64,000 nt of DNA, from positions 248,001 through 312,000 of the forward strand of contig NZ_PJAU01000054.1 in assembly GCF_002836255.1 (NCBI RefSeq), in the 5' to 3' direction. The notes below the pieces were generated by a model. The model saw only the letters and a list, made by a program, of their open reading frames with translations. It was not told where the DNA came from and did no database searches. Source of the DNA: Colwellia sp. 75C3 (GTDB lineage: Bacteria > Pseudomonadota > Gammaproteobacteria > Enterobacterales > Alteromonadaceae). The position numbers were made by a program, and so were the translations under genes. Below, in pieces: positions 1-64,000 of this stretch. How positions within the stretch are numbered: the first letter of the stretch is position 1; each line of letters begins with the position of its first letter.

Positions 1-204
1 ACTAAAAGTGAGTAATGATAGAACGGCAACTAAGACAATATTTGCATGAGGAATAGTACCGCGCTTACCCGGAGAGTTGAGATGCCGAACAATAAAAATG
101 ATGGCAAAAAATGCGGCAAGCATACCTGGTTCGAAATATTGTAAACCGAAATACACCGCTAAAGGATAGGTTATGAGTAGAAGAGCCAATAACGTGTTTT
201 TCAT
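1..204 (-). CDS. Small integral membrane protein, 3' end outside window (aryl-polyene cluster type)
   Basis: An open frame starts with ATG at 204 and runs off the left edge; 68 codons are visible. The product begins MKNTLLALLLITYPLAVYFG and has hydrophobic stretches at about residues 3-20, 28-40 and 55-68, so it is an inner-membrane protein. It resembles the COG4648-type membrane proteins found in aryl-polyene clusters, and it lies just downstream of two acyl carrier protein genes on the same strand. The family call rests mainly on this context. The function is unknown; a role in polyene assembly or transport is inference. Confidence 0.6.
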   Translation of the reverse strand, partial: MKNTLLALLLITYPLAVYFGLQYFEPGMLAAFFAIIFIVRHLNSPGKRGTIPHANIVLVAVLSLLTFS

Positions 205-283
205 AATTTTTAACTAAGGTGCTTCAAATAGGAAGTATTAAATTACCGCTAACACGTTAATAGGTTAGCGGTTTGCCGATCAG

Positions 284-526
284 TTAATCTAATAATTTTT
301 TGATAGCAACGATGACATCTTCAACAGTACGAACTTGTTTAAAGTCATCCGGTTCGATTTTTTTGCCCGTTTGCTCTCTTAATTTAACAACAAGATCAAC
401 GGCATCAATACTATCTAAATCGAGATCTTCATATAAATTAGCTTTAAGCGTTATATCTTCAGCTTCAACTTCAAAAGCTTCTTCTAAGATATTGCTAAGC
501 ATGGTAAATAGTTGTTCATTTGTCAT
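284..526 (-). CDS. Acyl carrier protein (aryl-polyene type)
   Basis: An acidic protein of about 80 residues with the phosphopantetheine attachment motif DLDSIDAVDL; the Ser of DSID is the expected 4'-phosphopantetheine site. It would carry the growing acyl/polyene chain as a thioester in the cytoplasm. The ATG at 526 is chosen because AAGTGAG lies 7 nt upstream. A GTG at 538, directly after the stop of the upstream ACP gene, would add four residues. It is the second of two back-to-back ACPs, as is usual in aryl-polyene and flexirubin clusters. It is not the housekeeping AcpP: the motif and context differ. Confidence 0.88.
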   Translation of the reverse strand: MTNEQLFTMLSNILEEAFEVEAEDITLKANLYEDLDLDSIDAVDLVVKLREQTGKKIEPDDFKQVRTVEDVIVAIKKLLD

Positions 527-538
527 AACATTACTCAC

Positions 539-796
539 TTAAGTACGACTCTCAGCAATAAATTCACATAAGGTTTTTACTGAATAAAAGTGTTTTTTAC
601 TATCATCAGAATTATTGTCTATTTTTACGTCATAGGCTTTTTTAATTGCAACACCTAGTTCTAAGGCATCAATAGAGTCTAAACCTAAACCATCAATAAA
701 AAGGGCATCTTCATAATCAATATCTGCCGGCTCGATGTCTTCGAGATCTAAGGTCTCAATAATTAACTGTTTTACTTCTTCACTTAAATTATTCAT
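539..796 (-). CDS. Acyl carrier protein (aryl-polyene type)
   Basis: An 85-residue acidic protein with the motif LGLDSIDALELGVAI around residues 36-50; the Ser of DSID is the predicted phosphopantetheine site. It ends at the nucleotide before the GTG alternative start of the next ACP gene, so the two are translationally linked. Paired ACPs with divergent sequences are common in aryl-polyene clusters, where one may serve the starter unit and the other elongation. Which is which cannot be told from sequence. Confidence 0.88.
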   Translation of the reverse strand: MNNLSEEVKQLIIETLDLEDIEPADIDYEDALFIDGLGLDSIDALELGVAIKKAYDVKIDNNSDDSKKHFYSVKTLCEFIAESRT

Positions 797-834
797 GTTC
801 CAACTATTCCTTTAACAACTTTAAATTAATATGA

Positions 835-1587
835 CTAGCTTGCTGCTCGACTCAATTGCCATGAGTGGCGCTTACTATTAACATTAACTTCTTTACTGCT
901 ACTGTAATAAAAATTTAAAAAATCTAAAACCTGCATGCGCTGATTTTCTGTTTGTACTTTATCTTTATCGCTTTCTTGCTTAGCTTGCAAAGCCAAGGTA
1001 TAGACTTCATCCCCCTTACCTGCAGGCTCTAATAAAAGCGCACAGGCTATAGCGACTTCATCTTGAGCAATATACTGTTGGTATATTTCAGGTACCAGCG
1101 TTTCAGTGAAAACCACTAACACTTGCGAATACTCGTTAGCTGAAAGCTTACATAATGCATCGATAATGGCAGTAAAAAAAGTATCTTCACCTGCCGACAC
1201 TGCCGTTAACGGTGCTTTATTACCGGTATAAATGCTAAATAAGCCACCCACAGCATTATGAACAGACAAACCAAACTGTGTCGGTGATAAGTCTTCTTTT
1301 GCGGCAACATCACTAATCAACTTACTCGTTTTAGCCAGATCACCATGGCGAGAAGCAAAAACACTTGGTACCGACATTAAACACTCATCGGCCGCACTTA
1401 ACGCGCAATGTAAAGCCAATTTAGCAAAAGGACTCAACCGACGACGCTGCATAGCAGGTATTTGCTTCAACGCAGGTAACTCTTGCGAATCACTAAGTGA
1501 CAATTCACCTTGAGCATAGCTTTGCCAATCTTGAGTGGTCGTTAAACCTCCCCCCCAAGCAACACATTGTTTAATGGAAAAATCCAA
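835..1587 (-). CDS. Beta-ketoacyl synthase-like protein (N-terminal-type KS domain), probably non-catalytic
   Basis: A 250-residue protein of the 'ketoacyl synthase, N-terminal-like' kind seen in aryl-polyene clusters. The region around residues 108-140 (LSVHNAVGGLFSIYTG, then TAVSAGED) aligns by eye with the ketosynthase segment that normally carries the active-site Cys, but that Cys is missing (TAVS in place of TACS). It may act as a chain-length-factor-like partner of a catalytic ketosynthase rather than condense on its own. The start codon is TTG at 1587; no in-frame ATG is better placed. It is 38 bp upstream of the two ACP genes, so likely co-transcribed with them. Confidence 0.75.
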   Translation of the reverse strand: MDFSIKQCVAWGGGLTTTQDWQSYAQGELSLSDSQELPALKQIPAMQRRRLSPFAKLALHCALSAADECLMSVPSVFASRHGDLAKTSKLISDVAAKEDLSPTQFGLSVHNAVGGLFSIYTGNKAPLTAVSAGEDTFFTAIIDALCKLSANEYSQVLVVFTETLVPEIYQQYIAQDEVAIACALLLEPAGKGDEVYTLALQAKQESDKDKVQTENQRMQVLDFLNFYYSSSKEVNVNSKRHSWQLSRAAS

Positions 1588-2017
1588 GCTAAAGCACTCT
1601 TTAAAACCGCGACAAAATATGGCTAAGAATTTTACCTAAGCCAGCATGCCTATTCAAGTTAAAAGCCTCTTTTAGCGCAAGATAAATACATATTCCACTA
1701 ATTTACTTACAATTAAGGCTTAATTGCTGTACTTAAGTTTCATTATTATTACTAAAAAATGTACACTTTGTTGCTGTATTTCTTTCAGGTCTTGGCATAT
1801 CTTGTATTGGACATTGTTCCAAGCAATATTATTTACATGAAAAATAGCATTGTTCAAGGTGAAAAGTGAGTGAGTTCTAAATAAAACAAGTATATATATT
1901 CACTAAGTTAAACTACACTTAAATAAGCTTATTCGCACTTCAATTCCAATATGTTTCTTCCCTCTCAGCGAGATTTAAAAGGTTTAGAAACAAGCTATTA
2001 TTAAAAATGAGAAAAGA
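1588..2017. promoter_or_regulatory. 430-bp divergent intergenic region
   Basis: AT-rich spacer between the minus-strand ketosynthase/ACP genes and the plus-strand GGDEF gene; it must hold both promoters. A palindrome TTGGA-N6-TCCAA lies at 1807-1822, and its CATTGTTC core recurs as a direct copy near 1849. These could be operator half-sites. No coding potential seen. Confidence 0.35.
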
Positions 2018-3964
2018 GTGATTAGAGATTTAGATAGACTAAATAATATTCCAGAGTTCCCTAAACATAGCCCTACTAACCATTTCAATTGGGTCTTAGT
2101 TTTTCTACTCGTTCTTATGCTTGCTGTTAGCGGGCAATCTGCTGCATTAACCGTTCACCCTGTTTGGCTGCAAGAATCACTTACTAAAGCAGACAAACTT
2201 AATGATAAAAATCCTACTCTAGCACTTGAATTTACCCAAGACTTATTTAACCAGCACCAAAATAAATTAAGCTCTTCGGGTAAAGCTGCGTTATTTTATA
2301 GACTAGCTGCATATCAATATTACTTAGGAAATATTACCGAAGCCCTAAAACATATCGATCAGTTCTATGCATTATCTCCCGATTTAAGCAGTAAGGATGG
2401 CATATCATTATTGCTTATTCATGGCGGTGTACTTGATGGACTAGGTAAATCGAAGCAAGCAATGGATTTGTATTTACACGCAGAAAAGAATGCAAGAGCC
2501 ACAGAAAATAAAAAATTACTCGCTGAGTCTTATAGTTCAATTGCCTATTGGTATTCTGGTAACCATAACGATAGTGAGGCAATAAAGTATTATCATAAAG
2601 CCTATTTATACCTAAAAGATTTAGGTGACGAATTAGATCTAGCGTATTTAAAAATACAAATGTCTAGCGCATACTCCTATATTCATGACAATGAAAAAGC
2701 GATGAGCTTGGCACAAGAAGCCATTGATTACTTCCATCAACATGAATATTATTTTGACGAACTCTTTGCTCATAATACCCTAGCCAAAAATCAAATGGCA
2801 ATAAAGGATTTCGATGGTGCCATTAACACTTACCAACGCGTTATAGAGTTATCAGAGCAAGAAGGTCAAGAGAACCTAATAGACATCGCTTACTTAGGTT
2901 TAGCCAAAGCTTACCAGCGGAAAAAAGACAATAATAAGGCGCGTCATTACTTTTCTTTATACCAAAAAGTACACGCATACTCTGATAGTCCTTTTGCTCA
3001 AATTGATGACTTATTTCTCAGCGCATTAATTGCGTTTTCTGACAAAGATATTGCATTAGCCCAGAAAAATATAAAACAAGCCGAAGCCATTTTATCTCTC
3101 TTAGAAAAAGAAACCGTGCTCTCTTGGTACATTCAAGTATTAGATCTAAAGGCTGATATCGCAGTATTTAACCAAGACTACCAAAACGCTTATCAATACC
3201 AAAAAGAAGCACGTAAGTTGTTTAGCAGCTACCAAAATAACGAACGAGAAAAAGTACGTTCAAAATATAAAGTGATGTTTGATACCGACCAAGCACTGTT
3301 AAAAAACCAACTACTTGAACGCGATAAACTATTAGATAAGGCGGAACTTGAAAACGCGGCACAACAACAGAAATTACAAACATTACTTACCGTGGTAATT
3401 TCCTTACTTGCTCTTGGTTTAATATTCTTTATTTACCGACAACGTATAAATAGTGAAAGACTACACAAATTAGCCAATACCGATATGCTAACGGAACTAG
3501 CTAACCGACGTTGCACCTTTATCTATGCTGAAAGTATGCTAGCTCAAGCAAAGAAGTATAAACAAAACTTTGCCATTATCATTTTCGATATTGATCATTT
3601 TAAAAAAATCAATGATACCTATGGACATCCTGCTGGGGATATTGCTTTAAAGGACATTGCCAGTGTCGCTAATGAATATGTTAGAAACAACGATATATTA
3701 GGCAGAATTGGTGGCGAAGAGTTCTTAGTAATACTACCTAATACCTCTTCAAAACAGGCCTATGAAATCGCAGAACGGATCAGAAAAGCGATTGATAAAA
3801 AGGATATTATTCTGGGTGAAAAGGTAGTCAACATCTCGGCAAGTTTTGGAATCTCTCAGTTAGCGCAAAATCAGTCAAACTTTAATCAAATATTTCATGA
3901 AGCCGATATTGCGCTGTATCAAGCGAAAAATAGCGGTAGAAACTGTATTTCACTAGCGGGTTAA
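2018..3964 (+). CDS. TPR-repeat diguanylate cyclase, membrane-anchored
   Basis: A 648-residue protein. A hydrophobic segment at about residues 25-42 is a signal anchor or signal peptide. It is followed by tetratricopeptide-like helical repeats to about residue 400, a coiled-coil stretch, a second membrane helix (LLTVVISLLALGLIFFIY, about 455-475) and a C-terminal GGDEF domain. The active-site motif is intact (GGEEF in RIGGEEFLVILP), so it should make c-di-GMP from two GTP. The TPR part is predicted to be periplasmic and to sense a protein partner or ligand. The start is GTG at 2018, preceded by GAGAAAAGAG. It stands alone between pigment-cluster genes; no operon partner is seen. Confidence 0.88.
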   Translation: MIRDLDRLNNIPEFPKHSPTNHFNWVLVFLLVLMLAVSGQSAALTVHPVWLQESLTKADKLNDKNPTLALEFTQDLFNQHQNKLSSSGKAALFYRLAAYQYYLGNITEALKHIDQFYALSPDLSSKDGISLLLIHGGVLDGLGKSKQAMDLYLHAEKNARATENKKLLAESYSSIAYWYSGNHNDSEAIKYYHKAYLYLKDLGDELDLAYLKIQMSSAYSYIHDNEKAMSLAQEAIDYFHQHEYYFDELFAHNTLAKNQMAIKDFDGAINTYQRVIELSEQEGQENLIDIAYLGLAKAYQRKKDNNKARHYFSLYQKVHAYSDSPFAQIDDLFLSALIAFSDKDIALAQKNIKQAEAILSLLEKETVLSWYIQVLDLKADIAVFNQDYQNAYQYQKEARKLFSSYQNNEREKVRSKYKVMFDTDQALLKNQLLERDKLLDKAELENAAQQQKLQTLLTVVISLLALGLIFFIYRQRINSERLHKLANTDMLTELANRRCTFIYAESMLAQAKKYKQNFAIIIFDIDHFKKINDTYGHPAGDIALKDIASVANEYVRNNDILGRIGGEEFLVILPNTSSKQAYEIAERIRKAIDKKDIILGEKVVNISASFGISQLAQNQSNFNQIFHEADIALYQAKNSGRNCISLAG

Positions 3965-4011
3965 TTACAGCTGTTATTTAAACCTTAATTAGCCACTCTA
4001 TACTTAAAATA

Positions 4012-4043
4012 AGAGATTCCCGATTAAAAAGTCGGGAATGACA
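4012..4043. repeat. Dispersed hairpin repeat (ATTCCCGA/TCGGGAAT)
   Basis: An inverted repeat with arms at 4016-4023 and 4032-4039 and an 8-nt loop, of the GAGATTCCCG...CGGGAATGAC type dispersed in many gammaproteobacteria. It lies between the 3' ends of two converging genes and has no U-tract, so it is more a repeat or mRNA-stabilising hairpin than a classical terminator. Confidence 0.5.
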
Positions 4044-4081
4044 ATGGTTTGGATTGTTGATTAAATGCCTGCTGACCTGAC

Positions 4082-4936
4082 TTAATGTTTTATCAAGTCA
4101 CTAAAGCTTATCTCTTTTATTAACTTTTGTTTAGCACCATAAGCAATGCGATGAGTGCCGTGACAACGGGCACAGGCTAATACAGCTAAAGTACCAAGAT
4201 CTCGCCCTTGTTCTTTCGCAGTACCTGACTCTAATGACTGCTTTAAACTACTGAGTGTTTTTTTCATGGTTTCACTAGGATAAGGTTTGCGATCTTTTTT
4301 ATGACAATCAACACAAGTCTCTCCTAATATTGTCATGCCATCATTAAGGCTAACTAAAGATGATAGTGCTAATGGTTTATTGCCATCTTGCGCTGAAATT
4401 TTTATCTGGTTTACTTGCCTTGTTAACGTATCCATATGATCAACAAAACTCAGTTCAGAGCTAATCTGAATTTTTGAAAAGTCTGGCGTTCTATAGGTCA
4501 AAGCAGTGATGGCTTGATAATCATCATGGCAAGAATCACAGCTTTGCTGCAAGATTTTATGCTGAACTAATACCGATGCATAATCCTTCTGTTCACTGGC
4601 ATTACGCAACTCTGCTGCAGTACTCACAGCTAATTTTTTTTGCCAACTTGGCACCATCTCGGCAATTTTAAGATAATGTTCATTAAGCTGCTCTGCCCAT
4701 TTATTCATGTGTTCAGCATCTTGATTTTTAGCATAAAACTCAACAGCCTGCATTTCACGGCGAAGTTTAAACATATTATGTAGCCAAACTTGGCGCTTAT
4801 TTTCAGGTTTATACCATTGTGCCAATTCAGTAGGCGGAGTTTTAACTAACTGAGCTTTATCTTGGTGCTTATAAATTAGCCCTGCAGCGACTAACAGGAT
4901 AACTATTTGTAAAATAATGAAATAACGCCAACGCAT
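4082..4936 (-). CDS. Membrane-anchored tri-heme c-type cytochrome-like protein
   Basis: A 284-residue protein with one N-terminal membrane helix (IILQIVILLVAAGLIY, residues 7-22) and three CxxCH heme-attachment motifs: CDSCH and CVDCH in the middle and CARCH near the C-terminus. The rest should lie in the periplasm as a multiheme electron carrier or heme sensor. The segment before the first motif looks helical, like a cytochrome c' or nitrate-sensor fold, but that is only an impression. Maturation would need the Ccm system. It lies alone between the GGDEF gene and a small outer-membrane protein gene, and no reductase is adjacent. The substrate is unknown. Confidence 0.72.
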   Translation of the reverse strand: MRWRYFIILQIVILLVAAGLIYKHQDKAQLVKTPPTELAQWYKPENKRQVWLHNMFKLRREMQAVEFYAKNQDAEHMNKWAEQLNEHYLKIAEMVPSWQKKLAVSTAAELRNASEQKDYASVLVQHKILQQSCDSCHDDYQAITALTYRTPDFSKIQISSELSFVDHMDTLTRQVNQIKISAQDGNKPLALSSLVSLNDGMTILGETCVDCHKKDRKPYPSETMKKTLSSLKQSLESGTAKEQGRDLGTLAVLACARCHGTHRIAYGAKQKLIKEISFSDLIKH

Positions 4937-5008
4937 AACTAAGCACTCTGTTTTATTTGATAAGTACTAGTGTATTTTAAATAAAATGAATGGTTATTGA
5001 TTTGGCAT

Positions 5009-5039
5009 AAAAAAAGAGCCTTAAGGCTCTTTTTTTTTA
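5009..5039. terminator. Intrinsic terminator, bidirectional
   Basis: Perfect stem AGAGCCTTAAGGCTCT with A-tract on one side and T-tract on the other. It lies 32 bp past the stop of the 5071-5466 gene and would insulate it from the cytochrome gene. Confidence 0.85.
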
Positions 5040-5070
5040 TCGACACATTAACTCAAATAGGCTGAGTAAA

Positions 5071-5466
5071 TTAGAATGCGAAACGTACACCAATGGCGCC
5101 ATCAACATTAAATTTAAAGCCATCATCAAAATCTGCAACAGGCTGTACTTGCCCATATAAATCCCAGCCTTTAGCAAAGTACCAAGAAACACCTACTGGG
5201 GCACGCATACCAAAACCGTTATCCCAACCAGCCCAGCCACCACCAGAAACATACCAAGATAATGGTGTTTCATTATCAAACGTCCCCGTTTTAACTAAGT
5301 AATCAACGGCAAAACCACTATCACCTAAGACGATATTATAGCGGTCAATTTGAGCAACCAGACTTAAGTCCATATCAAGGGCAACACCAACTTTTACATC
5401 GGCTTGAGCAAGGTTCGATAAAAGTATTGAAAGCATTAACATGCTTACGAATATAATTTTTTTCAT
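5071..5466 (-). CDS. Small secreted outer-membrane beta-barrel-like protein
   Basis: 131 residues. A clear signal peptide (MKKIIFVSMLMLSILLSNLAQA, cut after AQA, residue 22) is followed by alternating hydrophobic/polar strands and ends in the aromatic residue Phe (GVRFAF), as in proteins inserted by the BAM complex. A mature length of about 109 residues is short for a barrel (about eight short strands). No named family is recognised. The RBS AGGA is 7 nt before the ATG. It sits downstream of the ketosynthase gene, but the gap and its own terminator suggest a separate unit. Confidence 0.65.
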   Translation of the reverse strand: MKKIIFVSMLMLSILLSNLAQADVKVGVALDMDLSLVAQIDRYNIVLGDSGFAVDYLVKTGTFDNETPLSWYVSGGGWAGWDNGFGMRAPVGVSWYFAKGWDLYGQVQPVADFDDGFKFNVDGAIGVRFAF

Positions 5467-5510
5467 TTTAAATCCTACGTTTAAATGATTTTCTAATAAA
5501 GCTGACGCTA

Positions 5511-7286
5511 TTATAAAGCTTTTTGTTTAAACAAGCTTACTGCGCATTGACTAATGTCTTCATTTTGTTGCCAATGCACCAAAATAGCATAATCAACGAT
5601 GCCTAATGCTAAGTCAGTTTTTGCTAGTTTTTGTGTTCGTTCTATTGCCTCACTACTTGCCCCAGTAAATAAGTTAACACCCCGAATATTAAACTGTTTT
5701 GCTAAATAAAAATTAGCTGAGTTTCCTACACTGGAAATAAAATCTAACGGCCTAACGTCTTCGCCTTCTTCAATGCTGAGTACCAATGACTGTAATAACG
5801 CTACCGAAAAATAATCCCCAACACCGTACAAACCTAATTGATTTTTATCAAGATTTAACGACTTAACTTGCTCGTTTTCAAATAAATCATGTAACGCTTG
5901 TAATGCAATCAGAGTGAAGGAATCCATACGCCTGACTTCAAAACCTGTTAATTGCTTAACTTGTTTTCTTAATACTTTAGCGCTGAGTTTAGCGTCATAT
6001 TCAACAAAATTTTGTGCAATAACATCTATGTCCACATCAAGATTTACCTTACTGTGAGCATTAGGTTTATCTATCGACATAACAGTATTTTGAGCGGTTA
6101 AATTCTTCAAAACAAAAGCCGCATTATTACCACCAAATCCACAATGATTGGCAAGGATATAATCAATGTTCTTAAATGATTGCTGTGCTGAAACAAAAGT
6201 AAGTAAATGACCCGTCGACGCTTCTGTATTATGTTTTTTACTGCTTTTGTCAATAACGTCTTGGTCTAACGATTGCACATAATCTGGTACTGGCATAATA
6301 TCTTGTTTAACTAAATCAACAAGTAACGCCAACTCTAAAACACCACAAGCTCCGAGAGTATGCCCAATAAAAGGTTTTAATGCTAAGGCAGGCGTTTTTT
6401 TACCAAAAACACGTTCAAGTGCATTCGCCTCAGCCTGATCGCTTGCAAGAGAAGCAGTTCCGTGTGCTTTAATCAATTGAATATTTTGAGCCGTTATTCC
6501 TGATAATTTTATCGATTTCACTATCACTTCGCTAATTTTAGAGCCATCTTCTTCCGTGGTTGTTAAGCTATAACTATCACAAGAAGAATAACCATCCATT
6601 ATCGCTAAGCAACACTCATCATTGGCTTGATTTGACAAAAGTAACGCGCCGACACCTTCACCTAAAACCATGCCATCGCGGTGTTTTGAAAAAGCATGTA
6701 AACCTTGTTCAGAAAGTAATTCTAATGAATTAAAGCCTTTTAACGTTAATTGATTATAAAACTCACAACCAATGACTAATGCTGTTTTTACTTCGCCTGT
6801 TCTCACCAAGCGTGTCGCATAAATAAGTGCGTTACTGCTTGACGTGCACGCGGTGCTAAAGGTGAAATGTAAGTCATTTAAACCATATTTTTTAACTAAG
6901 TAGGCATTGATGCGGTCTAGTTTTGATAACCAAATAGCTTGATCGGACTGACTAACAACAGCACCAATATCCATCGACGATGAACCTAAAAAGAGGCTTG
7001 TGAGCGCTAGTTGTTCGACCGTTAAGGATTGCTCAGTAATCACTTGTTCAATAACCTCGGACAGCAGTTTATATATACGCTGGTAGCTTTCTTCTATTGG
7101 CGCCAGAGGTATCGCTTGATAATAACAATTAAGTGGTTGGGCAAGACGATGCAATGTTTGCCCGTTAGCGTAAGTTACTAAGTTCGCAGCCCCTTGTCCT
7201 AAAACACTTAATGATGCGCTGCCAATAATAAAAACAGGGGCAAGGGCTTGATTACCCACTAAGACAACTTTATTTATATCATGCAT
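5511..7286 (-). CDS. Beta-ketoacyl-ACP synthase fused to an inactive ketosynthase-like domain (aryl polyene)
   Basis: 591 residues. Residues 1-395 form a complete FabF-type ketosynthase: Cys147 in FSTACTSS, His275 in KAHGTAS and His309 in FIGHTLG give the Cys-His-His triad. Residues of about 425-591 look like a second, partial ketosynthase: SVGNSANF (519-526) followed by TGAS (541-544), where the nucleophile Cys should be but is not. This repeats, in one chain, the pairing of a catalytic KS with a chain-length-factor-like partner. FabF is about 410 residues, so the C-terminal extension is real extra mass. It follows an ACP gene by 24 bp and is probably the chain-elongating enzyme of the polyene. 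Confidence 0.85.
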   Translation of the reverse strand: MHDINKVVLVGNQALAPVFIIGSASLSVLGQGAANLVTYANGQTLHRLAQPLNCYYQAIPLAPIEESYQRIYKLLSEVIEQVITEQSLTVEQLALTSLFLGSSSMDIGAVVSQSDQAIWLSKLDRINAYLVKKYGLNDLHFTFSTACTSSSNALIYATRLVRTGEVKTALVIGCEFYNQLTLKGFNSLELLSEQGLHAFSKHRDGMVLGEGVGALLLSNQANDECCLAIMDGYSSCDSYSLTTTEEDGSKISEVIVKSIKLSGITAQNIQLIKAHGTASLASDQAEANALERVFGKKTPALALKPFIGHTLGACGVLELALLVDLVKQDIMPVPDYVQSLDQDVIDKSSKKHNTEASTGHLLTFVSAQQSFKNIDYILANHCGFGGNNAAFVLKNLTAQNTVMSIDKPNAHSKVNLDVDIDVIAQNFVEYDAKLSAKVLRKQVKQLTGFEVRRMDSFTLIALQALHDLFENEQVKSLNLDKNQLGLYGVGDYFSVALLQSLVLSIEEGEDVRPLDFISSVGNSANFYLAKQFNIRGVNLFTGASSEAIERTQKLAKTDLALGIVDYAILVHWQQNEDISQCAVSLFKQKAL

Positions 7287-7309
7287 ACTTTATCTGCTCT
7301 AAGCGATTA

Positions 7310-7618
7310 TTAGCTTTCACTAGTTTGGCTTTGACCTGCCAAAATTAATTCCGCAATGCTGGCAATTGATTGCAAGTGCTTACGTGTTTCTTTTGAGCCT
7401 TCAATACTGATAGCAAATTTTTTCTTCAATACTAGCGATAACTGCAATGCATCAAGTGAATCAAGTGCAATACGTGATTTACGACCAAACAGTAATTCAT
7501 CATCTAAAATATCACTCGGCTCAAAATCATCTTCCTTATCGCACTCTTCGATAATCAGTTTTTTTAATGCCAGCATGAGTTCTGCTTTGTTCACTTGTTC
7601 TAAAGAGTTTATGTCCAT
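7310..7618 (-). CDS. Acyl carrier protein
   Basis: A 102-residue ACP-like protein with the prosthetic-group motif ALDSLDALQLSL; Ser of DSLD is the likely phosphopantetheine site. It is longer than a normal ACP, with an acidic N-terminal helix and a Ser/Gln-rich tail. It overlaps the end of the ABC permease gene by 10 bp and is followed 24 bp later by the fused ketosynthase, so the three are almost certainly one transcript. It is the third ACP in this locus. Confidence 0.85.
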   Translation of the reverse strand: MDINSLEQVNKAELMLALKKLIIEECDKEDDFEPSDILDDELLFGRKSRIALDSLDALQLSLVLKKKFAISIEGSKETRKHLQSIASIAELILAGQSQTSES

Positions 7619-8775
7619 GACAACCTTTTTGTTTTGTAGTTAAAAATGATTAGAGCAGCAATAAAACAAATGCTACCAAAGCAGGTAAGTAATAATAAAT
7701 TGCTTGAAGCTTGCGTAAAAGTCGCGCCAGACAGCCCCTGTTTTAACAACTCTGACGACCAATACATAGGAGAGAAGCTAGCAATTTTCGCGAGGGCTTG
7801 TGGCATGATATCAATCGGTACCATAAAACCACTCAATGCAGCCAACAAGATATTAATGCCACCACCAAGTACAATGGCTTGTTCAAAGGTATTCACTAAA
7901 ACCGCTAACAAAAAGGCAAAACCAATGGCAGCAAAAATAATAAAAAAACCTGATAATACGTACAAGCTTGGACTATTGATTACTAATACCGCCTGCTCTG
8001 TCAGCCAAGGTACACATAAAAGCCCAACGACACTCAATAATATCCATTGAAATAAACTCACTACGCCATAAGACAGTGCCTTATTAAAAAAGTAATAATG
8101 ATTACTAATAGGGTAAGTTTGAATTCGCAGTAAAGTACCATTTTCTTTTTCTTTAATTAAGGTAGTAGAAATAGGTAAGACAATAAAATATAAACCAAAA
8201 ATAAGCCAAGAGGGAATGCTATACAAGGTTGGCGCATTAAATAATTGTTGCTCTTCATCTTGCGTAATTAAGTAATCAACACTGGCACTGGTATTAACTA
8301 AGGCTACTTTTTCAAGCAAAGGTAAGTCTTCATCAAAATCACCATTATCTTCCATATAAGCGTGCAGTTTTAGCTTAGATAACGCAACTTTAACCAACTC
8401 AACCACCATGGTACGGCTTTGTGGTGATAATTGCGGACTAAAATCTAATACCAACGTCCCTTCCCCTAGACGCATTAATAGGTTATCACTAAAACCGGCT
8501 TGTACCATCAATGAGGCATCAAATTTATCATCCATCTGATTAACACCTAAACCACTGCTTTTTATATAGTGTGCTAAGGTCGATAATTGTTCATCGTCAC
8601 ATTGGCTCTCACACTCTATGGCTATGTTTATTTTCTTCACTAAGTTTTCTTGTTGCTCGCCCATCGCTAAGGTCATGATAATCATAAAAGTAATAGGTAA
8701 TAAAATAAGCACCGCAAGGCTGTGTAAGTCATTAGCAATAATAATGGCTTCTTTTTTAACGCTCTGAATTAACAT
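7609..8775 (-). CDS. ABC-2 type transporter permease
   Basis: A 388-residue permease of the ABC-2 type. It has one N-terminal helix (residues 19-42), a large periplasmic loop of about 150 residues, then five or six helices from about residue 187 to the end. The segment around LIKEKENGTLLRIQTYPIS before the core helices is typical of ABC-2 permeases. With the ATPase encoded just upstream (7-bp overlap) it would export a lipid-like product, plausibly the aryl-polyene or dialkylresorcinol ester. The large periplasmic loop is as in YhhJ/YbhS-type exporters. Confidence 0.85.
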   Translation of the reverse strand: MLIQSVKKEAIIIANDLHSLAVLILLPITFMIIMTLAMGEQQENLVKKINIAIECESQCDDEQLSTLAHYIKSSGLGVNQMDDKFDASLMVQAGFSDNLLMRLGEGTLVLDFSPQLSPQSRTMVVELVKVALSKLKLHAYMEDNGDFDEDLPLLEKVALVNTSASVDYLITQDEEQQLFNAPTLYSIPSWLIFGLYFIVLPISTTLIKEKENGTLLRIQTYPISNHYYFFNKALSYGVVSLFQWILLSVVGLLCVPWLTEQAVLVINSPSLYVLSGFFIIFAAIGFAFLLAVLVNTFEQAIVLGGGINILLAALSGFMVPIDIMPQALAKIASFSPMYWSSELLKQGLSGATFTQASSNLLLLTCFGSICFIAALIIFNYKTKRLSWT

Positions 8776-9761
8776 GCACTAGCCTTATAAGAATTGAAGT
8801 ACAACTGGTCAATGGAGTTTTGAGAGAAGTGAATATTTTTAATACCGGTTAAGTTATCACTGAATTGTAAAAACACCTGCTGGAGCTGCACCGTGTCGGA
8901 GATATTTAGAGTGAAGTTGGTTTGCTCTGCACTGAAAGGTAATCCAAGAGCCGTTAACAAAGCGCTATTTTGCTGCTCAGGGAAGAACTCTAAAGTAACC
9001 ACCATATTATCATCACTGGTTTGGCTAATTGCTATGGCTCTTCCTTGCTCCAGCAAAATAACATCATCACACAACTGCTCAACCTCATTAAGCATATGAG
9101 AGGTGTAAATAAGCGTTTTCCCCTGTTTTTTAAGTTGCTCAAGTAAGTTTATGATGTCTTGGCGTGAAACAGGATCAATACCGACTGTTGGTTCATCTAA
9201 GAAAATAATATCTGGAGATTTACTCAATGCAATGGCGATATTCAAGCGCCTTTTATAGCCGCCAGAAAGGCTTGCTGCTTTTTGCTTACTGACTTGTTGC
9301 AACTGACATTGCGCTAAACTTTGCACTAATAAAGCTTTACGATTTTCCCGCTTAGGCTCGCTTAATGAAATAAAGTATTCAAGGTTTTGTTTTACACTCA
9401 GCTCGGGATAAAAAGCATATTCTTGTGGAATGAGAGCAACTTTTTGCTCTATATTCTCTTGTAAAGATAAATTGTTGTCTTTGTCGCTGGGGTAATAACT
9501 CACCTCTCCTTGTGATGGCGTTAGTAACGCACAAAGTAATGAGATGGTTGTTGATTTACCAGCACCGTTGGGGCCAATAATACCGGTGCATTGTCCTGCT
9601 TTAATCGCTAAGGATAAGTTATGTACAGAAAAGTGTTCGTTACCGCGATATTTATAGCTGAGATCCGTCGCCTGTATTATGGTATTTCCCGGACTCTGCC
9701 TATTTGGGGTTGCTGACGTTACTTGCATATCAGGCATGAGCGGCATTTGTGGCTTAAGCAT
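8769..9761 (-). CDS. ABC transporter ATP-binding protein
   Basis: 330 residues. Walker A is GPNGAGKST, the signature is LSGGYKRRLNIA, and Walker B is IIFLDEPTVGIDP with a following SHMLNEVEQLC switch region. An extra C-terminal domain of about 90 residues is common in ABC-2 export ATPases. The N-terminal 25 residues before the ABC core are Pro/Met-rich, so an internal ATG could be the true start. It overlaps the permease gene by 7 bp and lies 34 bp downstream of the fadH-like gene. Confidence 0.9.
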   Translation of the reverse strand: MLKPQMPLMPDMQVTSATPNRQSPGNTIIQATDLSYKYRGNEHFSVHNLSLAIKAGQCTGIIGPNGAGKSTTISLLCALLTPSQGEVSYYPSDKDNNLSLQENIEQKVALIPQEYAFYPELSVKQNLEYFISLSEPKRENRKALLVQSLAQCQLQQVSKQKAASLSGGYKRRLNIAIALSKSPDIIFLDEPTVGIDPVSRQDIINLLEQLKKQGKTLIYTSHMLNEVEQLCDDVILLEQGRAIAISQTSDDNMVVTLEFFPEQQNSALLTALGLPFSAEQTNFTLNISDTVQLQQVFLQFSDNLTGIKNIHFSQNSIDQLYFNSYKASAC

Positions 9762-9795
9762 TTTTTATTATCATTCCTGTTAACTAATCCATAAA

Positions 9796-11853
9796 CTAAA
9801 TAATTTGCGCTAACTGTGCCGCTTCTAAAATGGCACGTTCGGCATCAACACCGCTAGCATTTTTAGCCCCACCAATTAAATGACAAGGTTTGTCGGTAAT
9901 CGTTACGGCTAAGCTATTTTCTTCAAGCTGACCTGTGCAGTTAATAATATGGTCAACCGCTAATAATCTAGGCTTGCCACGCACTAATAAATGTAAACCT
10001 TGCTGGTCTATCTTTTCATAAGTCACACCGACCGTCATTTTTACTTTTTTATTTTTCAAATGTTGGCGGTGGATCCAACCAGTCGTTTTTCCTAAATCCG
10101 TACCAGGTTTACGTAAGCGCCTTTGTAACATGGTAATGGTGCGCTTTGCTGGCTCAACATGTTTATCAGCCAAACCGCCCGCTTGTTTGAGGGAGAGATC
10201 AATGCCCCATTCTTGCATAAACTCATTTTCGATGTTTTGTACTTTGGAGCTTTGGCTGGTAGTTTTATTACCGTGACTTGCTTCATTGCTTTCACTTACT
10301 AAGAAAAGCGCGACATCAAAACCAATACCACCTCCGCCGATAATAGCAACATGTTGACCTACTTGTTTATCACCCGATAAAACATCTTGATAACTGAGTA
10401 CTTTCCCGCTATTTATCCCGTCCACTAAACCAGGAATTTCAGGTAGCCTAGCTCGAACTCCCGTTGCTAGTATGACCTCATCAAAATCAGCCAAGTCAGT
10501 ACTATTTACTCGAACATTTAGTTTAATGGTTACCCCGAGCTTAGGTAATATTGCTTTAAAATAACGCAAGGTATGTAAAAACTCTTCTTTACCCGGTACC
10601 TTACTCGCTAAGTTAAATTGACCGCCAATTTTATCACTGGCTTCAAAAAGCGTCACTTGATGACCACGTTGAGCAGCATATTTTGCAAAAGCCAAGCCTG
10701 CAGGTCCTGCACCTACCACAGCTAATTTTTTCATCTGCTTTGCCACGGTAAAATTTAACGTTGTTTCATTACACGCTCTAGGATTGACTAGGCATGAAGC
10801 CGTTTTCCTAATAAAAATTTTATCTAAGCAGCCTTGATTACAGGCAATACAAGTATTTATTTCATCAGACTGCCCTGCCATGGCCTTGTTAACAAAATTG
10901 CTATCAGCTAAAAAAGGCCGCGCCATTGACACTAAGTCAGCTTGTTTATTGGCAATTATTTGTTCTGCTTGCTCTGGCGTGTTGATGCGATTACTGGTGA
11001 TCACCGGAATACTAATATGCTGTTTAATATTTTCACTTAACGGCACAAATAAACCACTCGGCACGGAAGCTGAAATTGTCGGCACCCTTGATTCATGCCA
11101 ACCAATGCCGGTATTGATAATATTAACGCTATGTTGCTCTAACAACTGAGCTAAGGTAATCACTTCTGTTGCTGAACTACCTTGTTCAATCAGATCAATC
11201 ATAGATAGACGGAAGATTAATAAAAAATCATTACCCACTGCAGCGCGAGTACGTTTTACTATTTCTAACGCAAAGCGAATTCGCTTTTCAAAACTACCGC
11301 CCCAATCATCAGTACGCTCATTAGTGGCTTTAACAATAAATTGATTAATGAGATAACCTTCTGATCCCATAATTTCAACACCGTCATAGCCAGCTTGTTT
11401 AGCAAGCACCGCACTTTGCACAAAATCATTAATTTGAGTTTCGATCTCACTTACTGTCAACGCACGAGGTGCATATAAACTAATAGGCGCTTGAATAGCT
11501 GATGGGGCAACTTGATTAACGTGATAACCATAACGGCCAGCATGGAGAATTTGCATACAAATTTTACAATCAAATTCATGCACAGCATCAGTAATCAGTT
11601 GGTGATCTTTAACATCACTTTGCTGCTGCATAATGGCTCTATCTGGCGCAACAATACCACTGAGGTTAGGAGATATCCCTCCTGTGATAATCAAGCCAAC
11701 GCCACCTTTAGCGCGTTCACGATAAAAAGCTGCAACTTTAACAAAACCTTGCTCAGTTTCTTCCAAGCTAGTATGCATAGAACCCATCACCACACGATTT
11801 TTAAGTGTGGTGTTTTTTAAGGCGAGTGGTTTTAATAAATGGGGAAAGGACAT
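9796..11853 (-). CDS. fadH: FadH-type NADPH-dependent 2,4-dienoyl-CoA reductase
   Basis: 685 residues with the Old Yellow Enzyme-type FMN barrel (about 1-340), a 4Fe-4S cluster ligand set (CIACNQGCLDKIF...SCLVNP, about 338-362) and an FAD/NAD(P) half with two dinucleotide folds (VVGAGPAGLAFA and IIGGGGIGFDVA). The start NRVVMGSMHTSLEE and the motif GYDGVEIMGSEGYLINQF match E. coli FadH closely. FadH removes 2,4-double bonds of enoyl-CoA during beta-oxidation. A short Ser/Thr/Asn-rich insert (around residue 530) is unusual. It lies 34 bp upstream of the ABC exporter genes on the same strand, so it may share their transcript; whether it serves fatty-acid breakdown or the polyene pathway is open. 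Confidence 0.87.
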   Translation of the reverse strand: MSFPHLLKPLALKNTTLKNRVVMGSMHTSLEETEQGFVKVAAFYRERAKGGVGLIITGGISPNLSGIVAPDRAIMQQQSDVKDHQLITDAVHEFDCKICMQILHAGRYGYHVNQVAPSAIQAPISLYAPRALTVSEIETQINDFVQSAVLAKQAGYDGVEIMGSEGYLINQFIVKATNERTDDWGGSFEKRIRFALEIVKRTRAAVGNDFLLIFRLSMIDLIEQGSSATEVITLAQLLEQHSVNIINTGIGWHESRVPTISASVPSGLFVPLSENIKQHISIPVITSNRINTPEQAEQIIANKQADLVSMARPFLADSNFVNKAMAGQSDEINTCIACNQGCLDKIFIRKTASCLVNPRACNETTLNFTVAKQMKKLAVVGAGPAGLAFAKYAAQRGHQVTLFEASDKIGGQFNLASKVPGKEEFLHTLRYFKAILPKLGVTIKLNVRVNSTDLADFDEVILATGVRARLPEIPGLVDGINSGKVLSYQDVLSGDKQVGQHVAIIGGGGIGFDVALFLVSESNEASHGNKTTSQSSKVQNIENEFMQEWGIDLSLKQAGGLADKHVEPAKRTITMLQRRLRKPGTDLGKTTGWIHRQHLKNKKVKMTVGVTYEKIDQQGLHLLVRGKPRLLAVDHIINCTGQLEENSLAVTITDKPCHLIGGAKNASGVDAERAILEAAQLAQII

Positions 11854-11973
11854 AACAAACTCAATAGCCGTGTAAGTTGATAACGAAACTTAACAGCCTC
11901 CACATAGGGCAACAAAAGATAACAAATTGCCGCTAGACTAGCAAAAACGAGCTTTTCTTGCAAAGTAATTACC

Positions 11974-12474
11974 TTATCTGCTTTTTTTACTTCGCTTTTT
12001 TTTCTTGTTGTTAAGTTTAATAGTGACTAAGTGACTCGTTATGTCATGTTCATCGTAGTTAAAGCAGCTGTTTTGGGCACTAGGGTAACCTAACATTAAA
12101 CTAGGATTACCGGAAAAACCAGTTGGCTCTTTAGGTATACCGTTACTACTAAAATCAAGTTGACCGTTAGCGTTACTATCTTGAAAAACCCGAACAATAT
12201 ACGACCCTTTTTTAAGCATTGAAAACCGCAATTGCATAGCGTTTTCACTAATAGCAGATTGACCGCTGTCTAAAAGTCTTAATTCATGCCAAGGCGTTTC
12301 TTCATTGTTTGGGCAAGTAAATAATTGATAATGCAGCTGACCTTGAATCTCCTTAATACGTGTTACGTCTACTAAAAGAGCCGCATTGTTGGCGTAAAGC
12401 TTAGTAACAGGAAACAAGACAAAAACTGCGGTGAATATTACAGTGAACAGGCGAGGAAAAAGGTAATGTTTCAT
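11974..12474 (-). CDS. Secreted DUF2141-family protein
   Basis: 166 residues. A signal peptide (MKHYLFPRLFTVIFTAVFVL...LYA, about 1-28) precedes a DUF2141-type domain with the typical segment YIVRVFQDSNANGQLDFSSNGIPKEPTGFSG near the middle. The C-terminus is Lys-rich (KKKKRSKKSR). The ATG at 12474 is chosen because a longer reading from 12639 would start inside the adjacent MITE and hide the signal peptide. DUF2141 proteins are often found beside pigment and lipid genes; their function is unknown. It diverges from the darA operon. Confidence 0.8.
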   Translation of the reverse strand: MKHYLFPRLFTVIFTAVFVLFPVTKLYANNAALLVDVTRIKEIQGQLHYQLFTCPNNEETPWHELRLLDSGQSAISENAMQLRFSMLKKGSYIVRVFQDSNANGQLDFSSNGIPKEPTGFSGNPSLMLGYPSAQNSCFNYDEHDITSHLVTIKLNNKKKKRSKKSR

Positions 12475-12508
12475 GTGATTTATAGCTATGATTGAGTTGA
12501 ATTGTTTA

Positions 12509-12819
12509 TACCCGCTCCACTTGAAGATGCTCGTTTCAGGAAATCTGAGCGATTCATAATCAAGGCACATTTTTGTATTAAGGGTTATTCCCTTAAAAAG
12601 AAATGTAACGCAGAGTATGATTTGTCCAGTCTTCCCCAAGGGGCTGATTTAGAAACGCTTTATGCTGCGTTATTGATTTCGACAAGGACGCTACATGGAT
12701 GTAGCTTCTTAGAGAATGCAGGAGCACAATCTCCTGAACAACCATTCTGTTCAATCAATGCCTTGCCTAAAGGCGTTTCTAATTCCAGCTGAATCATGCA
12801 TCTTCAAGTGGAACGGGTA
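12509..12819. mobile_element. 311-bp MITE-like element with 22-bp terminal inverted repeats
   Basis: Left end TACCCGCTCCACTTGAAGAT.. (12509-12530) and right end ..ATCTTCAAGTGGAACGGGTA (12798-12819) are inverted copies with one mismatch over 22 bp. TTTA flanks both ends, a possible 4-bp target duplication. The interior has further palindromes and no transposase. It lies between the start of the DUF2141 gene and the darA promoter. Open frames inside it are not genes. Confidence 0.85.
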
Positions 12820-12827
12820 TTTATCTA

Positions 12828-12855
12828 TTTTCATTCTAAGACAATAAAGTATAAT
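12828..12855 (+). promoter_or_regulatory. Candidate sigma-70 promoter of the darA operon
   Basis: A perfect TATAAT at 12850-12855 with TTTTCA at 12828-12833 (16-bp spacer), 33 bp before the chosen darA start. The -35 box begins 9 bp after the MITE's end, so the insertion replaced everything upstream of it. Confidence 0.5.
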
Positions 12856-12888
12856 AACCCACAAATTTATCTTGTTAGGCTTATCTTG

Positions 12889-13815
12889 GTGCGCAAAGTT
12901 CTCGTTATTCATTACTCACAAACAGGTCAACTCACTCGCATCACTGACTCGATAATTGCTCCTCTAAAGCAAGAGAACGATATTCAAGTTGATTGTCTGA
13001 CCTTAGAGCCAGAGCAGAGCTACCCTTTTCCTTGGCCATTTTTACGATTTTTTCATATTTTCCCTGAAGCGGTAAAAATGACTCCACAGGCGTTGAAGCC
13101 AATAGATAAGACAATTGTTAACGCTGCTGATGAATATGATCTCATCATTTTAAGCTACCAAGTTTGGTTTTTATCGCCATCAACACCTATTTCGTCTTTT
13201 TTACAAAGTGATGAAGCTAAAGCCCTTTTCAAAAATAAAGCCGTTGTTACCGTGATTGGTTGTCGAGGCATGTGGTTAAACGCCCAAGAAAAAGTGAAAA
13301 AACTACTCAACTCATTAAAAGCTAACTTAGTCGATAATGTCGCATTAACCGATGATTGTGGCGCAGCATTTAGTTTCTTAGCGACACCAATGTGGATGTT
13401 CACCGGTAGAAAAAAAGCCTATTCATGGTTACCTACTGCTGGGGTAAGTGAAGATGATATTGTTAACGCCAAACGCTTTGGTCTTGCCATCAAAAAAAGA
13501 TTACAACGTGATGACAGCCTTATCTCTCAGCCTATGCTAAAAGGTTTAGGCGCGGTTAAAATTAATGAAAAACTGATTGCTAGTGAACGTGTCGGTAATC
13601 ATAGCTTTACTATTTGGAGCAAACTATTAACGGCCCTAGGCCCACAAAACTCAGTGCGCCGTAGTTGTGGCTTATTAGTCTATGTGGTATTTTTATTGAC
13701 CTTAATCCTCACGGTTGTACCTATCACTGCACTGATAAAAAAACTTATCGCCCCCTTAACTAAAAAACGTATCCGCGCACAAAAAGAATATTTTGCTGAG
13801 CCTTCTGGAGAGTAG
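12889..13815 (+). CDS. darA: DarA-type dialkylresorcinol condensing enzyme (flavodoxin-like)
   Basis: 308 residues from the GTG at 12889. The protein starts VRKVLVIHYSQTGQLTRI, a flavodoxin-like phosphate loop, and continues with the PFPWPFLRFFHIFPEAV segment characteristic of the DarA family. A membrane helix near the C-terminus (about 262-282, LLVYVVFLLTLILTVVPI) anchors it. DarA works with DarB to condense and aromatise two beta-keto acyl chains into a dialkylresorcinol. A longer reading from 12796 would start inside the MITE terminal repeat, so it is rejected. The gene is 8 bp before darB. Confidence 0.82.
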   Translation: MRKVLVIHYSQTGQLTRITDSIIAPLKQENDIQVDCLTLEPEQSYPFPWPFLRFFHIFPEAVKMTPQALKPIDKTIVNAADEYDLIILSYQVWFLSPSTPISSFLQSDEAKALFKNKAVVTVIGCRGMWLNAQEKVKKLLNSLKANLVDNVALTDDCGAAFSFLATPMWMFTGRKKAYSWLPTAGVSEDDIVNAKRFGLAIKKRLQRDDSLISQPMLKGLGAVKINEKLIASERVGNHSFTIWSKLLTALGPQNSVRRSCGLLVYVVFLLTLILTVVPITALIKKLIAPLTKKRIRAQKEYFAEPSGE

Positions 13816-13823
13816 TTGTAACA

Positions 13824-14984
13824 ATGGATTTTACCGAAAAAGAAAACTCAGTTTTTATCACGCGTTTAACTGCGGTTATGCCTAACGAACCTGTCAGTAA
13901 CGCTGATATGGAAAAAGTATTAGGACAAGTTGGTGAGCAAAGATCACGCGCAAAATCAGTCATTTTACGTAGTAATAAAATTAAATCACGTCACTATGGT
14001 ATTGATCCTGAAACTGGCGAGTTTAATTACACTAATGCCTCTCTTGCCGCTGAAGCAGTAAACAAGTTATTACCCGACGCGGAAGAATTAGCGCAAGTTG
14101 ATACCCTGGTTGCCAGCACATCGATGCCGGATCAAACCATGCCAAACCATGGTGTAATGGTTCATGGCCAATTGAACATACCGCCATGTGAAGTCATATC
14201 AACCGCAGGCATATGTGTCTGTGGTATTACAGCCCTTAAGTATGGCTATTTGGCGATAAAAGCGGGTGAAAGTAAAAAAGGCGTTGTTGTTGCTAGTGAA
14301 CTAGCCTCCAGCGTCATGCATGCTAGTAATTTCGAAGCTGAATGTCAGCATAAAGTAGAACAACTCACCAGTAAGCCAGAGCTCGCTTTTGAGAAAGATT
14401 TTTTACGTTGGATGTTATCAGATGGCGCCGGCGCTGCATTGTTAAGTAATGAACCCAACATAGACAGTCTGTCATTAAAAATTGATTGGATAGAAATATT
14501 ATCTTTTGCCAATGAATTAGAAGCTTGCATGTATGCCGGAGCTGAAAAAAGCCAAGGCGCACTCAAAGGCGGCTTACGTTACAGCAGCCAAGAACGCGAG
14601 CAACAATCTATTGCGGCAGTAAAGCAAGATGTAAAGTTACTCAACGAAAACATCGTTAAAGTCACGGTAGAAAATGCCCTGAATCGCATTAAAGTAAAAC
14701 GAAATATCAGCCCAGAAGATTTTGATTACTTCATTCCACACTACTCTTCAGGCTATTTTAGAGAACGTTTGTATGAAGGCTTGGTTAATATAAATTTTGA
14801 AATACCTTTTGAAAAATGGTTTACCAATTTAACCACTAAGGGTAATACGGGTTCAGCCTCTATATTCATCATGTTAGAAGAATTATTCAACGATAATGAG
14901 CTAATTAAAGGTCAAAAGCTGTTATGTTACATCCCTGAAAGTGGACGGTTCTCTAGCGCTTTCATGCAGTTAACGGTAGTGTAA
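13824..14984 (+). CDS. darB: DarB-type ketosynthase III (dialkylresorcinol synthesis)
   Basis: 386 residues with the FabH/chalcone-synthase fold. The catalytic region is STAGICVCGITAL; Cys131 or Cys133 is the nucleophile. The His of FIPHYSSGYF and the Asn of TKGNTGSAS complete the Cys-His-Asn triad. DarB joins two fatty-acyl or beta-keto acyl thioesters head to head, and DarA then acts on the product. The tight pairing darA-darB (8-bp gap) is the hallmark of dialkylresorcinol and flexirubin loci. It is longer than FabH (about 317 residues), as expected for this subgroup. Confidence 0.85.
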   Translation: MDFTEKENSVFITRLTAVMPNEPVSNADMEKVLGQVGEQRSRAKSVILRSNKIKSRHYGIDPETGEFNYTNASLAAEAVNKLLPDAEELAQVDTLVASTSMPDQTMPNHGVMVHGQLNIPPCEVISTAGICVCGITALKYGYLAIKAGESKKGVVVASELASSVMHASNFEAECQHKVEQLTSKPELAFEKDFLRWMLSDGAGAALLSNEPNIDSLSLKIDWIEILSFANELEACMYAGAEKSQGALKGGLRYSSQEREQQSIAAVKQDVKLLNENIVKVTVENALNRIKVKRNISPEDFDYFIPHYSSGYFRERLYEGLVNINFEIPFEKWFTNLTTKGNTGSASIFIMLEELFNDNELIKGQKLLCYIPESGRFSSAFMQLTVV

Positions 14985-15074
14985 CAGGCATAAGTAATAC
15001 TGAACGAATTACCGACTTAGTTACAACTTAATTATCCAATAAATGATTGAATAAGTACTTCTCAAGGACAGCCA

Positions 15075-15473
15075 ATGAACGATAAAGATGTACCACAAGA
15101 CGACAGCACGACCTACCAAGGGCAAAAAAAGCTAATTTATGCTGTTGATGATAGTGGTAATTACCATGGCGTTAAGTCGAGTGGTTGGGAAGTAGAAAGC
15201 TTTGCTACACAAATGGCCGTTGATGATTTACAAGAGCAAACACAAGATGCGCTTATTCAAGCGCGTCAAGGTGAGGTATCTCCTTTGGCCTATCACATGC
15301 TTAGACTTAGGTTTGATATTAGTTCGTTGTCACAAACCACTGGATTTTTTCAGTGGCAAATCAAACGTCACTTAACACCTAAAGTTTTTAATAAATTATC
15401 TGAGAGTAAGCTCAATACCTATGGTGAAGTAATGAAGCTCACTATCGCTGAATTAATCAGTTTACCCAAATAG
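15075..15473 (+). CDS. Small cytosolic protein of the dar cluster, unknown function
   Basis: 132 residues, acidic at the N-terminus, no signal peptide or membrane segment. A short conserved-looking stretch (LIYAVDDSGNYHGVKSSGWEVE, about 20-41) is followed by helices. The C-terminal part (LSQTTGFFQWQIKRHLTPKVF) could be a helix-turn-helix-like or protein-binding unit. It lies 90 bp after darB and 78 bp before the BtrH-domain gene on the same strand, so it likely belongs to resorcinol synthesis. I recognise no named family. Confidence 0.65.
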   Translation: MNDKDVPQDDSTTYQGQKKLIYAVDDSGNYHGVKSSGWEVESFATQMAVDDLQEQTQDALIQARQGEVSPLAYHMLRLRFDISSLSQTTGFFQWQIKRHLTPKVFNKLSESKLNTYGEVMKLTIAELISLPK

Positions 15474-15551
15474 ATAATGACTAACGCTAGTATTTAACCT
15501 TAATATTCAGCTCTTATATTCGTCCGATAAAAACAACAATAAGCCAAGCCA

Positions 15552-16556
15552 ATGACAGACATTATTTTAGATATAGACCATCAACAATCTTCACACTGCG
15601 AATCTGGTGTTATTTCAACGTTATTACGTAGTAAAGGCCTAAAAATTTCAGAGCCGATGGCTTTTGGTTTATCTTCTGCGTTAACCTTCGTTTATTTACC
15701 TATGGTTAAAATTGGTGGCTTACCGTTAATTGCTTATCGCATGCCGCCAAAAGCAATTATAAAAGCAGTATGTAAAAAGCTTAAGGTGGAATTAGACAGT
15801 CAAAATTTTTCAAACCAAGCTAAAGGCATGCAAGCCCTTGATGATGAGCTAGCTAAAGGTAATTTAGTTGGCTTACAAACCTCAGTTTATTGGTTACCTT
15901 ATTTCCCTGAAGATATGCGATTTCATTTTAATGCGCATAATTTGGTGGTTTACGGGAAAACAGCAGCAGGAAATTACTTAATCAGCGATCCTGTGTTTGA
16001 ACACTTAGTAGAGTGTCCGGCAGAAGATTTACAACGTGCTCGTTTCGCCAAAGGTGCATTAGCAGCAAAAGGCAGAATGTATGTGGTACGTAACGTACCA
16101 AGCGACATTGACTTAACCCCACATATTTATAGTGCAATTAATAAAACAGCCAAGATGATGAATGGTTTATTACTGCCATTTTTTGGTAATAAAGGTATTA
16201 AGTTTTTAGCTAAAAAAATTCGTTCTTTAGTTAAAACAAAACCTAAATATCAAAAATTATTCTTAGGTAATATTGTTCGTATGCAAGAAGAAATAGGTAC
16301 CGGTGGTGCTGGATTTCGCTTTATGTTTGCTAGCTTCTTAGCTGAGTCGGCAAAATTAACTAACAATGACGATTTACAAGCGGCGGCTAAGCAAGCAACT
16401 GAAGTGGGTGATAATTGGCGTGAATTTGCTATGGATGCTGTATTGTTTTGTAAGAAACGTAAAGATCTTAGTTTAGATAATGTTGCCGATAAATTGGAAA
16501 GCTGTGCGACACAAGAGCAAGCATTACGCAGTACCTTACTCGCAATAAAAGGTTAG
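15552..16556 (+). CDS. BtrH N-terminal/DUF4872-type protein of the dar cluster
   Basis: 334 residues. The N-terminus (SSHCESGVISTLLRSKG, about 14-30) and the following FGLSSALTF segment match the BtrH N-terminal fold, a papain-like Cys acyltransferase seen in butirosin synthesis, where Cys and His pass an acyl group from ACP to an acceptor. Here Cys18 is the obvious candidate nucleophile, and HNLVVYGK and NYLISDP look like the His and Asp parts. In flexirubin-type clusters such proteins are good candidates for esterifying the polyene acid with the resorcinol. This is inference; only family resemblance and location support it. Confidence 0.72.
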   Translation: MTDIILDIDHQQSSHCESGVISTLLRSKGLKISEPMAFGLSSALTFVYLPMVKIGGLPLIAYRMPPKAIIKAVCKKLKVELDSQNFSNQAKGMQALDDELAKGNLVGLQTSVYWLPYFPEDMRFHFNAHNLVVYGKTAAGNYLISDPVFEHLVECPAEDLQRARFAKGALAAKGRMYVVRNVPSDIDLTPHIYSAINKTAKMMNGLLLPFFGNKGIKFLAKKIRSLVKTKPKYQKLFLGNIVRMQEEIGTGGAGFRFMFASFLAESAKLTNNDDLQAAAKQATEVGDNWREFAMDAVLFCKKRKDLSLDNVADKLESCATQEQALRSTLLAIKG

Positions 16557-16576
16557 TAATAAACGCTAACTTCAAT

Positions 16577-16598
16577 AGGCGTTATCTCACTAACGCCT
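16577..16598. terminator. Hairpin between convergent genes, likely terminator
   Basis: Perfect 8-bp stem AGGCGTTA/TAACGCCT with a 6-nt loop, 21 bp past the BtrH-type gene and 29 bp before the stop of the convergent acyltransferase gene. The T-tract is weak (AACCTTTT). Confidence 0.55.
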
Positions 16599-16626
16599 GA
16601 TTAACCTTTTCACACACAAGCAATTA

Positions 16627-17445
16627 CTAGCTATTAGTATTGCTAAGCGCTTCAACGAAAAAATCTTGCAGCGTTTGATTATAGTGACGAACTTGTTTGC
16701 TAATATTTTTACTGTCACAGCTACTTTCAAAGTTGCTTGGTTCCAGTGAATTATCAATTAACTCAGCACTAAATTGTGCCTTGTATGCAGGCACTTTATA
16801 CCAAGGCTCTGATTTAGTTAACGTCGTTGGTTTGACTTGAATAAGCACAGTACTAATACCTGACTCTTGCTTTGTTAACTGTGAATCCTCTGATAAACAG
16901 CGCAAAGCAATATTGGCAGCACCACGTTGGAACTTAATGTTTTGTCCCGGTGTAGTACGCGTGCCTTCAGGAAAAATTATCAGGTTATTACCTGCAGCAA
17001 TTGATTTTTTACAATCAACCAATAGCCCTTCAGGGTCAGCATTACTGATATAACCCGTACTTTTAACCACGCCACGTAAAAAAGGATTCGTAAATAAGTG
17101 AGCCTTCACGACACAATCGGCATTAGGGATTATTGAGATAAGCACCACAACATCAATAAGTGATGGGTGGTTAGCAAGTACCAACTGACTATTCATTTCA
17201 CTTAACTTTCTTGCTCTTACCAAATCAAAGCTAAAGATTCCGGTAAAGGCCATCAAGCCGATAAAAAACTTAAAAGTATAATGAACAGTTTTACGCGCAA
17301 CTTGTTTTTGCTTAGCTTTACCTTTAATGAATAGTTTTTGTAATGGAAAAACAAAAACAGTTAAAAATATACCGCCTATACCAAAGCAGGCGAAACAAAA
17401 GCCGGTTGCGACAATGCGCCAAAGATGATTAAAATAGTTGAGCAT
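16627..17445 (-). CDS. 1-acylglycerol-3-phosphate acyltransferase-like (PlsC family)
   Basis: 272 residues with an N-terminal membrane helix, the acyltransferase motif NHPSLIDVV (H-x4-D) and the second motif FPEGTRTTPG. These two place it in the PlsC/lysophospholipid acyltransferase family. It is convergent with the dar operon. Similar acyltransferases occur in aryl-polyene and flexirubin loci, where they are thought to attach the polyene acid to a lipid or head group. A general role in phospholipid synthesis cannot be excluded. Confidence 0.85.
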   Translation of the reverse strand: MLNYFNHLWRIVATGFCFACFGIGGIFLTVFVFPLQKLFIKGKAKQKQVARKTVHYTFKFFIGLMAFTGIFSFDLVRARKLSEMNSQLVLANHPSLIDVVVLISIIPNADCVVKAHLFTNPFLRGVVKSTGYISNADPEGLLVDCKKSIAAGNNLIIFPEGTRTTPGQNIKFQRGAANIALRCLSEDSQLTKQESGISTVLIQVKPTTLTKSEPWYKVPAYKAQFSAELIDNSLEPSNFESSCDSKNISKQVRHYNQTLQDFFVEALSNTNS

Positions 17446-17636
17446 AGGTATTTACTGCGGAGTATTTCTTATAATTATGTCTCGATATTATCACCATCAT
17501 CACCACGAACCTAGCAACAGATAAAATTATTACTTGAATCGAAGTTACTAAAGTGTAACTGCTACTTGTTAACGCCGATCACAGTCTTTACTATGAGACA
17601 CGATTTAAAACCATTTACTGCAAAACTAGGTTGTCC

Positions 17637-18503
17637 ATGTTTAAACAAATAACAAATAAAAATACCCGAACTTTACTTTCCCTTATCGGCATAACTACTG
17701 CAAGTTTAACCTTTGCCAATACAGCTAATGCGACTATTGTTGAAATTAAAACATCACTCAGTACAGAAAGTATTAAAGTTAACTTGTTTGATACCACAAC
17801 TCCTGAAACGGTAGCAAACTTTCTTAACTATATAGATGATGGGCATTACACTAACTCTGTAGTTCATAGGGCCGTTCCTGATTTTATTGTACAAGGCGGT
17901 GGTTTTTCCTTTAGCGGCGAATGGCCTTTAACCGCACTAGTGCCAAATGCCCCAGTGAAAAACGAGCCTGTTTATTCTAATGTTAAAGGCACAATTGCCA
18001 TGGCGAAAAAAGGCAGCGATGTTCATAGTGCTACTAACCAATGGTTTTTTAACTTAAAAGACAATAGCAATAACTTAGATAGACAAAACGGTGGTTTTAC
18101 CGTTTTTGGTCAAATAATTGAAGGCCTTGATATAATAGAACAGGTAGCCCTACTTAAGTTATGCAATGCTGGTAGTTTAGAAGGTATTCCTATGGTGATG
18201 GAAACTAGTCAAACATGTGGTGATATGAGTGCACCTGGAATGGAAAACTTTGTTGTTATTGAACATGTAACGATTATTGATAGCTCAGAAGTAACTGACA
18301 GCGATTTAACCCCATTGAAATCAAAAGAGCCTGATAGTGATGATGATGGTGTGATAGACATAGCGGATGCTTTTCCAAGCGACCCAAATAAATATTTAAA
18401 GGAAGCTGATGCTGGAGAAGACAGTGGTGGTTCAATCACATGGTTTTCACTTGTTATGTTAGCGTTAGTATCAACGAGAAAAAAGTTATTCAAACGTAGA
18501 TAA
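17637..18503 (+). CDS. Secreted peptidyl-prolyl isomerase (cyclophilin) with GlyGly-CTERM-like tail
   Basis: 288 residues. A signal peptide (cut near ANAT, about 30) precedes a cyclophilin domain: VHRAVPDFIVQGGGF, the Ala-rich MAKKGSDVHSATNQWFFNL and GGFTVFGQI segments are family hallmarks. After it comes a calcium-binding DSDDDGVIDIADAFPSDPNKY stretch, then GGSITWFSLVMLAL and a basic end RRR-like (KKLFKRR), matching the GlyGly-CTERM sorting signal cut by rhombosortase. So it is probably exported, processed and surface-linked. The ATG at 17637 has AGG 7 nt upstream; a TTG at 17631 is less likely. Confidence 0.88.
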   Translation: MFKQITNKNTRTLLSLIGITTASLTFANTANATIVEIKTSLSTESIKVNLFDTTTPETVANFLNYIDDGHYTNSVVHRAVPDFIVQGGGFSFSGEWPLTALVPNAPVKNEPVYSNVKGTIAMAKKGSDVHSATNQWFFNLKDNSNNLDRQNGGFTVFGQIIEGLDIIEQVALLKLCNAGSLEGIPMVMETSQTCGDMSAPGMENFVVIEHVTIIDSSEVTDSDLTPLKSKEPDSDDDGVIDIADAFPSDPNKYLKEADAGEDSGGSITWFSLVMLALVSTRKKLFKRR

Positions 18504-18530
18504 ATTAACTATCCTTCAATAATAGCTAAT

Positions 18531-18572
18531 AAAAAAGCAGCGTATCACTTGGTGATATCGCTGCTTTTTTTG
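18531..18572. terminator. Bidirectional intrinsic terminator
   Basis: A long stem: AAAAAAGCAGCG pairs with CGCTGCTTTTTTT around an inner TATCAC/GTGATA stem. It serves both the cyclophilin gene and the convergent amtB gene. Confidence 0.88.
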
Positions 18573-18609
18573 TATTACTTTATCTGGTCGCTATAAAGTT
18601 ATAATACTC

Positions 18610-19890
18610 TTAACCTCTGGTAAACTCTGGGTAAGCTTCCATACCACAGTCAGAGATATCAACACCTTCATACTCTTCTTCAGCACTAACTCGAATACCG
18701 ATAATCTTCTTCAGAGCAAACCAAACAACAAAACTAGTACCAAATACCCAAACAAAGATAGTTGCTGCACCAATAAGCTGACCACTGAAACTAGACGATG
18801 AATTAGTGATTGGCACAATCATTAAACCAAAGAAGCCAACAACACCGTGTACAGAGATAGCACCGACTGGATCATCAATCTTAATTTTGTCTAATGCTAA
18901 AATGGACATCACTACAATAACGCCAGCGATAGCGCCAAAGATTGTTGCTTGTAATGGTGATGGTGTAGAAGGTTCAGCAGTAATCGCGACTAAACCGGCT
19001 AAAGCACCGTTTAAAGTCATGGTTAAATCTGCTTTTTTGAATAGTATTTTAGCGAAGATAAGTGCTGAAATGGCACCAGCCGCTGCAGCCGCGTTAGTAT
19101 TTAAAAACACCATAGCTACTGAGTTAGCACTGTTAATGTCCGCAAGTTTTAACACTGAACCACCATTAAAACCAAACCAACCCATCCATAAAATAAAGGT
19201 ACCTAATGTTGCCATAGGTAAGTTAGCACCAGGAATTGCGTTAACTTTGCCGTCTTTACCGTATTTTCCTTTACGAGCACCAAGTAATAAAACACCAGCT
19301 AATGCTGCGGAAGCACCTGCCATATGAACAATACCTGAACCAGCAAAATCAGAGAAACCTAAGTCACCTAAAGTATATAAACCAAATACTGCATCACCGT
19401 TCCAAGTCCAGCTACCTTCCATCGGATAGATAAAGCCAGTTAATACCACGGTAAATGCTAAGAAAGCCCATAATTTCATACGTTCTGCAACAGCACCTGA
19501 AACGATCGACATAGCCGTGGCAACAAAAACTACCTGGAAGAAGAAATCAGAAGCGTTTGAATAAACCGCGCCACCATCAAAGCCAGCTTCAGCCGATTCA
19601 GCCAGTACAGCACCAACAAGTGCGTCTGCGTCACTAGCACCGTCAAGCGCTATACCATTTAAGAAAATGCCACCACCGTACATAATATCGTACCCGACGA
19701 TAAGATACATGATGCAAGCGATTGCATATAACGCGACGTTTTTAGTCAAAATTTCGGTAGTGTTTTTAGCACGTACCAAGCCAGCTTCAAGCATTGAGAA
19801 GCCCGCAGCCATCCACATCACCAAAGCACCACAAATAAGAAAATAAAAAGTATCTAAAGCGTACTGTAATTGAAATATATTTTGTTCCAT
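18610..19890 (-). CDS. amtB: Ammonium transporter AmtB
   Basis: 426 residues with eleven expected membrane helices and family motifs LTGFIYPMEGSWTW, GSGIVHMAGASAALAG and LGTFILWMGWFGFNGGS; the conserved pore His residues are at MAGASAALAG and GVVGFFGL. The channel moves NH3/NH4+ inward. Three ATGs in a row occur at the start; the third (19890) is chosen because AAGGAG lies 7 nt before it. It begins 12 bp after the PII gene stop, so they are co-transcribed. PII binds AmtB to shut it when nitrogen is plentiful. Confidence 0.95.
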   Translation of the reverse strand: MEQNIFQLQYALDTFYFLICGALVMWMAAGFSMLEAGLVRAKNTTEILTKNVALYAIACIMYLIVGYDIMYGGGIFLNGIALDGASDADALVGAVLAESAEAGFDGGAVYSNASDFFFQVVFVATAMSIVSGAVAERMKLWAFLAFTVVLTGFIYPMEGSWTWNGDAVFGLYTLGDLGFSDFAGSGIVHMAGASAALAGVLLLGARKGKYGKDGKVNAIPGANLPMATLGTFILWMGWFGFNGGSVLKLADINSANSVAMVFLNTNAAAAAGAISALIFAKILFKKADLTMTLNGALAGLVAITAEPSTPSPLQATIFGAIAGVIVVMSILALDKIKIDDPVGAISVHGVVGFFGLMIVPITNSSSSFSGQLIGAATIFVWVFGTSFVVWFALKKIIGIRVSAEEEYEGVDISDCGMEAYPEFTRG

Positions 19891-19902
19891 CATCATTCTC
19901 CT

Positions 19903-20250
<348 letters not shown>

Positions 20251-20286
20251 CTAGTTATAGTTTTTATATTTCTGATAACTTGATAA

Positions 20287-20303
20287 TACAATTCATATGC
20301 CAA
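20287..20303 (-). promoter_or_regulatory. Candidate sigma-54 promoter of glnK-amtB
   Basis: On the minus strand the sequence TTGGCATATGAATTGTA has the -24 GG and, ten bases later, GT in place of the usual GC at -12. It is 46 bp before the glnK ATG, a fitting distance. The -12 deviation lowers the certainty. Confidence 0.5.
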
Positions 20304-20364
20304 TATAAATTTATGTTATTAAACATGATGTTGAGGTGGGTTGGATAAATTAGAATAACAAGAT

Positions 20365-20381
20365 CGCACCAAGCTAGTGCG
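20365..20381. promoter_or_regulatory. Candidate NtrC binding site
   Basis: CGCAC-N7-GTGCG, close to the NtrC consensus TGCAC-N7-GTGCA, about 65-80 bp upstream of the sigma-54-like promoter, where an enhancer site would be expected. Nearby GTGCA copies may form a second, weaker site. Confidence 0.5.
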
Positions 20382-20529
20382 CAGAATGATTTCGCACAGT
20401 GCATCTGGTGCAATGCACTATCGATAAATTACAGGGAGTATTTCCTGAGTTATAAGCCAGCTATTAAAGTCTAGGAAGGCTGCTATTAGCTTTACTCGGA
20501 CTTCGCTTGCACAGGATATTAAGAACGCT

Positions 20530-21273
20530 TTATTTTAAACAAAAACGTCTATATAAATGTGAATTTTTTTGCGTGGAATATTTAGGGTTAAATTTAAGCT
20601 GACTACATAACAGTTTTTCTCTGTTGATACTCTTAGCGAACTGAAGTACTTGGCGCAATACTTTAGGTTGCTTTGTTGCTACTGCAAATTGTTTAAATAA
20701 CAACTCACGTTCCGGGCCTGATAATACCGACCAATTTAATAACCACACTTGTATAGTACCAACGGTCACTAAATCGATGTATGGCCCTGTCGACAGCGCC
20801 TCAGTAATATAGTATTTGGTCTGCTGGTTATAGCCATGTAATAAATTATTCAATCGCAGTAAATCAACCCAAGGATCAGACCATAATGGTCTTAGCTGAG
20901 TTGCTAATAAATACCATTGATTTATTTCTGCTAATTTGTCTTTGTCTTCAAAGCCCATATCAACACCCCAATGCATTATCCGTCCTACCATGTGAACGTA
21001 ATGTGGATGCGTAGGATCTAACGACTGTGCTTTTTTAATCGCTGTTAATGCCTGCTGGTATTCGGCTTTATCTTCTATCGTTTTTTTCTTTGCCCAATCA
21101 TTTAATGAAAACTCAGCATTAAAATACCAAGCATTAGCAACACCTCTGCTAAAACTCGCGGATAAACAATACAAGGTAATGAGTATTAAGAAAGCCAGAG
21201 CAGCATAATGCAGCGGCTTATTGCCGAATAAAAAGCCGAATAGAGAATGTGGTGACGCTGATGAAGAACTCAT
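20530..21273 (-). CDS. VpsP-type polysaccharide biosynthesis protein
   Basis: 247 residues with one N-terminal membrane helix (HYAALAFLILITLYCLSASF, about 17-36) and then TPR-like helical segments (LDPTHPHYVHMVGRIMHWG). It resembles VpsP of Vibrio and Shewanella exopolysaccharide loci. It is the last gene of the minus-strand polysaccharide block, after a 690-bp REP array that separates it from the PHP phosphatase gene. The protein lies in the periplasm with a single anchor; its biochemical role is unknown. Confidence 0.75.
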   Translation of the reverse strand: MSSSSASPHSLFGFLFGNKPLHYAALAFLILITLYCLSASFSRGVANAWYFNAEFSLNDWAKKKTIEDKAEYQQALTAIKKAQSLDPTHPHYVHMVGRIMHWGVDMGFEDKDKLAEINQWYLLATQLRPLWSDPWVDLLRLNNLLHGYNQQTKYYITEALSTGPYIDLVTVGTIQVWLLNWSVLSGPERELLFKQFAVATKQPKVLRQVLQFAKSINREKLLCSQLKFNPKYSTQKNSHLYRRFCLK

Positions 21274-21301
21274 ATGAGACCTGTAAATTTAATCTAACTA
21301 A

Positions 21302-21958
21302 ACAAAAAGTCGGGCGTAAACACCCTCCTACAATGCCTACCTGTAAGAGCTGGCTTGTAGGAACAGGCTTTAGCCGTGAACATCACTTCGAAACAAACAT
21401 TCGGGCGTAAACACCCTCCTACAATGCCTACCTGTAAGAGTTGGCTTGTAGGAACAGGCTTTAGCCGTGAACATCACTTCGAAAAAAAAACTCGGGCGTA
21501 AACCCCCTCCTACAATGCGTACCTGTAAGAGTTGGCTTGTAGGAACAGGCTTTAGCCGTGAACATCACTAACTAAACAAAAATTCGGGCGTAAACACCCT
21601 CCTACAATGCGTACCTGTAGGAGCTGGCTTGTAGGGACAGGCTTTAGCCGTGAACCTAACTTCGAAACAAAAATTCGGGCGTAAACACCCTCCTACAATG
21701 CGTACCTGTAGGAGCTGGCTTGTAGGAACAGGCTTTAGCCGTGAACATCACTTCGAAAAAAAATTCGGGCGTAAACACCCTCCTACAATGCGTACCTGTA
21801 GGAGCTGGCTTGTAGGAACAGGCTTTAGCCGTGAACATCACTTCGAAAAAAATTCGGGCGTAAACACCCTCCTACAATGCGTACCTGTAGGAACAGGCTT
21901 TAGCCGTGAACATCACTTCGAAAAAAATTCGGGCGTAAACACCCTCCTACAGTGTGTT
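21302..21958. repeat. Tandem REP/BIME array, eight units of about 90 bp
   Basis: Seven nearly full units and one partial, starting near 21310, 21401, 21492, 21584, 21675, 21767, 21855 and 21929. Each unit combines CGGGCGTAAACACCCTCCTA with an opposed GTAGGAGCTGGCTTGTAGGA and a GGCTTTAGCC hairpin, joined by a CACTTCGAAAAAA-type linker. Units differ by few bases; the seventh lacks 18 bp. There is no spacer variety, so it is not CRISPR. It lies between the VpsP and PHP phosphatase genes and ends 10 bp before the latter's stop. Confidence 0.93.
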
Positions 21959-21967
21959 TCTGGACCA

Positions 21968-22699
21968 TCACTTTTTAACAAACAAGCTAGCGGTAATATT
22001 ATAAGGATTGTCGTAAAACAATTGTTGCGATTTTTCTTCACCAAATATCGCCGTAATTTTACTTCTGGCGGCACCTAACAAAGGCGGTCTTCTTTTAAGA
22101 TTATGTGCATCACTAGCAATAATGTTAACAAAACCTTGCTCGATATAACTTAAAGCAAGCGCTTGGCATTCATCACCAAAACCTCCGGTAATAGAAGCAG
22201 CTGTCACTTGAAACCAGCAACCTAAATCAACAAAGGTCTTAATCTTGTTGGGTGATTTTAATAAATCACGATTACGTTCAGGGTGAGCAATAACAGGGGT
22301 AATATTTTTTTTAAGTAAATGTTTAACTAAAATATCACTGCCCGCAGGAATATGACTGTGAGGAAACTCAAGCAACATAAACTGTTGATTATTATAGCTA
22401 CCGTATAAAGGCAATTGCTTATTAGCAAGCAAGGATATAATCTCAGAATCTAGCCTTACTTCAGCGGCATAAGCTAATTCAACCTGAATTTTTTCTTTAT
22501 CTACTGCTTGCTGTAAAGCTAAAAAAGACGACTCAATCACCGATAAATAATTATCAAAGCGGCCAAAGTGCAAATGTGGCGTAACAACAATACGCTTTAC
22601 GCCATCTTCCACCGCTAAATTAATTAAAGCGAGTGCTTCAGCCATATCTTTAGCACCATCATCGATACCGGGTAAAATATGGCAATGAATATCTATCAT
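21968..22699 (-). CDS. PHP-domain tyrosine-protein phosphatase (CapC/CpsB/YwqE family)
   Basis: 243 residues. The start MIDIHCHILPGIDDGA has the metal-binding HxH of PHP phosphatases; VVTPHLHFG, IAHPERN and IIASDAHN supply the other His/Asp ligands. Such enzymes remove phosphate from the tyrosine-rich tail of the Wzc-type kinase and so control polymer length and export. It follows the kinase gene by 34 bp on the same strand, which supports that pairing. The 3' end touches the REP array. Confidence 0.9.
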   Translation of the reverse strand: MIDIHCHILPGIDDGAKDMAEALALINLAVEDGVKRIVVTPHLHFGRFDNYLSVIESSFLALQQAVDKEKIQVELAYAAEVRLDSEIISLLANKQLPLYGSYNNQQFMLLEFPHSHIPAGSDILVKHLLKKNITPVIAHPERNRDLLKSPNKIKTFVDLGCWFQVTAASITGGFGDECQALALSYIEQGFVNIIASDAHNLKRRPPLLGAARSKITAIFGEEKSQQLFYDNPYNITASLFVKK

Positions 22700-22733
22700 G
22701 TATTAGTGATCCATCTATTGTTGAAAAGGCTGA

Positions 22734-24935
22734 TTAACTCTCTTTTTCATTACCGTAAGTATAATCAGTGTAATAGCCGTGATAATAATCGTGAGAAGCC
22801 ACTTTTCTAGTATCAACTTGACTCAATACCACACCCGCTATATTGGCATTTAGATTAATTAACCTTCCCATTGAATCTTGAACAGCACCTATACGAGTAT
22901 CATCACTTTTAACAACATATATCACCGCATCTGCTTGCTGAGCAATAACTAAAGAGTCACTGACTGCTTGTACGGGTGGGGTATCAATAATAATACGATC
23001 GTAAGATTCTTTAAGCTGCGCTAATACCTCAGCAAATCTCGGTGACAATAATAATTCAAGCGGATTAGAAGGGATCTGGCCACAAGGCATCACCGTTAAC
23101 CCTGATTTATCATCATAATAAATACAATCATCAAACTGCTCGGTACCGGCAATTAAATTACTTAAACCAGGATGATAAGGTGGAATATTAAAACGCTTAC
23201 ATATACTTGGTTTACGCATATCTGCATCAATCAAAATGGTTTTTTCAACTTGTGCTAAAGAAAAAGCCAAATTGGTTGAAGTCGTTGTTTTACCTTCACC
23301 AGGTACAGTCGAGGTTATTTCAATAACCTTAGAGCCTTTGTCCAACTGCGTTAGAACAAAACTAGTACGAAGTGTCCGTACTGATTCTGCAAACTTACGA
23401 GCACCCTCTTCAAAAAAGTAATGCTGATTTAACTGTTCATTTTTATTCAACACCACTAAAGGTAATAAACCTAACATACGTTGTGATAATTTATTTTCAA
23501 TATCCGCTGAAGACTTAAAGGTATCGTTCAATGCTTCAATAACAAAAGCTAAAACAACCGCAAAACCAAAACTTGCAACAAAGGCCAGTGCCACTATCAA
23601 GCTCTTTATCGGCTTAATAGGTTCAATTGGCGTAAAAGCACGGTCAGTAAAACGAGCAACTACTGCATTAAAATCACTGGTTATTTCAGTCTCTTTAGAT
23701 CGCGATAAGAAAGTATCAAACAAGTTACGGTTTGTTTGTACTTCACGCTTTAGTTTACGGTACTCATTTTCTTTACCGGTAATAAGTTGATACTGTTCAC
23801 GAATTAAGCTTAACTCTTGCTGTAAAGCGATTACATTAGCTTGTGAAGTTTTCACTTCTTTTTCAATACCATTAACCAGTGAATAAACTTGTTTACTCAG
23901 GTTTCTGCTAACCGTTGCCAGTTCAGCTTTAACCGCAATCATTTTAGGGTGCTTAATACCGTAGACTTGGCTTAACTCACTAACACGTCGTTCAGCTGAT
24001 ACCACTTCTTTTTTCACATCTTGAATAACATTGTGTGAGGTAATAGCGGTTATACTGCCTAAACGTTCTAAATCATTTCTGCCATATTCATTAATAACAC
24101 GCATTATGCTTTGCAGTTGATTTCTCTCATTACGGGCAATCACCAATTGTTGTGCAGTTTGCTCTAGCTCTTTGGTAACAAGACCTACCACACCTTGAAC
24201 ATCGATGAGGTTTTCCTGCTCACGGTAAGCTTGTAATTGGTCTTCAGATTCATCTAAGCCGATACGTAGATCAGACAAACGTTCATTAAGCCAGCCTGCT
24301 GCTTTTTGAGTTACCCCCATCTTAGCTGTCATGTGGTTTTCAATATAAACTTCACCCACAGCATTAGCGACAGCAGCAGCTAATTTGGGATCTTCGGCTT
24401 CAAATGAAATGCTAACCAATTGCGTTTTTCTAATCGGTGAAATTGAAAGCCGACTTGAAAATACTTTCACAAAACGCTGCACCTCTTGTTCAGCTAAATC
24501 ACTTTCACTTAGCGTAATAACACTATTTTTTGGTAAAAAAGGTAAACTTTCTTTAACAAATATTTTAAAACGGGCAAGCGCTGAAGGTGGTTTGTTAAAT
24601 TCAGGCTGTTCAATTAAATTTAACTTTTTAATAACTTTTTTAGCAATCGCTTGCGATTTTAGTATTTCAAACTGGGTTAAATAATACTCTTTTCTACCCG
24701 AGTCTAACCCCATCACTTCTTGAAAATTTACCGCCTGCGCTTGCTCTGCTTCTATCAACAAGGTTGCTGTCGCTTTATAAACAGGTGTCATTTTCATGGC
24801 AACAATACCAGCAAAAATAGCTATGAATAGCGCAAAAAAGAACACCTTGAATTTATATTTATTTAAAATTGCAAAGTATTGTCGTAAATCTATGACTTCT
24901 TCTTGCACTTTAGCTTTACTATCTAGTTCCATCAT
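22734..24935 (-). CDS. wzc: Wzc-type polysaccharide co-polymerase and BY-kinase
   Basis: 733 residues. A Wzz-type chain-length domain lies between two membrane helices (about 30-50 and 440-460), with long coiled coils between them. The cytosolic kinase domain carries Walker A TVPGEGKTTT (about 543), Walker A' ILIDADMRKP and Walker B IIIDTPP. The tail is Tyr-rich (HDYYHGYYTDYTYG), the autophosphorylation cluster. It controls chain length and export with the Wza-like protein encoded directly upstream. The start is ATG 24935; a GTG at 24941 abuts the previous stop and is an alternative. Confidence 0.92.
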   Translation of the reverse strand: MMELDSKAKVQEEVIDLRQYFAILNKYKFKVFFFALFIAIFAGIVAMKMTPVYKATATLLIEAEQAQAVNFQEVMGLDSGRKEYYLTQFEILKSQAIAKKVIKKLNLIEQPEFNKPPSALARFKIFVKESLPFLPKNSVITLSESDLAEQEVQRFVKVFSSRLSISPIRKTQLVSISFEAEDPKLAAAVANAVGEVYIENHMTAKMGVTQKAAGWLNERLSDLRIGLDESEDQLQAYREQENLIDVQGVVGLVTKELEQTAQQLVIARNERNQLQSIMRVINEYGRNDLERLGSITAITSHNVIQDVKKEVVSAERRVSELSQVYGIKHPKMIAVKAELATVSRNLSKQVYSLVNGIEKEVKTSQANVIALQQELSLIREQYQLITGKENEYRKLKREVQTNRNLFDTFLSRSKETEITSDFNAVVARFTDRAFTPIEPIKPIKSLIVALAFVASFGFAVVLAFVIEALNDTFKSSADIENKLSQRMLGLLPLVVLNKNEQLNQHYFFEEGARKFAESVRTLRTSFVLTQLDKGSKVIEITSTVPGEGKTTTSTNLAFSLAQVEKTILIDADMRKPSICKRFNIPPYHPGLSNLIAGTEQFDDCIYYDDKSGLTVMPCGQIPSNPLELLLSPRFAEVLAQLKESYDRIIIDTPPVQAVSDSLVIAQQADAVIYVVKSDDTRIGAVQDSMGRLINLNANIAGVVLSQVDTRKVASHDYYHGYYTDYTYGNEKES

Positions 24936-24941
24936 TATCAC

Positions 24942-25472
24942 TTAGAAAAATCGTTGTTCAATTGTAATAGTATCGCCAGCAGATACCTGTGTACTTAGGC
25001 TTGCGTTAAGTTGATTGTTTTTATCATGTTCTTTGAATAAAAATATCTTCTCTTTCGAAGCGCGTTCGGTTAAACCGCCAGCTAAAGCAATGGCTTGGTT
25101 AATGGTCATACCCGGATGATAATCATAATCACCAGGATTTTTAACCTCACCATGTATATAAAAAGGCCTATATTCAAGTACTTGTGCTGCTACATTAGGG
25201 CTTATTAAATAATCCCCTTTTAAACCTTTTAACACCAGTTGCTCAACCTGTTTAACCGTCAAACCTTTTACCGTAATTTCCCCTAAAAAGGGGTAATTAA
25301 TTTTACCGCTATTGCCTAATAGGGCAGTAACGGTGAGTTCATCTTGGCCATAGACTTTTATTTCTATTTTGTCACCAGGGCCAAGTCGGTATTCATCAAG
25401 TGCAAATACCGGCCCAGAAATAATCCCATTAACAGTGAGAAACAGAACCAATAACAAAATAGATTTAGTCAC
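24942..25472 (-). CDS. Short Wza-type polysaccharide export protein
   Basis: 176 residues with a signal peptide (cut near VFA, 24), a polysaccharide export (Poly_export) domain starting DEYRLGPGDKIEIKVYGQDEL, and an SLBB-type beta-grasp segment (FYIHGEVKNPGDYDYHPGM). There is no lipobox Cys and no C-terminal membrane helix of the kind E. coli Wza (379 residues) uses to cross the outer membrane. It probably works with the beta-barrel protein encoded just upstream, as short Wza homologues do in Vibrio-type loci. Confidence 0.88.
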   Translation of the reverse strand: MTKSILLLVLFLTVNGIISGPVFALDEYRLGPGDKIEIKVYGQDELTVTALLGNSGKINYPFLGEITVKGLTVKQVEQLVLKGLKGDYLISPNVAAQVLEYRPFYIHGEVKNPGDYDYHPGMTINQAIALAGGLTERASKEKIFLFKEHDKNNQLNASLSTQVSAGDTITIEQRFF

Positions 25473-25481
25473 GTAACGTCC

Positions 25482-26672
25482 TTACATTGAAAAGCTAAAG
25501 TTTAAGCCAACAACATTTTTATCAAAGATTAAATCTTCAACCGTTGAATCTTTACTTGATACATCAACAAAAGCAGAAACATCAACCCATCGTGTTAACT
25601 CATAGTTTATTGATACTGACAAAGTAGTAGTATCATCAGTTCTTGTTACACCGCTATAGTCATCATTAGCAAGTGAAGCACTCACCTTTGATGATAAATT
25701 ATGGCTCCAACTGTGCATCCAACCCAGTGAGTAGCTGGTCGCGTTAATGTAATCACCAACGGTATCGGTATCTCTTGCCGCACGAGATGTATCAAAACTA
25801 ATACTTGAATAAGTCAATGGCTGCCATTGCACACCTGCTTGCCAACTTAAACCGGTAAAGTTTTCACGACCTTGTTCAGTAAAGTCTTTTTCTTGATAAC
25901 CTAATTTAACATTACCGGAAGTTAACGCCGTTACTTCCCACTTTATCCCAGCTAAAGCACGGTAATCATCAGAATCTCTACGCGTATCACCAGCGGCTAC
26001 ATGTTGGTAGCGAATAGCATCGCGATAGACTTCAACAAACAAATCAGTTGCTGCATGAGTATTATAGAAAAAGGTTGAACCTAATTTTATTGAATCAAAA
26101 TCGTTAACCTGAGTAACTGAAGTAAAGTTACGATAAGCCTTATTGTAATACTTGGCATCAAACGCTATACGCGCAGCAGTACTTAACGCGCCAAACTCAT
26201 AAGTTAACGCAGCTGTTTGATCTGCATATTCAAGCGGTTCAGAAATTGTGTCAGCTGAGCCCTCAGCCAAGCCAGTACCACGAGCCTCCGTTATTGTATT
26301 TGCCATTAAAGCAATATCAAATCGGTGTTTAGAAGATGGCTCTAAATGACTATTAAAAGCTACATTGGCATCTAAAAAATTATCATCAGAGCTAGATAAA
26401 TAAGTACCTGATTTAAGGCCAATATCAAAGCTGTACAGGTTAACACCATCGTTTAATGTAAAGTTAAGTGCAGGGTCTACATTAACAATAGCGCTACCAG
26501 TTTCATCTGTATCAGTACTAAAAATATTATCGTCATATTTTATACCAGTATTTAGCGTAGGGTTTACGGTTACACCGTTATCTAACGTTATCCCCTTCGA
26601 TTGCTCAGCAAAAGCTGTATTTGATATTGCTGCTGTAATTGCAATGGCTAAAGTTGTGTTTTTCATTTTCAT
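25482..26672 (-). CDS. Outer-membrane beta-barrel protein of the export system (BBP2_2-like)
   Basis: 396 residues. A signal peptide (MKMKNTTLAIAITAAISNTAFA) precedes a barrel of many amphipathic strands that ends in an aromatic residue pattern (VGLNFSFSM). This is the length and look of the VpsM/CpsE-like barrels that accompany short Wza homologues. It lies 9 bp upstream of the wza-like gene and 13 bp downstream of the initiating transferase gene, so one transcript is likely. The barrel presumably forms the outer-membrane exit or a secretion channel. Confidence 0.8.
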   Translation of the reverse strand: MKMKNTTLAIAITAAISNTAFAEQSKGITLDNGVTVNPTLNTGIKYDDNIFSTDTDETGSAIVNVDPALNFTLNDGVNLYSFDIGLKSGTYLSSSDDNFLDANVAFNSHLEPSSKHRFDIALMANTITEARGTGLAEGSADTISEPLEYADQTAALTYEFGALSTAARIAFDAKYYNKAYRNFTSVTQVNDFDSIKLGSTFFYNTHAATDLFVEVYRDAIRYQHVAAGDTRRDSDDYRALAGIKWEVTALTSGNVKLGYQEKDFTEQGRENFTGLSWQAGVQWQPLTYSSISFDTSRAARDTDTVGDYINATSYSLGWMHSWSHNLSSKVSASLANDDYSGVTRTDDTTTLSVSINYELTRWVDVSAFVDVSSKDSTVEDLIFDKNVVGLNFSFSM

Positions 26673-26685
26673 TTCCCTTTTTCTT

Positions 26686-28092
26686 TTAGTAAGCGTTTTT
26701 ATTAGTAAAACCTTTAAAAACAGTCAAAAATATAATTTTTATATCTAAACTTAAAGACCAGTTTTTAATATATTGCAGGTCGTACTCAATCCGTTTTTCC
26801 ATTTTATCTAAAGTATCTGTTTCACCTCTGTAACCACTCACCTGAGCCCAACCAGTAATGCCAGGCTTAACTTTATGGCGCAGCATGTAAAACTCTACTT
26901 TTTTACGATATTCTTCATTGTGCGAAACTGCATGTGGCCTAGGGCCAACAATAGACATACTGCCGGTTAGTACATTAATAAATTGCGGTAACTCATCTAA
27001 ACTAGTACGGCGTAAAAAAGCACCAAACGGAGTAACGCGTACATCATTTTTCGTTGCTTGAATTACGATATCGCTATTTTCTTGCACCGTCATTGAGCGG
27101 AATTTCCATACTTTAATTAGCTCACCACCTAAACCATAACGATCTTGTTTGAATAAAACAGGACCTTTAGACGTCAACTTCACGCCTATTGAAACCACAA
27201 TTAATACGGGCAAAATTAGTAATAAAATTGCCATTCCTGCAACAACATCTAAAGTACGTTTCGTTATTTCTCTGAAACCAAAATAAGGAGATTCAAAAAC
27301 ACTTAACGTATCAATATTGCCGACATGATCGATTCTGGCATGCATTAAATTAGAGATTAAAAAGTCTGGCACTATATGTACATCAACAGTTGTATCGCCA
27401 AGTCGAGCCAAAATATCCGCAATGCGCTTTTCAGCCTGAAAAGGTAAGGCTAAAAAAATCACATCTAAACGACCCGCTTTAGCTTGTTCAATGGCTTGCT
27501 CTATTGTGCCCACAATATTCAAGTGGCCTTGGTCAAAAAGACGACCTACTTTTCGATCTTCAAAAAATCCAATGCAGTCATAGCCTAATTCACCATAAGT
27601 ATTAATTTGTTGAAAAATATTCTCACCCGCTTTAGTCGCTCCTATAATGGCAACTTTGCGCATACTCAAACCCATATTGCGGCGGCTCTTTTTATAAATT
27701 TGGCTGCATAAACGCCATGAAAATAAACTAATAAGACTACAAAAAAACCACAGAGTGACCGTCACTCGAGATAACTGTTCTGAAAACTTAAAAATGAATG
27801 CAAATATTAATAAGGCCAAAAAGGATAAAATTAATGTCCCCCATGCATTCGCTACCATGTCTCTAAATTTACCCGCTCGCCATGAACGGTATAAATTAAA
27901 TGCCTCTGCTATATATAGAAAAGCGAACAAAACAATGAGTAGTATTGATAAATAACCAAGACCCATCGATACGCCATAAATGCTTGTTGAAAAAACCAAA
28001 GATAAAGTGATAAAAAATGAATCGAGAAAACGATAAAATAGCGAGCCACTATGACTTGTAGCGTTGAAAGTTTGTGAATTGATAATAAGCAC
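26686..28092 (-). CDS. Undecaprenyl-phosphate hexose-1-phosphate transferase (WcaJ/WbaP type)
   Basis: 468 residues. Four N-terminal membrane helices, a nucleotide-binding-like CoA_binding_3 middle region (VAIIGATKAGENIF) and a C-terminal bacterial sugar transferase domain with KRTLDVVAGMAILLLILPVL, FKQDRYG and the conserved DELPQFINVLTGSMSIVGPRP. It starts the repeat unit by moving a hexose phosphate, usually glucose, from UDP-sugar to undecaprenyl phosphate. The start is a GTG at 28092; no better ATG is present. REP copies begin about 180 bp upstream. Confidence 0.93.
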   Translation of the reverse strand: MLIINSQTFNATSHSGSLFYRFLDSFFITLSLVFSTSIYGVSMGLGYLSILLIVLFAFLYIAEAFNLYRSWRAGKFRDMVANAWGTLILSFLALLIFAFIFKFSEQLSRVTVTLWFFCSLISLFSWRLCSQIYKKSRRNMGLSMRKVAIIGATKAGENIFQQINTYGELGYDCIGFFEDRKVGRLFDQGHLNIVGTIEQAIEQAKAGRLDVIFLALPFQAEKRIADILARLGDTTVDVHIVPDFLISNLMHARIDHVGNIDTLSVFESPYFGFREITKRTLDVVAGMAILLLILPVLIVVSIGVKLTSKGPVLFKQDRYGLGGELIKVWKFRSMTVQENSDIVIQATKNDVRVTPFGAFLRRTSLDELPQFINVLTGSMSIVGPRPHAVSHNEEYRKKVEFYMLRHKVKPGITGWAQVSGYRGETDTLDKMEKRIEYDLQYIKNWSLSLDIKIIFLTVFKGFTNKNAY

Positions 28093-28261
28093 TCTGTGTT
28101 AGGTTAAACGATTTATGTCAGCGCAACCCTAGCAAAGGCCTACTCGAAATATGCGTGCATTATATAGACTAAGCATTAGAGTTAATGTTAAGAATTGATT
28201 GAAATGTAGTGGATCCACACCCTATATTGTAATCAATCGTTACCGAAGAATAAGAGCATAG

Positions 28262-28640
28262 TGAGAACCGATTGTAGGAGCCAGTTGTAGGAGCCGGCTT
28301 TAGCCGCGAAAATGGCTTTCCAAACATTCCAGAAAACGCCGTAGGAGCCAGTTGTAGGAGCCAGCTTTAGCTGCGAACATTGTAGGAGTCGGCTTTAGCC
28401 GCGAACATTGTAGGAGTCGGCTTTAGCCGCGAACATTGTAGGAGCAAGCTTAAGCTGCGAATGTATTATCACGAACATGGATGAATAATCTCCCATTCGG
28501 AATAACACCATTCCGCGTATATCTCCATTCGGGCGTAAACACCCTCCTACAAAAAGAACATCGCAAAAATTGTAGAAACACCTGTAGGAGCCGGCTTTAG
28601 CCGCGAACATTATTCGCGAACATTATTCGCGAACATTACC
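28262..28640. repeat. REP island 1
   Basis: At least seven copies of the GTAGGAGCCGGCTTTAGCCG-type REP (for example 28381-28408, 28409-28436, 28583-28610) and one copy of the CGGGCGTAAACACCCTCCTA type (28527-28552). The CGGCTTTAGCCG core is a small hairpin; GTAG lies just before it. Most copies lie in direct tandem with 28-bp spacing. No gene is present between 28093 and 28699. Confidence 0.9.
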
Positions 28641-29535
28641 ATTCAAATGCCTTTCGTCATTGATAAAACAAATTCGGGCGTAAACACCCTCCTACAAAAT
28701 CATAAATATATGCAATCCCAATGGGGATAATCACCAACCGTTCTCACAATATTCGCTCTTAATGGGTTTGCCACCGTATAACGCATAACACGCTTAAAAT
28801 CTTCATCACTGCGAATGCAATGATCATGAAAACCTGACTGCCATATTTTCATCGAACTATATAAACTTAAATTTAACGAACGACTAGCACCTCCTTTTAC
28901 TCTACCAACCACATCACTCAAACTTATATCACCCGACAAGTTAAATACCCAATGAAAATGGTCGGGCATAACAACAAAGCCAACGGTTGAGGTAAATTGA
29001 TTAAAATCAGATTGTTTTAGGTGATTAATTAAAATGCGGGCATGATAAAAATCATTACATTGTAGGAGCGAGCTTTAGCCGCGAACATTATTCGCGAACA
29101 TTACCATTCAAATGCCTTTTGTCATTGATAAAACAAATTCGGGCGTAAACACCCTCCTACAAAATCATAAATATATGCAATCCCAATGGGGATAATCACC
29201 AACCGTTGTCACAATATTCGCTCTTAATGGATTGGCCACCGTATAACGCATAACACGCTTAAAATCTTCATCACTACGAATGCAATGATCATGAAAACCT
29301 GCCTGCCATATTTTCATCGAACTATATAAACTTAAATTTAACGAACGACTAGCACCTCCTTTTACTCTACCAACCACATCACTCAAACTTATATCACCCG
29401 ACAAGTTAAATACCCAATGAAAATGGTCGGGCATAACAACAAAGCCAACGGTTGAGGTAAATTGATTAAAATCAGATTGTTTTAGGTGATTAATTAAAAT
29501 GCGGGCATTATAAAAGTCTTTAAAAAGAGGAGTTC
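28583..29535. repeat. Tandem duplication of about 475 bp including part of the RAYT gene
   Basis: Two near-identical blocks, 28583-29055 and 29061-29530, share a REP, an inverted REP and the 3' part of the REP-associated transposase gene. The only differences seen are single bases plus a short GCGAACATTATTC duplication in the first block. The junction lies inside a REP, so REP-mediated recombination or transposase action is likely. Confidence 0.85.
28700..29056 (-). pseudogene. 5'-truncated copy of the RAYT transposase gene
   Basis: The last about 117 codons of the neighbouring RAYT, beginning in frame at NDFYHARILI and running to the stop, with the HFH and Tyr motifs kept and one changed residue (Ser for Ala in WQSGFH). 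The first about 35 codons are replaced by REP sequence, so no proper start remains; only an internal ATG at 28969 could begin an 89-residue peptide without full catalytic fold. It is the upstream half of the tandem duplication. Confidence 0.88.
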
Positions 29536-29620
29536 GTTCATGGGTAACAGCAGTAACAAAATAAGATTGGCCTTGTAGAGATACCCGACCTTTACGCAAA
29601 TCCTTTGCATGATATGACAT
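29165..29620 (-). CDS. REP-associated tyrosine transposase (RAYT, Y1_Tnp/IS200-like)
   Basis: 151 residues. The HUH motif is H66-F-H68 in MPDHFHWVF, and the catalytic Tyr is Y126 in VMRYTVANPLRA; both are intact. RAYTs nick single-stranded REP hairpins with a GTAG-type tetranucleotide and are domesticated, usually single-copy relatives of IS200/IS605 transposases. Here the gene is flanked on both sides by REPs with GTAGGAG before the hairpin, which fits. ATG 29620 (MSYHAKDLRKG) is preferred to the longer reading from 29662. It is not part of an IS: no terminal repeats typical of IS elements are seen. Confidence 0.93.
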   Translation of the reverse strand: MSYHAKDLRKGRVSLQGQSYFVTAVTHERTPLFKDFYNARILINHLKQSDFNQFTSTVGFVVMPDHFHWVFNLSGDISLSDVVGRVKGGASRSLNLSLYSSMKIWQAGFHDHCIRSDEDFKRVMRYTVANPLRANIVTTVGDYPHWDCIYL

Positions 29621-29699
29621 ATTTTGTTTTGAATTTAGGCAATAACTTAAAATATAGCCCAAATTAAAATAAACATTAATTCAAACCCAATTCACTTTA

Positions 29700-29963
29700 T
29701 CCATTCGGGCATAAACACCAATACGTTCGGGCGTAAACACCCTCCTACAAAACACCACTCCTCTGTAGAACCCCGCTGTAAGAACAGGCCGTAGGAGCAG
29801 GCTTTAGCCGCGAACAATGCGAACAATATGAACAATAGAAAAATGCGACAATTCGAACAATGCGAACAATGCGAACAATTCGAACAGTACAAATGCCCTT
29901 AATCACTAACCGTAATCATCAAACATTAAAAACACACATTCGGGCGTAAACACCCTCCTACAA
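29700..29963. repeat. REP island 2 with a 9-bp GCGAACAAT tandem array
   Basis: Three CGGGCGTAAACACCCTCCTA-type copies (one degenerate at 29703, others at 29726-29749 and 29938-29962) and one GTAGGAGCAGGCTTTAGCCG copy (29790-29815). The last is followed by about 8 degenerate copies of GCGAACAAT from 29810 to 29887, which looks like a REP end that has been amplified by slippage. No gene lies between 29621 and 29973. Confidence 0.85.
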
Positions 29964-29973
29964 AACCATCACC

Positions 29974-30429
29974 TTATCGCTCAAAGTACCACTTTGTATG
30001 CAAATGCACTTGCTCATCAGCTTTCAAAGCATCTAGCTCAAACCATCTGTAGCCATTATGTTGAATATCCATAGGTAGGTTATCTAGCTCTTGATCAAGC
30101 TTTAAAATATAGGCTATAGCAACGTAGTGAGTACTAAACTCATCACCAAAAACATTATCCGTATAAAAATGGTCAAAAGGCCCTAATAACTCAGCTTGCT
30201 CTATTGAATACTCAGTACCTAACTCATCTTTAGTTAAACGCTTAAAAGCATCAGCCATAGCTTCATCTTTTAAAATACGCCCACCAGGTACAAACCAAAA
30301 ATCTTTCGCTGGCCTATTCAACCTTTCGCCAAGCAAAGCCTGTCCTTGCTTATTGATTACAACTAAATCAATTGAAACTAATGGCGTACTTTCGATTACA
30401 GTAGAAAAAGTATTCTTATCTAAAAACAC
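29974..30429 (-). CDS. gmm: GDP-mannose mannosyl hydrolase (Nudix)
   Basis: 151 residues. The Nudix-like box reads GGRILKDEAMADAFKRLTKDELG, the altered form in which the usual REUxEE glutamates are partly replaced, as in Gmm/WcaH. The N-terminal PLVSIDLVVINKQGQ and FWFVPGGR segments fit the same family. Gmm splits GDP-mannose or GDP-glucose to GDP and sugar and may balance the GDP-mannose pool for fucose synthesis. It starts with GTG at 30429, AGGAA 6 nt upstream, and follows fcl by 2 bp. Confidence 0.9.
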   Translation of the reverse strand: MFLDKNTFSTVIESTPLVSIDLVVINKQGQALLGERLNRPAKDFWFVPGGRILKDEAMADAFKRLTKDELGTEYSIEQAELLGPFDHFYTDNVFGDEFSTHYVAIAYILKLDQELDNLPMDIQHNGYRWFELDALKADEQVHLHTKWYFER

Positions 30430-30431
30430 AA

Positions 30432-31391
30432 CTATTTCCTAAAACTATCTTGGTTCGCTAAAAACCACTCATACGTTTCAGCTAAACCTTGCTCTAATGA
30501 AATAGAATACTGCCAACCTAAATCCTTTAAGCGAGATACATCCATTAGTTTACGAGGTGCGCCATCAGGTTTAGTTGCATCAAAAGAAATTGTGCCTGTA
30601 AAACCAACCACTTTAGCCACTGTTTCAACTAGTTCACGGATAGTACAATCAACACCTGTACCTACGTTAATGTGGCTTAGCATTTCTTGAGTATTCGCTT
30701 GGTATACATCATTACTTAAATTCATAACATGTATTGAAGCTGCAGCCATATCATTTACATGCAAAAACTCACGCATTGGTTTGCCCGAGCCCCAAGCCGT
30801 TACTTCTGCTAAACCATTAAGTTGTGCCTCATGAAAACGTCGTAATAAAGCAGGAATTACATGAGAGTTTTCAGGATGGAAGTTATCATTTTCACCATAA
30901 AGGTTGGTAGGCATAACAGAGCGATAATTACGACCATACTGACGATTGTATGATTCACATAACTTAATACCAGCAATTTTAGCAATAGCATAAGGTTCGT
31001 TAGTTGGCTCGAGAGTACCTGTTAACAAAGCTGTTTCTGTCATTGGCTGTTCAGCCAATTTAGGGTAAATACAACTTGACCCTAAAAACAATAAATCTTG
31101 AACACCAGCTAAGTGCGCACCATGAATAATATTGCACTGAATCATCAAGTTTTGATGTATAAACTCAGCGGGGTAAGTATTGTTAGCAACAATCCCGCCC
31201 ACTTTAGCCGCAGCTAAATAAACTTGGTCAATATTTTCAGACGCAAAAAAATCAGCAACTGCTTGCTGATTTAATAAATCCAACTCTGAACGTGTACGTA
31301 AAACCAGTTCTACATCCGTTTGTTGTTCTAACTGACGAACGATAGCCGAACCCACCATACCGCGGTGTCCAGCAACAAATATTCTTTTCAT
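30432..31391 (-). CDS. fcl: GDP-L-fucose synthase
   Basis: 319 residues of the extended SDR family. The NADP site is [11 protein letters not shown]; the catalytic Ser-Tyr-Lys set is in GSSCIYPK and [31 protein letters not shown] is a family hallmark. It epimerises and reduces GDP-4-keto-6-deoxy-mannose, the Gmd product, to GDP-L-fucose. The RBS AAAGGA is just before the ATG. With gmd upstream and gmm downstream it makes a compact GDP-sugar set like that of colanic acid loci. Confidence 0.95.
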
Positions 31392-31399
31392 GATAATCC

Positions 31400-31555
31400 T
31401 TTAGGGAGGTTAAAGTTAGAAAGTATAAAGGTACAAGGAAAAGCCACCCTTTCAACTAGCACCTAGCTACTTTCCAACTTTCTACTTGCACCTTTGTACT
31501 TATATCTTTTTACTTGTATCTTGTTATTTATAACTTTCTACTTTCAAACTTTTAC
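31400..31555. repeat. Purine-rich degenerate repeat between gmd and fcl
   Basis: Read on the minus strand the spacer is made of degenerate words such as GTAGAAAGTT, AAGTACAAAGG and GGAAAGTAGC, closely like the 22-bp tandem array on the other side of gmd. No gene or hairpin seen. Confidence 0.7.
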
Positions 31556-32677
31556 TTATTCCACCGACACACGAACATCATGGCCATGGGCTTTTAACAA
31601 CGCATGCTGCTTAGCTTTACTTAAGTCATTTTGAACCATTTCAGCACACATTTCTTCAACAGTAATCTGTGGTACCCAACCTAATTTTTCTTTCGCTTTA
31701 CTAGGGTCACCAAGTAAAGTTTCAACTTCAGCTGGGCGGAAGTAACGAGGGTCAACTTTAACAATTACATCACCAACGTTAAGTGCATGAGCATTGTCGC
31801 CTTCAATAGCGGTAACCGTACCTACTTCATCAAGTTCTGTACCAGTGAACTCTAAAGTAATACCTAGCTCTTTAGCTGATAAACTTACAAATTCACGTAC
31901 TGAGATTTGTTTACCTGTAGCAATAACAAAATCATCAGCAACGTCTTGTTGCAACATCATCCACTGCATACGTACGTAATCTTTAGCATGACCCCAATCA
32001 CGTAAAGCATCCATGTTACCTAAATATAAACAAGATTCTAAACCTTGAGAGATATTAGTTAAGGCACGAGTTATTTTACGAGTAACAAAGGTTTCACCAC
32101 GACGAGGTGACTCATGGTTAAACAAAATACCATTACACGCATACATACCATAAGATTCACGATAGTTAACCACTATCCAATACGCATACATTTTAGCAAC
32201 AGCATAAGGCGAACGCGGGTGGAATGGCGTAGTCTCTTTTTGTGGGATCTCTTGCACTTCACCATAAAGCTCTGAAGTAGAAGCTTGATAAAACTTAGTC
32301 TTTTTCTCCATACCTAAAAAGCGAATAGCTTCAAGTAAACGTAACGTACCCATAGCATCTACATCTGCAGTATATTCAGGGCATTCAAACGAAACAGCAA
32401 CGTGAGACTGTGCACCTAGGTTATACACCTCATCAGGCTGAACATCTTTAATGATACGTGTTAAATTTGAAGAATCGGTTAAATCACCATAATGTAAAAA
32501 GAAGCTAGGGCTCTCTTCATGACTATCTTGATAAATATGATCGACACGCTCAGTGTTTAATGACGATGCACGACGTTTAATGCCATGAACTTCATAACCT
32601 TTTTCTAAAAGTAACTCGGCAAGGTAAGAACCATCCTGGCCAGTAACACCTGTGATTAACGCAACTTTCTTTGACAT
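31556..32677 (-). CDS. gmd: GDP-mannose 4,6-dehydratase
   Basis: 373 residues from ATG 32677 ([23 protein letters not shown]); a longer reading from 32755 adds a segment with no family match. Key features are the GxxGxxG dinucleotide fold, the catalytic Thr/Tyr-Lys region ([17 protein letters not shown] and [12 protein letters not shown]) and [16 protein letters not shown]. It converts GDP-D-mannose to GDP-4-keto-6-deoxy-mannose, feeding Fcl. It is bracketed by related purine-rich repeats, so the gene may have moved as a unit. Confidence 0.96.
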
Positions 32678-32784
32678 TTTCAATATCCCTAAAATTTTAC
32701 AAGCTTCAATGCTTGCACTTTCAATATATAAATTTTCATTAAGTGAGAAAATCACCAGTCATGAGAAAAAGGTTCTCGAGTACT

Positions 32785-32860
32785 TTTACTTCAACCTTTA
32801 TACTTATCCCTTCCTAACTTTCTACTTATCCCTTCCAAACTTTCCACTTATCTTTTCCCG
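32785..32860. repeat. 22-bp purine-rich tandem repeat upstream of gmd
   Basis: On the minus strand: ATAAGTGGAAAGTTTGGAAG, ATAAGTAGAAAGTTAGGAAG and ATAAGTATAAAGGTTGAAG follow each other at a 22-bp period. The first unit overlaps the stop codon of the WecG-family gene. Related words fill the spacer on the other side of gmd. Confidence 0.85.
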
Positions 32861-33612
32861 CTTAATTTATGCTTCAACAACTGTTTTCCAAAATGCCAGA
32901 TAAACCTAGGGTTTGTCGAAAAATACCTCCGCCATAAGCGCTTAGGTTCAGAACACAATCTAAACAACCATTCCAAGCCTATTTTTTGCATCCAACGTGG
33001 TGCATGTTTTTTTGAACCTGCAATAAAATCGTATGCTGCACCAACACCTAACATTACACAGTTTAATTGGCTTTTATGTTCAGCCATCCAACGCTCTTGC
33101 TTTGGGCAACCAATACCCACAAATAAAACATTTACTTTAGCGGCATTCATTGCAGCCACAACACCGGCATCTTCATCCTCTGTTAAAGGACGAAACGGAG
33201 GAGAAAAGGCATAAGTAATATTAATATCAGGATAACTTGCTACTAGCTTTTCTTTAACGGTATTAAGTAGGGCTTCAGAACTACCACCATAAAAGCCAAT
33301 ATTTAGCGACTTTTCTCCTGATGCAGCACAAATTGCATTCATGATATCTTGTCCACGGACCTGCTTAGCATCTGAGTGCCCTAGTAATTTTTGTGCCCAA
33401 GAGAGTGGTTTGCCATCAGGAATAACTAAGTCGGCATCATTAACTATATTGGCAAATTCTGGTGAGTCATATACTTCCATACACATATGAACATTTGAAA
33501 CACAAACATAAGCGCCTTCATTTTTTTTGGCTAGTATTTCAACTTCATCAAGGGCTCTATCAACAGTAGTAATATTAACTTCCATAGAGATAATCGTACT
33601 TCGTTTATTCAT
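32848..33612 (-). CDS. WecG/TagA/CpsF-family glycosyltransferase
   Basis: 254 residues, typical of the family. Signature parts are VSNVHMCMEV, DADLVIPDGKPLSWAQ, RGQDIM, IGFYGGS and LFVGIGCPKQERWMAEHK. These enzymes add an N-acetylmannosaminuronic acid, N-acetylmannosamine or glucose unit to a lipid-linked sugar, often as the second step of repeat assembly. It overlaps the stop of the upstream glycosyltransferase gene (TAATG), so translation is coupled. Its tail includes the first unit of the tandem repeat. Confidence 0.9.
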   Translation of the reverse strand: MNKRSTIISMEVNITTVDRALDEVEILAKKNEGAYVCVSNVHMCMEVYDSPEFANIVNDADLVIPDGKPLSWAQKLLGHSDAKQVRGQDIMNAICAASGEKSLNIGFYGGSSEALLNTVKEKLVASYPDINITYAFSPPFRPLTEDEDAGVVAAMNAAKVNVLFVGIGCPKQERWMAEHKSQLNCVMLGVGAAYDFIAGSKKHAPRWMQKIGLEWLFRLCSEPKRLWRRYFSTNPRFIWHFGKQLLKHKLSGKR

Positions 33613-34766
33613 TATCGCTTTTTTGCCTCGTCAATTGCCTGTTGGTATATATCCATCAGCATTTCATAATTTTTTTCTGCTGTGTATTTTTCTAAATACT
33701 CCGCGCGGGCATTCCGACCCATGCGTAAACATTCATCGGGGTTGTTAATTAACCACTGAGCCTTATTGGTCAGATCTGCTGAGTTACCAGCTTCAAAATG
33801 TAAACCTGTTTCACCATCGGTTACTATTTCTTCCATACTACCTAAGCGACTGCATAGTACAGGGGTACCACATGCAAAAGATTCAACTATCGCCATAGGA
33901 AATCCTTCATAACATACTGAAGGAACCACAATAAATTGTGCACTTCCAATGGCTGTAAGGACATATTTTTTTTCTTTTTTACCAAGTTGGGAAATCCATC
34001 GGTTGCCATGAGCTAACGCGTCCCCGTCACCAATGATATCCAGAGAAAAATCAATATTTACCCAAGCTTCATTAAGAATATTAATTCCTTTCTCGTCACT
34101 TAATCGACCAACAAATACAGCCTTTGGTTGGCGATTAACTTCACTAATGTCACCGTCATCAATAGTAAAGTTAGGCTTAACGGATAATTTTTCAGCAGGC
34201 CATCCAGCAGTAATATATTTATTTTTTTGAAATTCAGTAAGCGTTATAAAACGATCCACTGTATGCTGCCAAGTACCAAGTTTTTTATGTACCTCTACCA
34301 TTAAGGCTAAAGCAAACGTACCTAACAAAGAGCCACGATACACCTTTTTAGGTACCGCCCACCATGCACTGCCTTTAATACTTTTCTCAACAATGCGACC
34401 ATCATGCATTAATAAAGCAGTAGGACACACAGCCCTATAATTATGCAGCGTATGCACAATAGGAATACCCATATGTTTACAGGCATAAAAAATAGCGGGT
34501 GACATCACAGGGAAGTAATTATGCACATGCACAACATTAGGGTTTTCCAATCTTAAAAGCTGCTTAAATTTCACATATTGTGAGATTGAAAAGACCACAC
34601 CTATAGCGGCGAGTATTTTGCTAAGCACCGTGGTTATGCCATCGTTGCTTACACAATGTAAAACAACTTCTTCTCCTTGAGTAACAAGCAATTTTTGCTC
34701 ACTGGCCAATACAGAATCTTCACCGCCAGAGATTTGATAATTATTGTGGGCTATGAGTATCTTCAT
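33612..34766 (-). CDS. Glycosyltransferase, GT4 family
   Basis: 384 residues of the GT-B fold. The N-terminal half shows the GGEDSVLASEQKLL motif near the sugar-acceptor domain; the C-terminal half has VGRLSDEKGINIL and the nucleotide-sugar motif PSVCYEGFPMAIVESFACGTPVLCS (E-x7-E). It is a retaining enzyme that adds one sugar to the lipid-linked repeat on the cytosolic face. Donor sugar not predictable. It overlaps both neighbours by 1-4 bp. Confidence 0.9.
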   Translation of the reverse strand: MKILIAHNNYQISGGEDSVLASEQKLLVTQGEEVVLHCVSNDGITTVLSKILAAIGVVFSISQYVKFKQLLRLENPNVVHVHNYFPVMSPAIFYACKHMGIPIVHTLHNYRAVCPTALLMHDGRIVEKSIKGSAWWAVPKKVYRGSLLGTFALALMVEVHKKLGTWQHTVDRFITLTEFQKNKYITAGWPAEKLSVKPNFTIDDGDISEVNRQPKAVFVGRLSDEKGINILNEAWVNIDFSLDIIGDGDALAHGNRWISQLGKKEKKYVLTAIGSAQFIVVPSVCYEGFPMAIVESFACGTPVLCSRLGSMEEIVTDGETGLHFEAGNSADLTNKAQWLINNPDECLRMGRNARAEYLEKYTAEKNYEMLMDIYQQAIDEAKKR

Positions 34767-35950
34767 TCATGGACTCCTTTCCTATAATAATTCCCTATAA
34801 GCAAAAATAGGGAGAATAAATACAAAGGGAATACTGTAGTTACCAGCACGCTTTCAAACAAACCTACTATTAAGAAAAACAAATAACCTGTCAGCATTAT
34901 TTTTTTTATTTCTTTATTTAACAAACCATTCATTATTGACAAATATGACCACTGCATAAGAAACCATAAAGTAAACCCAAACAAACCCAAGGTAACTAAC
35001 TGTTGTAAAACTTCATTATGAGCAGTACCAGCCTCAAGGTAGTAGTCATAAAGAAGCAGTTCAACAGAATTTATTCCATGACCGAAAAATATTGAGTCAC
35101 TAAATTCTGAGATTAACGCATCCCATAAAGGAGTTCTACCGGAGTAGGAATTGGCATTTTCGCCACCATAAGCATTAAAATATTCATTGATATACTCAAA
35201 CCTTAAAACAACCACTAAAATGACAGCTATAAATACAAAGAAAAGTACACTAACAGATATTTTCTTTTTATCTTTATCAAACCCATATGACAAAAAAAGT
35301 GCGGCAAATAGAGCGCCAATACTGCTTTTTGAAAAACAGAGAAATACTATAGTTAGGATTAAAGCCAGCCCACATATCGCATGCCTTTTTTCTATAAATC
35401 CCGAAGCCCAACCAGCTGCAACAAATAGTGCTATTAGCGACGCTGGTCTACCAACCCCAACTGCATCCTTATAACCAAGGTACATGGCGCGACTTGAAGA
35501 ACCTGCATACTCTTGTGCAAAATCCAAAGTAAAAATTCCGATAACAAAAAACATCAAAGAAGAAATTAATGCTGCTTGAAAAAAAGTTTTTAACAGTTCA
35601 TCTTTTCGTATCGCCAAGAATAAAAATAGCACGACAAATACTCTTATTATTTCTTTGATATAAAGAGATAGGCTATAAGTATAGTTTTCATTTATCGACC
35701 AGGTATGGCTTAAAAGTCCAATACATACATATATAAACACTGGGATTAATACTCTAATATATCTATCTTCTTTTTTAGCCTTAGATAAAAACAACAACAA
35801 AAACAAAATATCAATTAGCGCAAATGCCATCGTCCCAAAAAATGTATTACTTCTAAAAAATAACGCAACCAATGGCACTTGTAGGAAAAGAAGTGAAAAG
35901 TAAATAATTGCCAATGTGTTTATTCGTATTTCCCACTTATTATTCACCAT
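34763..35950 (-). CDS. O-antigen polymerase/ligase-like membrane protein (Wzy type)
   Basis: 395 residues with about 11 membrane helices and one large periplasmic loop near residues 250-320 that contains SGRTPLWDALISEFSDSIFFGHGINSVE and EAGTAHNEVLQQLVTLG. The His of the AHNEVLQ motif and the preceding GRTPLW segment are typical of Wzy_C/O-antigen ligase proteins. In this locus it is the best candidate for the polymerase joining repeat units at the periplasmic face. ATG 35950 is preferred over GTG 35968. It overlaps the downstream gene's start by 4 bp. Confidence 0.85.
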   Translation of the reverse strand: MVNNKWEIRINTLAIIYFSLLFLQVPLVALFFRSNTFFGTMAFALIDILFLLLFLSKAKKEDRYIRVLIPVFIYVCIGLLSHTWSINENYTYSLSLYIKEIIRVFVVLFLFLAIRKDELLKTFFQAALISSLMFFVIGIFTLDFAQEYAGSSSRAMYLGYKDAVGVGRPASLIALFVAAGWASGFIEKRHAICGLALILTIVFLCFSKSSIGALFAALFLSYGFDKDKKKISVSVLFFVFIAVILVVVLRFEYINEYFNAYGGENANSYSGRTPLWDALISEFSDSIFFGHGINSVELLLYDYYLEAGTAHNEVLQQLVTLGLFGFTLWFLMQWSYLSIMNGLLNKEIKKIMLTGYLFFLIVGLFESVLVTTVFPLYLFSLFLLIGNYYRKGVHE

Positions 35951-37151
35951 ATACCTTTCCAACAACACCAGCCCAGGTCATTTCTCTAGCCCTATCAACT
36001 GCACCTTCCTGCATTGTATAGAATGTGTGTTTGTCTTCTTGCAATAACACTAGAGCTTTTGCCAATTCTTCTATAACATCGGTCTCATATTTATTGTTTG
36101 TGTCAATACTTATGCCACAACCCTCATTAACAATAACTCCAGGGCCACCAAGATTTAAGCAAACTACAGGTAAACCTTCTGCCATTGCTTCTAGCACCAC
36201 CATACCGCCAGAATCCCGAAGACTAGGAAATATAAATACATCATGCTCTCGGTATATTCGAGCTAACTCATTTTGAGGTACCCAATCAATCCAATGGACC
36301 TTATCTTCTACGCCCAAGTGATTCACCAGCGTATTTAATGATTTTTTTTCTGGGCCAGATCCAACTAAAGTAAGAGACAACTCACTCTGTTTTAACGCTT
36401 GCGCAAACGACCGTATAGCTAGTGGTAAAGCCTTTAAATAATCAAATCTCCCAACATACAAAACCCGTACTGAAGAGTCATTTCGCCCAGACTGAACACC
36501 TTGAATCGCGCTGTTTTTACTTTCAACACCAATAGCCAACTGAACCCTAACTTTATTCTGATGAATAGCTGGAATTAACTTTTTAGTTTGTTCTGATGTA
36601 ACAAAAATTTTATCTGCACTATAAAAAGTAAGGTGCATGAAAGGGTCATATCCCACACAGTAATTTATAATGTCTCTCAGCCTGTCTCTTATTTTCGCCT
36701 TAAGACTAAACCCCGCACGCAAAGCAAGAGGCGCACTATCACCACCTGCAACAGGGCCAAAAACAAAAGGAATACCTAATAGCCCCATAAAGCTTGGTTG
36801 TCGCACACTGACAAATGTAATGTGTTGCACTTGATCAAACTTTGATTTTTCATGTACGCTACGCGCTGTGAAAAAAGCACCTATTTGCCATAAAAAATAA
36901 TAGAAACGAACACCTCGCCCACCTTTTTTCCACCACGAAAGCCACTTCGGCAGATCATAATAAATAAAACTTAAGTTATCTGGCTGTTTGTTATTCGAGT
37001 AATACTCACTGATTACTTCTTGATTGTTTTTGCGTGTAAGTACAGTTACATCGTGCTTAAGCTTTGCAACCTCTTGCGCCCAATGCCAGCCCACTCCTGG
37101 TTCTGATCCTTTATTGGGTTCACACGCATACGCTGATAATAATACTTTCAT
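35940..37151 (-). CDS. Glycosyltransferase, GT4 family
   Basis: 403 residues. The start MKVLLSAYACEPNKGSEPGVGWHWA is characteristic of a GT4 subgroup; the C-terminal half has VLYVGRFDYLKALPLAIRSF and the donor-binding PSLRDSGGMVVLEAMAEGLPVVCLNLGGPG (E-x7-E type). It is cytosolic and membrane-associated. The donor and linkage are unknown. It starts one base from the stop of the upstream phosphotransferase-like gene. Confidence 0.9.
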   Translation of the reverse strand: MKVLLSAYACEPNKGSEPGVGWHWAQEVAKLKHDVTVLTRKNNQEVISEYYSNNKQPDNLSFIYYDLPKWLSWWKKGGRGVRFYYFLWQIGAFFTARSVHEKSKFDQVQHITFVSVRQPSFMGLLGIPFVFGPVAGGDSAPLALRAGFSLKAKIRDRLRDIINYCVGYDPFMHLTFYSADKIFVTSEQTKKLIPAIHQNKVRVQLAIGVESKNSAIQGVQSGRNDSSVRVLYVGRFDYLKALPLAIRSFAQALKQSELSLTLVGSGPEKKSLNTLVNHLGVEDKVHWIDWVPQNELARIYREHDVFIFPSLRDSGGMVVLEAMAEGLPVVCLNLGGPGVIVNEGCGISIDTNNKYETDVIEELAKALVLLQEDKHTFYTMQEGAVDRAREMTWAGVVGKVYGE

Positions 37152-38338
37152 TAAACAGTTATCTTCTTTAGCTGCGCCATTAAATATTCACGATAATCAT
37201 CACTGCAATTAGCGGATGGCGACAAAATGGTTTCTATTATGTACAAGCGGATGAATACTTCTTTATTTTCAACATCTAAAGGTAAGCTCTTTAAGTATTG
37301 AACAATCAAAGGGGATTCCAAAAGGCATGCAACCCACTTAGGCTCATCAAATAAATTCGATTGCATAAAACAAAAATGGCATAAATCCCATAGAGGAAGG
37401 CCACTGAACTTAAAATCTTCCCAATCGATTAAAGCCAGATGCGTATTTTTTGTGCTGCGTTTATTCAGACTATTTTTAACACAGCTGCTTGCCACTTTAA
37501 TATTCCACGGCGAAAAATCGCCATGCACAAAAATCAGCGGAAGCTCAAAATCACTTTCTACCTTATTAAGAGTTTTTGATATCAATGTGAAGTCATTTTC
37601 AGTAAGAGATCTATCTTTACTGCTTTTGTTGAGTTCAAGCTGTTCAAGCAATTCTTTTTTAATAGCAAGGTAAGTTGTCTGCTGCTTTGGCGAAACACTC
37701 GCAAGCTCGCTTAATAGCTCAATATGCTGCACGGTTAACTCTCGGCTACTTAGCTTGCCATCAATAACCGTCTGAACGGTATAACCCAGCGCTTTATTTT
37801 GGTTGAGGCATTTAGGTGCGTAATGGAATTTGTGTTTTTCTAGGGTACTTAATGCACTGATTTCATTATTTAAACTACGACTTGCAGCAGAGCCAATAGC
37901 AATTTTCATAATGGCTATATTGCCTGATGTTTTTGTACAAATAAGCGAGGCCACTGCTTTTTGCTGCAAGCCTTCCGTGCCTACATACACAATAGGAACC
38001 ACACTATTTATCGCAGTACCATTTTTTATTGCTACGCTATTTTTAATTTTACATATAGGAAGACTGCCGATGTTGATTATATTAGGCAGTTTTGCTAATA
38101 ATTTAAAAGGTGATAGCAAACAGATAATATGCCACTTAAATTGAGACAAAATACTATAAGGCATCCACTGTGACAGCGTGTTTTTGGCTAATGGACTGCC
38201 TAAAGGAATAATCCATCTTGGATTATTATTACTAACGATAGCTGCATACAGTTGTTCTGAGTCAAAGGCGTAACAAGCTGTGTCAGCAACACACTCATGC
38301 AGTTTATGTTTAATGGTATTTGAAAGTGTCAGCACCAT
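37151..38338 (-). CDS. Phosphotransferase (APH/choline kinase fold) in polysaccharide locus
   Basis: 395 residues. The kinase catalytic loop is VHGDFSPWNIKV (HxDxxxxN) and the metal-binding motif is LALIDWEDFKFSGLPLWDLCHF, so the kinase fold looks active. A Gly-poor N-terminal part of about 130 residues is not recognised. It starts by overlapping the stop of the P-loop kinase gene (TGATG), and lies in the middle of glycosyltransferase genes. A role in phosphorylating a sugar or other group for the polymer is inference. Not an antibiotic-resistance gene by context. Confidence 0.72.
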   Translation of the reverse strand: MVLTLSNTIKHKLHECVADTACYAFDSEQLYAAIVSNNNPRWIIPLGSPLAKNTLSQWMPYSILSQFKWHIICLLSPFKLLAKLPNIINIGSLPICKIKNSVAIKNGTAINSVVPIVYVGTEGLQQKAVASLICTKTSGNIAIMKIAIGSAASRSLNNEISALSTLEKHKFHYAPKCLNQNKALGYTVQTVIDGKLSSRELTVQHIELLSELASVSPKQQTTYLAIKKELLEQLELNKSSKDRSLTENDFTLISKTLNKVESDFELPLIFVHGDFSPWNIKVASSCVKNSLNKRSTKNTHLALIDWEDFKFSGLPLWDLCHFCFMQSNLFDEPKWVACLLESPLIVQYLKSLPLDVENKEVFIRLYIIETILSPSANCSDDYREYLMAQLKKITV

Positions 38339-38979
38339 CAATTCTCATTCCTTTTTAAACGCTTTAGCTGCTTAGCTTCGATATAATTAAACACAGCGGT
38401 GCTTGCTGCCCGCACACTTTCATCAATACCTACTGAGGTGTCAATGACAATACAGTTCGGTTCTGTTTTCGCAAAGGCAAGATAAGCCTGTCGCTGCCGC
38501 TCCGTTTCTTCAAAACTAACTTCTTTTTTACGTGCTTGAATAATTTCTGTTGGCGCATCAAAGATAATAAACAAATCAGGTTTAGGAATAAAATAACTTG
38601 CTAGTTTTGCCAACCACATCGGTGCGCCATAACGATAGCGTATAGGGTCGATTAATAAGTCATGAAAATAGCGGTCAAAAATTACCAAGTATGATTTTCG
38701 TTTTAAATGATTTATTTTTGTAATGTTTCCTACAAAGTAATCCACAATAAAGTATATAAGCTTAGCTATCGATGGAACCACCCCCCTAACACTTTGTTCG
38801 TGAGGATTTTCGACAACAGTCACCGTATTATTTTTAGATGAAAAAGAACTCGGCCTAAGATGGAACCTTTCAACACCATTAAAAGATGACTTAATTGCTT
38901 CAGCTAAACCATCGCCCACTGTCGTCTTTCCAGCCCCATCAGGTCCTAAAAAAGTAATTAACAGTCCTTTATTGCTCAT
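38338..38979 (-). CDS. Thymidylate-kinase-like P-loop kinase
   Basis: 213 residues. The Walker A motif is GPDGAGKTT, and VIFDRYFHDLLIDP is the DRY/H motif of thymidylate kinases. A basic LID-like region (ARKKEVSFEETERQRQAY) follows. The housekeeping tmk is normally elsewhere, so this one probably phosphorylates a small molecule for the polysaccharide. It overlaps both neighbours (nucleotidyltransferase-like gene by 11 bp, phosphotransferase gene by 1 base). Confidence 0.78.
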   Translation of the reverse strand: MSNKGLLITFLGPDGAGKTTVGDGLAEAIKSSFNGVERFHLRPSSFSSKNNTVTVVENPHEQSVRGVVPSIAKLIYFIVDYFVGNITKINHLKRKSYLVIFDRYFHDLLIDPIRYRYGAPMWLAKLASYFIPKPDLFIIFDAPTEIIQARKKEVSFEETERQRQAYLAFAKTEPNCIVIDTSVGIDESVRAASTAVFNYIEAKQLKRLKRNEN

Positions 38980-39895
38980 GTTCAGTATTCCACTTCTTAT
39001 TCACAAAAGAAAACGAACTCAATAGCATCTCAACCCAATCCGCTCTGTTTTTTTCATTCAGCTCTACATCAACACTTTTTCTTTTTTGTGTAATATATAC
39101 CAACTGCTGCCGCCCTTGATGTATTCTAATTTGTTTATTGGTTAAGCTATCGCCACAAATAACCTTTAAAAAAATCTTTCCCATTTTACAACTAATATTT
39201 TTTCGAAAAACTTCGCCAGAATCTGAACAGTCTAAAAACACAAGAGGAGTCGTTGGGTATTTATCTAACTGTGTTTTTCTAAGCACCCAGTAGTATGAAT
39301 TATTTAGTGTTTTAAGTGGGTGTAAAGCAGCGAAACGTACTAAAACCCCGAGTTTTATTCTTTTAGAGAGAACATCATTATTATACATATGCTGGTATGC
39401 CGGAATAAGCCAAGCGGGAATATGCTTTTTTTCTGGCATTCCTGTTATTTTATGTCTCCATTTTTGATTAACCATTGCAGGCATAACTGCTGATTTAGAA
39501 AATGATAAAAACTCAGATACCGGGAAGGTATTTTCTACCAAATTTATATCATTAAAATCTGATTTAAAGCTAATAAATGCTGACCTAACCGGACGAATTA
39601 AATGAAGTTCGGCAACATCTAAACTATTACTAATACCTAAAACACGATCCCCCCATATAGGGCTAGGTATTACCATTTTCTTTGTACGGGGGTGATTATC
39701 GACTATTCCTCTATAAATATTAATAAGTCTTTCACCCTCGGCTTTCGTATCGCAGGTTATATCTAAATCCCTACCTATTGAATTGGGATAACCTTCAATA
39801 CCATGAAGAACACACCAACGAATATTTTCAGCATTTGCGGCATGAGCAAACTGTTCATATACTTCCTTACGATAAGCAAAGTCATCTTTAATCAT
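38969..39895 (-). CDS. Nucleotidyltransferase-like protein, unknown function
   Basis: 308 residues, cytosolic. The N-terminal segment IRWCVLHGIEGYPNSIGRDLDITCD has the pattern of nucleotidyltransferase-fold proteins (hG-x-DhDh): the RDLDI aspartates are the likely metal ligands. The rest has no hallmark I know. It overlaps the P-loop kinase gene and the upstream glycosyltransferase gene by 4 bp. The three genes together look like an activation pathway for a non-sugar or phosphate substituent. Confidence 0.6.
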   Translation of the reverse strand: MIKDDFAYRKEVYEQFAHAANAENIRWCVLHGIEGYPNSIGRDLDITCDTKAEGERLINIYRGIVDNHPRTKKMVIPSPIWGDRVLGISNSLDVAELHLIRPVRSAFISFKSDFNDINLVENTFPVSEFLSFSKSAVMPAMVNQKWRHKITGMPEKKHIPAWLIPAYQHMYNNDVLSKRIKLGVLVRFAALHPLKTLNNSYYWVLRKTQLDKYPTTPLVFLDCSDSGEVFRKNISCKMGKIFLKVICGDSLTNKQIRIHQGRQQLVYITQKRKSVDVELNEKNRADWVEMLLSSFSFVNKKWNTEHEQ

Positions 39896-41019
39896 TTGCT
39901 TAATCCATATAAGTTTTCAGTTACGGCTAGCGATAGATTGGGCCAGTTCAATTCATCTTTAATCAACCGCTTCGCACTAATACCCATCTGTATTCGTTTC
40001 TCTATTTCTAACGAAGAAAACACATGCAATGCATTCTCAATACATTCAACTGAGTTATCTTCTAAAATCAAGCCGCAGCCAAACTGCTTAACATGTGCAC
40101 CCATATTTGTTTCTTCACTCAATAACAAAGGCGTTTTCAATGCTGCGGCTTCGAGCGTTGCTGTTGGGTAAACATCCCAGCGTGAAGTATGAATAAAAAC
40201 ATCCATATTACTCATAATACTCAATTTTTCATCCGTGAATTTAGTGCCAAAAAAATGTACATACTGTGAAATCCCTAAAAATTGTACTTGAGCCTTTAAA
40301 GCATCAGCATCTGGGCCATGTCCGATTAGCCAGAGCACGCCCTTACCGCTGTTGTTTTTATACTGAGAAAACGCTGATATCAATAGGTCCAATCCTTTAT
40401 GATCTTTCGCTAAACGCCCACAAAAACCAAATACAGGCTTTTCTACTTCTTTAATAACAGGTTGCGGCGTAAACTCAACATCCAACAGTGATTGACCGTT
40501 TGGAATAAGTACGATTTCAGACGAGGGAGATATTGCTTTAATATCTTGAATCTCTGATTGGCCTATGGCGTGGATTCTTTTTGATTGCGACACTAATTTT
40601 TTTTCAAACAAGGCTATGTAAATAGCTTTCATGTACTTGTTTTTTTTCAGACTGTTAAAGTTGTAACCACTATGCGGAGATAAAACCCAAGTGATATTAT
40701 TTGCTTTTAGCTTACGACTTACAGCATAAAGTTCAGGCAAAAACACCGAATGAAGATGCACAATCACATCGGTATTTTTTAATTCTTTAATTGCATCGCT
40801 TAACGATGCCGATAGAAGAAAACGAATCTTCTGAACTGTAAACAATCTTAAATTATAATCATGCGCGTGGCTTACTTTACTAGGAGTACCCGTAAGCCCC
40901 CAAACTTCTACATCGTAACCTAGCTTCATTTGCTCTGTTGCTAAGTTATGAACAACCTTGTTAACCCCATTCATAGTATTAGGGTTTGCTTTACCAAGAA
41001 GAACGTGAATTATTTTCAT
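39892..41019 (-). CDS. Glycosyltransferase, GT4 family
   Basis: 375 residues of the GT-B fold. MNGVNKVVHNLATEQMKLGYDVEVWGLTG is the acceptor-domain start. FGFCGRLAKDHKGLDLLISAF and FIHTSRWDVYPTATLEAAALKTPLLLSEETN mark the donor-binding half (E-x7-E type). It is 4 bp overlapped with its upstream neighbour, the flippase gene. Donor unknown. Confidence 0.9.
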   Translation of the reverse strand: MKIIHVLLGKANPNTMNGVNKVVHNLATEQMKLGYDVEVWGLTGTPSKVSHAHDYNLRLFTVQKIRFLLSASLSDAIKELKNTDVIVHLHSVFLPELYAVSRKLKANNITWVLSPHSGYNFNSLKKNKYMKAIYIALFEKKLVSQSKRIHAIGQSEIQDIKAISPSSEIVLIPNGQSLLDVEFTPQPVIKEVEKPVFGFCGRLAKDHKGLDLLISAFSQYKNNSGKGVLWLIGHGPDADALKAQVQFLGISQYVHFFGTKFTDEKLSIMSNMDVFIHTSRWDVYPTATLEAAALKTPLLLSEETNMGAHVKQFGCGLILEDNSVECIENALHVFSSLEIEKRIQMGISAKRLIKDELNWPNLSLAVTENLYGLSK

Positions 41020-42290
41020 GCGTTTATATTTTCCTTTTCTTTATGCTTCGGCATAACAAAAGCCAGCCACAGTATAACCAGCATTAATAACTGCGTTATC
41101 AATATTCCCAACAGGGCGCCTATTAATTCCCACTTCACAATTAAGCTTGCTGCCGTAAGTAGGGAAAAAACACTCATAACGATATAAGCGTAAAAAATCG
41201 GCTTGGTAACTTCTAGTGCTCTTAAACCAGCCCTTAACGGCAAGCATAAAAAAATAACCATATAAATAGCGCTATAGGCACTCAGCACCAATCCATAATC
41301 AGCGTATTGCGCGCCGTAAATTAAGCTCATGATTTGTGATGAAAACATACCAATAACCAGACACAACATCCCGACAAATACTCCACCTATTAGTGCTACT
41401 TTTTTCAGGTATGCTGTTAAATCACTTTTACTATTGATTAGTGCTTGGCTTGCTTTAATTGGTACTATGTTATCGAGCGCTTGAAATAATATGTGGGTTA
41501 CCCCCACGATATTTTGTGCGGCTTTTAACGCCCCTACAGCGATAGGGCCGAGTAATACGCCCGCGGTTATGATGAAGTAATTACCGCTTGTCCACTGCAT
41601 TAAGGCAGATGCGATTAGCCATTTAGAAAAATGGACATTCCTTTGAATGCTGTTGAGCAGTGTTTTTAGACTAATGGCAACAATATTAACTTTTGATAAT
41701 AAAAGTACAACCGCCGCTGCGGATGTTAAGGCAATAACCCACAACACCCCCACAAGTGATAATTCAAAAAATGCAGACATGATAAGGATAAAAGCTAGCT
41801 GCCCTAAATAACTAATTACGTCACTAATAAGTACTAGCGAGGTTTTTTCATGGCAAAAGAAATAGCGGCGCATGAAATCTTGATTCTGAAAAAAGAAAGC
41901 CGCTAGCGCCAGTGGCAGCGCTAGGTTTTCAATATTCAATTCAGGTTTAAAATGCGCAGTAAGCTTCACCCCTACCAAAATAGCTACGAATGTTATCAGT
42001 GAAAATACGCCCTGCTGGGCAATAACGCCCGAGTAATATTCATCACGCTCTTTTTGAGATTCGTATTTAACTCCTATAGTCATCATAGGCGCGCTAATAG
42101 CCGCCATTTGAATAGAGTTAACAAACATCACCACCATCCACAACATGGTGAATACGCCAAATGCCTCTAAACCTAAAAAGCGCGCAAGTAAAAGCCCTGT
42201 TAAAAAATTAACACCACTCACGATCGCTTGATCGATAAGTGTTAGGTTTAGGTCGCTATGTTTATTTAATAATTTGAAAAGTACACGCAT
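41016..42290 (-). CDS. Wzx-type polysaccharide flippase (MOP superfamily)
   Basis: 424 residues with about 12-14 membrane helices. The N-terminal DQAIVSGVNFLTGLLLARFLGLEAFGVFTMLW and the repeated Gly/Pro-poor helices fit the Wzx/PST group. It would flip undecaprenyl-linked repeat units to the periplasm, where the Wzy-like protein acts. It begins 4 bp after the stop of the ugd remnant and overlaps the following glycosyltransferase gene by 4 bp. Confidence 0.88.
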   Translation of the reverse strand: MRVLFKLLNKHSDLNLTLIDQAIVSGVNFLTGLLLARFLGLEAFGVFTMLWMVVMFVNSIQMAAISAPMMTIGVKYESQKERDEYYSGVIAQQGVFSLITFVAILVGVKLTAHFKPELNIENLALPLALAAFFFQNQDFMRRYFFCHEKTSLVLISDVISYLGQLAFILIMSAFFELSLVGVLWVIALTSAAAVVLLLSKVNIVAISLKTLLNSIQRNVHFSKWLIASALMQWTSGNYFIITAGVLLGPIAVGALKAAQNIVGVTHILFQALDNIVPIKASQALINSKSDLTAYLKKVALIGGVFVGMLCLVIGMFSSQIMSLIYGAQYADYGLVLSAYSAIYMVIFLCLPLRAGLRALEVTKPIFYAYIVMSVFSLLTAASLIVKWELIGALLGILITQLLMLVILWLAFVMPKHKEKENINA

Positions 42291-42294
42291 GGTG

Positions 42295-42405
42295 TTATAA
42301 ATTTACGTTATGATAAAATTCAGTTACTACAACTTGAAAGTGTTTCTTAAGCAATGCTGCATTTGATAAACCTACGTAACCTGTACCTGCCATTGTAACT
42401 TTCAT
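42295..42405 (-). pseudogene. Remnant of UDP-glucose 6-dehydrogenase gene (36 codons)
   Basis: An ATG at 42405 with AAAGG 8 nt upstream starts MKVTMAGTGYVGLSNAALLK, the N-terminus of nucleotide-sugar dehydrogenases of the Ugd type, with its Rossmann GxGYVGL motif. After about 30 residues the similarity ends (TEFYHNVNL) and a stop occurs 4 bp before the flippase ATG. So the start region survives and the rest, about 350 codons, is gone. galU, which makes the UDP-glucose substrate, lies just upstream. The stub may still be translated as a leader peptide. Confidence 0.85.
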
Positions 42406-42474
42406 TTTGTAAACCTTTGTGTGTAACTGTTTGGGTAGAGCAATGTTTTGGGTTGAAGCCCGTGTTATTTTTGT

Positions 42475-42535
42475 TCTTTGTTCGGCTGTTCGGCTGTTCG
42501 GGGCTAAAGCGCCCTCCTACAAAGTATTCCTACAA
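42475..42535. repeat. Degenerate REP copy between galU and the ugd remnant
   Basis: TTCGGCTGTTCGGGGCTAAAG CGCCCTCCTACAAA-type sequence: half of the CGGCTAAAGCC hairpin joined to CCTCCTACA, with a nearby TTCGGCTG triple. A single decayed copy of the REP family of this window. Confidence 0.65.
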
Positions 42536-42540
42536 TGTAT

Positions 42541-43437
42541 TTATTTTATCTTTAAGAACTCGTGTAGTTCTTGTTTGAAATCGGCACCGATTTTTCCACA
42601 TTTTAAGGTGTATTCGACGTTGGCCATTAAGTAGCCTACTTTTGAGCCACAATCATGGGACTTACCTTTAATTTGGTATGCTTCTAACGGCTCTAATAAA
42701 CGTAATTGATGTAAGGCGTCGGTTAATTGAATTTCATCTCCGGCACCTGGTTGGGTAGATTCAAGTAAATCCCAAATTTTTGGTGATAGTACGTATCTAC
42801 CGGTAATGGCTAAATTACTTGGCGCTTTATCAACCGGTGGTTTTTCTACCATGTTGGTGATTATTGCGCTTTCGCCGGCGTTAATTTCAACACCGCTTAA
42901 ATCAACCACGCCATAAAGGTTTACTTTATCTTGTGGCACAGGTTCAACCATTATTTGGCTTTGTTGGCTTTCATCGAAACGTTTAATCATTTCAGCTAAA
43001 TTATCTGTTTTAAGATCAGACATATATTGGTCAATAATTACATCAGGCAGTAATACAGCAAAAGGTTCATCACCAATAATCGGTTTAGCCGTTAAAATGG
43101 CATGGCCTAAACCTAATGCTTTGGGCTGACGAACAGAGATGATAGTGACGCCTTTTGGGACAATTGAACGTACTTCGTCTAACAGGCTACGCTTTACACG
43201 CTTTTCTAGTGTTGCTTCAAGCTCAAAACTGGTATCAAAATGATTTTCAATCGAGTTTTTAGACGAATGAGTGACTAAAACAATTTCTTTAATACCTGCA
43301 GCTACGGCTTCATTAACGACATATTGAATAAGTGGTTTGTCTACTAATGGCAACATCTCTTTAGGAATAGCTTTAGTGGCGGGTAACATGCGTGTGCCTA
43401 AACCGGCAACGGGTAAAACTGCTTTTTGAACGTTCAT
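42541..43437 (-). CDS. galU: UTP-glucose-1-phosphate uridylyltransferase
   Basis: 298 residues from ATG 43437 ([41 protein letters not shown]); an upstream start at 43482 would add 15 residues. [11 protein letters not shown] is the nucleotide-binding motif, and [11 protein letters not shown] and MVEKPPVD are the other GalU hallmarks. It makes UDP-glucose from glucose-1-phosphate and UTP, the substrate for the initiating transferase. It is the first gene of the minus-strand polysaccharide block. Confidence 0.95.
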
Positions 43438-43964
43438 TGTTAATCTTGCTTTGAGGTTATAATCAGCTGAGAGGTGATTCATTTTTTGTTAAATATAAAA
43501 GATAAATTTAACGTAAATAAACATCCGTTTCCTGCAGCACATCCTTACTTAAATAAGGAAAGAAATTATATTAAGCCGATAAGGTGATTACAACAAAGGG
43601 TTATACCAGGAAAACAAATCAACACACGAGCGTAACAAGACAAAAACAGGGATACACACTTTGGTTACAGTGGGTTTAATCAAGAAGCCATAATTATGTT
43701 CATATTATGTAGCGGTATTAAACAAAAACACCGAGCCCTTTTTATGTTACAAATGTGCAAAACAGCTTTACAAACCCATTGGTATAAGCGAAGAATGAGT
43801 AAGGCTAATGCTGGCTGATTTAAAGGTTGGTTACAAATAATGAGTCCTCACCGTTTTTCCCTCTGCAGGTATTAGAACGTTGTTGATTTATAACGGTTAA
43901 CATTATCTAATACTTTGTAACGACTAGATCCACCAATGATACAGAAACGGTAATAAGGCGTGTT
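43438..43964. other. 527-bp divergent intergenic region
   Basis: AT-rich spacer between galU (and the whole minus-strand polysaccharide block) and lapG. It must hold both promoters and is the natural place for polysaccharide and c-di-GMP-type control. I see no hairpin, repeat or open frame in it. Confidence 0.5.
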
Positions 43965-44639
43965 TTGAAAAACATTTATACTCTACTTTGGTTATTCTTA
44001 ATCATGTATGCTTGCCCATCTTCTAGTCAATTAGATGGTTTTTTTTCCGATTCATTTTATCAAAAACTAACGTCTACCTATGGTGACGCAGCGAAGCGTC
44101 GTGCTGAGAAGTGGCGTAGTGTTATGCTTGATAATCAAACTGATAGTGATTGGTCTAAAATTAATAAAGTGAATACTTTTTTTAATAAAACAATCACCTA
44201 CCAAGACGACCTTACCTTATGGGGAAAAAAGGATTATTGGGCTTCACCCGCTGAAACCATTGGTCGTGGTATGGGTGATTGTGAAGATTTTGCCATTGCA
44301 AAATATTTTAGCTTAACCTCCTTAGGGGTGAACGAAAATAAATTACGGTTAATGTATGTTCGCCAGCTAACAGTAAACCAGCCACATATGGTGTTAATTT
44401 ATTTTGAAAACCCAAAAGATGTGCCTTTTGTTTTAGACAATTTTAACTCTAAGGTATTACCCGCAACGAAGCGGCGAGACTTAAAGCCTATTTACAGTTT
44501 TAATGCCCAGGGATTATGGATGGCGAAAGCCAAAGGGTTAGGTAGAAAGGTAACAAAGAGTAAAGGAGTTTCCGCTTGGAATGGTTTAGTACAACGTATT
44601 GAAGACGGTGAAATGCATACCTTAACTAGCATTAATTAA
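43965..44639 (+). CDS. lapG: LapG-type periplasmic Cys protease (transglutaminase-like BTLCP)
   Basis: 224 residues. A hydrophobic export signal (about 1-22) precedes a domain with the catalytic triad Cys (GMGDCEDFAIAKY), His (QPHMVLIYF) and Asp (VLDNFNSKV). LapG cuts the N-terminus of a large LapA-type adhesin to release cells from surfaces, and is held back by LapD when c-di-GMP is high. The start is TTG at 43965 with AAGG 6 nt upstream; no ATG fits. lapD follows by 60 bp, the standard pairing (bpfG-bpfD in Shewanella). Confidence 0.92.
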   Translation: MKNIYTLLWLFLIMYACPSSSQLDGFFSDSFYQKLTSTYGDAAKRRAEKWRSVMLDNQTDSDWSKINKVNTFFNKTITYQDDLTLWGKKDYWASPAETIGRGMGDCEDFAIAKYFSLTSLGVNENKLRLMYVRQLTVNQPHMVLIYFENPKDVPFVLDNFNSKVLPATKRRDLKPIYSFNAQGLWMAKAKGLGRKVTKSKGVSAWNGLVQRIEDGEMHTLTSIN

Positions 44640-44699
44640 TCATAACAAATATAAAAGCTGTGACTTTGAGTAAAAATAATTTTTTGGGAAATACGTAAT

Positions 44700-46793
44700 A
44701 TGACTGTTTCAATTAACACTGGAATAAGTTTAAGAACACTGCTCTATAGCTTAGTCATTGGTATAGCGTTAGTTAATTTTTTTGGTGCATCTTGGATTAG
44801 TGTCGAGGCAACTCGCTCTTATTTAAATGATCAAATGAAAAGTCACGCCCAAGATGCAGCAACCAGTGTCGGATTATCAATTTCACCCTATATGGATGAA
44901 GAAAACTTGATGGTTGCTGAGACGATGATAGTGGCCATTTTTGACTCTGGTTATTATCAGAAAGTAAGCCTAACAGACGTTAATAATAATATTATAATGT
45001 CTCGTGAAAATAATAATATTATTGATGGTGTGCCCCTCTGGTTTATTAACGTTTTTGAATTAACGCCGCCAGTAATGTCAAGCGAAGTAAGTAATGGCTG
45101 GAATGTTGGCGGAACGTTAAGTTTTCAAAGTCATGTGGGGGCTTCTTATGAAAAACTTTGGCAACGTGCCATTAATAACTTCTTATCTTCCTTACTCATT
45201 GCTGTACTTTCGTGTTTCATTGCGCACTTTATATTACGATCTGTTTTAACGCCGTTAGCTCAAGTAGAAGAGCAAGCAATAGCGGTGAGTCGAAAAGACT
45301 TCACATTTATTAGCGATATTCCCACGACACGTGAGCTTAAAACCGTTATTAATGCCATGAATACTATGGTGAGTAACATACAAGCCTCTTTTGACCTTGT
45401 CAGTAAGCAGGCGAATAAGCTTACTCATGAAATCTTTGTTGATGACTTAACTCAATTAGGTAATCGTCGTGCTTTTCAAAGTCAGTTTACAACCGCTAAT
45501 AATGATATGCAGCCTGATGATTTTACCACCCTGGGATTAGTGCAATTACATTCCCTAAAAAGTATTAATACAAAGCTAGGCTATAAAGCTGGTGATGATT
45601 ATGTTTGCCAAGCAGCCCAATTACTTTCCGAGCAGTTAACTTCTTTTAATGGTGCTAAAGCGTATCGCGTAAATGGTGGCAGTTTCTTTTTTACCATTAA
45701 TAGTGTTGGCGAAGACGTAGTAAAGTTTTGTGAAAATATTAATAGTGAGTTCTCTACTTTAAATTCAGATTATTATGACGATGGTTTTGGTAAGTTAGTT
45801 GCCATTACTTATAACAGTAACGAAGCACTGAGCGATTTATTAATAAGATTAGACACCTTGTTAATACAAGAAAGTTCTGCAACTTCGTTAGGTGGCGTTT
45901 ATTGCGATAATAACACCCAAACAACGCACAGTTTACAAGAGTGGTCAAAGATCATTGATGGTTGGTTGAAAGGAAACCATATTGAATTTACCTTTCAACC
46001 GGTAATTTCTAGCATTGATCATTCTGTTGTTCATGATTTAGAGAGTAGCGGGTCTGAGAATGGTGATAACGTTTTATATTATGAATTGTTTAGTCAGCTT
46101 TTAAACAACGATGAAATTATCGCTAATAGCCAGTTATATTCTATGGCTGAGCGTACCAACAAATCTCAAGAGTTAGATAAATTGGTATTGAGTAAATTAG
46201 CCAATTTAACGCATCTCACTCCACAGAGTAAAATAGCTATTAACCTTACTCATCAATCATTACATAGTACTGAATTTAGACATTGGCTTACCTGCTTTAT
46301 TGAAGAAAATAAAAATAATCTCCCCAGTTTGGTGTTTGAGATTAATGAAGAGGCCATTCTTGCTGGGATTGATTCAAGCATTCAATTTATACAGTCGGCA
46401 AAATCGTTAGGTATTGAAATATGTATAGATAGGTTTGGCTCAAGCTTTACCTCTTTTAGATACCTTAAAGGTTTAGATGTTGATTATCTTAAAATTGATG
46501 GCGCTTATATACATGAACTAGAACTGCATACTGAGAATAAACCTTTTATTCAAGCAGTAACACAAATTGGTCATGGCTTAGGAATTAAAATACTAACCAG
46601 CCATGTAGAAAGCTTAGCGACTAAGCAATTATTGGTAGATTTACATTGTGATGGACTTCAAGGAAATTACATACAGAAGACATTGCCATTGAAGGAAGGT
46701 GATTTAGATAGATATTTAGATAAAGACTTAGATAGAGACTTAACATGTATTTACTCACCCATGTTAGTTAGCATGGCCGAAAATACCAAATAA
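44700..46793 (+). CDS. lapD: LapD-type c-di-GMP receptor with degenerate GGDEF-EAL
   Basis: 697 residues. Two membrane helices (about 13-32 and 155-178) enclose a LapD_MoxY_N periplasmic domain, followed by HAMP (LTPLAQVEEQAIAVSRKDF), a degenerate GGDEF (RVNGGSFFFTI) and a degenerate EAL (YYELFSQL in place of EAL). Both catalytic motifs are lost, as in LapD, so it should bind c-di-GMP rather than make or cut it. Binding lets the periplasmic domain sequester LapG. It follows lapG and precedes a small secreted protein by 24 bp. Confidence 0.92.
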   Translation: MTVSINTGISLRTLLYSLVIGIALVNFFGASWISVEATRSYLNDQMKSHAQDAATSVGLSISPYMDEENLMVAETMIVAIFDSGYYQKVSLTDVNNNIIMSRENNNIIDGVPLWFINVFELTPPVMSSEVSNGWNVGGTLSFQSHVGASYEKLWQRAINNFLSSLLIAVLSCFIAHFILRSVLTPLAQVEEQAIAVSRKDFTFISDIPTTRELKTVINAMNTMVSNIQASFDLVSKQANKLTHEIFVDDLTQLGNRRAFQSQFTTANNDMQPDDFTTLGLVQLHSLKSINTKLGYKAGDDYVCQAAQLLSEQLTSFNGAKAYRVNGGSFFFTINSVGEDVVKFCENINSEFSTLNSDYYDDGFGKLVAITYNSNEALSDLLIRLDTLLIQESSATSLGGVYCDNNTQTTHSLQEWSKIIDGWLKGNHIEFTFQPVISSIDHSVVHDLESSGSENGDNVLYYELFSQLLNNDEIIANSQLYSMAERTNKSQELDKLVLSKLANLTHLTPQSKIAINLTHQSLHSTEFRHWLTCFIEENKNNLPSLVFEINEEAILAGIDSSIQFIQSAKSLGIEICIDRFGSSFTSFRYLKGLDVDYLKIDGAYIHELELHTENKPFIQAVTQIGHGLGIKILTSHVESLATKQLLVDLHCDGLQGNYIQKTLPLKEGDLDRYLDKDLDRDLTCIYSPMLVSMAENTK

Positions 46794-46817
46794 TAGTACA
46801 AGAATTAGGGCGACATA

Positions 46818-47351
46818 ATGAACAAAACCACTCTAGCAGCAGTAACTTTTGCCTTGTTAGGCACAACAATAATGCCAGCTAGCGCTATAGAGATTTCTCC
46901 GACAGCGCAAAAAATCATTGATACTACCATAGCAAATGAATGTAGCTCTGGTGGATGTGATCTTACAGCAGCAATAACTGCTGCAATTACTAACAATCCA
47001 GCTTTGGCTGAATCTTTAGTTGCTGCAGCAATTGCTGCTGTAGGCGAAGACAGTGAAGCTGCTGAAACGATCATTGCAACAGCAATAATCGCGCTTGGTG
47101 CCGACTCACCTCAAATTGCTAATATATTAAATATTGCAACTGAAGCAGGTGTAAATAGCGATACAGTTACGTCTATCGCTATTGCAAGTGGTGTTGATGC
47201 GACAATTGCTTCTGAAGCAACTGCAGCGGGCTCTACTCCTGCTAATAGTAGCCCTATTAGCAGTACACCTACGAATAAAACACCAACTTATACTAGCCCT
47301 GGAAATTCTGGTGGCGGCGGTGGCGGTGGCGGTATTTCAAAAAACCAATAA
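46818..47351 (+). CDS. Secreted Ala-rich protein with Gly-rich C-terminus, unknown function
   Basis: 177 residues. Signal peptide (MNKTTLAAVTFALLGTTIMPASA, cut near 23). The mature part is a run of Ala/Ile-rich helical repeats (TAAITAAITNNPALAESLVAAAIAAVGED) followed by a Ser/Thr/Pro linker and GGGGGGGG near the end. Only two Cys (ECSSGGCD) occur, possibly a disulphide. It follows lapD by 24 bp and has its own terminator. No family recognised. A small biofilm or matrix protein linked to the LapG/LapD system is possible but unproven. Confidence 0.65.
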   Translation: MNKTTLAAVTFALLGTTIMPASAIEISPTAQKIIDTTIANECSSGGCDLTAAITAAITNNPALAESLVAAAIAAVGEDSEAAETIIATAIIALGADSPQIANILNIATEAGVNSDTVTSIAIASGVDATIASEATAAGSTPANSSPISSTPTNKTPTYTSPGNSGGGGGGGGISKNQ

Positions 47352-47370
47352 GTAGCTGATTCACTGTATA

Positions 47371-47394
47371 AAAAGATCCTACGGGATCTTTTTT
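47371..47394 (+). terminator. Intrinsic terminator after lapGD unit
   Basis: AAAAGATCC-TACG-GGATCTTTTTT: seven- to nine-base stem with a T-tract, 20 bp past the stop of the Gly-tailed protein gene. Confidence 0.88.
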
Positions 47395-47486
47395 ACCATT
47401 AGCTCTATGGTTTTAGAGTAAGCTTATCTTTTTAATCTTACTGCTATGCCACTATTAACTATCAATTATGCAAAGATAAGACTCCA

Positions 47487-48818
47487 TTGAATCATTTTAT
47501 ATTTTATAGCCTTTGTGCACTTATTATTTATGCTCCTATACCGTTAGGTGCCAATAGAATTTGGGCAAGCTCTTCGTTAACATTTTTGATCTTTGCTTTA
47601 TTTTTAGTTCACTTGATGTATACCTTCACAAGTAAACAACGTTTTCTTGCTCCTAGGTATTCTCTGGCTGTTCTTGTGCCATTAACCATCACCACATTAT
47701 GGTTAGCATTTCAGATGATTCCTGGTTTGGGCACTTTTTTAGGCCGTTCATTACCAACGCTTTCATTTGATCCTTCTTTAACGCATATCATGCTATTAAA
47801 GACGATCGCTTTAACGCAATTTTCTTGGTTAGTTTTTTATTATGTGAATACCAAAGCCATGCTTTATAAGTTTGCCATAGCCATTCTTATATCTGGGTTC
47901 TTTCAAGCTTTATACGCCAGCTGGTTAAATCTTAATGTGGGCATGGCGACACCTATTTTTTATATCCCTTATTCAAAAGAAGCGGTAGGCAGTTTTATTT
48001 ATAAGAACCAATTGGCGAATTACTTAGCGTTGTGTTTATCTATTGGTATTGGTGTATTGATCAGTCAGCTCTCTTTAAAGGAAGGAGGTCATCAAGTACG
48101 ACATAAAATTCGTGATTTTTCTATGGTTTTATTAAGTCCTAAGATGCTGATTAGAATAAGTTTGATTATTATGATCATTGCTTTGATTTTAACGCGATCA
48201 CGCATGGGTAATTCGGCATTTTTCTTAGCTTTAGCTGCGGTCAGTATATTCTCTTATTTCTTTTATAATCGTAAACCTAAGAATTTGCGCCTTTTGATAT
48301 TGAGCTTCTTTATTCTCGACTTTATTTTAGTAGGTGCTATTTTTGGTGTTGAAAAGGTCAAACAACGTTTGTTAGAAACTAGTTTAGCTTCTGAAACAAG
48401 AGATGAGGTGATACGTGATTCAATACCTATGATATTAGATTACCCTGTATTTGGTACAGGCGGTGGGAGTTTCTATTCAAGCTTTTCTCAATACCAAGCA
48501 CAACCCTACTCTGGTTTTTATGACCATGCCCATAATGATTACATTCAATTTTCGGCTGAATTAGGTTTACCTATCACGTTTTTATTAGGTGCGATGGTGC
48601 TGTATTGCTTGTTTGTTGCATTGAAGACCTTGGTAAAGCGTAAAACAGCGCTGTATCAAGGTGTCTCGTTTGGCTGTGCAGCCGCTATTATTCATATGCT
48701 ATTACATTCAACAGTAGACTTTTCACTACAGTCACCCGCTATCGCTTTGCTCTTTATCAGTATATTGTCGCTTACTTTAATCGCTTCAAACTTAAAAAAA
48801 GAGTCTAATCGGGTATAG
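47487..48818 (+). CDS. O-antigen ligase-family membrane protein (second copy in window)
   Basis: 443 residues with about 11 membrane helices and a Wzy_C-type periplasmic region: ETRDEVIRDSIPMILDYPVFGTGGGSFYSSF then FYDHAHNDYIQFSAELG. The HAHNDYIQ motif is characteristic of O-antigen ligases and polymerases. The start is TTG at 47487; no ATG fits the frame. It lies outside the minus-strand locus, on the opposite strand, so it may act in another polymer or in attachment of the polysaccharide to lipid A. Confidence 0.85.
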   Translation: MNHFIFYSLCALIIYAPIPLGANRIWASSSLTFLIFALFLVHLMYTFTSKQRFLAPRYSLAVLVPLTITTLWLAFQMIPGLGTFLGRSLPTLSFDPSLTHIMLLKTIALTQFSWLVFYYVNTKAMLYKFAIAILISGFFQALYASWLNLNVGMATPIFYIPYSKEAVGSFIYKNQLANYLALCLSIGIGVLISQLSLKEGGHQVRHKIRDFSMVLLSPKMLIRISLIIMIIALILTRSRMGNSAFFLALAAVSIFSYFFYNRKPKNLRLLILSFFILDFILVGAIFGVEKVKQRLLETSLASETRDEVIRDSIPMILDYPVFGTGGGSFYSSFSQYQAQPYSGFYDHAHNDYIQFSAELGLPITFLLGAMVLYCLFVALKTLVKRKTALYQGVSFGCAAAIIHMLLHSTVDFSLQSPAIALLFISILSLTLIASNLKKESNRV

Positions 48819-48824
48819 CAATAT

Positions 48825-48980
48825 TCGCGGCTAAAGAAATGTTCGCTAAAGCAATGTTCGCGGCTAAAGCCTGCTCCTACAGACACGCACTGTAAAATGG
48901 TGTGTACGCCCGAGCGTTTACTGTAGGAGGGTGTTTACGCCCGAACATTTACTGTAGGAGCTGGCTTTAGCCGCGAACGC
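48825..48980. repeat. REP island 3
   Basis: Mixed REP copies: CGCGGCTAAAGCCTGCTCCTACA near 48860-48882, CGCCCGAGCGTTTACTGTAG (48908-48927), then GTAGGAGGGTGTTTACGCCC and GTAGGAGCTGGCTTTAGCCG (48956-48975). The last copy ends at the glutaredoxin stop. It separates two genes that converge. Confidence 0.85.
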
Positions 48981-49205
48981 TTACTTATAAAGTGCGGTAA
49001 AATCTTTTATTGAAAAACCATTAAGCAATTGGTCTCCTACCTTTAAAACAGGTACGCCTCGCAGACCCGTACCAGCGAACTCTCTTTGCCCCTTGGCAGT
49101 TTTTATATTACATAACCTAAAAGCAATACCCTCTTGTTCTAGGTAACGTTTTGCAGTTTGACAATGTGGACATTTTTCCATGGTATATAGGACAACGCGT
49201 TTCAT
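48981..49205 (-). CDS. Glutaredoxin-family protein
   Basis: 74 residues with the active site CPHC (MEKCPHCQTAK, residues 12-15) and the GSH-binding GVPVLKVGDQLLNGFS segment. A small cytosolic thiol-disulphide oxidoreductase. CPHC differs from the classical CPYC. It is shorter than GrxC but like the NrdH/Grx-like single-domain group. RBS not obvious. REP copies abut its stop. Confidence 0.85.
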   Translation of the reverse strand: MKRVVLYTMEKCPHCQTAKRYLEQEGIAFRLCNIKTAKGQREFAGTGLRGVPVLKVGDQLLNGFSIKDFTALYK

Positions 49206-49249
49206 TTATAGCCTTTTATGTGGGTGTGTTTCAACTAACAGCTGAACGT

Positions 49250-49489
49250 TTAATCTCGAATTTTAATATTCGGATGATGATCTATTTCGCCTTCATCATC
49301 AACCGTCATTGCGCTATCATCTAATTGAACAACGGCAAGTTTCCCATCCGGTGTTGTGCGAACAAAAGATAAAGTATAACCATAGCTACTTATTTTGCTT
49401 AAGGAACATTGTTGGGCAACAGTTAATTCTCTCAATAACTTTTCTATTTTCGCCTCTATTTTACGTCTTTCTTCTGGCACTTGATTCAC
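49250..49489 (-). CDS. Small hypothetical protein
   Basis: 79 residues, acidic, cytosolic. A Lys/Arg-rich helix at the start (EERRKIEAKIEKLLREL) is followed by beta-rich SSYGYTLSFVRTTPDGKLAVVQLDD and an acidic end. The start is GTG at 49489, or a later GTG at 49480 that has AGGG 8 nt upstream. Not recognised. It lies 45 bp upstream of the glutaredoxin gene on the same strand and could be co-transcribed. Confidence 0.6.
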   Translation of the reverse strand: MNQVPEERRKIEAKIEKLLRELTVAQQCSLSKISSYGYTLSFVRTTPDGKLAVVQLDDSAMTVDDEGEIDHHPNIKIRD

Positions 49490-49664
49490 CCTGCATTAAA
49501 CATAATAAGCTGTAATAAAAATGGCTCACTATATTAAATAACGCAACTTTTATAGAAGTGTTTTATGCACGACACAAAGTACCCTTGCAATATGCAGGGA
49601 TTAATTCATGTTTGACGATTAAGTAAGCTGAGCTAAAGTTATTTAACTTAAATCGTAACAGAAC

Positions 49665-49678
49665 TTGATGCAAATCAA
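49665..49678. promoter_or_regulatory. FNR-type operator (perfect palindrome), distal
   Basis: TTGATGCAAATCAA is an exact TTGAT-N4-ATCAA match. It lies 168 bp before the porin ATG. FNR/EtrA (or CRP relatives) would bind here under low oxygen. Confidence 0.75.
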
Positions 49679-49724
49679 CTTATCGCAGCTATTCACTTAT
49701 CCTTTGAATACATATATTAACAAC

Positions 49725-49738
49725 TTGATGTAAATCAA
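49725..49738. promoter_or_regulatory. FNR-type operator (perfect palindrome), proximal
   Basis: TTGATGTAAATCAA, a second exact TTGAT-N4-ATCAA match, exactly 60 bp from the first and 108 bp before the porin ATG. Two perfect sites on the same face of the helix suggest cooperative anaerobic control of the porin gene. Confidence 0.75.
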
Positions 49739-49845
49739 ACTATTCAACTCGATGCGGTGCAAAAATCCCCCTATCAGTTAACTAGACCAATAATAATAAC
49801 AAAGCTAACGTACCTTCTTTTAAAACATGAAATCAGGATATTATT

Positions 49846-51042
49846 ATGAAAACAGTAGTAAATAAGTTTACCTTATCATTAATCACTGCAGCAATTTTAA
49901 CGGCTCCTACCGCTTTTGCTGGTGAAACAGAGCACGGCAATAGCATAACTAAAGCACTTAGCGATAGTACTGTTAAAGTTAATTTACGTGCTCGTTATGA
50001 AGGTGTAAGTCAAGATGGCGTAGAGGATCATGCATCAGCATTAACATTGAAAAGTCGTATCACTGTTAACACGGGTAGTTACAGTAATTTCTCTCTTGGT
50101 TTGGAAGTGGATAAAGTTGACGCTTTAGCGGATAACTATAACAACACACAAAATGGTCAAACTCAATACCCCGTAGTTGCGGATCCACAAGGTACTGATG
50201 TAAACCAAGCTTTTATTAAATACGCAAACGATGGTTTTAGTGCTGTTGTTGGTCGTCAACGTGTTTTACACAATAATCAACGTTTCGTTGGTGGTGTTGG
50301 CTGGCGTCAAAATGAACAGACATATGATGGAGTACGTGCACAATATAAAGCTGATGCTTTCTCTGTAGATTATAGCTACATCCAAAACATCAATGATATT
50401 AAAGGCGGCAACATTAAAGGTGACTTTCACCTAGCTAATGCTAATTACAACATTAACAAAAGCCATAAGATTTCAGGCTTTGCTTACCTTTTAGATTACG
50501 ACACAGCCGTAACTAACTCTAGTAGTACCTTAGGCGCTTTATATAACGGTAAGTTTGGTAAGTTCCTAGTAAATGCTAGCTTAGCAAGTCAAAGTGATAA
50601 TGGTGACAATACAAATAACTATTCTGCTATGTATATCAATGCTGAAGGTGGGTATAACTTTGGTGCTGTAACGGTATTAGCTGGTTATGAATTATTGGGT
50701 AGCGATGATGGTAAAGTTGCATTTAACACGCCATTAGCAACTAAGCATAAGTTTAATGGTTGGGCTGATAAATTCTTAGGTACACCAAAAGAAGGTCTAC
50801 AAGACCTTTATTTAACAGCTAAAGGTAAAGTATCTGGCGTAAAATGGGCAGCGACTTACCATGATTTTTCATCAGATGTAGATAGCATTGATTTTGGTAG
50901 CGAGCTTAACTTAGTGGCAACTTATCAAATTAACAAAAACTATGGTGTTTTAGTTAAAGCAGCCAATTATAGCGAAGGTGATGCTGACCAAAAACCAACT
51001 GATACCAACAAAGTTTGGGTTCAAATGACAGCTAAGTTCTAA
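49846..51042 (+). CDS. Outer-membrane porin-like protein (alginate-export/OprD-like barrel)
   Basis: 398 residues. Signal peptide (cut at AFA, 24) then a barrel of about 16-18 strands ending in VQMTAKF with the terminal Phe needed for BAM insertion. Segments DVNQAFIKYANDGFSAVVGRQRVLHNNQRFVGG and YDGVRAQYKADAFSVDYSYIQNIND resemble the alginate-export/porin group. Substrate unknown. The two FNR boxes upstream point to induction at low oxygen. It has its own terminator. Confidence 0.82.
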   Translation: MKTVVNKFTLSLITAAILTAPTAFAGETEHGNSITKALSDSTVKVNLRARYEGVSQDGVEDHASALTLKSRITVNTGSYSNFSLGLEVDKVDALADNYNNTQNGQTQYPVVADPQGTDVNQAFIKYANDGFSAVVGRQRVLHNNQRFVGGVGWRQNEQTYDGVRAQYKADAFSVDYSYIQNINDIKGGNIKGDFHLANANYNINKSHKISGFAYLLDYDTAVTNSSSTLGALYNGKFGKFLVNASLASQSDNGDNTNNYSAMYINAEGGYNFGAVTVLAGYELLGSDDGKVAFNTPLATKHKFNGWADKFLGTPKEGLQDLYLTAKGKVSGVKWAATYHDFSSDVDSIDFGSELNLVATYQINKNYGVLVKAANYSEGDADQKPTDTNKVWVQMTAKF

Positions 51043-51129
51043 ACATTGCTTGGTGATAAATAGCTAGATAAGTAATTAAGTAACTACTTAGCTATTTACT
51101 CTAGCCGTTATAAAAACTTAAGTAATATA

Positions 51130-51166
51130 GTAAGAAGCCAGCAAACACGCTGGCTTCTTACTTTTT
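51130..51166 (+). terminator. Intrinsic terminator after the porin gene
   Basis: A perfect 13-bp stem GTAAGAAGCCAGC/GCTGGCTTCTTAC with a 6-nt loop and TTTTT. About 90 bp past the porin stop. Confidence 0.92.
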
Positions 51167-51245
51167 ATCCTGCCACTGCATTGCCCCATGTCAATAAAAG
51201 CATTAGAATAGCCGCGGATTTTATCAGCTGTTAGGCGAATTTTTT

Positions 51246-51845
51246 TTGTTATTAATGATCGACAATTACGACTCATTTACTTTTAACTTAGTGCATTATT
51301 TTCAAGCACTAGGTCAAGAGGTTGTTGTCTATAGAAATAATGAAATTAGCCTTAAAGAAATTGAACAATTAAAGCCGCAATATATTGTTATATCTCCTGG
51401 CCCTTGTGATCCTGACTCTGCAGGAATCTCCCTTGCCGTTGTGAAAGAGTTCGCCGGTAAAATACCTTTATTAGGTGTTTGCTTAGGACATCAATGCATT
51501 GCACAGCACTTTGGCGCAAGCGTCGAAAAAGCAAAAAAAGTAATGCATGGAAAAACCTCTAAGATTATCCATAATCAACAAGGTTTATTTAGTCAGTTAA
51601 ATCTACCGCTACAAGTCACTCGTTATCATTCATTAATTGTCAGCAAACAATCATTACCTGCAGAACTTACCATGACGGCATGGAGCCAAGATGAACAAGG
51701 TAACGTTGATGAAATTATGGCACTCGAACATAAAACCTTAGCCATTAGCAGCGTACAATTTCATCCTGAATCGATACTTACAGAGCAAGGTCAAAATTTA
51801 TTAGCAAATTTTATCAAGCAATTTAAAAATCATCCGATAAACTAA
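51246..51845 (+). CDS. pabA: Aminodeoxychorismate synthase amidotransferase component
   Basis: 199 residues. The start MLLMIDNYDSFTFNLVHYF aligns directly with E. coli PabA, so TTG at 51246 is chosen over ATG 51255. The class-I amidotransferase triad is Cys in GVCLGHQC, with His and Glu in VQFHPESI. It passes ammonia from glutamine to PabB for p-aminobenzoate and so folate; TrpG is the close alternative. The place just before astC/argD, as in other Alteromonadales, favours PabA. Confidence 0.88.
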   Translation: MLLMIDNYDSFTFNLVHYFQALGQEVVVYRNNEISLKEIEQLKPQYIVISPGPCDPDSAGISLAVVKEFAGKIPLLGVCLGHQCIAQHFGASVEKAKKVMHGKTSKIIHNQQGLFSQLNLPLQVTRYHSLIVSKQSLPAELTMTAWSQDEQGNVDEIMALEHKTLAISSVQFHPESILTEQGQNLLANFIKQFKNHPIN

Positions 51846-51961
51846 TAACAGACCCTTTGTAGATTAAAGCCAGATAAAGTAGTAATTTACTGCCTTTAAG
51901 CGTTAGACTTAACGTATTCTTCAAAGCTCAAGTTCACCCCTAGGTTAGCAATAAACTCTCT

Positions 51962-53107
51962 ATGCAAATTTTTGAAAACAATCACACTGTCGCCATTATA
52001 TTCCAACGCGCTATTAGCCTCTCAATCTGTAAAGGTTTTGCGGAAAAGCAAAGTGGTAAAATCACCATGGTTGATCATCAAGGTAGCGAGCAAAAAAATC
52101 GCCGCCGAGAGTTGTTATCTGTTGAAGTACAAGCTCAACAAGAGAAAATTATTGCTGAACATGGTGAAGAACATTTTCGTAAACAAACTGAACAGAGCTT
52201 TTTTAACCAGGTTCGTACGCAAATCAATAGTGACTTTGACAATAAAGAGCTGCTTTACCATCACATTTTAGGTATTGAAGATGCCTGCCCTGCTATTCTT
52301 GATATTTTATCTGCTCGCGCAGCGTCAGTTAACCAAATTAAAAACCTTGCAGCTTCATTGCCTTGGTTAGCCACTGACTTAGTAAAATTGGTGAACAAAC
52401 CGCAATACCGAAAACGAGCAGACGTGCAAGTGACAGATGCTAAACTAGCATTAAGTTATATTGGTTTAGATAACTTAAAACTAGTTATGCCTACTTTTAC
52501 CCTTAAACATTGGTTACCAACAAGCACAGCACCTTATGGTCTAATGAAGAGAAAGTTATGGAATGATAGTTTATCTATTGCGCTAGCTTCCCGCGTATTA
52601 GCCAAAGCGCAAGGGCTTGATGAATTTACCGCTTTTACTACCGCGATGTTATCAAATATAGGTAGACTTGCTGTCACTCGTTGCTATTTAACAACGTTTA
52701 GCGAGATGTATAAAAAAGAAGTACGCAAAGCTTTTGAAAATAAAGACAAACGTTTGCATAATGTATTATCCAAAATTGAAGCCAGTGAAGAGATACTGCT
52801 TGAGCAACTTGTTATGCGAAGCGCGCAACTATCTGCTGATTTAATTGAAAAAATGCATTTTAAACGATTGGCTATAACCGAGCCTATATTTGATTTAGCC
52901 TATGCTACTAGTATTGAAAAAATGCACCCTGTTGCACAACTTGTTGCCAAAGCTAAAGCTTATGTAGCATTTCGTGCTTTGGCAAAAGAAGAGCTAATTG
53001 ACAGCGAAGAAAGCAAAGCTTTACTCAGCTCGGTTAATTTAACACCTGCAGAAATAACGCTACTGAAAAAGAGCGACATTGACCACATTAAGCTTAATTT
53101 CAATTAG
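51962..53107 (+). CDS. HDOD-domain signalling protein
   Basis: 381 residues. The HDOD core spans about residues 100-300: LGIEDACPAILDILSARAASVNQIKNLAASLP, then LSYIGLDNLKLVMPTFTLKHWLP and WNDSLSIALASRVLAKAQGLDEFTAFTTAMLSNIGRL. The HD metal ligands are not kept, as in HDOD proteins generally, so it is a signalling or scaffold domain rather than a phosphodiesterase. The N-terminal 90 residues are charged and not recognised. It lies between pabA and astC, alone in direction with no overlap. Confidence 0.82.
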   Translation: MQIFENNHTVAIIFQRAISLSICKGFAEKQSGKITMVDHQGSEQKNRRRELLSVEVQAQQEKIIAEHGEEHFRKQTEQSFFNQVRTQINSDFDNKELLYHHILGIEDACPAILDILSARAASVNQIKNLAASLPWLATDLVKLVNKPQYRKRADVQVTDAKLALSYIGLDNLKLVMPTFTLKHWLPTSTAPYGLMKRKLWNDSLSIALASRVLAKAQGLDEFTAFTTAMLSNIGRLAVTRCYLTTFSEMYKKEVRKAFENKDKRLHNVLSKIEASEEILLEQLVMRSAQLSADLIEKMHFKRLAITEPIFDLAYATSIEKMHPVAQLVAKAKAYVAFRALAKEELIDSEESKALLSSVNLTPAEITLLKKSDIDHIKLNFN

Positions 53108-54984
<1,877 letters not shown>

Positions 54985-55046
54985 TTTAGCCTAATTTAGT
55001 TAATGCTAAAAGTATCTGCTCATACCGCCAAGGTTTGAGCAGATAG

Positions 55047-55092
55047 TACCAATCAGACTGATTTATTGAACAGTAAATCAGTCTGATTGGTA
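55047..55092. repeat. Perfect 19-bp hairpin between astC and astA
   Basis: TACCAATCAGACTGATTTA (55047-55065) and its exact complement at 55074-55092 with an 8-nt loop. It ends 29 bp before the astA ATG and has no T-tract, so it may be a mobile-hairpin repeat or an mRNA-processing/attenuation signal. Confidence 0.85.
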
Positions 55093-55121
55093 TACACCAC
55101 TCCCTTTCTTCGAGAGCATTT

Positions 55122-56138
55122 ATGATCATTGTACGTCCTATTAAAAAAAGTGACCAAAAAGCCCTATATCGCATTGCGGTAGACTCTGGCCACGGCTTCA
55201 CTTCACTACCAGTGAATGACCAACTACTTCAACAACGTATTAACCATGCTGAAGAGTCATTTGCTAAAGAAGTGACTGAAGCAGGAAACGAAGGCTATCT
55301 TTTTGTTATGGAAGATACCGAAACTGGTGAAGTTGTTGGAACAAGTGGTATTGAGGCAGCGGTAGGCTTAGATGATGCTTTTTATCACTATCACTTAGGT
55401 AAAGTTGTCCATAGCTCACGCGAACTTAATATTTATAATACCGTAGAAACGTTATCACTGTGTAATGACTACACCGGTGCTAGTGAAATTTGTACGTTAT
55501 TTTTAAGTGACAGCCATCGTAAAAATAGCAATGGTCGCTTTCTATCACGTTTTCGCTTTCTATTTATCGCGGAACATAAAGAACGCTTCTCTGACACCAT
55601 TATTGCAGAAATGCGTGGTGTTTCAGATGATAATGGCAGTTCACCCTTTTGGAATTGGCTGGAAGAGCACTTTTTCTCGATGGACTTCCCTACCGCTGAT
55701 TACTTAACAGGTATAGGTAAAAAGGAATTTATTGCTGAGTTAATGCCTAAATACCCAATTTACGTTAATTTACTAAGCAAAGATGCACAGGACGTTATCA
55801 ACAAAGTTCATCCACAAACAGTACCTGCACTTCGTTTATTAGAAGCTGAAGGTTTTGCAAGACGTGGTTATGTTGATATCTTTGACGCCGGCCCTACCGT
55901 TGAATCGAATATCAACAGTATTAGAACCGTTAATCAAAGTAAGCGCTGCCAAGTCATTATTGGTGAAGTGCAATCAACAGATAATTACATTATTTGTAAT
56001 AGTAAAGTTGCAGACTTTAGAGCGACTCAAGCGCCGCTTTCATTACGTGATACCGCAAATCAAGTTGTGATTAGCCAAGACGTTGCTGATGCTTTAATGA
56101 TCAATGAAGGCGACTGGGTTCGTTTAATCTCAAACTAG
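55122..56138 (+). CDS. astA: Arginine N-succinyltransferase
   Basis: 338 residues, the normal length. MIIVRPIKKSDQKALYRIAVDSGHGFTSLPVND is the family start; EICTLFLSDSHRKNSNGRFLSRFRFLF and AEMRGVSDDNGSSPFWNWLEEHFFSMDF are its central motifs. It joins succinyl-CoA to arginine, the first step of the AST pathway, which yields glutamate, succinate and ammonia. It is expressed from the ast transcript, with a hairpin directly upstream. Confidence 0.96.
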   Translation: MIIVRPIKKSDQKALYRIAVDSGHGFTSLPVNDQLLQQRINHAEESFAKEVTEAGNEGYLFVMEDTETGEVVGTSGIEAAVGLDDAFYHYHLGKVVHSSRELNIYNTVETLSLCNDYTGASEICTLFLSDSHRKNSNGRFLSRFRFLFIAEHKERFSDTIIAEMRGVSDDNGSSPFWNWLEEHFFSMDFPTADYLTGIGKKEFIAELMPKYPIYVNLLSKDAQDVINKVHPQTVPALRLLEAEGFARRGYVDIFDAGPTVESNINSIRTVNQSKRCQVIIGEVQSTDNYIICNSKVADFRATQAPLSLRDTANQVVISQDVADALMINEGDWVRLISN

Positions 56139-56220
56139 TAGTTAGCTCTTAACGACTTACTTAGCACAACAACTTCAAGATTTAGCGTGGCTGATACTAG
56201 CCACTCATCAAATTATTAAT

Positions 56221-56245
56221 GGTGACAGCGACACTCTCTGTCACC
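56221..56245 (+). repeat. Short hairpin before astD
   Basis: GGTGACAG (56221-56228) pairs with CTGTCACC (56238-56245), 9-nt loop, 24 bp before the astD ATG. It lacks a T-tract. It could slow readthrough or protect processed mRNA. Confidence 0.5.
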
Positions 56246-56268
56246 ACTATCAATGAGAAGGAAATACC

Positions 56269-57747
56269 ATGTCTCACACAAATCCAGTTCAATTTATTAA
56301 TGGTCAATGGCAAGCAGGTTTAGGTCATGATGTTAGTTCATCTAACCCAGCTCGTAACGAAGTAATTTGGCAAGGTAAAACAGCCAGTGCCGATCAAGTA
56401 AACGATGCCGTATTAAGCGCTCGTCAAGCATTCGAAAGCTGGGCAAATATTAGCTTAGAAGAACGTGTAGCTGTGGTAACAAAATTTGCTGAGTTATTAG
56501 CTGAGAACAAAGATGCGTTAGCAACAACGATTGCTTTAGAAACGGGCAAGCCAAAGTGGGAAACTACTGGTGAAGCAGGCGCAATGGTAGCTAAAATAGC
56601 TATTTCACTTAAAGCTTACAACGAACGTACTGGTACGGTTGAAAACCCAATGCCTGGCGCTAAGGCCTTTATCCGTCACAAACCACATGGTGTTGTTGCT
56701 ATATTTGGTCCTTATAACTTCCCTGGTCACTTACCTAATGGCCACATAGTGCCAGCATTAATTGCCGGTAATACTATTGTATTTAAGCCAAGTGAATTAA
56801 CGCCTCGCGTTGCAGAAGAAATGTTAAAACTTTGGGAAAAGGCTGGTTTACCTAACGGTGTTATCAACCTAGTTCAAGGTGAAGTAGAAACAGGTAAAGC
56901 CCTTGCAAGCCATAAAATGATTGATGGTTTATTTTTCACGGGTAGCTCAACTACAGGTCATGTATTACATGAACAGTTTGCTGGACAACCGGGTAAAATT
57001 CTTGCACTAGAAATGGGTGGTAATAACCCACTTGTTGTTAAAGATGTTAGCGATATTGATGCGGTTGTGCACGACATAGTGCAATCTGCTTTTGTTACTA
57101 CGGGTCAACGTTGTACTTGTGCTCGTCGTTTATTCATTGAAGCCAATGAACAAGGTGATGCAATTTTAGCACGCCTTATCGAAGTCACTAAAAACTTAAC
57201 GATTGGTTATTTTGACGATAAAGAACAGCCATTTATGGGTTCTATGATCTCAGAAAAGGCAGCTCTTAGCTTAGTAGACGCACAAGCGAAATTACTCGCT
57301 CTTGGTGCAACATCAATTGTTGAACTTAAGCATCTAGAAGCAGGTACTGGTTTTGTTTCTCCAGGTATTATTGATGTGAGTGATATTATTGCTGATATTC
57401 CTGATGAAGAATACTTTGGTCCATTAGTTAAAGTATATCGTTACACCGATTTTGATAAAGCGATTGATGAAGCGAATAATACTGGCTTTGGTCTATCTGC
57501 TGGTTTGTTATCTGACAGTGAAGAGTCTTACAACCACTTCTTTACTCGCATTCGTGCTGGTATCGTTAACTGGAACAAACCAATTACTGGCGCAAGCAGC
57601 GCTGCACCGTTTGGTGGTATTGGTGCAAGTGGTAACCACAGAGCCAGCGCATTTTATGCCGCTGATTATTGTGCTTACCCTATCGCTTCAGTAGAAGCGA
57701 CTAAAGTAAGCTTGCCTGAAACATTAACACCAGGTATGAAATTCTAA
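56269..57747 (+). CDS. astD: N-succinylglutamate 5-semialdehyde dehydrogenase
   Basis: 492 residues of the aldehyde dehydrogenase family. [34 protein letters not shown] is the NAD-binding region; LEMGGNNP holds the general-base Glu and [13 protein letters not shown] the catalytic Cys. It oxidises succinylglutamate semialdehyde to succinylglutamate. RBS GAGAAGGAA is before the ATG. It is followed without gap by astE. Confidence 0.95.
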
Positions 57748-58911
57748 ATGCAAAACAACAATACTCTTACGCCAGAAACGCAAAACTTAACCGACATTTC
57801 GGCTGATAACTTTACCCAAGCTTATCGACACTTTGTCGAAGAAGGTGACTTTATCGCGTTAACGCGCCAATTTGAGCAAGGTTTTGTTCAAACGGGCACC
57901 GATAACCAATTAAGTTTTAAGGTCAAACAAGCGAAAGTTAGCTTACTCGATACTGGGGTGCTATTAATTGAACCTGAAAGAGCTGAGTCTGAGCTAGTTA
58001 ACCCTGAACTGGTTAACGAAGAGTTGGCTACACCATGTAAGAGTATTGTTATTTCATCGGGCATTCATGGTAATGAAACGGCTCCGATTGAAATAGTACA
58101 ACAGTTGATTAGTGATATTATTGCGCAAAAGATTCAAGTGAAACATCGTACCCTATTAATTATGGGTAACCCTGTTTCTATGAATATCGCAAAACGTTTT
58201 CAAACAGAGAACTTAAACCGATTATTTTGTGGCAAGTACCAAGATATAGACCCGTGTTTTGAAAAGTATCGTGCAGAAAAGTTAGAGGGTTACGTTAGTG
58301 ATTTCTTTAACGCTGGCGCTGATGCTAGTGAAGGTAAAGCAACAAACTACCATTACGATTTACATACCGCTATTCGAAACTCTAAATATGAAAAGTTTGC
58401 TATTTATCCTTACCAAGCAGGTAAACCATGGGATAAAGAACAGTTAAGCTTTATGGCTAGTTCTGGTGTTAATACTATTTTATTTGGACATGGACCTAGT
58501 GGTACATTTTCCTACTTCAGTAGTGCAAACTTTGCCGCACATGCTTTTACTGTTGAACTAGGTAAAGTAAGAGCCTTTGGTGAAAACGACATGACTAACT
58601 TTCAAGCCATGACTAATAACCTAAGCGCTCTTATTAGCGATGAAGCAATATCACTGAAAAATTTTGATAATGATGATTTCAATTTATTTAAAGCGTTAGG
58701 TGATATCACTAAAGTTAGTGATAAATTTGAACTTTACATTGCGGATGAAGCGAGTAACTTTACTGATTATCCAATTGGTACCTTATTATCAAGCGATAAC
58801 GGTGAAGAATACCGCACTACCCTTCCTGGTGAGAGCATAGTATTCCCTAATGCCAATGTCGGTAATGGTCAGCGCGCGGTATTAATGGTTGTACCTACAA
58901 CATTGTCATAG
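57748..58911 (+). CDS. astE: Succinylglutamate desuccinylase
   Basis: 387 residues. SSGIHGNETAPIEIV has the zinc ligands His and Glu; YHYDLHTAIRNSKYEKFAIYPY has the third ligand and substrate-binding parts; the general-base Glu is in the C-terminal region FTVELGKVRAFG. It frees glutamate and succinate in the last AST step. It starts with ATG directly after the astD stop, so it is translationally coupled. It is longer than the usual 320-350 residues because of inserts near 75-90. Confidence 0.93.
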   Translation: MQNNNTLTPETQNLTDISADNFTQAYRHFVEEGDFIALTRQFEQGFVQTGTDNQLSFKVKQAKVSLLDTGVLLIEPERAESELVNPELVNEELATPCKSIVISSGIHGNETAPIEIVQQLISDIIAQKIQVKHRTLLIMGNPVSMNIAKRFQTENLNRLFCGKYQDIDPCFEKYRAEKLEGYVSDFFNAGADASEGKATNYHYDLHTAIRNSKYEKFAIYPYQAGKPWDKEQLSFMASSGVNTILFGHGPSGTFSYFSSANFAAHAFTVELGKVRAFGENDMTNFQAMTNNLSALISDEAISLKNFDNDDFNLFKALGDITKVSDKFELYIADEASNFTDYPIGTLLSSDNGEEYRTTLPGESIVFPNANVGNGQRAVLMVVPTTLS

Positions 58912-58949
58912 AAATGTGGTGATAAAACCCATTGTCACAACATCATTTT

Positions 58950-58999
58950 AATAAGCCCTTATAATTTAAACATAAGTTTTAATAATAAGGGCTTATTTT
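58950..58999 (+). terminator. Intrinsic terminator of the ast operon
   Basis: AATAAGCCCTTAT pairs with ATAAGGGCTTATT across a 21-nt loop, followed by TTTT. It starts 39 bp past the astE stop. Confidence 0.85.
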
Positions 59000-59114
59000 T
59001 TATAAGTGCTTCGTATAAAAATTCTATCTATTGATTCACTAAGACTAAAAACGCTACACTAGCTGCTATACTAAGCAAGACTACACTTCATCAGCACAGG
59101 TAAGTAAAGTTATT

Positions 59115-59459
59115 ATGGTTACAGATACTGACGGTTACATTCAAGTTATTGAGTACCTTACCGAGCACCTTAGTTTATTTGAAAATTCAACAGCGCCAGC
59201 CCAAGCTAGCGAAACAGTAATGTCAGCGATTGAAGTTGAACTGTGCGAACAAATCATTAGCGTTTGCAGCCAAAACGAAGACTTAACCTTTAACCAACGT
59301 AATGCCATTATTCGTGAAGTTGATGCCATCGTATATGATTTAGAAGAAATCCTTTCTGGTGTTATCAATAATCCTGTTAATGCCGCACAACAAGCCTTCA
59401 TTATTGAGTTTGCCAGTTTAATAAAAAACCTCTTTGATACCGTTATCCATAAAGATTAG
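59115..59459 (+). CDS. DUF3802-family protein
   Basis: 114 residues, acidic, cytosolic. It resembles the DUF3802 proteins of Vibrio and Shewanella: the start VTDTDGYIQVIEYLTEHL and the stretch IVREVDAIVYDLEEILSGV are shared. Here the latter reads IIREVDAIVYDLEEILSGV. No function is known. It stands as a single gene. Confidence 0.85.
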   Translation: MVTDTDGYIQVIEYLTEHLSLFENSTAPAQASETVMSAIEVELCEQIISVCSQNEDLTFNQRNAIIREVDAIVYDLEEILSGVINNPVNAAQQAFIIEFASLIKNLFDTVIHKD

Positions 59460-59520
59460 CTTATTATGTAAACTAGCTATGACCTCAAGTTAACAACGCC
59501 GCCTTCTTGTAAGATTTCTA

Positions 59521-59683
59521 TTATATCAATCCCATTAAGTTTGTGAACTTGTTGTGCATAGGGAAAATATATCAGGGCAAGGCGCTTGATTGAGCAATAG
59601 CTGGCTATTGGGATTGAGAGGAACGCAGACATGGTATATTTTAACCAGCACAGGTGGGCAATAATTTAATGGAATTGGTATTA
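59521..59683. mobile_element. 163-bp MITE-like element with 18-bp terminal inverted repeats
   Basis: Left end TTATATCAATCCCATTAA (59521-59538) and right end TTAATGGAATTGGTATTA (59666-59683) are inverted with three mismatches. The interior carries GGCAAGGCGCTTGATTGAG, close to a piece of the other two MITE copies of this window. It lies between the DUF3802 gene and yhfA, and no gene is disrupted. Confidence 0.75.
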
Positions 59684-59754
59684 CACATTACAACTGGTGG
59701 AGATGCTTCAACTTCGATAGAATCCCTACCTATTTATTGTAAATTGAGTCGATT

Positions 59755-60159
59755 ATGAAAGCACAAGTAAAATGGTTAGGCGAAGAATTGTTCATGGGCA
59801 CCTCAGAAAGTGGCCATACTCTGGTTTTAGATGCTAATGGTGGTAACTTAGCCCCAAGCCCTATGGAAGGCGTGCTAATTTCTCTTGGTGGATGCTCGTC
59901 AGTAGATGTTGTTAGTATCTTAAAAAAAGCGCGACAAAACATAATCGGTTGTCATGTTGAGATTGATGGTACTCGTGTTGATAGCGTGCCTGCACTGTTT
60001 GAAAAAATTCACCTTCATTTTGTTATCACCGGTACTGACGTTGCAGCTAAACACGTAGAGCGCGCAGTAAGTTTATCGGCAGACAAATATTGCTCAGTTG
60101 CCTTAATGTTAAATGCTAAAGTTAACATTACTCATGATTTTGAAATTGTTGCTGGATAA
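59755..60159 (+). CDS. yhfA: OsmC-family protein YhfA
   Basis: 134 residues. The match to E. coli YhfA is close in length and in segments: KAQVKWLGEELFMGTSESGH, SPMEGVLISLGGCSSVDVVSILKKARQNI and SADKYCSVALMLNAKVNITHDFE. The two Cys of GGCSS and DKYCS are the OsmC redox pair, which reduces organic peroxides in related proteins. In enterobacteria yhfA lies next to crp; crp is not seen here. Confidence 0.92.
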   Translation: MKAQVKWLGEELFMGTSESGHTLVLDANGGNLAPSPMEGVLISLGGCSSVDVVSILKKARQNIIGCHVEIDGTRVDSVPALFEKIHLHFVITGTDVAAKHVERAVSLSADKYCSVALMLNAKVNITHDFEIVAG

Positions 60160-60173
60160 AGTTATTCCTCCTT

Positions 60174-61004
60174 ATGCACATTGACTCTAAAATCCCCCTG
60201 TATGGCTTTAATAATTTAACGAAAAGTTTGAGTTTTTCGTTATACAGGGTGCATTACTTACCTTTAAGTAAACCTTTAGATAAACCTTTAGACTTATCTT
60301 TAGACACAACTTTAAACCGACCTTCTAGCCAAACTGTTGAAAGCTACAATGCTTACATCAATGAAACGTATAGCAGTGAGCGTCTTGAAGTGCTACTGAC
60401 TAAGGTTTGTCATGCCATCGGTGGCAATGTCTTAAATATAGCAAGCCAAGATTACACACCTCAAGGGGCGAGTGTCACCTTAATGATTTCTGAAGAAGCA
60501 AAACCTGAATCGTTAGTCGCACATTTAGATAAAAGCCACTTATGTATTCATACCTACCCAGAAGAAACACCACAAAACGGCATCGCTATTTTTAGAGCTG
60601 ATATTGAGTTATCGACTTGTGGTGTTATATCACCGTTAAAAGTATTAGATTATGTCATTGAGGCTTTCTCAGCAGATGTTATTGATATTGATTATCGTGT
60701 TCGAGGCATGACTCGTGATCTACATGGTGCAAAGCACTTTAGTGATCGTGACATTAGTCAAATTAGTGATCATTTGACTAAATATACACTTGATACATAT
60801 AGGGTTAAAGATAGCGTTATGGCGACACATAACTTGTTTCATTGTAAATTAGCAAGACAGTCAATCGACTTAACACAACATATCTTCAATGTTGGATCTG
60901 ACTTAGGCTCTTATTTAGATACGCATGCAATATCCTCTCAGGACGAAAGACAAATAAAAGCACAACTCACTACTGAGTTAAATGAGCTTTTTATCGGTAG
61001 CTAA
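60174..61004 (+). CDS. speD: S-adenosylmethionine decarboxylase proenzyme
   Basis: 276 residues. YGFNNLTKSLSFSLY, LNIASQDYTPQGASVTLMISEE and LSTCGVISPLKVLDYVIEAF match E. coli SpeD (264 residues). The Ser of AHLDKSHLCIHTYPE is the self-cleavage site that makes the pyruvoyl group. It supplies decarboxylated SAM for spermidine. A short insert of repeated LDKPLDLSLD-type residues near 35-48 replaces part of the E. coli sequence. It follows yhfA by 14 bp. Confidence 0.95.
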   Translation: MHIDSKIPLYGFNNLTKSLSFSLYRVHYLPLSKPLDKPLDLSLDTTLNRPSSQTVESYNAYINETYSSERLEVLLTKVCHAIGGNVLNIASQDYTPQGASVTLMISEEAKPESLVAHLDKSHLCIHTYPEETPQNGIAIFRADIELSTCGVISPLKVLDYVIEAFSADVIDIDYRVRGMTRDLHGAKHFSDRDISQISDHLTKYTLDTYRVKDSVMATHNLFHCKLARQSIDLTQHIFNVGSDLGSYLDTHAISSQDERQIKAQLTTELNELFIGS

Positions 61005-61020
61005 CCGACTGTAAAGCAAC

Positions 61021-61055
61021 TAAATAAAACCTTGGCTATGCACAGGTTTTATTTA
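61021..61055 (+). terminator. Hairpin after speD
   Basis: AAATAAAACC pairs with GGTTTTATTT across a 12-nt loop, 17 bp past the speD stop. The T-tract is weak. The 338-bp gap from 61005 to 61342 otherwise holds only the AT-rich promoter region of the next gene. Confidence 0.5.
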
Positions 61056-61342
61056 TATCCCGTCACTATTTTTTCTTTAATTAATCATTATTACAGATAG
61101 ATAATATAATTTTTAAGTAAACGATTCCCATCAATTTAAGTTTTACTAAAGCATTCAACCCACTATAGTTTTTACTAAAAGCAACCTAAAACTTTCTATA
61201 GTAAGCCATTTTTTTATTTTGGACCAAACTCAGCTTTGTCTTAATTGTCTCTGTAACATAATGTGTTACATGCACTAATTTAGTGGAAAATATAGACAAT
61301 ATTACTTATGATCTTTAGATATATCTATTTAATGAAACCTTT

Positions 61343-62947
61343 ATGAAACTTGCTTTAGCGTTATTACTGCTAACCGGAACCCTATTAATTTTACTATCGG
61401 TTATTCCGGCGATGAAAATATGTCGTAGTGATAAACAGTTTGGCTGGCGTGCATTATTTAGTCTTATCGTACTCTTCTCTTTCGGCTATTTATTTTTTCT
61501 CTTTTTACTCCTCAATAAAGTCATAGTTGAACAAATTGATATTATTGTTTCACTCATTCTTTTTGGAGGGGGAGGCTTTGTATTTTTAGTCATTAGGCTT
61601 TCATTAATGAGTATTACTCAAGCTCAAGAACTCGCAGAAAAAGAAAGATATAAGGCCTTGCATGACCCTTTAACGAGTTTACCAAACCGTAAATTCTTTT
61701 CTATCAATATCAATAAAACCATCGCATTGAGTAAAAAAACCAACAGTAGCTTTGCTGTTTTAATGATTGATTTGGACCGATTTAAAGAAATAAATGATAC
61801 ATTAGGCCACGACATTGGCGATGGTGTCTTGGTTGAAATTAGCAAACGCTTTAGTGAAGTAACCAATAAAAAACAATTTGTCGCTCGCCTTGGCGGTGAT
61901 GAATTTGCTCTTGTCATACCTGATGTAGATAACAAGCAGGCTATAGCAGTTTGTATGGCATTACATGAATCATTAAATACGCTGATATCAGTTCAAAATT
62001 ATGATTTAGCAGTTGATATGAGTGTTGGCGTAGCTATGTATCCAAAACATGGTACAGATATACGCATGTTATTAAAAAATTCAGATGTCGCTATGTATCA
62101 GTCAAAGAAAGATAAAGTGGATAGCTTTGTATATGATGAATATTTAAATCGTGATTCATTACAGCGTTTAGAGCTAATTTCAGGTATTAAACAAGCATTA
62201 ATAAACCACGAGTTTGAGCTTTATTACCAACCGATCATTGATGCAAAAAATAACAAGATACGGGCTGTTGAAGCATTAATTCGCTGGCCAAAAAAAGGTA
62301 TTGGACCTGATATATTTATTCCTTTAGCGGAGGAAGTTAACCTTATTAATGACATAACCCTTTGGGTATTAAATGAAGCATTAGAGCAAGTGAAAAAATG
62401 GTCTATTGATTATCCCAATTTAAAGATCAGTATCAATATATCGGTATTAGATTTAAGAAATATTAACTTTCCAAATAAGGTAAAAGAACTCTTAGACCGC
62501 TTCGCAGTACCTGCCAACATGTTGATTTTTGAAATTACCGAAAGTGCCATGATGGTAAATGTTGAGCGTGTCAAAAGGGTCATCAATGAACTGAGTGAGT
62601 TAGGCATTGATTTCGCCGTTGATGATTTTGGTACCGGTTTTTCTTCGCTCTCATTACTAAGAGAATTACCTTCAAACGTGATCAAAATTGATCGTTCTTT
62701 TATTAGTACGATACAAAGTGAAACGGACAACGCAGCAATTGTGAAAGCAACGATTGATTTAGCCCATAGCATAGGACGAAGAGCCGTTGCTGAAGGCGTA
62801 GAAAATGAAAGAGTTGCAGCCCTTTTGTTAGATATGGGTTGTGATTATTTACAAGGCTATGGCATATCTCGCCCGTTAAATAGTGATGCAATTGAACTTT
62901 GGTTAGCGAAACATGCTTTTGAGAACGTTACTTTATTAAGCTCATAG
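61343..62947 (+). CDS. GGDEF-EAL bifunctional c-di-GMP enzyme, membrane-anchored
   Basis: 534 residues. Three N-terminal membrane helices (about 5-25, 32-55, 62-85), then a GGDEF domain with intact RLGGDEFALVIP, then an EAL domain with VEALIRWPKKG and DDFGTGFSSLSLLRELPSNVIKIDRSF. Both motif sets look catalytic, so it could make or split c-di-GMP depending on input. There is no obvious sensory domain beyond the helices. It is a single gene with its own terminator; a link to lapD or to exopolysaccharide is inference. Confidence 0.92.
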   Translation: MKLALALLLLTGTLLILLSVIPAMKICRSDKQFGWRALFSLIVLFSFGYLFFLFLLLNKVIVEQIDIIVSLILFGGGGFVFLVIRLSLMSITQAQELAEKERYKALHDPLTSLPNRKFFSININKTIALSKKTNSSFAVLMIDLDRFKEINDTLGHDIGDGVLVEISKRFSEVTNKKQFVARLGGDEFALVIPDVDNKQAIAVCMALHESLNTLISVQNYDLAVDMSVGVAMYPKHGTDIRMLLKNSDVAMYQSKKDKVDSFVYDEYLNRDSLQRLELISGIKQALINHEFELYYQPIIDAKNNKIRAVEALIRWPKKGIGPDIFIPLAEEVNLINDITLWVLNEALEQVKKWSIDYPNLKISINISVLDLRNINFPNKVKELLDRFAVPANMLIFEITESAMMVNVERVKRVINELSELGIDFAVDDFGTGFSSLSLLRELPSNVIKIDRSFISTIQSETDNAAIVKATIDLAHSIGRRAVAEGVENERVAALLLDMGCDYLQGYGISRPLNSDAIELWLAKHAFENVTLLSS

Positions 62948-62978
62948 TCATACCATTTATGGCTATACTACTGATAAC

Positions 62979-63016
62979 AAAGGCGTTAGACAATTTAATT
63001 ATCTAACGCCTTTTTT
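62979..63016. terminator. Intrinsic terminator
   Basis: AAAGGCGTTAGA pairs with TCTAACGCCTTT across an 11-nt loop, followed by TTTT. It serves the GGDEF-EAL gene and, reading the other way, is near the end of the convergent gene at 63097. Confidence 0.88.
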
Positions 63017-63096
63017 GTACTTTGTTATACAAGCTTATTAACCCTGATCATAGACAAAATTAATTTCTACCGTGCGTTAATTAATATTAACTTCTA

Positions 63097-64000
63097 TTAA
63101 CTCGGTAAGAAATCAATTGCCCAGATAGTCACAACAGTACCCACACTTTCCGCGCTAAACTTAATAGCACGTAAAATACTCGTCAGCTGACGCTCTAGTT
63201 TGGCGTTATTTAACTCACTTGATTTAATAGTAACTTTATTTACTTTTCCCGATGATAAAATTTCTATCTCAAATAATACCTTACCCTTTAAAAAAGGATC
63301 TTTACGTAACGCACGATTATAACGCGCATAAAGACGAGATTTGTTCGCTTCAAGTGTTCGTCTCAAAACCACTTCAGAACGTTGCCCGGATTTTTGCGCT
63401 GCTAATATCTCTGCGGCTGCAGTATCAGTACTCGCTAACACTTCCTCTGCTGATAAACGTACTTGTTTGGTGTTTCTAGTACTAAGTTCGTCACTTACCA
63501 CGGTTTGAGTGGTATTAGCGGCAGATAAGGTTGAGCTCTGTGTGTTAGCTGCACTAGCCAGTAACTTACGTTGAACTTTTACTTCAGCAACATTGGTTTT
63601 ATTCAATTTTGTTGTGCTCGCGGGCTTTACTTCAAAGGCATCACGCATCGCAAAAAGTTCATCTTTCATGGCTGCTAAACCTGATGATTGTGCTTTTTGT
63701 TTTGCCGCTTGTCGCTTGGTCTTTGGTGGCTCAACTTTTTTCTCTGGTTTGTCTTTTAGCTCTTCTGGTTTTTTCTCTTCTATTGGCTTTACTTTGGGTT
63801 TCTCAGGAATCGGTAATTTTTTTTCTTTCAACATAATTTTTGCTAGCTGTACCGGTACCTTTTCTTTCACTTCCCGTGATACTTCAACCTGCTCAATAAA
63901 CGGTACTACTACCGCTATTAGTAGATAAACACCTACCAGAATCTGTAAAATTCTTGTGAATTTTTTATCTTGAGTAGTATCTTGAAATACGTTGATGGAC
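63097..64000 (-). CDS. AgmX/PglI (TonB-like) C-terminal domain protein, 5' end outside window
   Basis: The frame is open to the right edge. The visible part begins at SINVFQDTTQDKKFTRI, then a membrane helix (ILVGVYLLIAVVVPF), a long Lys/Pro/Glu-rich stretch (KKLPIPEKPKVKPIEEKKPEE), a linker, and a C-terminal domain with ANKSRLYARYNRALRKDPFLKGKVLFEIEILSSGKV typical of AgmX/PglI and TonB-like proteins. So it is a membrane-anchored energy-transducer-like protein whose C-terminus reaches the periplasm. GTG at 63870 is not its start; the real start lies beyond 64000. A TonB/ExbBD-like complex may be encoded outside the window. Confidence 0.85.
   Translation of the reverse strand, partial: SINVFQDTTQDKKFTRILQILVGVYLLIAVVVPFIEQVEVSREVKEKVPVQLAKIMLKEKKLPIPEKPKVKPIEEKKPEELKDKPEKKVEPPKTKRQAAKQKAQSSGLAAMKDELFAMRDAFEVKPASTTKLNKTNVAEVKVQRKLLASAANTQSSTLSAANTTQTVVSDELSTRNTKQVRLSAEEVLASTDTAAAEILAAQKSGQRSEVVLRRTLEANKSRLYARYNRALRKDPFLKGKVLFEIEILSSGKVNKVTIKSSELNNAKLERQLTSILRAIKFSAESVGTVVTIWAIDFLPS

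Follow-up and report, generated by a model that had tools for sequence, protein, structure and literature searches.

An aryl-polyene and dialkylresorcinol gene locus in a Colwellia-group bacterium, with DarH as candidate for the ester-joining enzyme

Genes for an aryl polyene and genes for a dialkylresorcinol lie close together in a Colwellia-group genome, which raises the question of what the locus makes and which enzyme would join the two parts. The window (the whole stretch of 64,000 nucleotides analysed, on contig C58) contains the right-hand end of an aryl-polyene (APE) cluster, then three genes and then a full dar module; the locus measures about 33 kb (C58:232432-265445) and looks complete. 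It very probably serves to make a membrane pigment in which an aryl-polyene carboxylate is esterified to a 2,5-dialkylresorcinol. This judgement covers the locus and its class of product: what was observed is which genes are present, their families, the conserved residues, a modelled fold and the co-occurrence, and from these we infer the starter, the chain length, the ester and each chemical step. The value of the locus lies in the joining step, for which DarH is testable as a single gene.

The preliminary description had listed three ACPs, a ketosynthase, a ketosynthase-like protein, an ABC-2 gene, DarA and DarB, a BtrH protein and a PlsC-type acyltransferase, all of which were present as open frames, and had expected the locus to run past position 1. 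The 20 kb to the left (L007, C58:228001-248000) indeed held the remaining APE genes, including the ammonia-lyase, dehydratases, ketoreductase and thioesterase that it had proposed to look for, together with a ligase, two ketosynthases and an exporter-like gene. The two dehydratases passed the models PF22818 (44.9 bits, cut-off 28.5) and PF22817 (69.5 bits, cut-off 27). In the window, the polyene module comprised two ACP genes on the reverse strand, at 284..538 (PF00550, 52.2 bits; DLDLDSIDA motif) and 539..796 (PF00550, 33.1 bits; GLDSI motif), and the reverse-strand gene of a 250-aa Ketoacyl-synt_2 protein at 835..1587 (PF13723, 219 bits, cut-off 25), which we take to be chain-length-factor-like. 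The APE class was assigned from the ACPs, the ketosynthase with its partner, the ketoreductase, the ApeI- and ApeP-type dehydratases, the ligase and the exporter, the last named solely from weak NCBIfam similarity. The module also has two kinds of acyltransferase, LpxL-like and PlsC-like, and a glycosyltransferase. As a polyene marker PF13723 is broad, being present in 91 of 377 class genomes.

The intervening genes (2018..5466, mixed strands) are probably not biosynthetic: a GGDEF protein (2018-3964, forward strand) and a YfaZ-like gene (5071-5466, reverse strand), both open frames named by eye, and a cytochrome c-like gene (4082-4936, reverse strand; open frame and Pfam). GGDEF and cytochrome genes likewise stand between the APE and dar genes in the nearest relative (G024).

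The dar module begins with six genes on the reverse strand. The first (5511..7286; PF00109/PF02801) encodes a DarJ-like ketosynthase of 591 aa with a C-terminal extension and with the Cys, His and His motifs TACTSS (145), HGTA (275) and GHTLG (308); relatives occurred in 62 of the 80 DarH loci that were inspected. The Ketoacyl-synt_2 protein showed no significant similarity to it (best E 0.053), and a Ketoacyl-synt_2-type domain in the fused part of DarJ is unsupported. Next is a DarC-like ACP (7310..7618; LDSLDA motif), which had no Pfam match and reached 33.9 bits on NCBIfam PRK09184, below the cut-off of 70, and which was found in 58/80 loci. The darC product of Pseudomonas chlororaphis PCL1606 is presumably also of ACP type. 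Each of the three window ACPs carried the DS serine motif, and Pfam PP-binding matched two of them. The DarI-like ABC-2 permease (7609..8775; PF12698, 94.8 bits) and the DarF-like ABC ATPase (8769..9761; PF00005, 105.7 bits) were present in 63/80 and 66/80 loci, respectively. The fifth gene (9796..11853; PF00724, 286.7 bits; PF07992) encodes an old-yellow-enzyme (OYE)/FadH-type flavoenzyme with a Cys cluster, C-x2-C-x3-C-x11-C, at residues 335-354. Its orthologue was found in 12 of the 80 loci, with a full-length frame in 10 of those 12, and the enzyme appears to be a lineage-specific accessory. A DUF2141 gene follows (11974..12639, reverse strand; PF09912, 81.3 bits) and, among the genes looked for, adjoined darA in 35/80 loci. 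The OYE/FadH and DUF2141 genes, like that of the 132-aa DarG, were omitted from the preliminary description.

On the forward strand, DarA (12796..13815) is flavodoxin-like and was assigned by homology and position; it matched neither Pfam nor a curated DarA model, and gave a weak flavodoxin match in NCBIfam. Its first 30 or so residues may precede the true start. A homologue of 40-73% stood alongside DarB in 76/80 loci, and three plasmid records, all from Streptomyces and annotated as hypothetical, matched at 30.0-31.5%. The counterpart in the Azoarcus gene table is entered as 'DAR-aromatase' (PMC3949708). After a gap of 8 bases comes DarB (13824..14984, forward strand), a ketosynthase/cyclase of the StlD/DarB family (NF005293, 568 bits, cut-off 450) that matched StlD in the PDB with an E of 7.5e-137 and stayed below the narrower exception model NF053539 (474.9 of 550 bits). 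Its residues C131, H306 and N335 were conserved in at least 97% of 78 sequences and are presumably catalytic, by analogy with KAS III. The dialkylresorcinol class was assigned from this DarB with its catalytic residues and the adjacent DarA. Judged by family models and not by a tree, DarA and DarB did not fall outside the Dar clades, and, with polyene genes beyond the edge, the hybrid polyene/dialkylresorcinol locus proposed earlier holds.

Between darB and darH lies the gene of a 132-aa DarG-family protein (15075..15473, forward strand; NF053536, 177 bits, cut-off 70), DarG being the NCBIfam name of what is by position darD in the Azoarcus table (PMC3949708). Its AlphaFold model (pLDDT 78.5) was helical and confident in the C-terminal part and matched no PDB structure at E<=0.001. 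Helix-turn-helix proteins at E 0.02-0.2 made up many of the top rows, which was taken as no assignment.

The gene set suggests the following route. The ammonia-lyase would give a (hydroxy)cinnamate-type starter, which the AMP ligase would load onto a polyene ACP, and the type II ketosynthases, the ketoreductase and the ApeI/ApeP-type dehydratases would build the polyene chain. A beta-ketoacyl thioester would come from DarJ/DarC, condensation and cyclisation would be performed by DarB and aromatisation by DarA. The polyenoyl group would pass from the ACP to Cys16 of DarH and on to a resorcinol hydroxyl, and the product would be exported via RND/MMPL-like and ABC transporters. The starter is uncertain because the lyase fell below both the flexirubin TAL model NF053541 (328.7 of 700 bits) and hutH (391.3 of 539.15) and carries a Phe-His pair at the selectivity position, which to our knowledge matches no classic pair for tyrosine, phenylalanine or histidine. 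Among 11 lyases of the fetched loci, F-H-G was found in all and L-[TS]-R-F-H-G-C-G in eight; a literature search gave nothing relevant to the substrate.

DarH (NCBIfam name; 15552..16556, forward strand) has the BtrH_N and DUF4872 domains (PF14399 and PF16169) and scored 483.7 bits on NF053550 (cut-off 300). In NCBIfam the family already bears the name 'BtrH-related acyltransferase DarH'. Cys16, His129 and Asp146 were invariant in 81/81 DarH sequences, and the model fold resembled the carrier-protein acyltransferases AziU3, CtaG and CcbD over the whole chain, with 10-15% identity in the fold-match rows. The three residues were matched to C11, H128 and D144 of CtaG (PDB titles) by order and spacing and not by residue-level structural alignment, and the relation to CtaG, CcbD and AziU3 is suggested by the modelled fold only. 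The model had low confidence at residues 1-14, adjoining Cys16, and at 48-64 and 247-250; when PDB sequences were searched with the DarH profile, the six rows obtained were weak (E 0.016-0.61) and seem to be designed helical proteins. Assignment as a BtrH/CtaG/CcbD-type acyltransferase followed from the family model, the fold and the Cys-His-Asp set. CtaG and CcbD act on amines as acceptors; the acceptor proposed for DarH would be a phenol. Because of its fold, its invariant residues and its co-occurrence with the other genes, DarH is the best candidate for the ester-forming enzyme, and it probably performs the joining step.

The preliminary description had named BtrH or PlsC as the joiner, and of these the BtrH-like DarH is kept. 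The PlsC-type gene (16627..17445, reverse strand; PF01553, 56.9 bits) is less likely to have this role because PlsC was seen in 10 loci and in 8 of them stood beside Ketoacyl-synt_2 and ACP genes, in the polyene module; in L044 and L045 it was beside darH. Here it has most likely moved from the polyene module to the darH end. It is rather unlikely that a PlsC- or LpxL-type acyltransferase or a FlxW-like ligase forms the ester while DarH serves, e.g., in proteolysis or resorcinol-chain loading. In favour of this reading, both acyltransferase families are represented in the locus, DarH resembles C39 peptidases in the papain-like fold of its N-terminal part, and two genomes (G249 and G602) keep DarAB, in short operons, and ApeP without DarH. 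Furthermore, the Azoarcus counterpart, darE, is annotated 'BtrH-like peptidase' in PMC3949708, whose accessible text leaves the joining step open, and the ligase-like FlxW has been suggested as the flexirubin joiner in that of PMC3992019. In a literature search of mostly open-access reach, BtrH together with flexirubin was found only in PMC3949708, under that peptidase annotation.

It is quite unlikely that the two modules are neighbouring independent pathways, the APE module making an aryl-polyene lipid and the dar module a free dialkylresorcinol that is exported. In favour of independence, ordinary APE lipid clusters carry acyltransferases and a glycosyltransferase such as those in the polyene module here, three other genes separate the modules, and in several G071-family genomes DarH and ApeP lie megabases from each other or on separate contigs. 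Against this, DarH was found in 18 of the 377 class genomes, only together with DarB and the polyene marker (DarH, DarB and Ketoacyl-synt_2 in 18/18), and in G020/L054 and Neisseria L072/L075 the APE cluster encloses the dar genes. Moreover, Azoarcus sp. BH72, with polyene genes in two unlinked loci, still makes a joined product, for which there is support from mass spectrometry (PMC3949708). Some counts speak against the joined product: ApeP was absent from 5/18 DarH genomes, and neither polyene marker was found in 2/50 DarH genomes, both metagenome bins; G067 had a DarH frame in an interrupted locus and no DarB genome-wide. DarG (78/80), DarB (77/80) and DarA (76/80) were so frequent in loci fetched with DarH as bait that the arrangement is not due to chance. 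Among the Dar proteins, distances correlated at r 0.79-0.88; rows for ApeR (r 0.51-0.59) were set aside because the best hits probably included other ketosynthases (66-69 taxa vs 23 loci with ApeR).

A true flexirubin cluster recently transferred from Bacteroidota is very improbable: the locus has the same general gene set as that described for flexirubin in PMC3992019, but the lyase missed the flexirubin TAL model and DarG the flexirubin DarG model NF053545 (133 of 170 bits), the nearest DarB and DarH among the 80 loci belonged to Litorilituus, Pseudoalteromonas, other Alteromonadales or gammaproteobacterial bins, and none of these loci was titled Bacteroidota. The label 'flexirubin' in the strict sense is not supported. 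Nor is the locus remarkable for a gammaproteobacterium, as had been thought: of 487 DarH relatives in the genome scan, 80 were inspected and 71 of these were titled Gammaproteobacteria or groups within, and polyene-resorcinol hybrids have been described in betaproteobacteria in 2014 (PMC3949708) and in Pseudoalteromonas in 2023 (PMC9966250).

The hybrid class was assigned from the polyene module and darA, B, C, D, E, F, I and J-type genes in one genome, lettered after the table in PMC3949708. The arc/dar genes for arcuflavin in Azoarcus sp. BH72 have the same darA, darB, darD, BtrH-like darE, ABC genes darF/darI, ACP darC and ketosynthase darJ as here; the starter there is 3-hydroxybenzoate via a chorismatase, whereas an ammonia-lyase gene is present here, and its table lists no OYE, unlike this locus (PMC3949708). 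The Pseudoalteromonas distincta/arctica hybrid is likewise from a gammaproteobacterium with APE and resorcinol genes (PMC9966250). Seven other Pseudoalteromonas loci (L046-L051, L053), which are not the published ones, had the same dar order including the OYE and DUF2141 genes, whereas L066 and L067 were without the OYE gene. The flexirubin clusters of Chitinophaga pinensis and Flavobacterium johnsoniae share the ammonia-lyase start, polyene type II enzymes, DarA/DarB, LolA, glycosyltransferase and exporter (PMC3992019). The cluster is one more example of a widespread class, which fits the view, expressed in PMC3949708, that such pigments are no Bacteroidota marker.

The darABC-darSR cluster of P. 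chlororaphis PCL1606 has DarA and DarB as here; it is described with darA, darB, darC and two regulators, and its product is 2-hexyl-5-propylresorcinol (PMC6403133). If the role of DarH is true, it fits this free resorcinol, made from a cluster described without such a gene. The chances seem evenly balanced that DarH is more generally the missing ester synthase, a papain-like, Cys-dependent carrier-protein acyltransferase that works with DarG, acylates a phenolic oxygen and occurs in what may be several hundred species (an estimate from the 487 relatives found and 80 inspected), and that, with a locus-specific OYE/FadH enzyme further modifying the resorcinol or polyene by a redox step, the Colwellia/Litorilituus/Pseudoalteromonas lineage has an undescribed member of the class. 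Rfam gave no match above gathering scores and the tRNA search found none. Two further counts were set aside: promoter-like sites numbered 45, compared with 53.6 in shuffles, and terminator-like sites 19, compared with 14.3.

Every gene named in the preliminary description of the window (bases 248001-312000 of contig C58, in a genome of 5.4 Mb) was recovered as an open frame. Of the three ACPs, two were supported by Pfam, as were the ketosynthases, the ABC transporter, the BtrH_N plus DUF4872 protein (DarH, 15552-16556) and the PlsC-type acyltransferase; the third ACP had no Pfam match and an NCBIfam match only below the cut-off. That description left out three genes: one of 132 aa in the DarG family (15075-15473; NCBIfam 177 bits against a cut-off of 70), one for an OYE/FadH-type flavoenzyme (9796-11853) and one with DUF2141 (11974-12639). 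The aryl polyene (APE) and dar modules were separated by GGDEF, cytochrome c-like and YfaZ-like genes (2018-5466). A 54-base stretch before the GGDEF gene (1941-1994) had four other matches in this genome, at 81-91%, on contigs C33, C1 (two) and C15.

DarA ended at 13815 and DarB started at 13824. DarB passed the NCBIfam StlD/DarB subfamily model (568 bits, cut-off 450) and fell below the narrower resorcinol_DarB exception model (474.9 against 550). Two PDB sequences, and no others, were related to it at E ≤ 1e-10; both are StlD (E 7.5e-137 and 1.9e-135). Judged by the family model and the nearest structure, DarB therefore does not appear to fall outside the Dar clades. DarA had no Pfam match and, apart from a weakly matching flavodoxin model, no other, and its putative assignment rests on homology to the gene accompanying DarB in other loci.

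The cluster continued on the minus strand to the left of the window, in L007 (C58:228001-248000; coordinates in L007 numbering). Leftwards from the edge, the genes, all on that strand, were a membrane-type frame of 121 aa without Pfam match (19635-20000), an AMP ligase (18138-19541), an ApeI-type dehydratase (17795-18145), a GT2 (16980-17795), an LpxL-type acyltransferase (15999-16979), an aromatic amino acid lyase (14413-15978), a 4HBT thioesterase (13899-14525), a LolA-position gene (13137-13895; no Pfam match, named from where it lies and from published clusters), a transporter of 871 aa weakly similar to HAE3/MMPL (10601-13216), a halogenase-like FAD enzyme (9316-10668), a DUF3261 gene (8612-9307), a KS (7375-8574), an ApeP-type dehydratase (6858-7325), a KR (6042-6767) and a second KS (4432-5661). 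The two dehydratases take their Ape names from Pfam; the other Ape names are given by analogy. The lyase, dehydratases, KR and thioesterase expected by the preliminary description were thus present, and the polyene genes do extend past the edge. The lyase carried a Phe-His pair at what we take to be the usual selectivity position, so any assignment of the starter acid is tentative. In genome G009 (L028-L030), lyase matches lay in two frames, with about 10 kb between the lyase and the LpxL-type gene, which may reflect a frameshift or a fault of assembly.

The co-occurrence of DarH with DarB and polyene markers was examined in 377 Gammaproteobacteria genomes, the window's genome included. DarH was over the cut-off in 18 and DarB in 19, and all 18 DarH genomes were within the 19. 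Sub-cut-off DarH matches (23-129 bits) occurred in five more genomes, none with DarB over the cut-off. Ketoacyl-synt_2 was present in 18/18 DarH genomes versus 73/359 others, and ApeP in 13/18 versus 25/359. The Fisher values with DarH, which ignore relatedness, were 8e-30 for DarB, 2e-12 for Ketoacyl-synt_2 and 8e-11 for ApeP. In addition, ApeP was found in 45 of 50 DarH genomes taken from the 80 loci fetched with DarH as bait; three of the remaining five held Ketoacyl-synt_2, and two, both metagenome bins, held neither. In the 248 genomes of the family to which G071 belongs (G071 being the P. viridiflava genome that carries L098), DarB was over the cut-off in 28; the DarH search covered these 28, of which 27 had DarH and 28 had ApeP. 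The two samples overlap, as the matches of G484 and G485 are those of G431 and G221, with identical coordinates.

There were exceptions. G249 and G602 had DarA, DarB and ApeP without DarH, and neither DarG nor the ABC genes were present in the stretches examined (20 kb of L154 and 10 kb of L165). In G602, an ACP-like frame followed darB, resembling the darABC arrangement of P. chlororaphis as an excerpt of PMC6403133 presents it. DarB was missing nearby in three of the 80 loci. In L110 (Aggregatibacter kilianii) it lay on another contig, L078 starts at a contig end, and L092 (Bibersteinia trehalosi) had no DarB genome-wide. In L092, DarG, most of DarH and a DarF match persisted beside polyene genes, interrupted by unrelated frames. 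None of the four lower-scoring DarB-like genomes (G397, G150, G106, G269; 313-420 bits) had DarH; polyene markers were present in G397 and absent from the other three.

On the favoured reading, the polyene would be assembled on the two ACPs (284-796) and the resorcinol made by DarJ, DarC, DarB and DarA, and DarH would move the polyenoyl group from ACP to Cys16 and then to a resorcinol hydroxyl. In almost every locus listed, DarG had DarB on one side and DarH on the other, and it may play a helping role. We conjecture that the OYE/FadH enzyme changes the redox state of one pigment half. The interest lies more in this hypothesis for DarH than in the locus itself.

The GTDB collection, scanned with a DarH alignment, gave 487 relatives. 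Among the best 80, a list skewed toward the query, 71 were titled Gammaproteobacteria or groups within, including Pseudoalteromonas, Paraglaciecola, Catenovulum, Pseudomonas, Vibrio, Rheinheimera and Rodentibacter; of the other nine, two were Neisseria, three were Sulfurimonas, one was a Campylobacteraceae bin and three were bins of other phyla. The 80 loci contained DarG (78), DarB (77, of which the one in L059 is a fragment), DarA (76), DarF (66), DarI (63), DarJ (62), DarC (58) and DUF2141 (35), with genes lost at contig ends scored as misses. A good OYE was found in 12 (seven Pseudoalteromonas, two Colwellia, Litorilituus, one uncultured Alteromonadaceae and one gammaproteobacterial bin) and a thirteenth at 25% identity; two other Pseudoalteromonas loci among the 80 lacked the gene. 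According to an excerpt of one study (PMC9966250), three Pseudoalteromonas strains of yellow-orange colour carry a hybrid aryl polyene–resorcinol cluster, so the cluster belongs to an already known kind. The core of the preliminary interpretation held, and the locus proved ordinary in kind. The flexirubin label did not hold in the strict sense, with the NCBIfam flexirubin TAL and DarG models both below cut-off. PMC3992019, which describes flexirubin, suggests the ligase-like FlxW for the joining step there.

Among 41 near genomes, 11 had a DarB match: seven of full type (identity at least 53%), three in which a 369-aa paralogue (39-41%) was the sole match, and one whose matches were marginal. 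Two of the seven held the paralogue too. This DarB-like ketosynthase occurred without DarA in L039 and L041, which were annotated, in L040, L042 and L043, with the DarB-like match only, and in L156-L158. By eye, the gene was near his-operon genes in L039 and L041, with a membrane-type frame of about 200 aa before it and frames of about 229 and 285 aa after it; the downstream frames of G150, G106 and G269 looked similar.

Elsewhere in the window, a tandem array (21300-21951) consisted of 6.6 copies of a 91-base unit at 94%. Its motifs TTCGGGCGTAAACACCCTCCTACA and TGTAGGAACAGGCTTTAGCCGTGAACATC recurred, by eye, in REP-like repeats at 28352-28461, 28602-29522, 29810-29886 and 48817-48985. A 165-aa frame with a DHFHW motif (29165-29662, minus strand) overlapped these repeats and is presumably a REP-associated tyrosine transposase (RAYT). 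Finally, translations read by eye suggested a large exopolysaccharide/capsule-type locus at 21968-43482, with export, chain-length/tyrosine kinase, sugar transferase, GDP-mannose dehydratase and glycosyltransferase genes.
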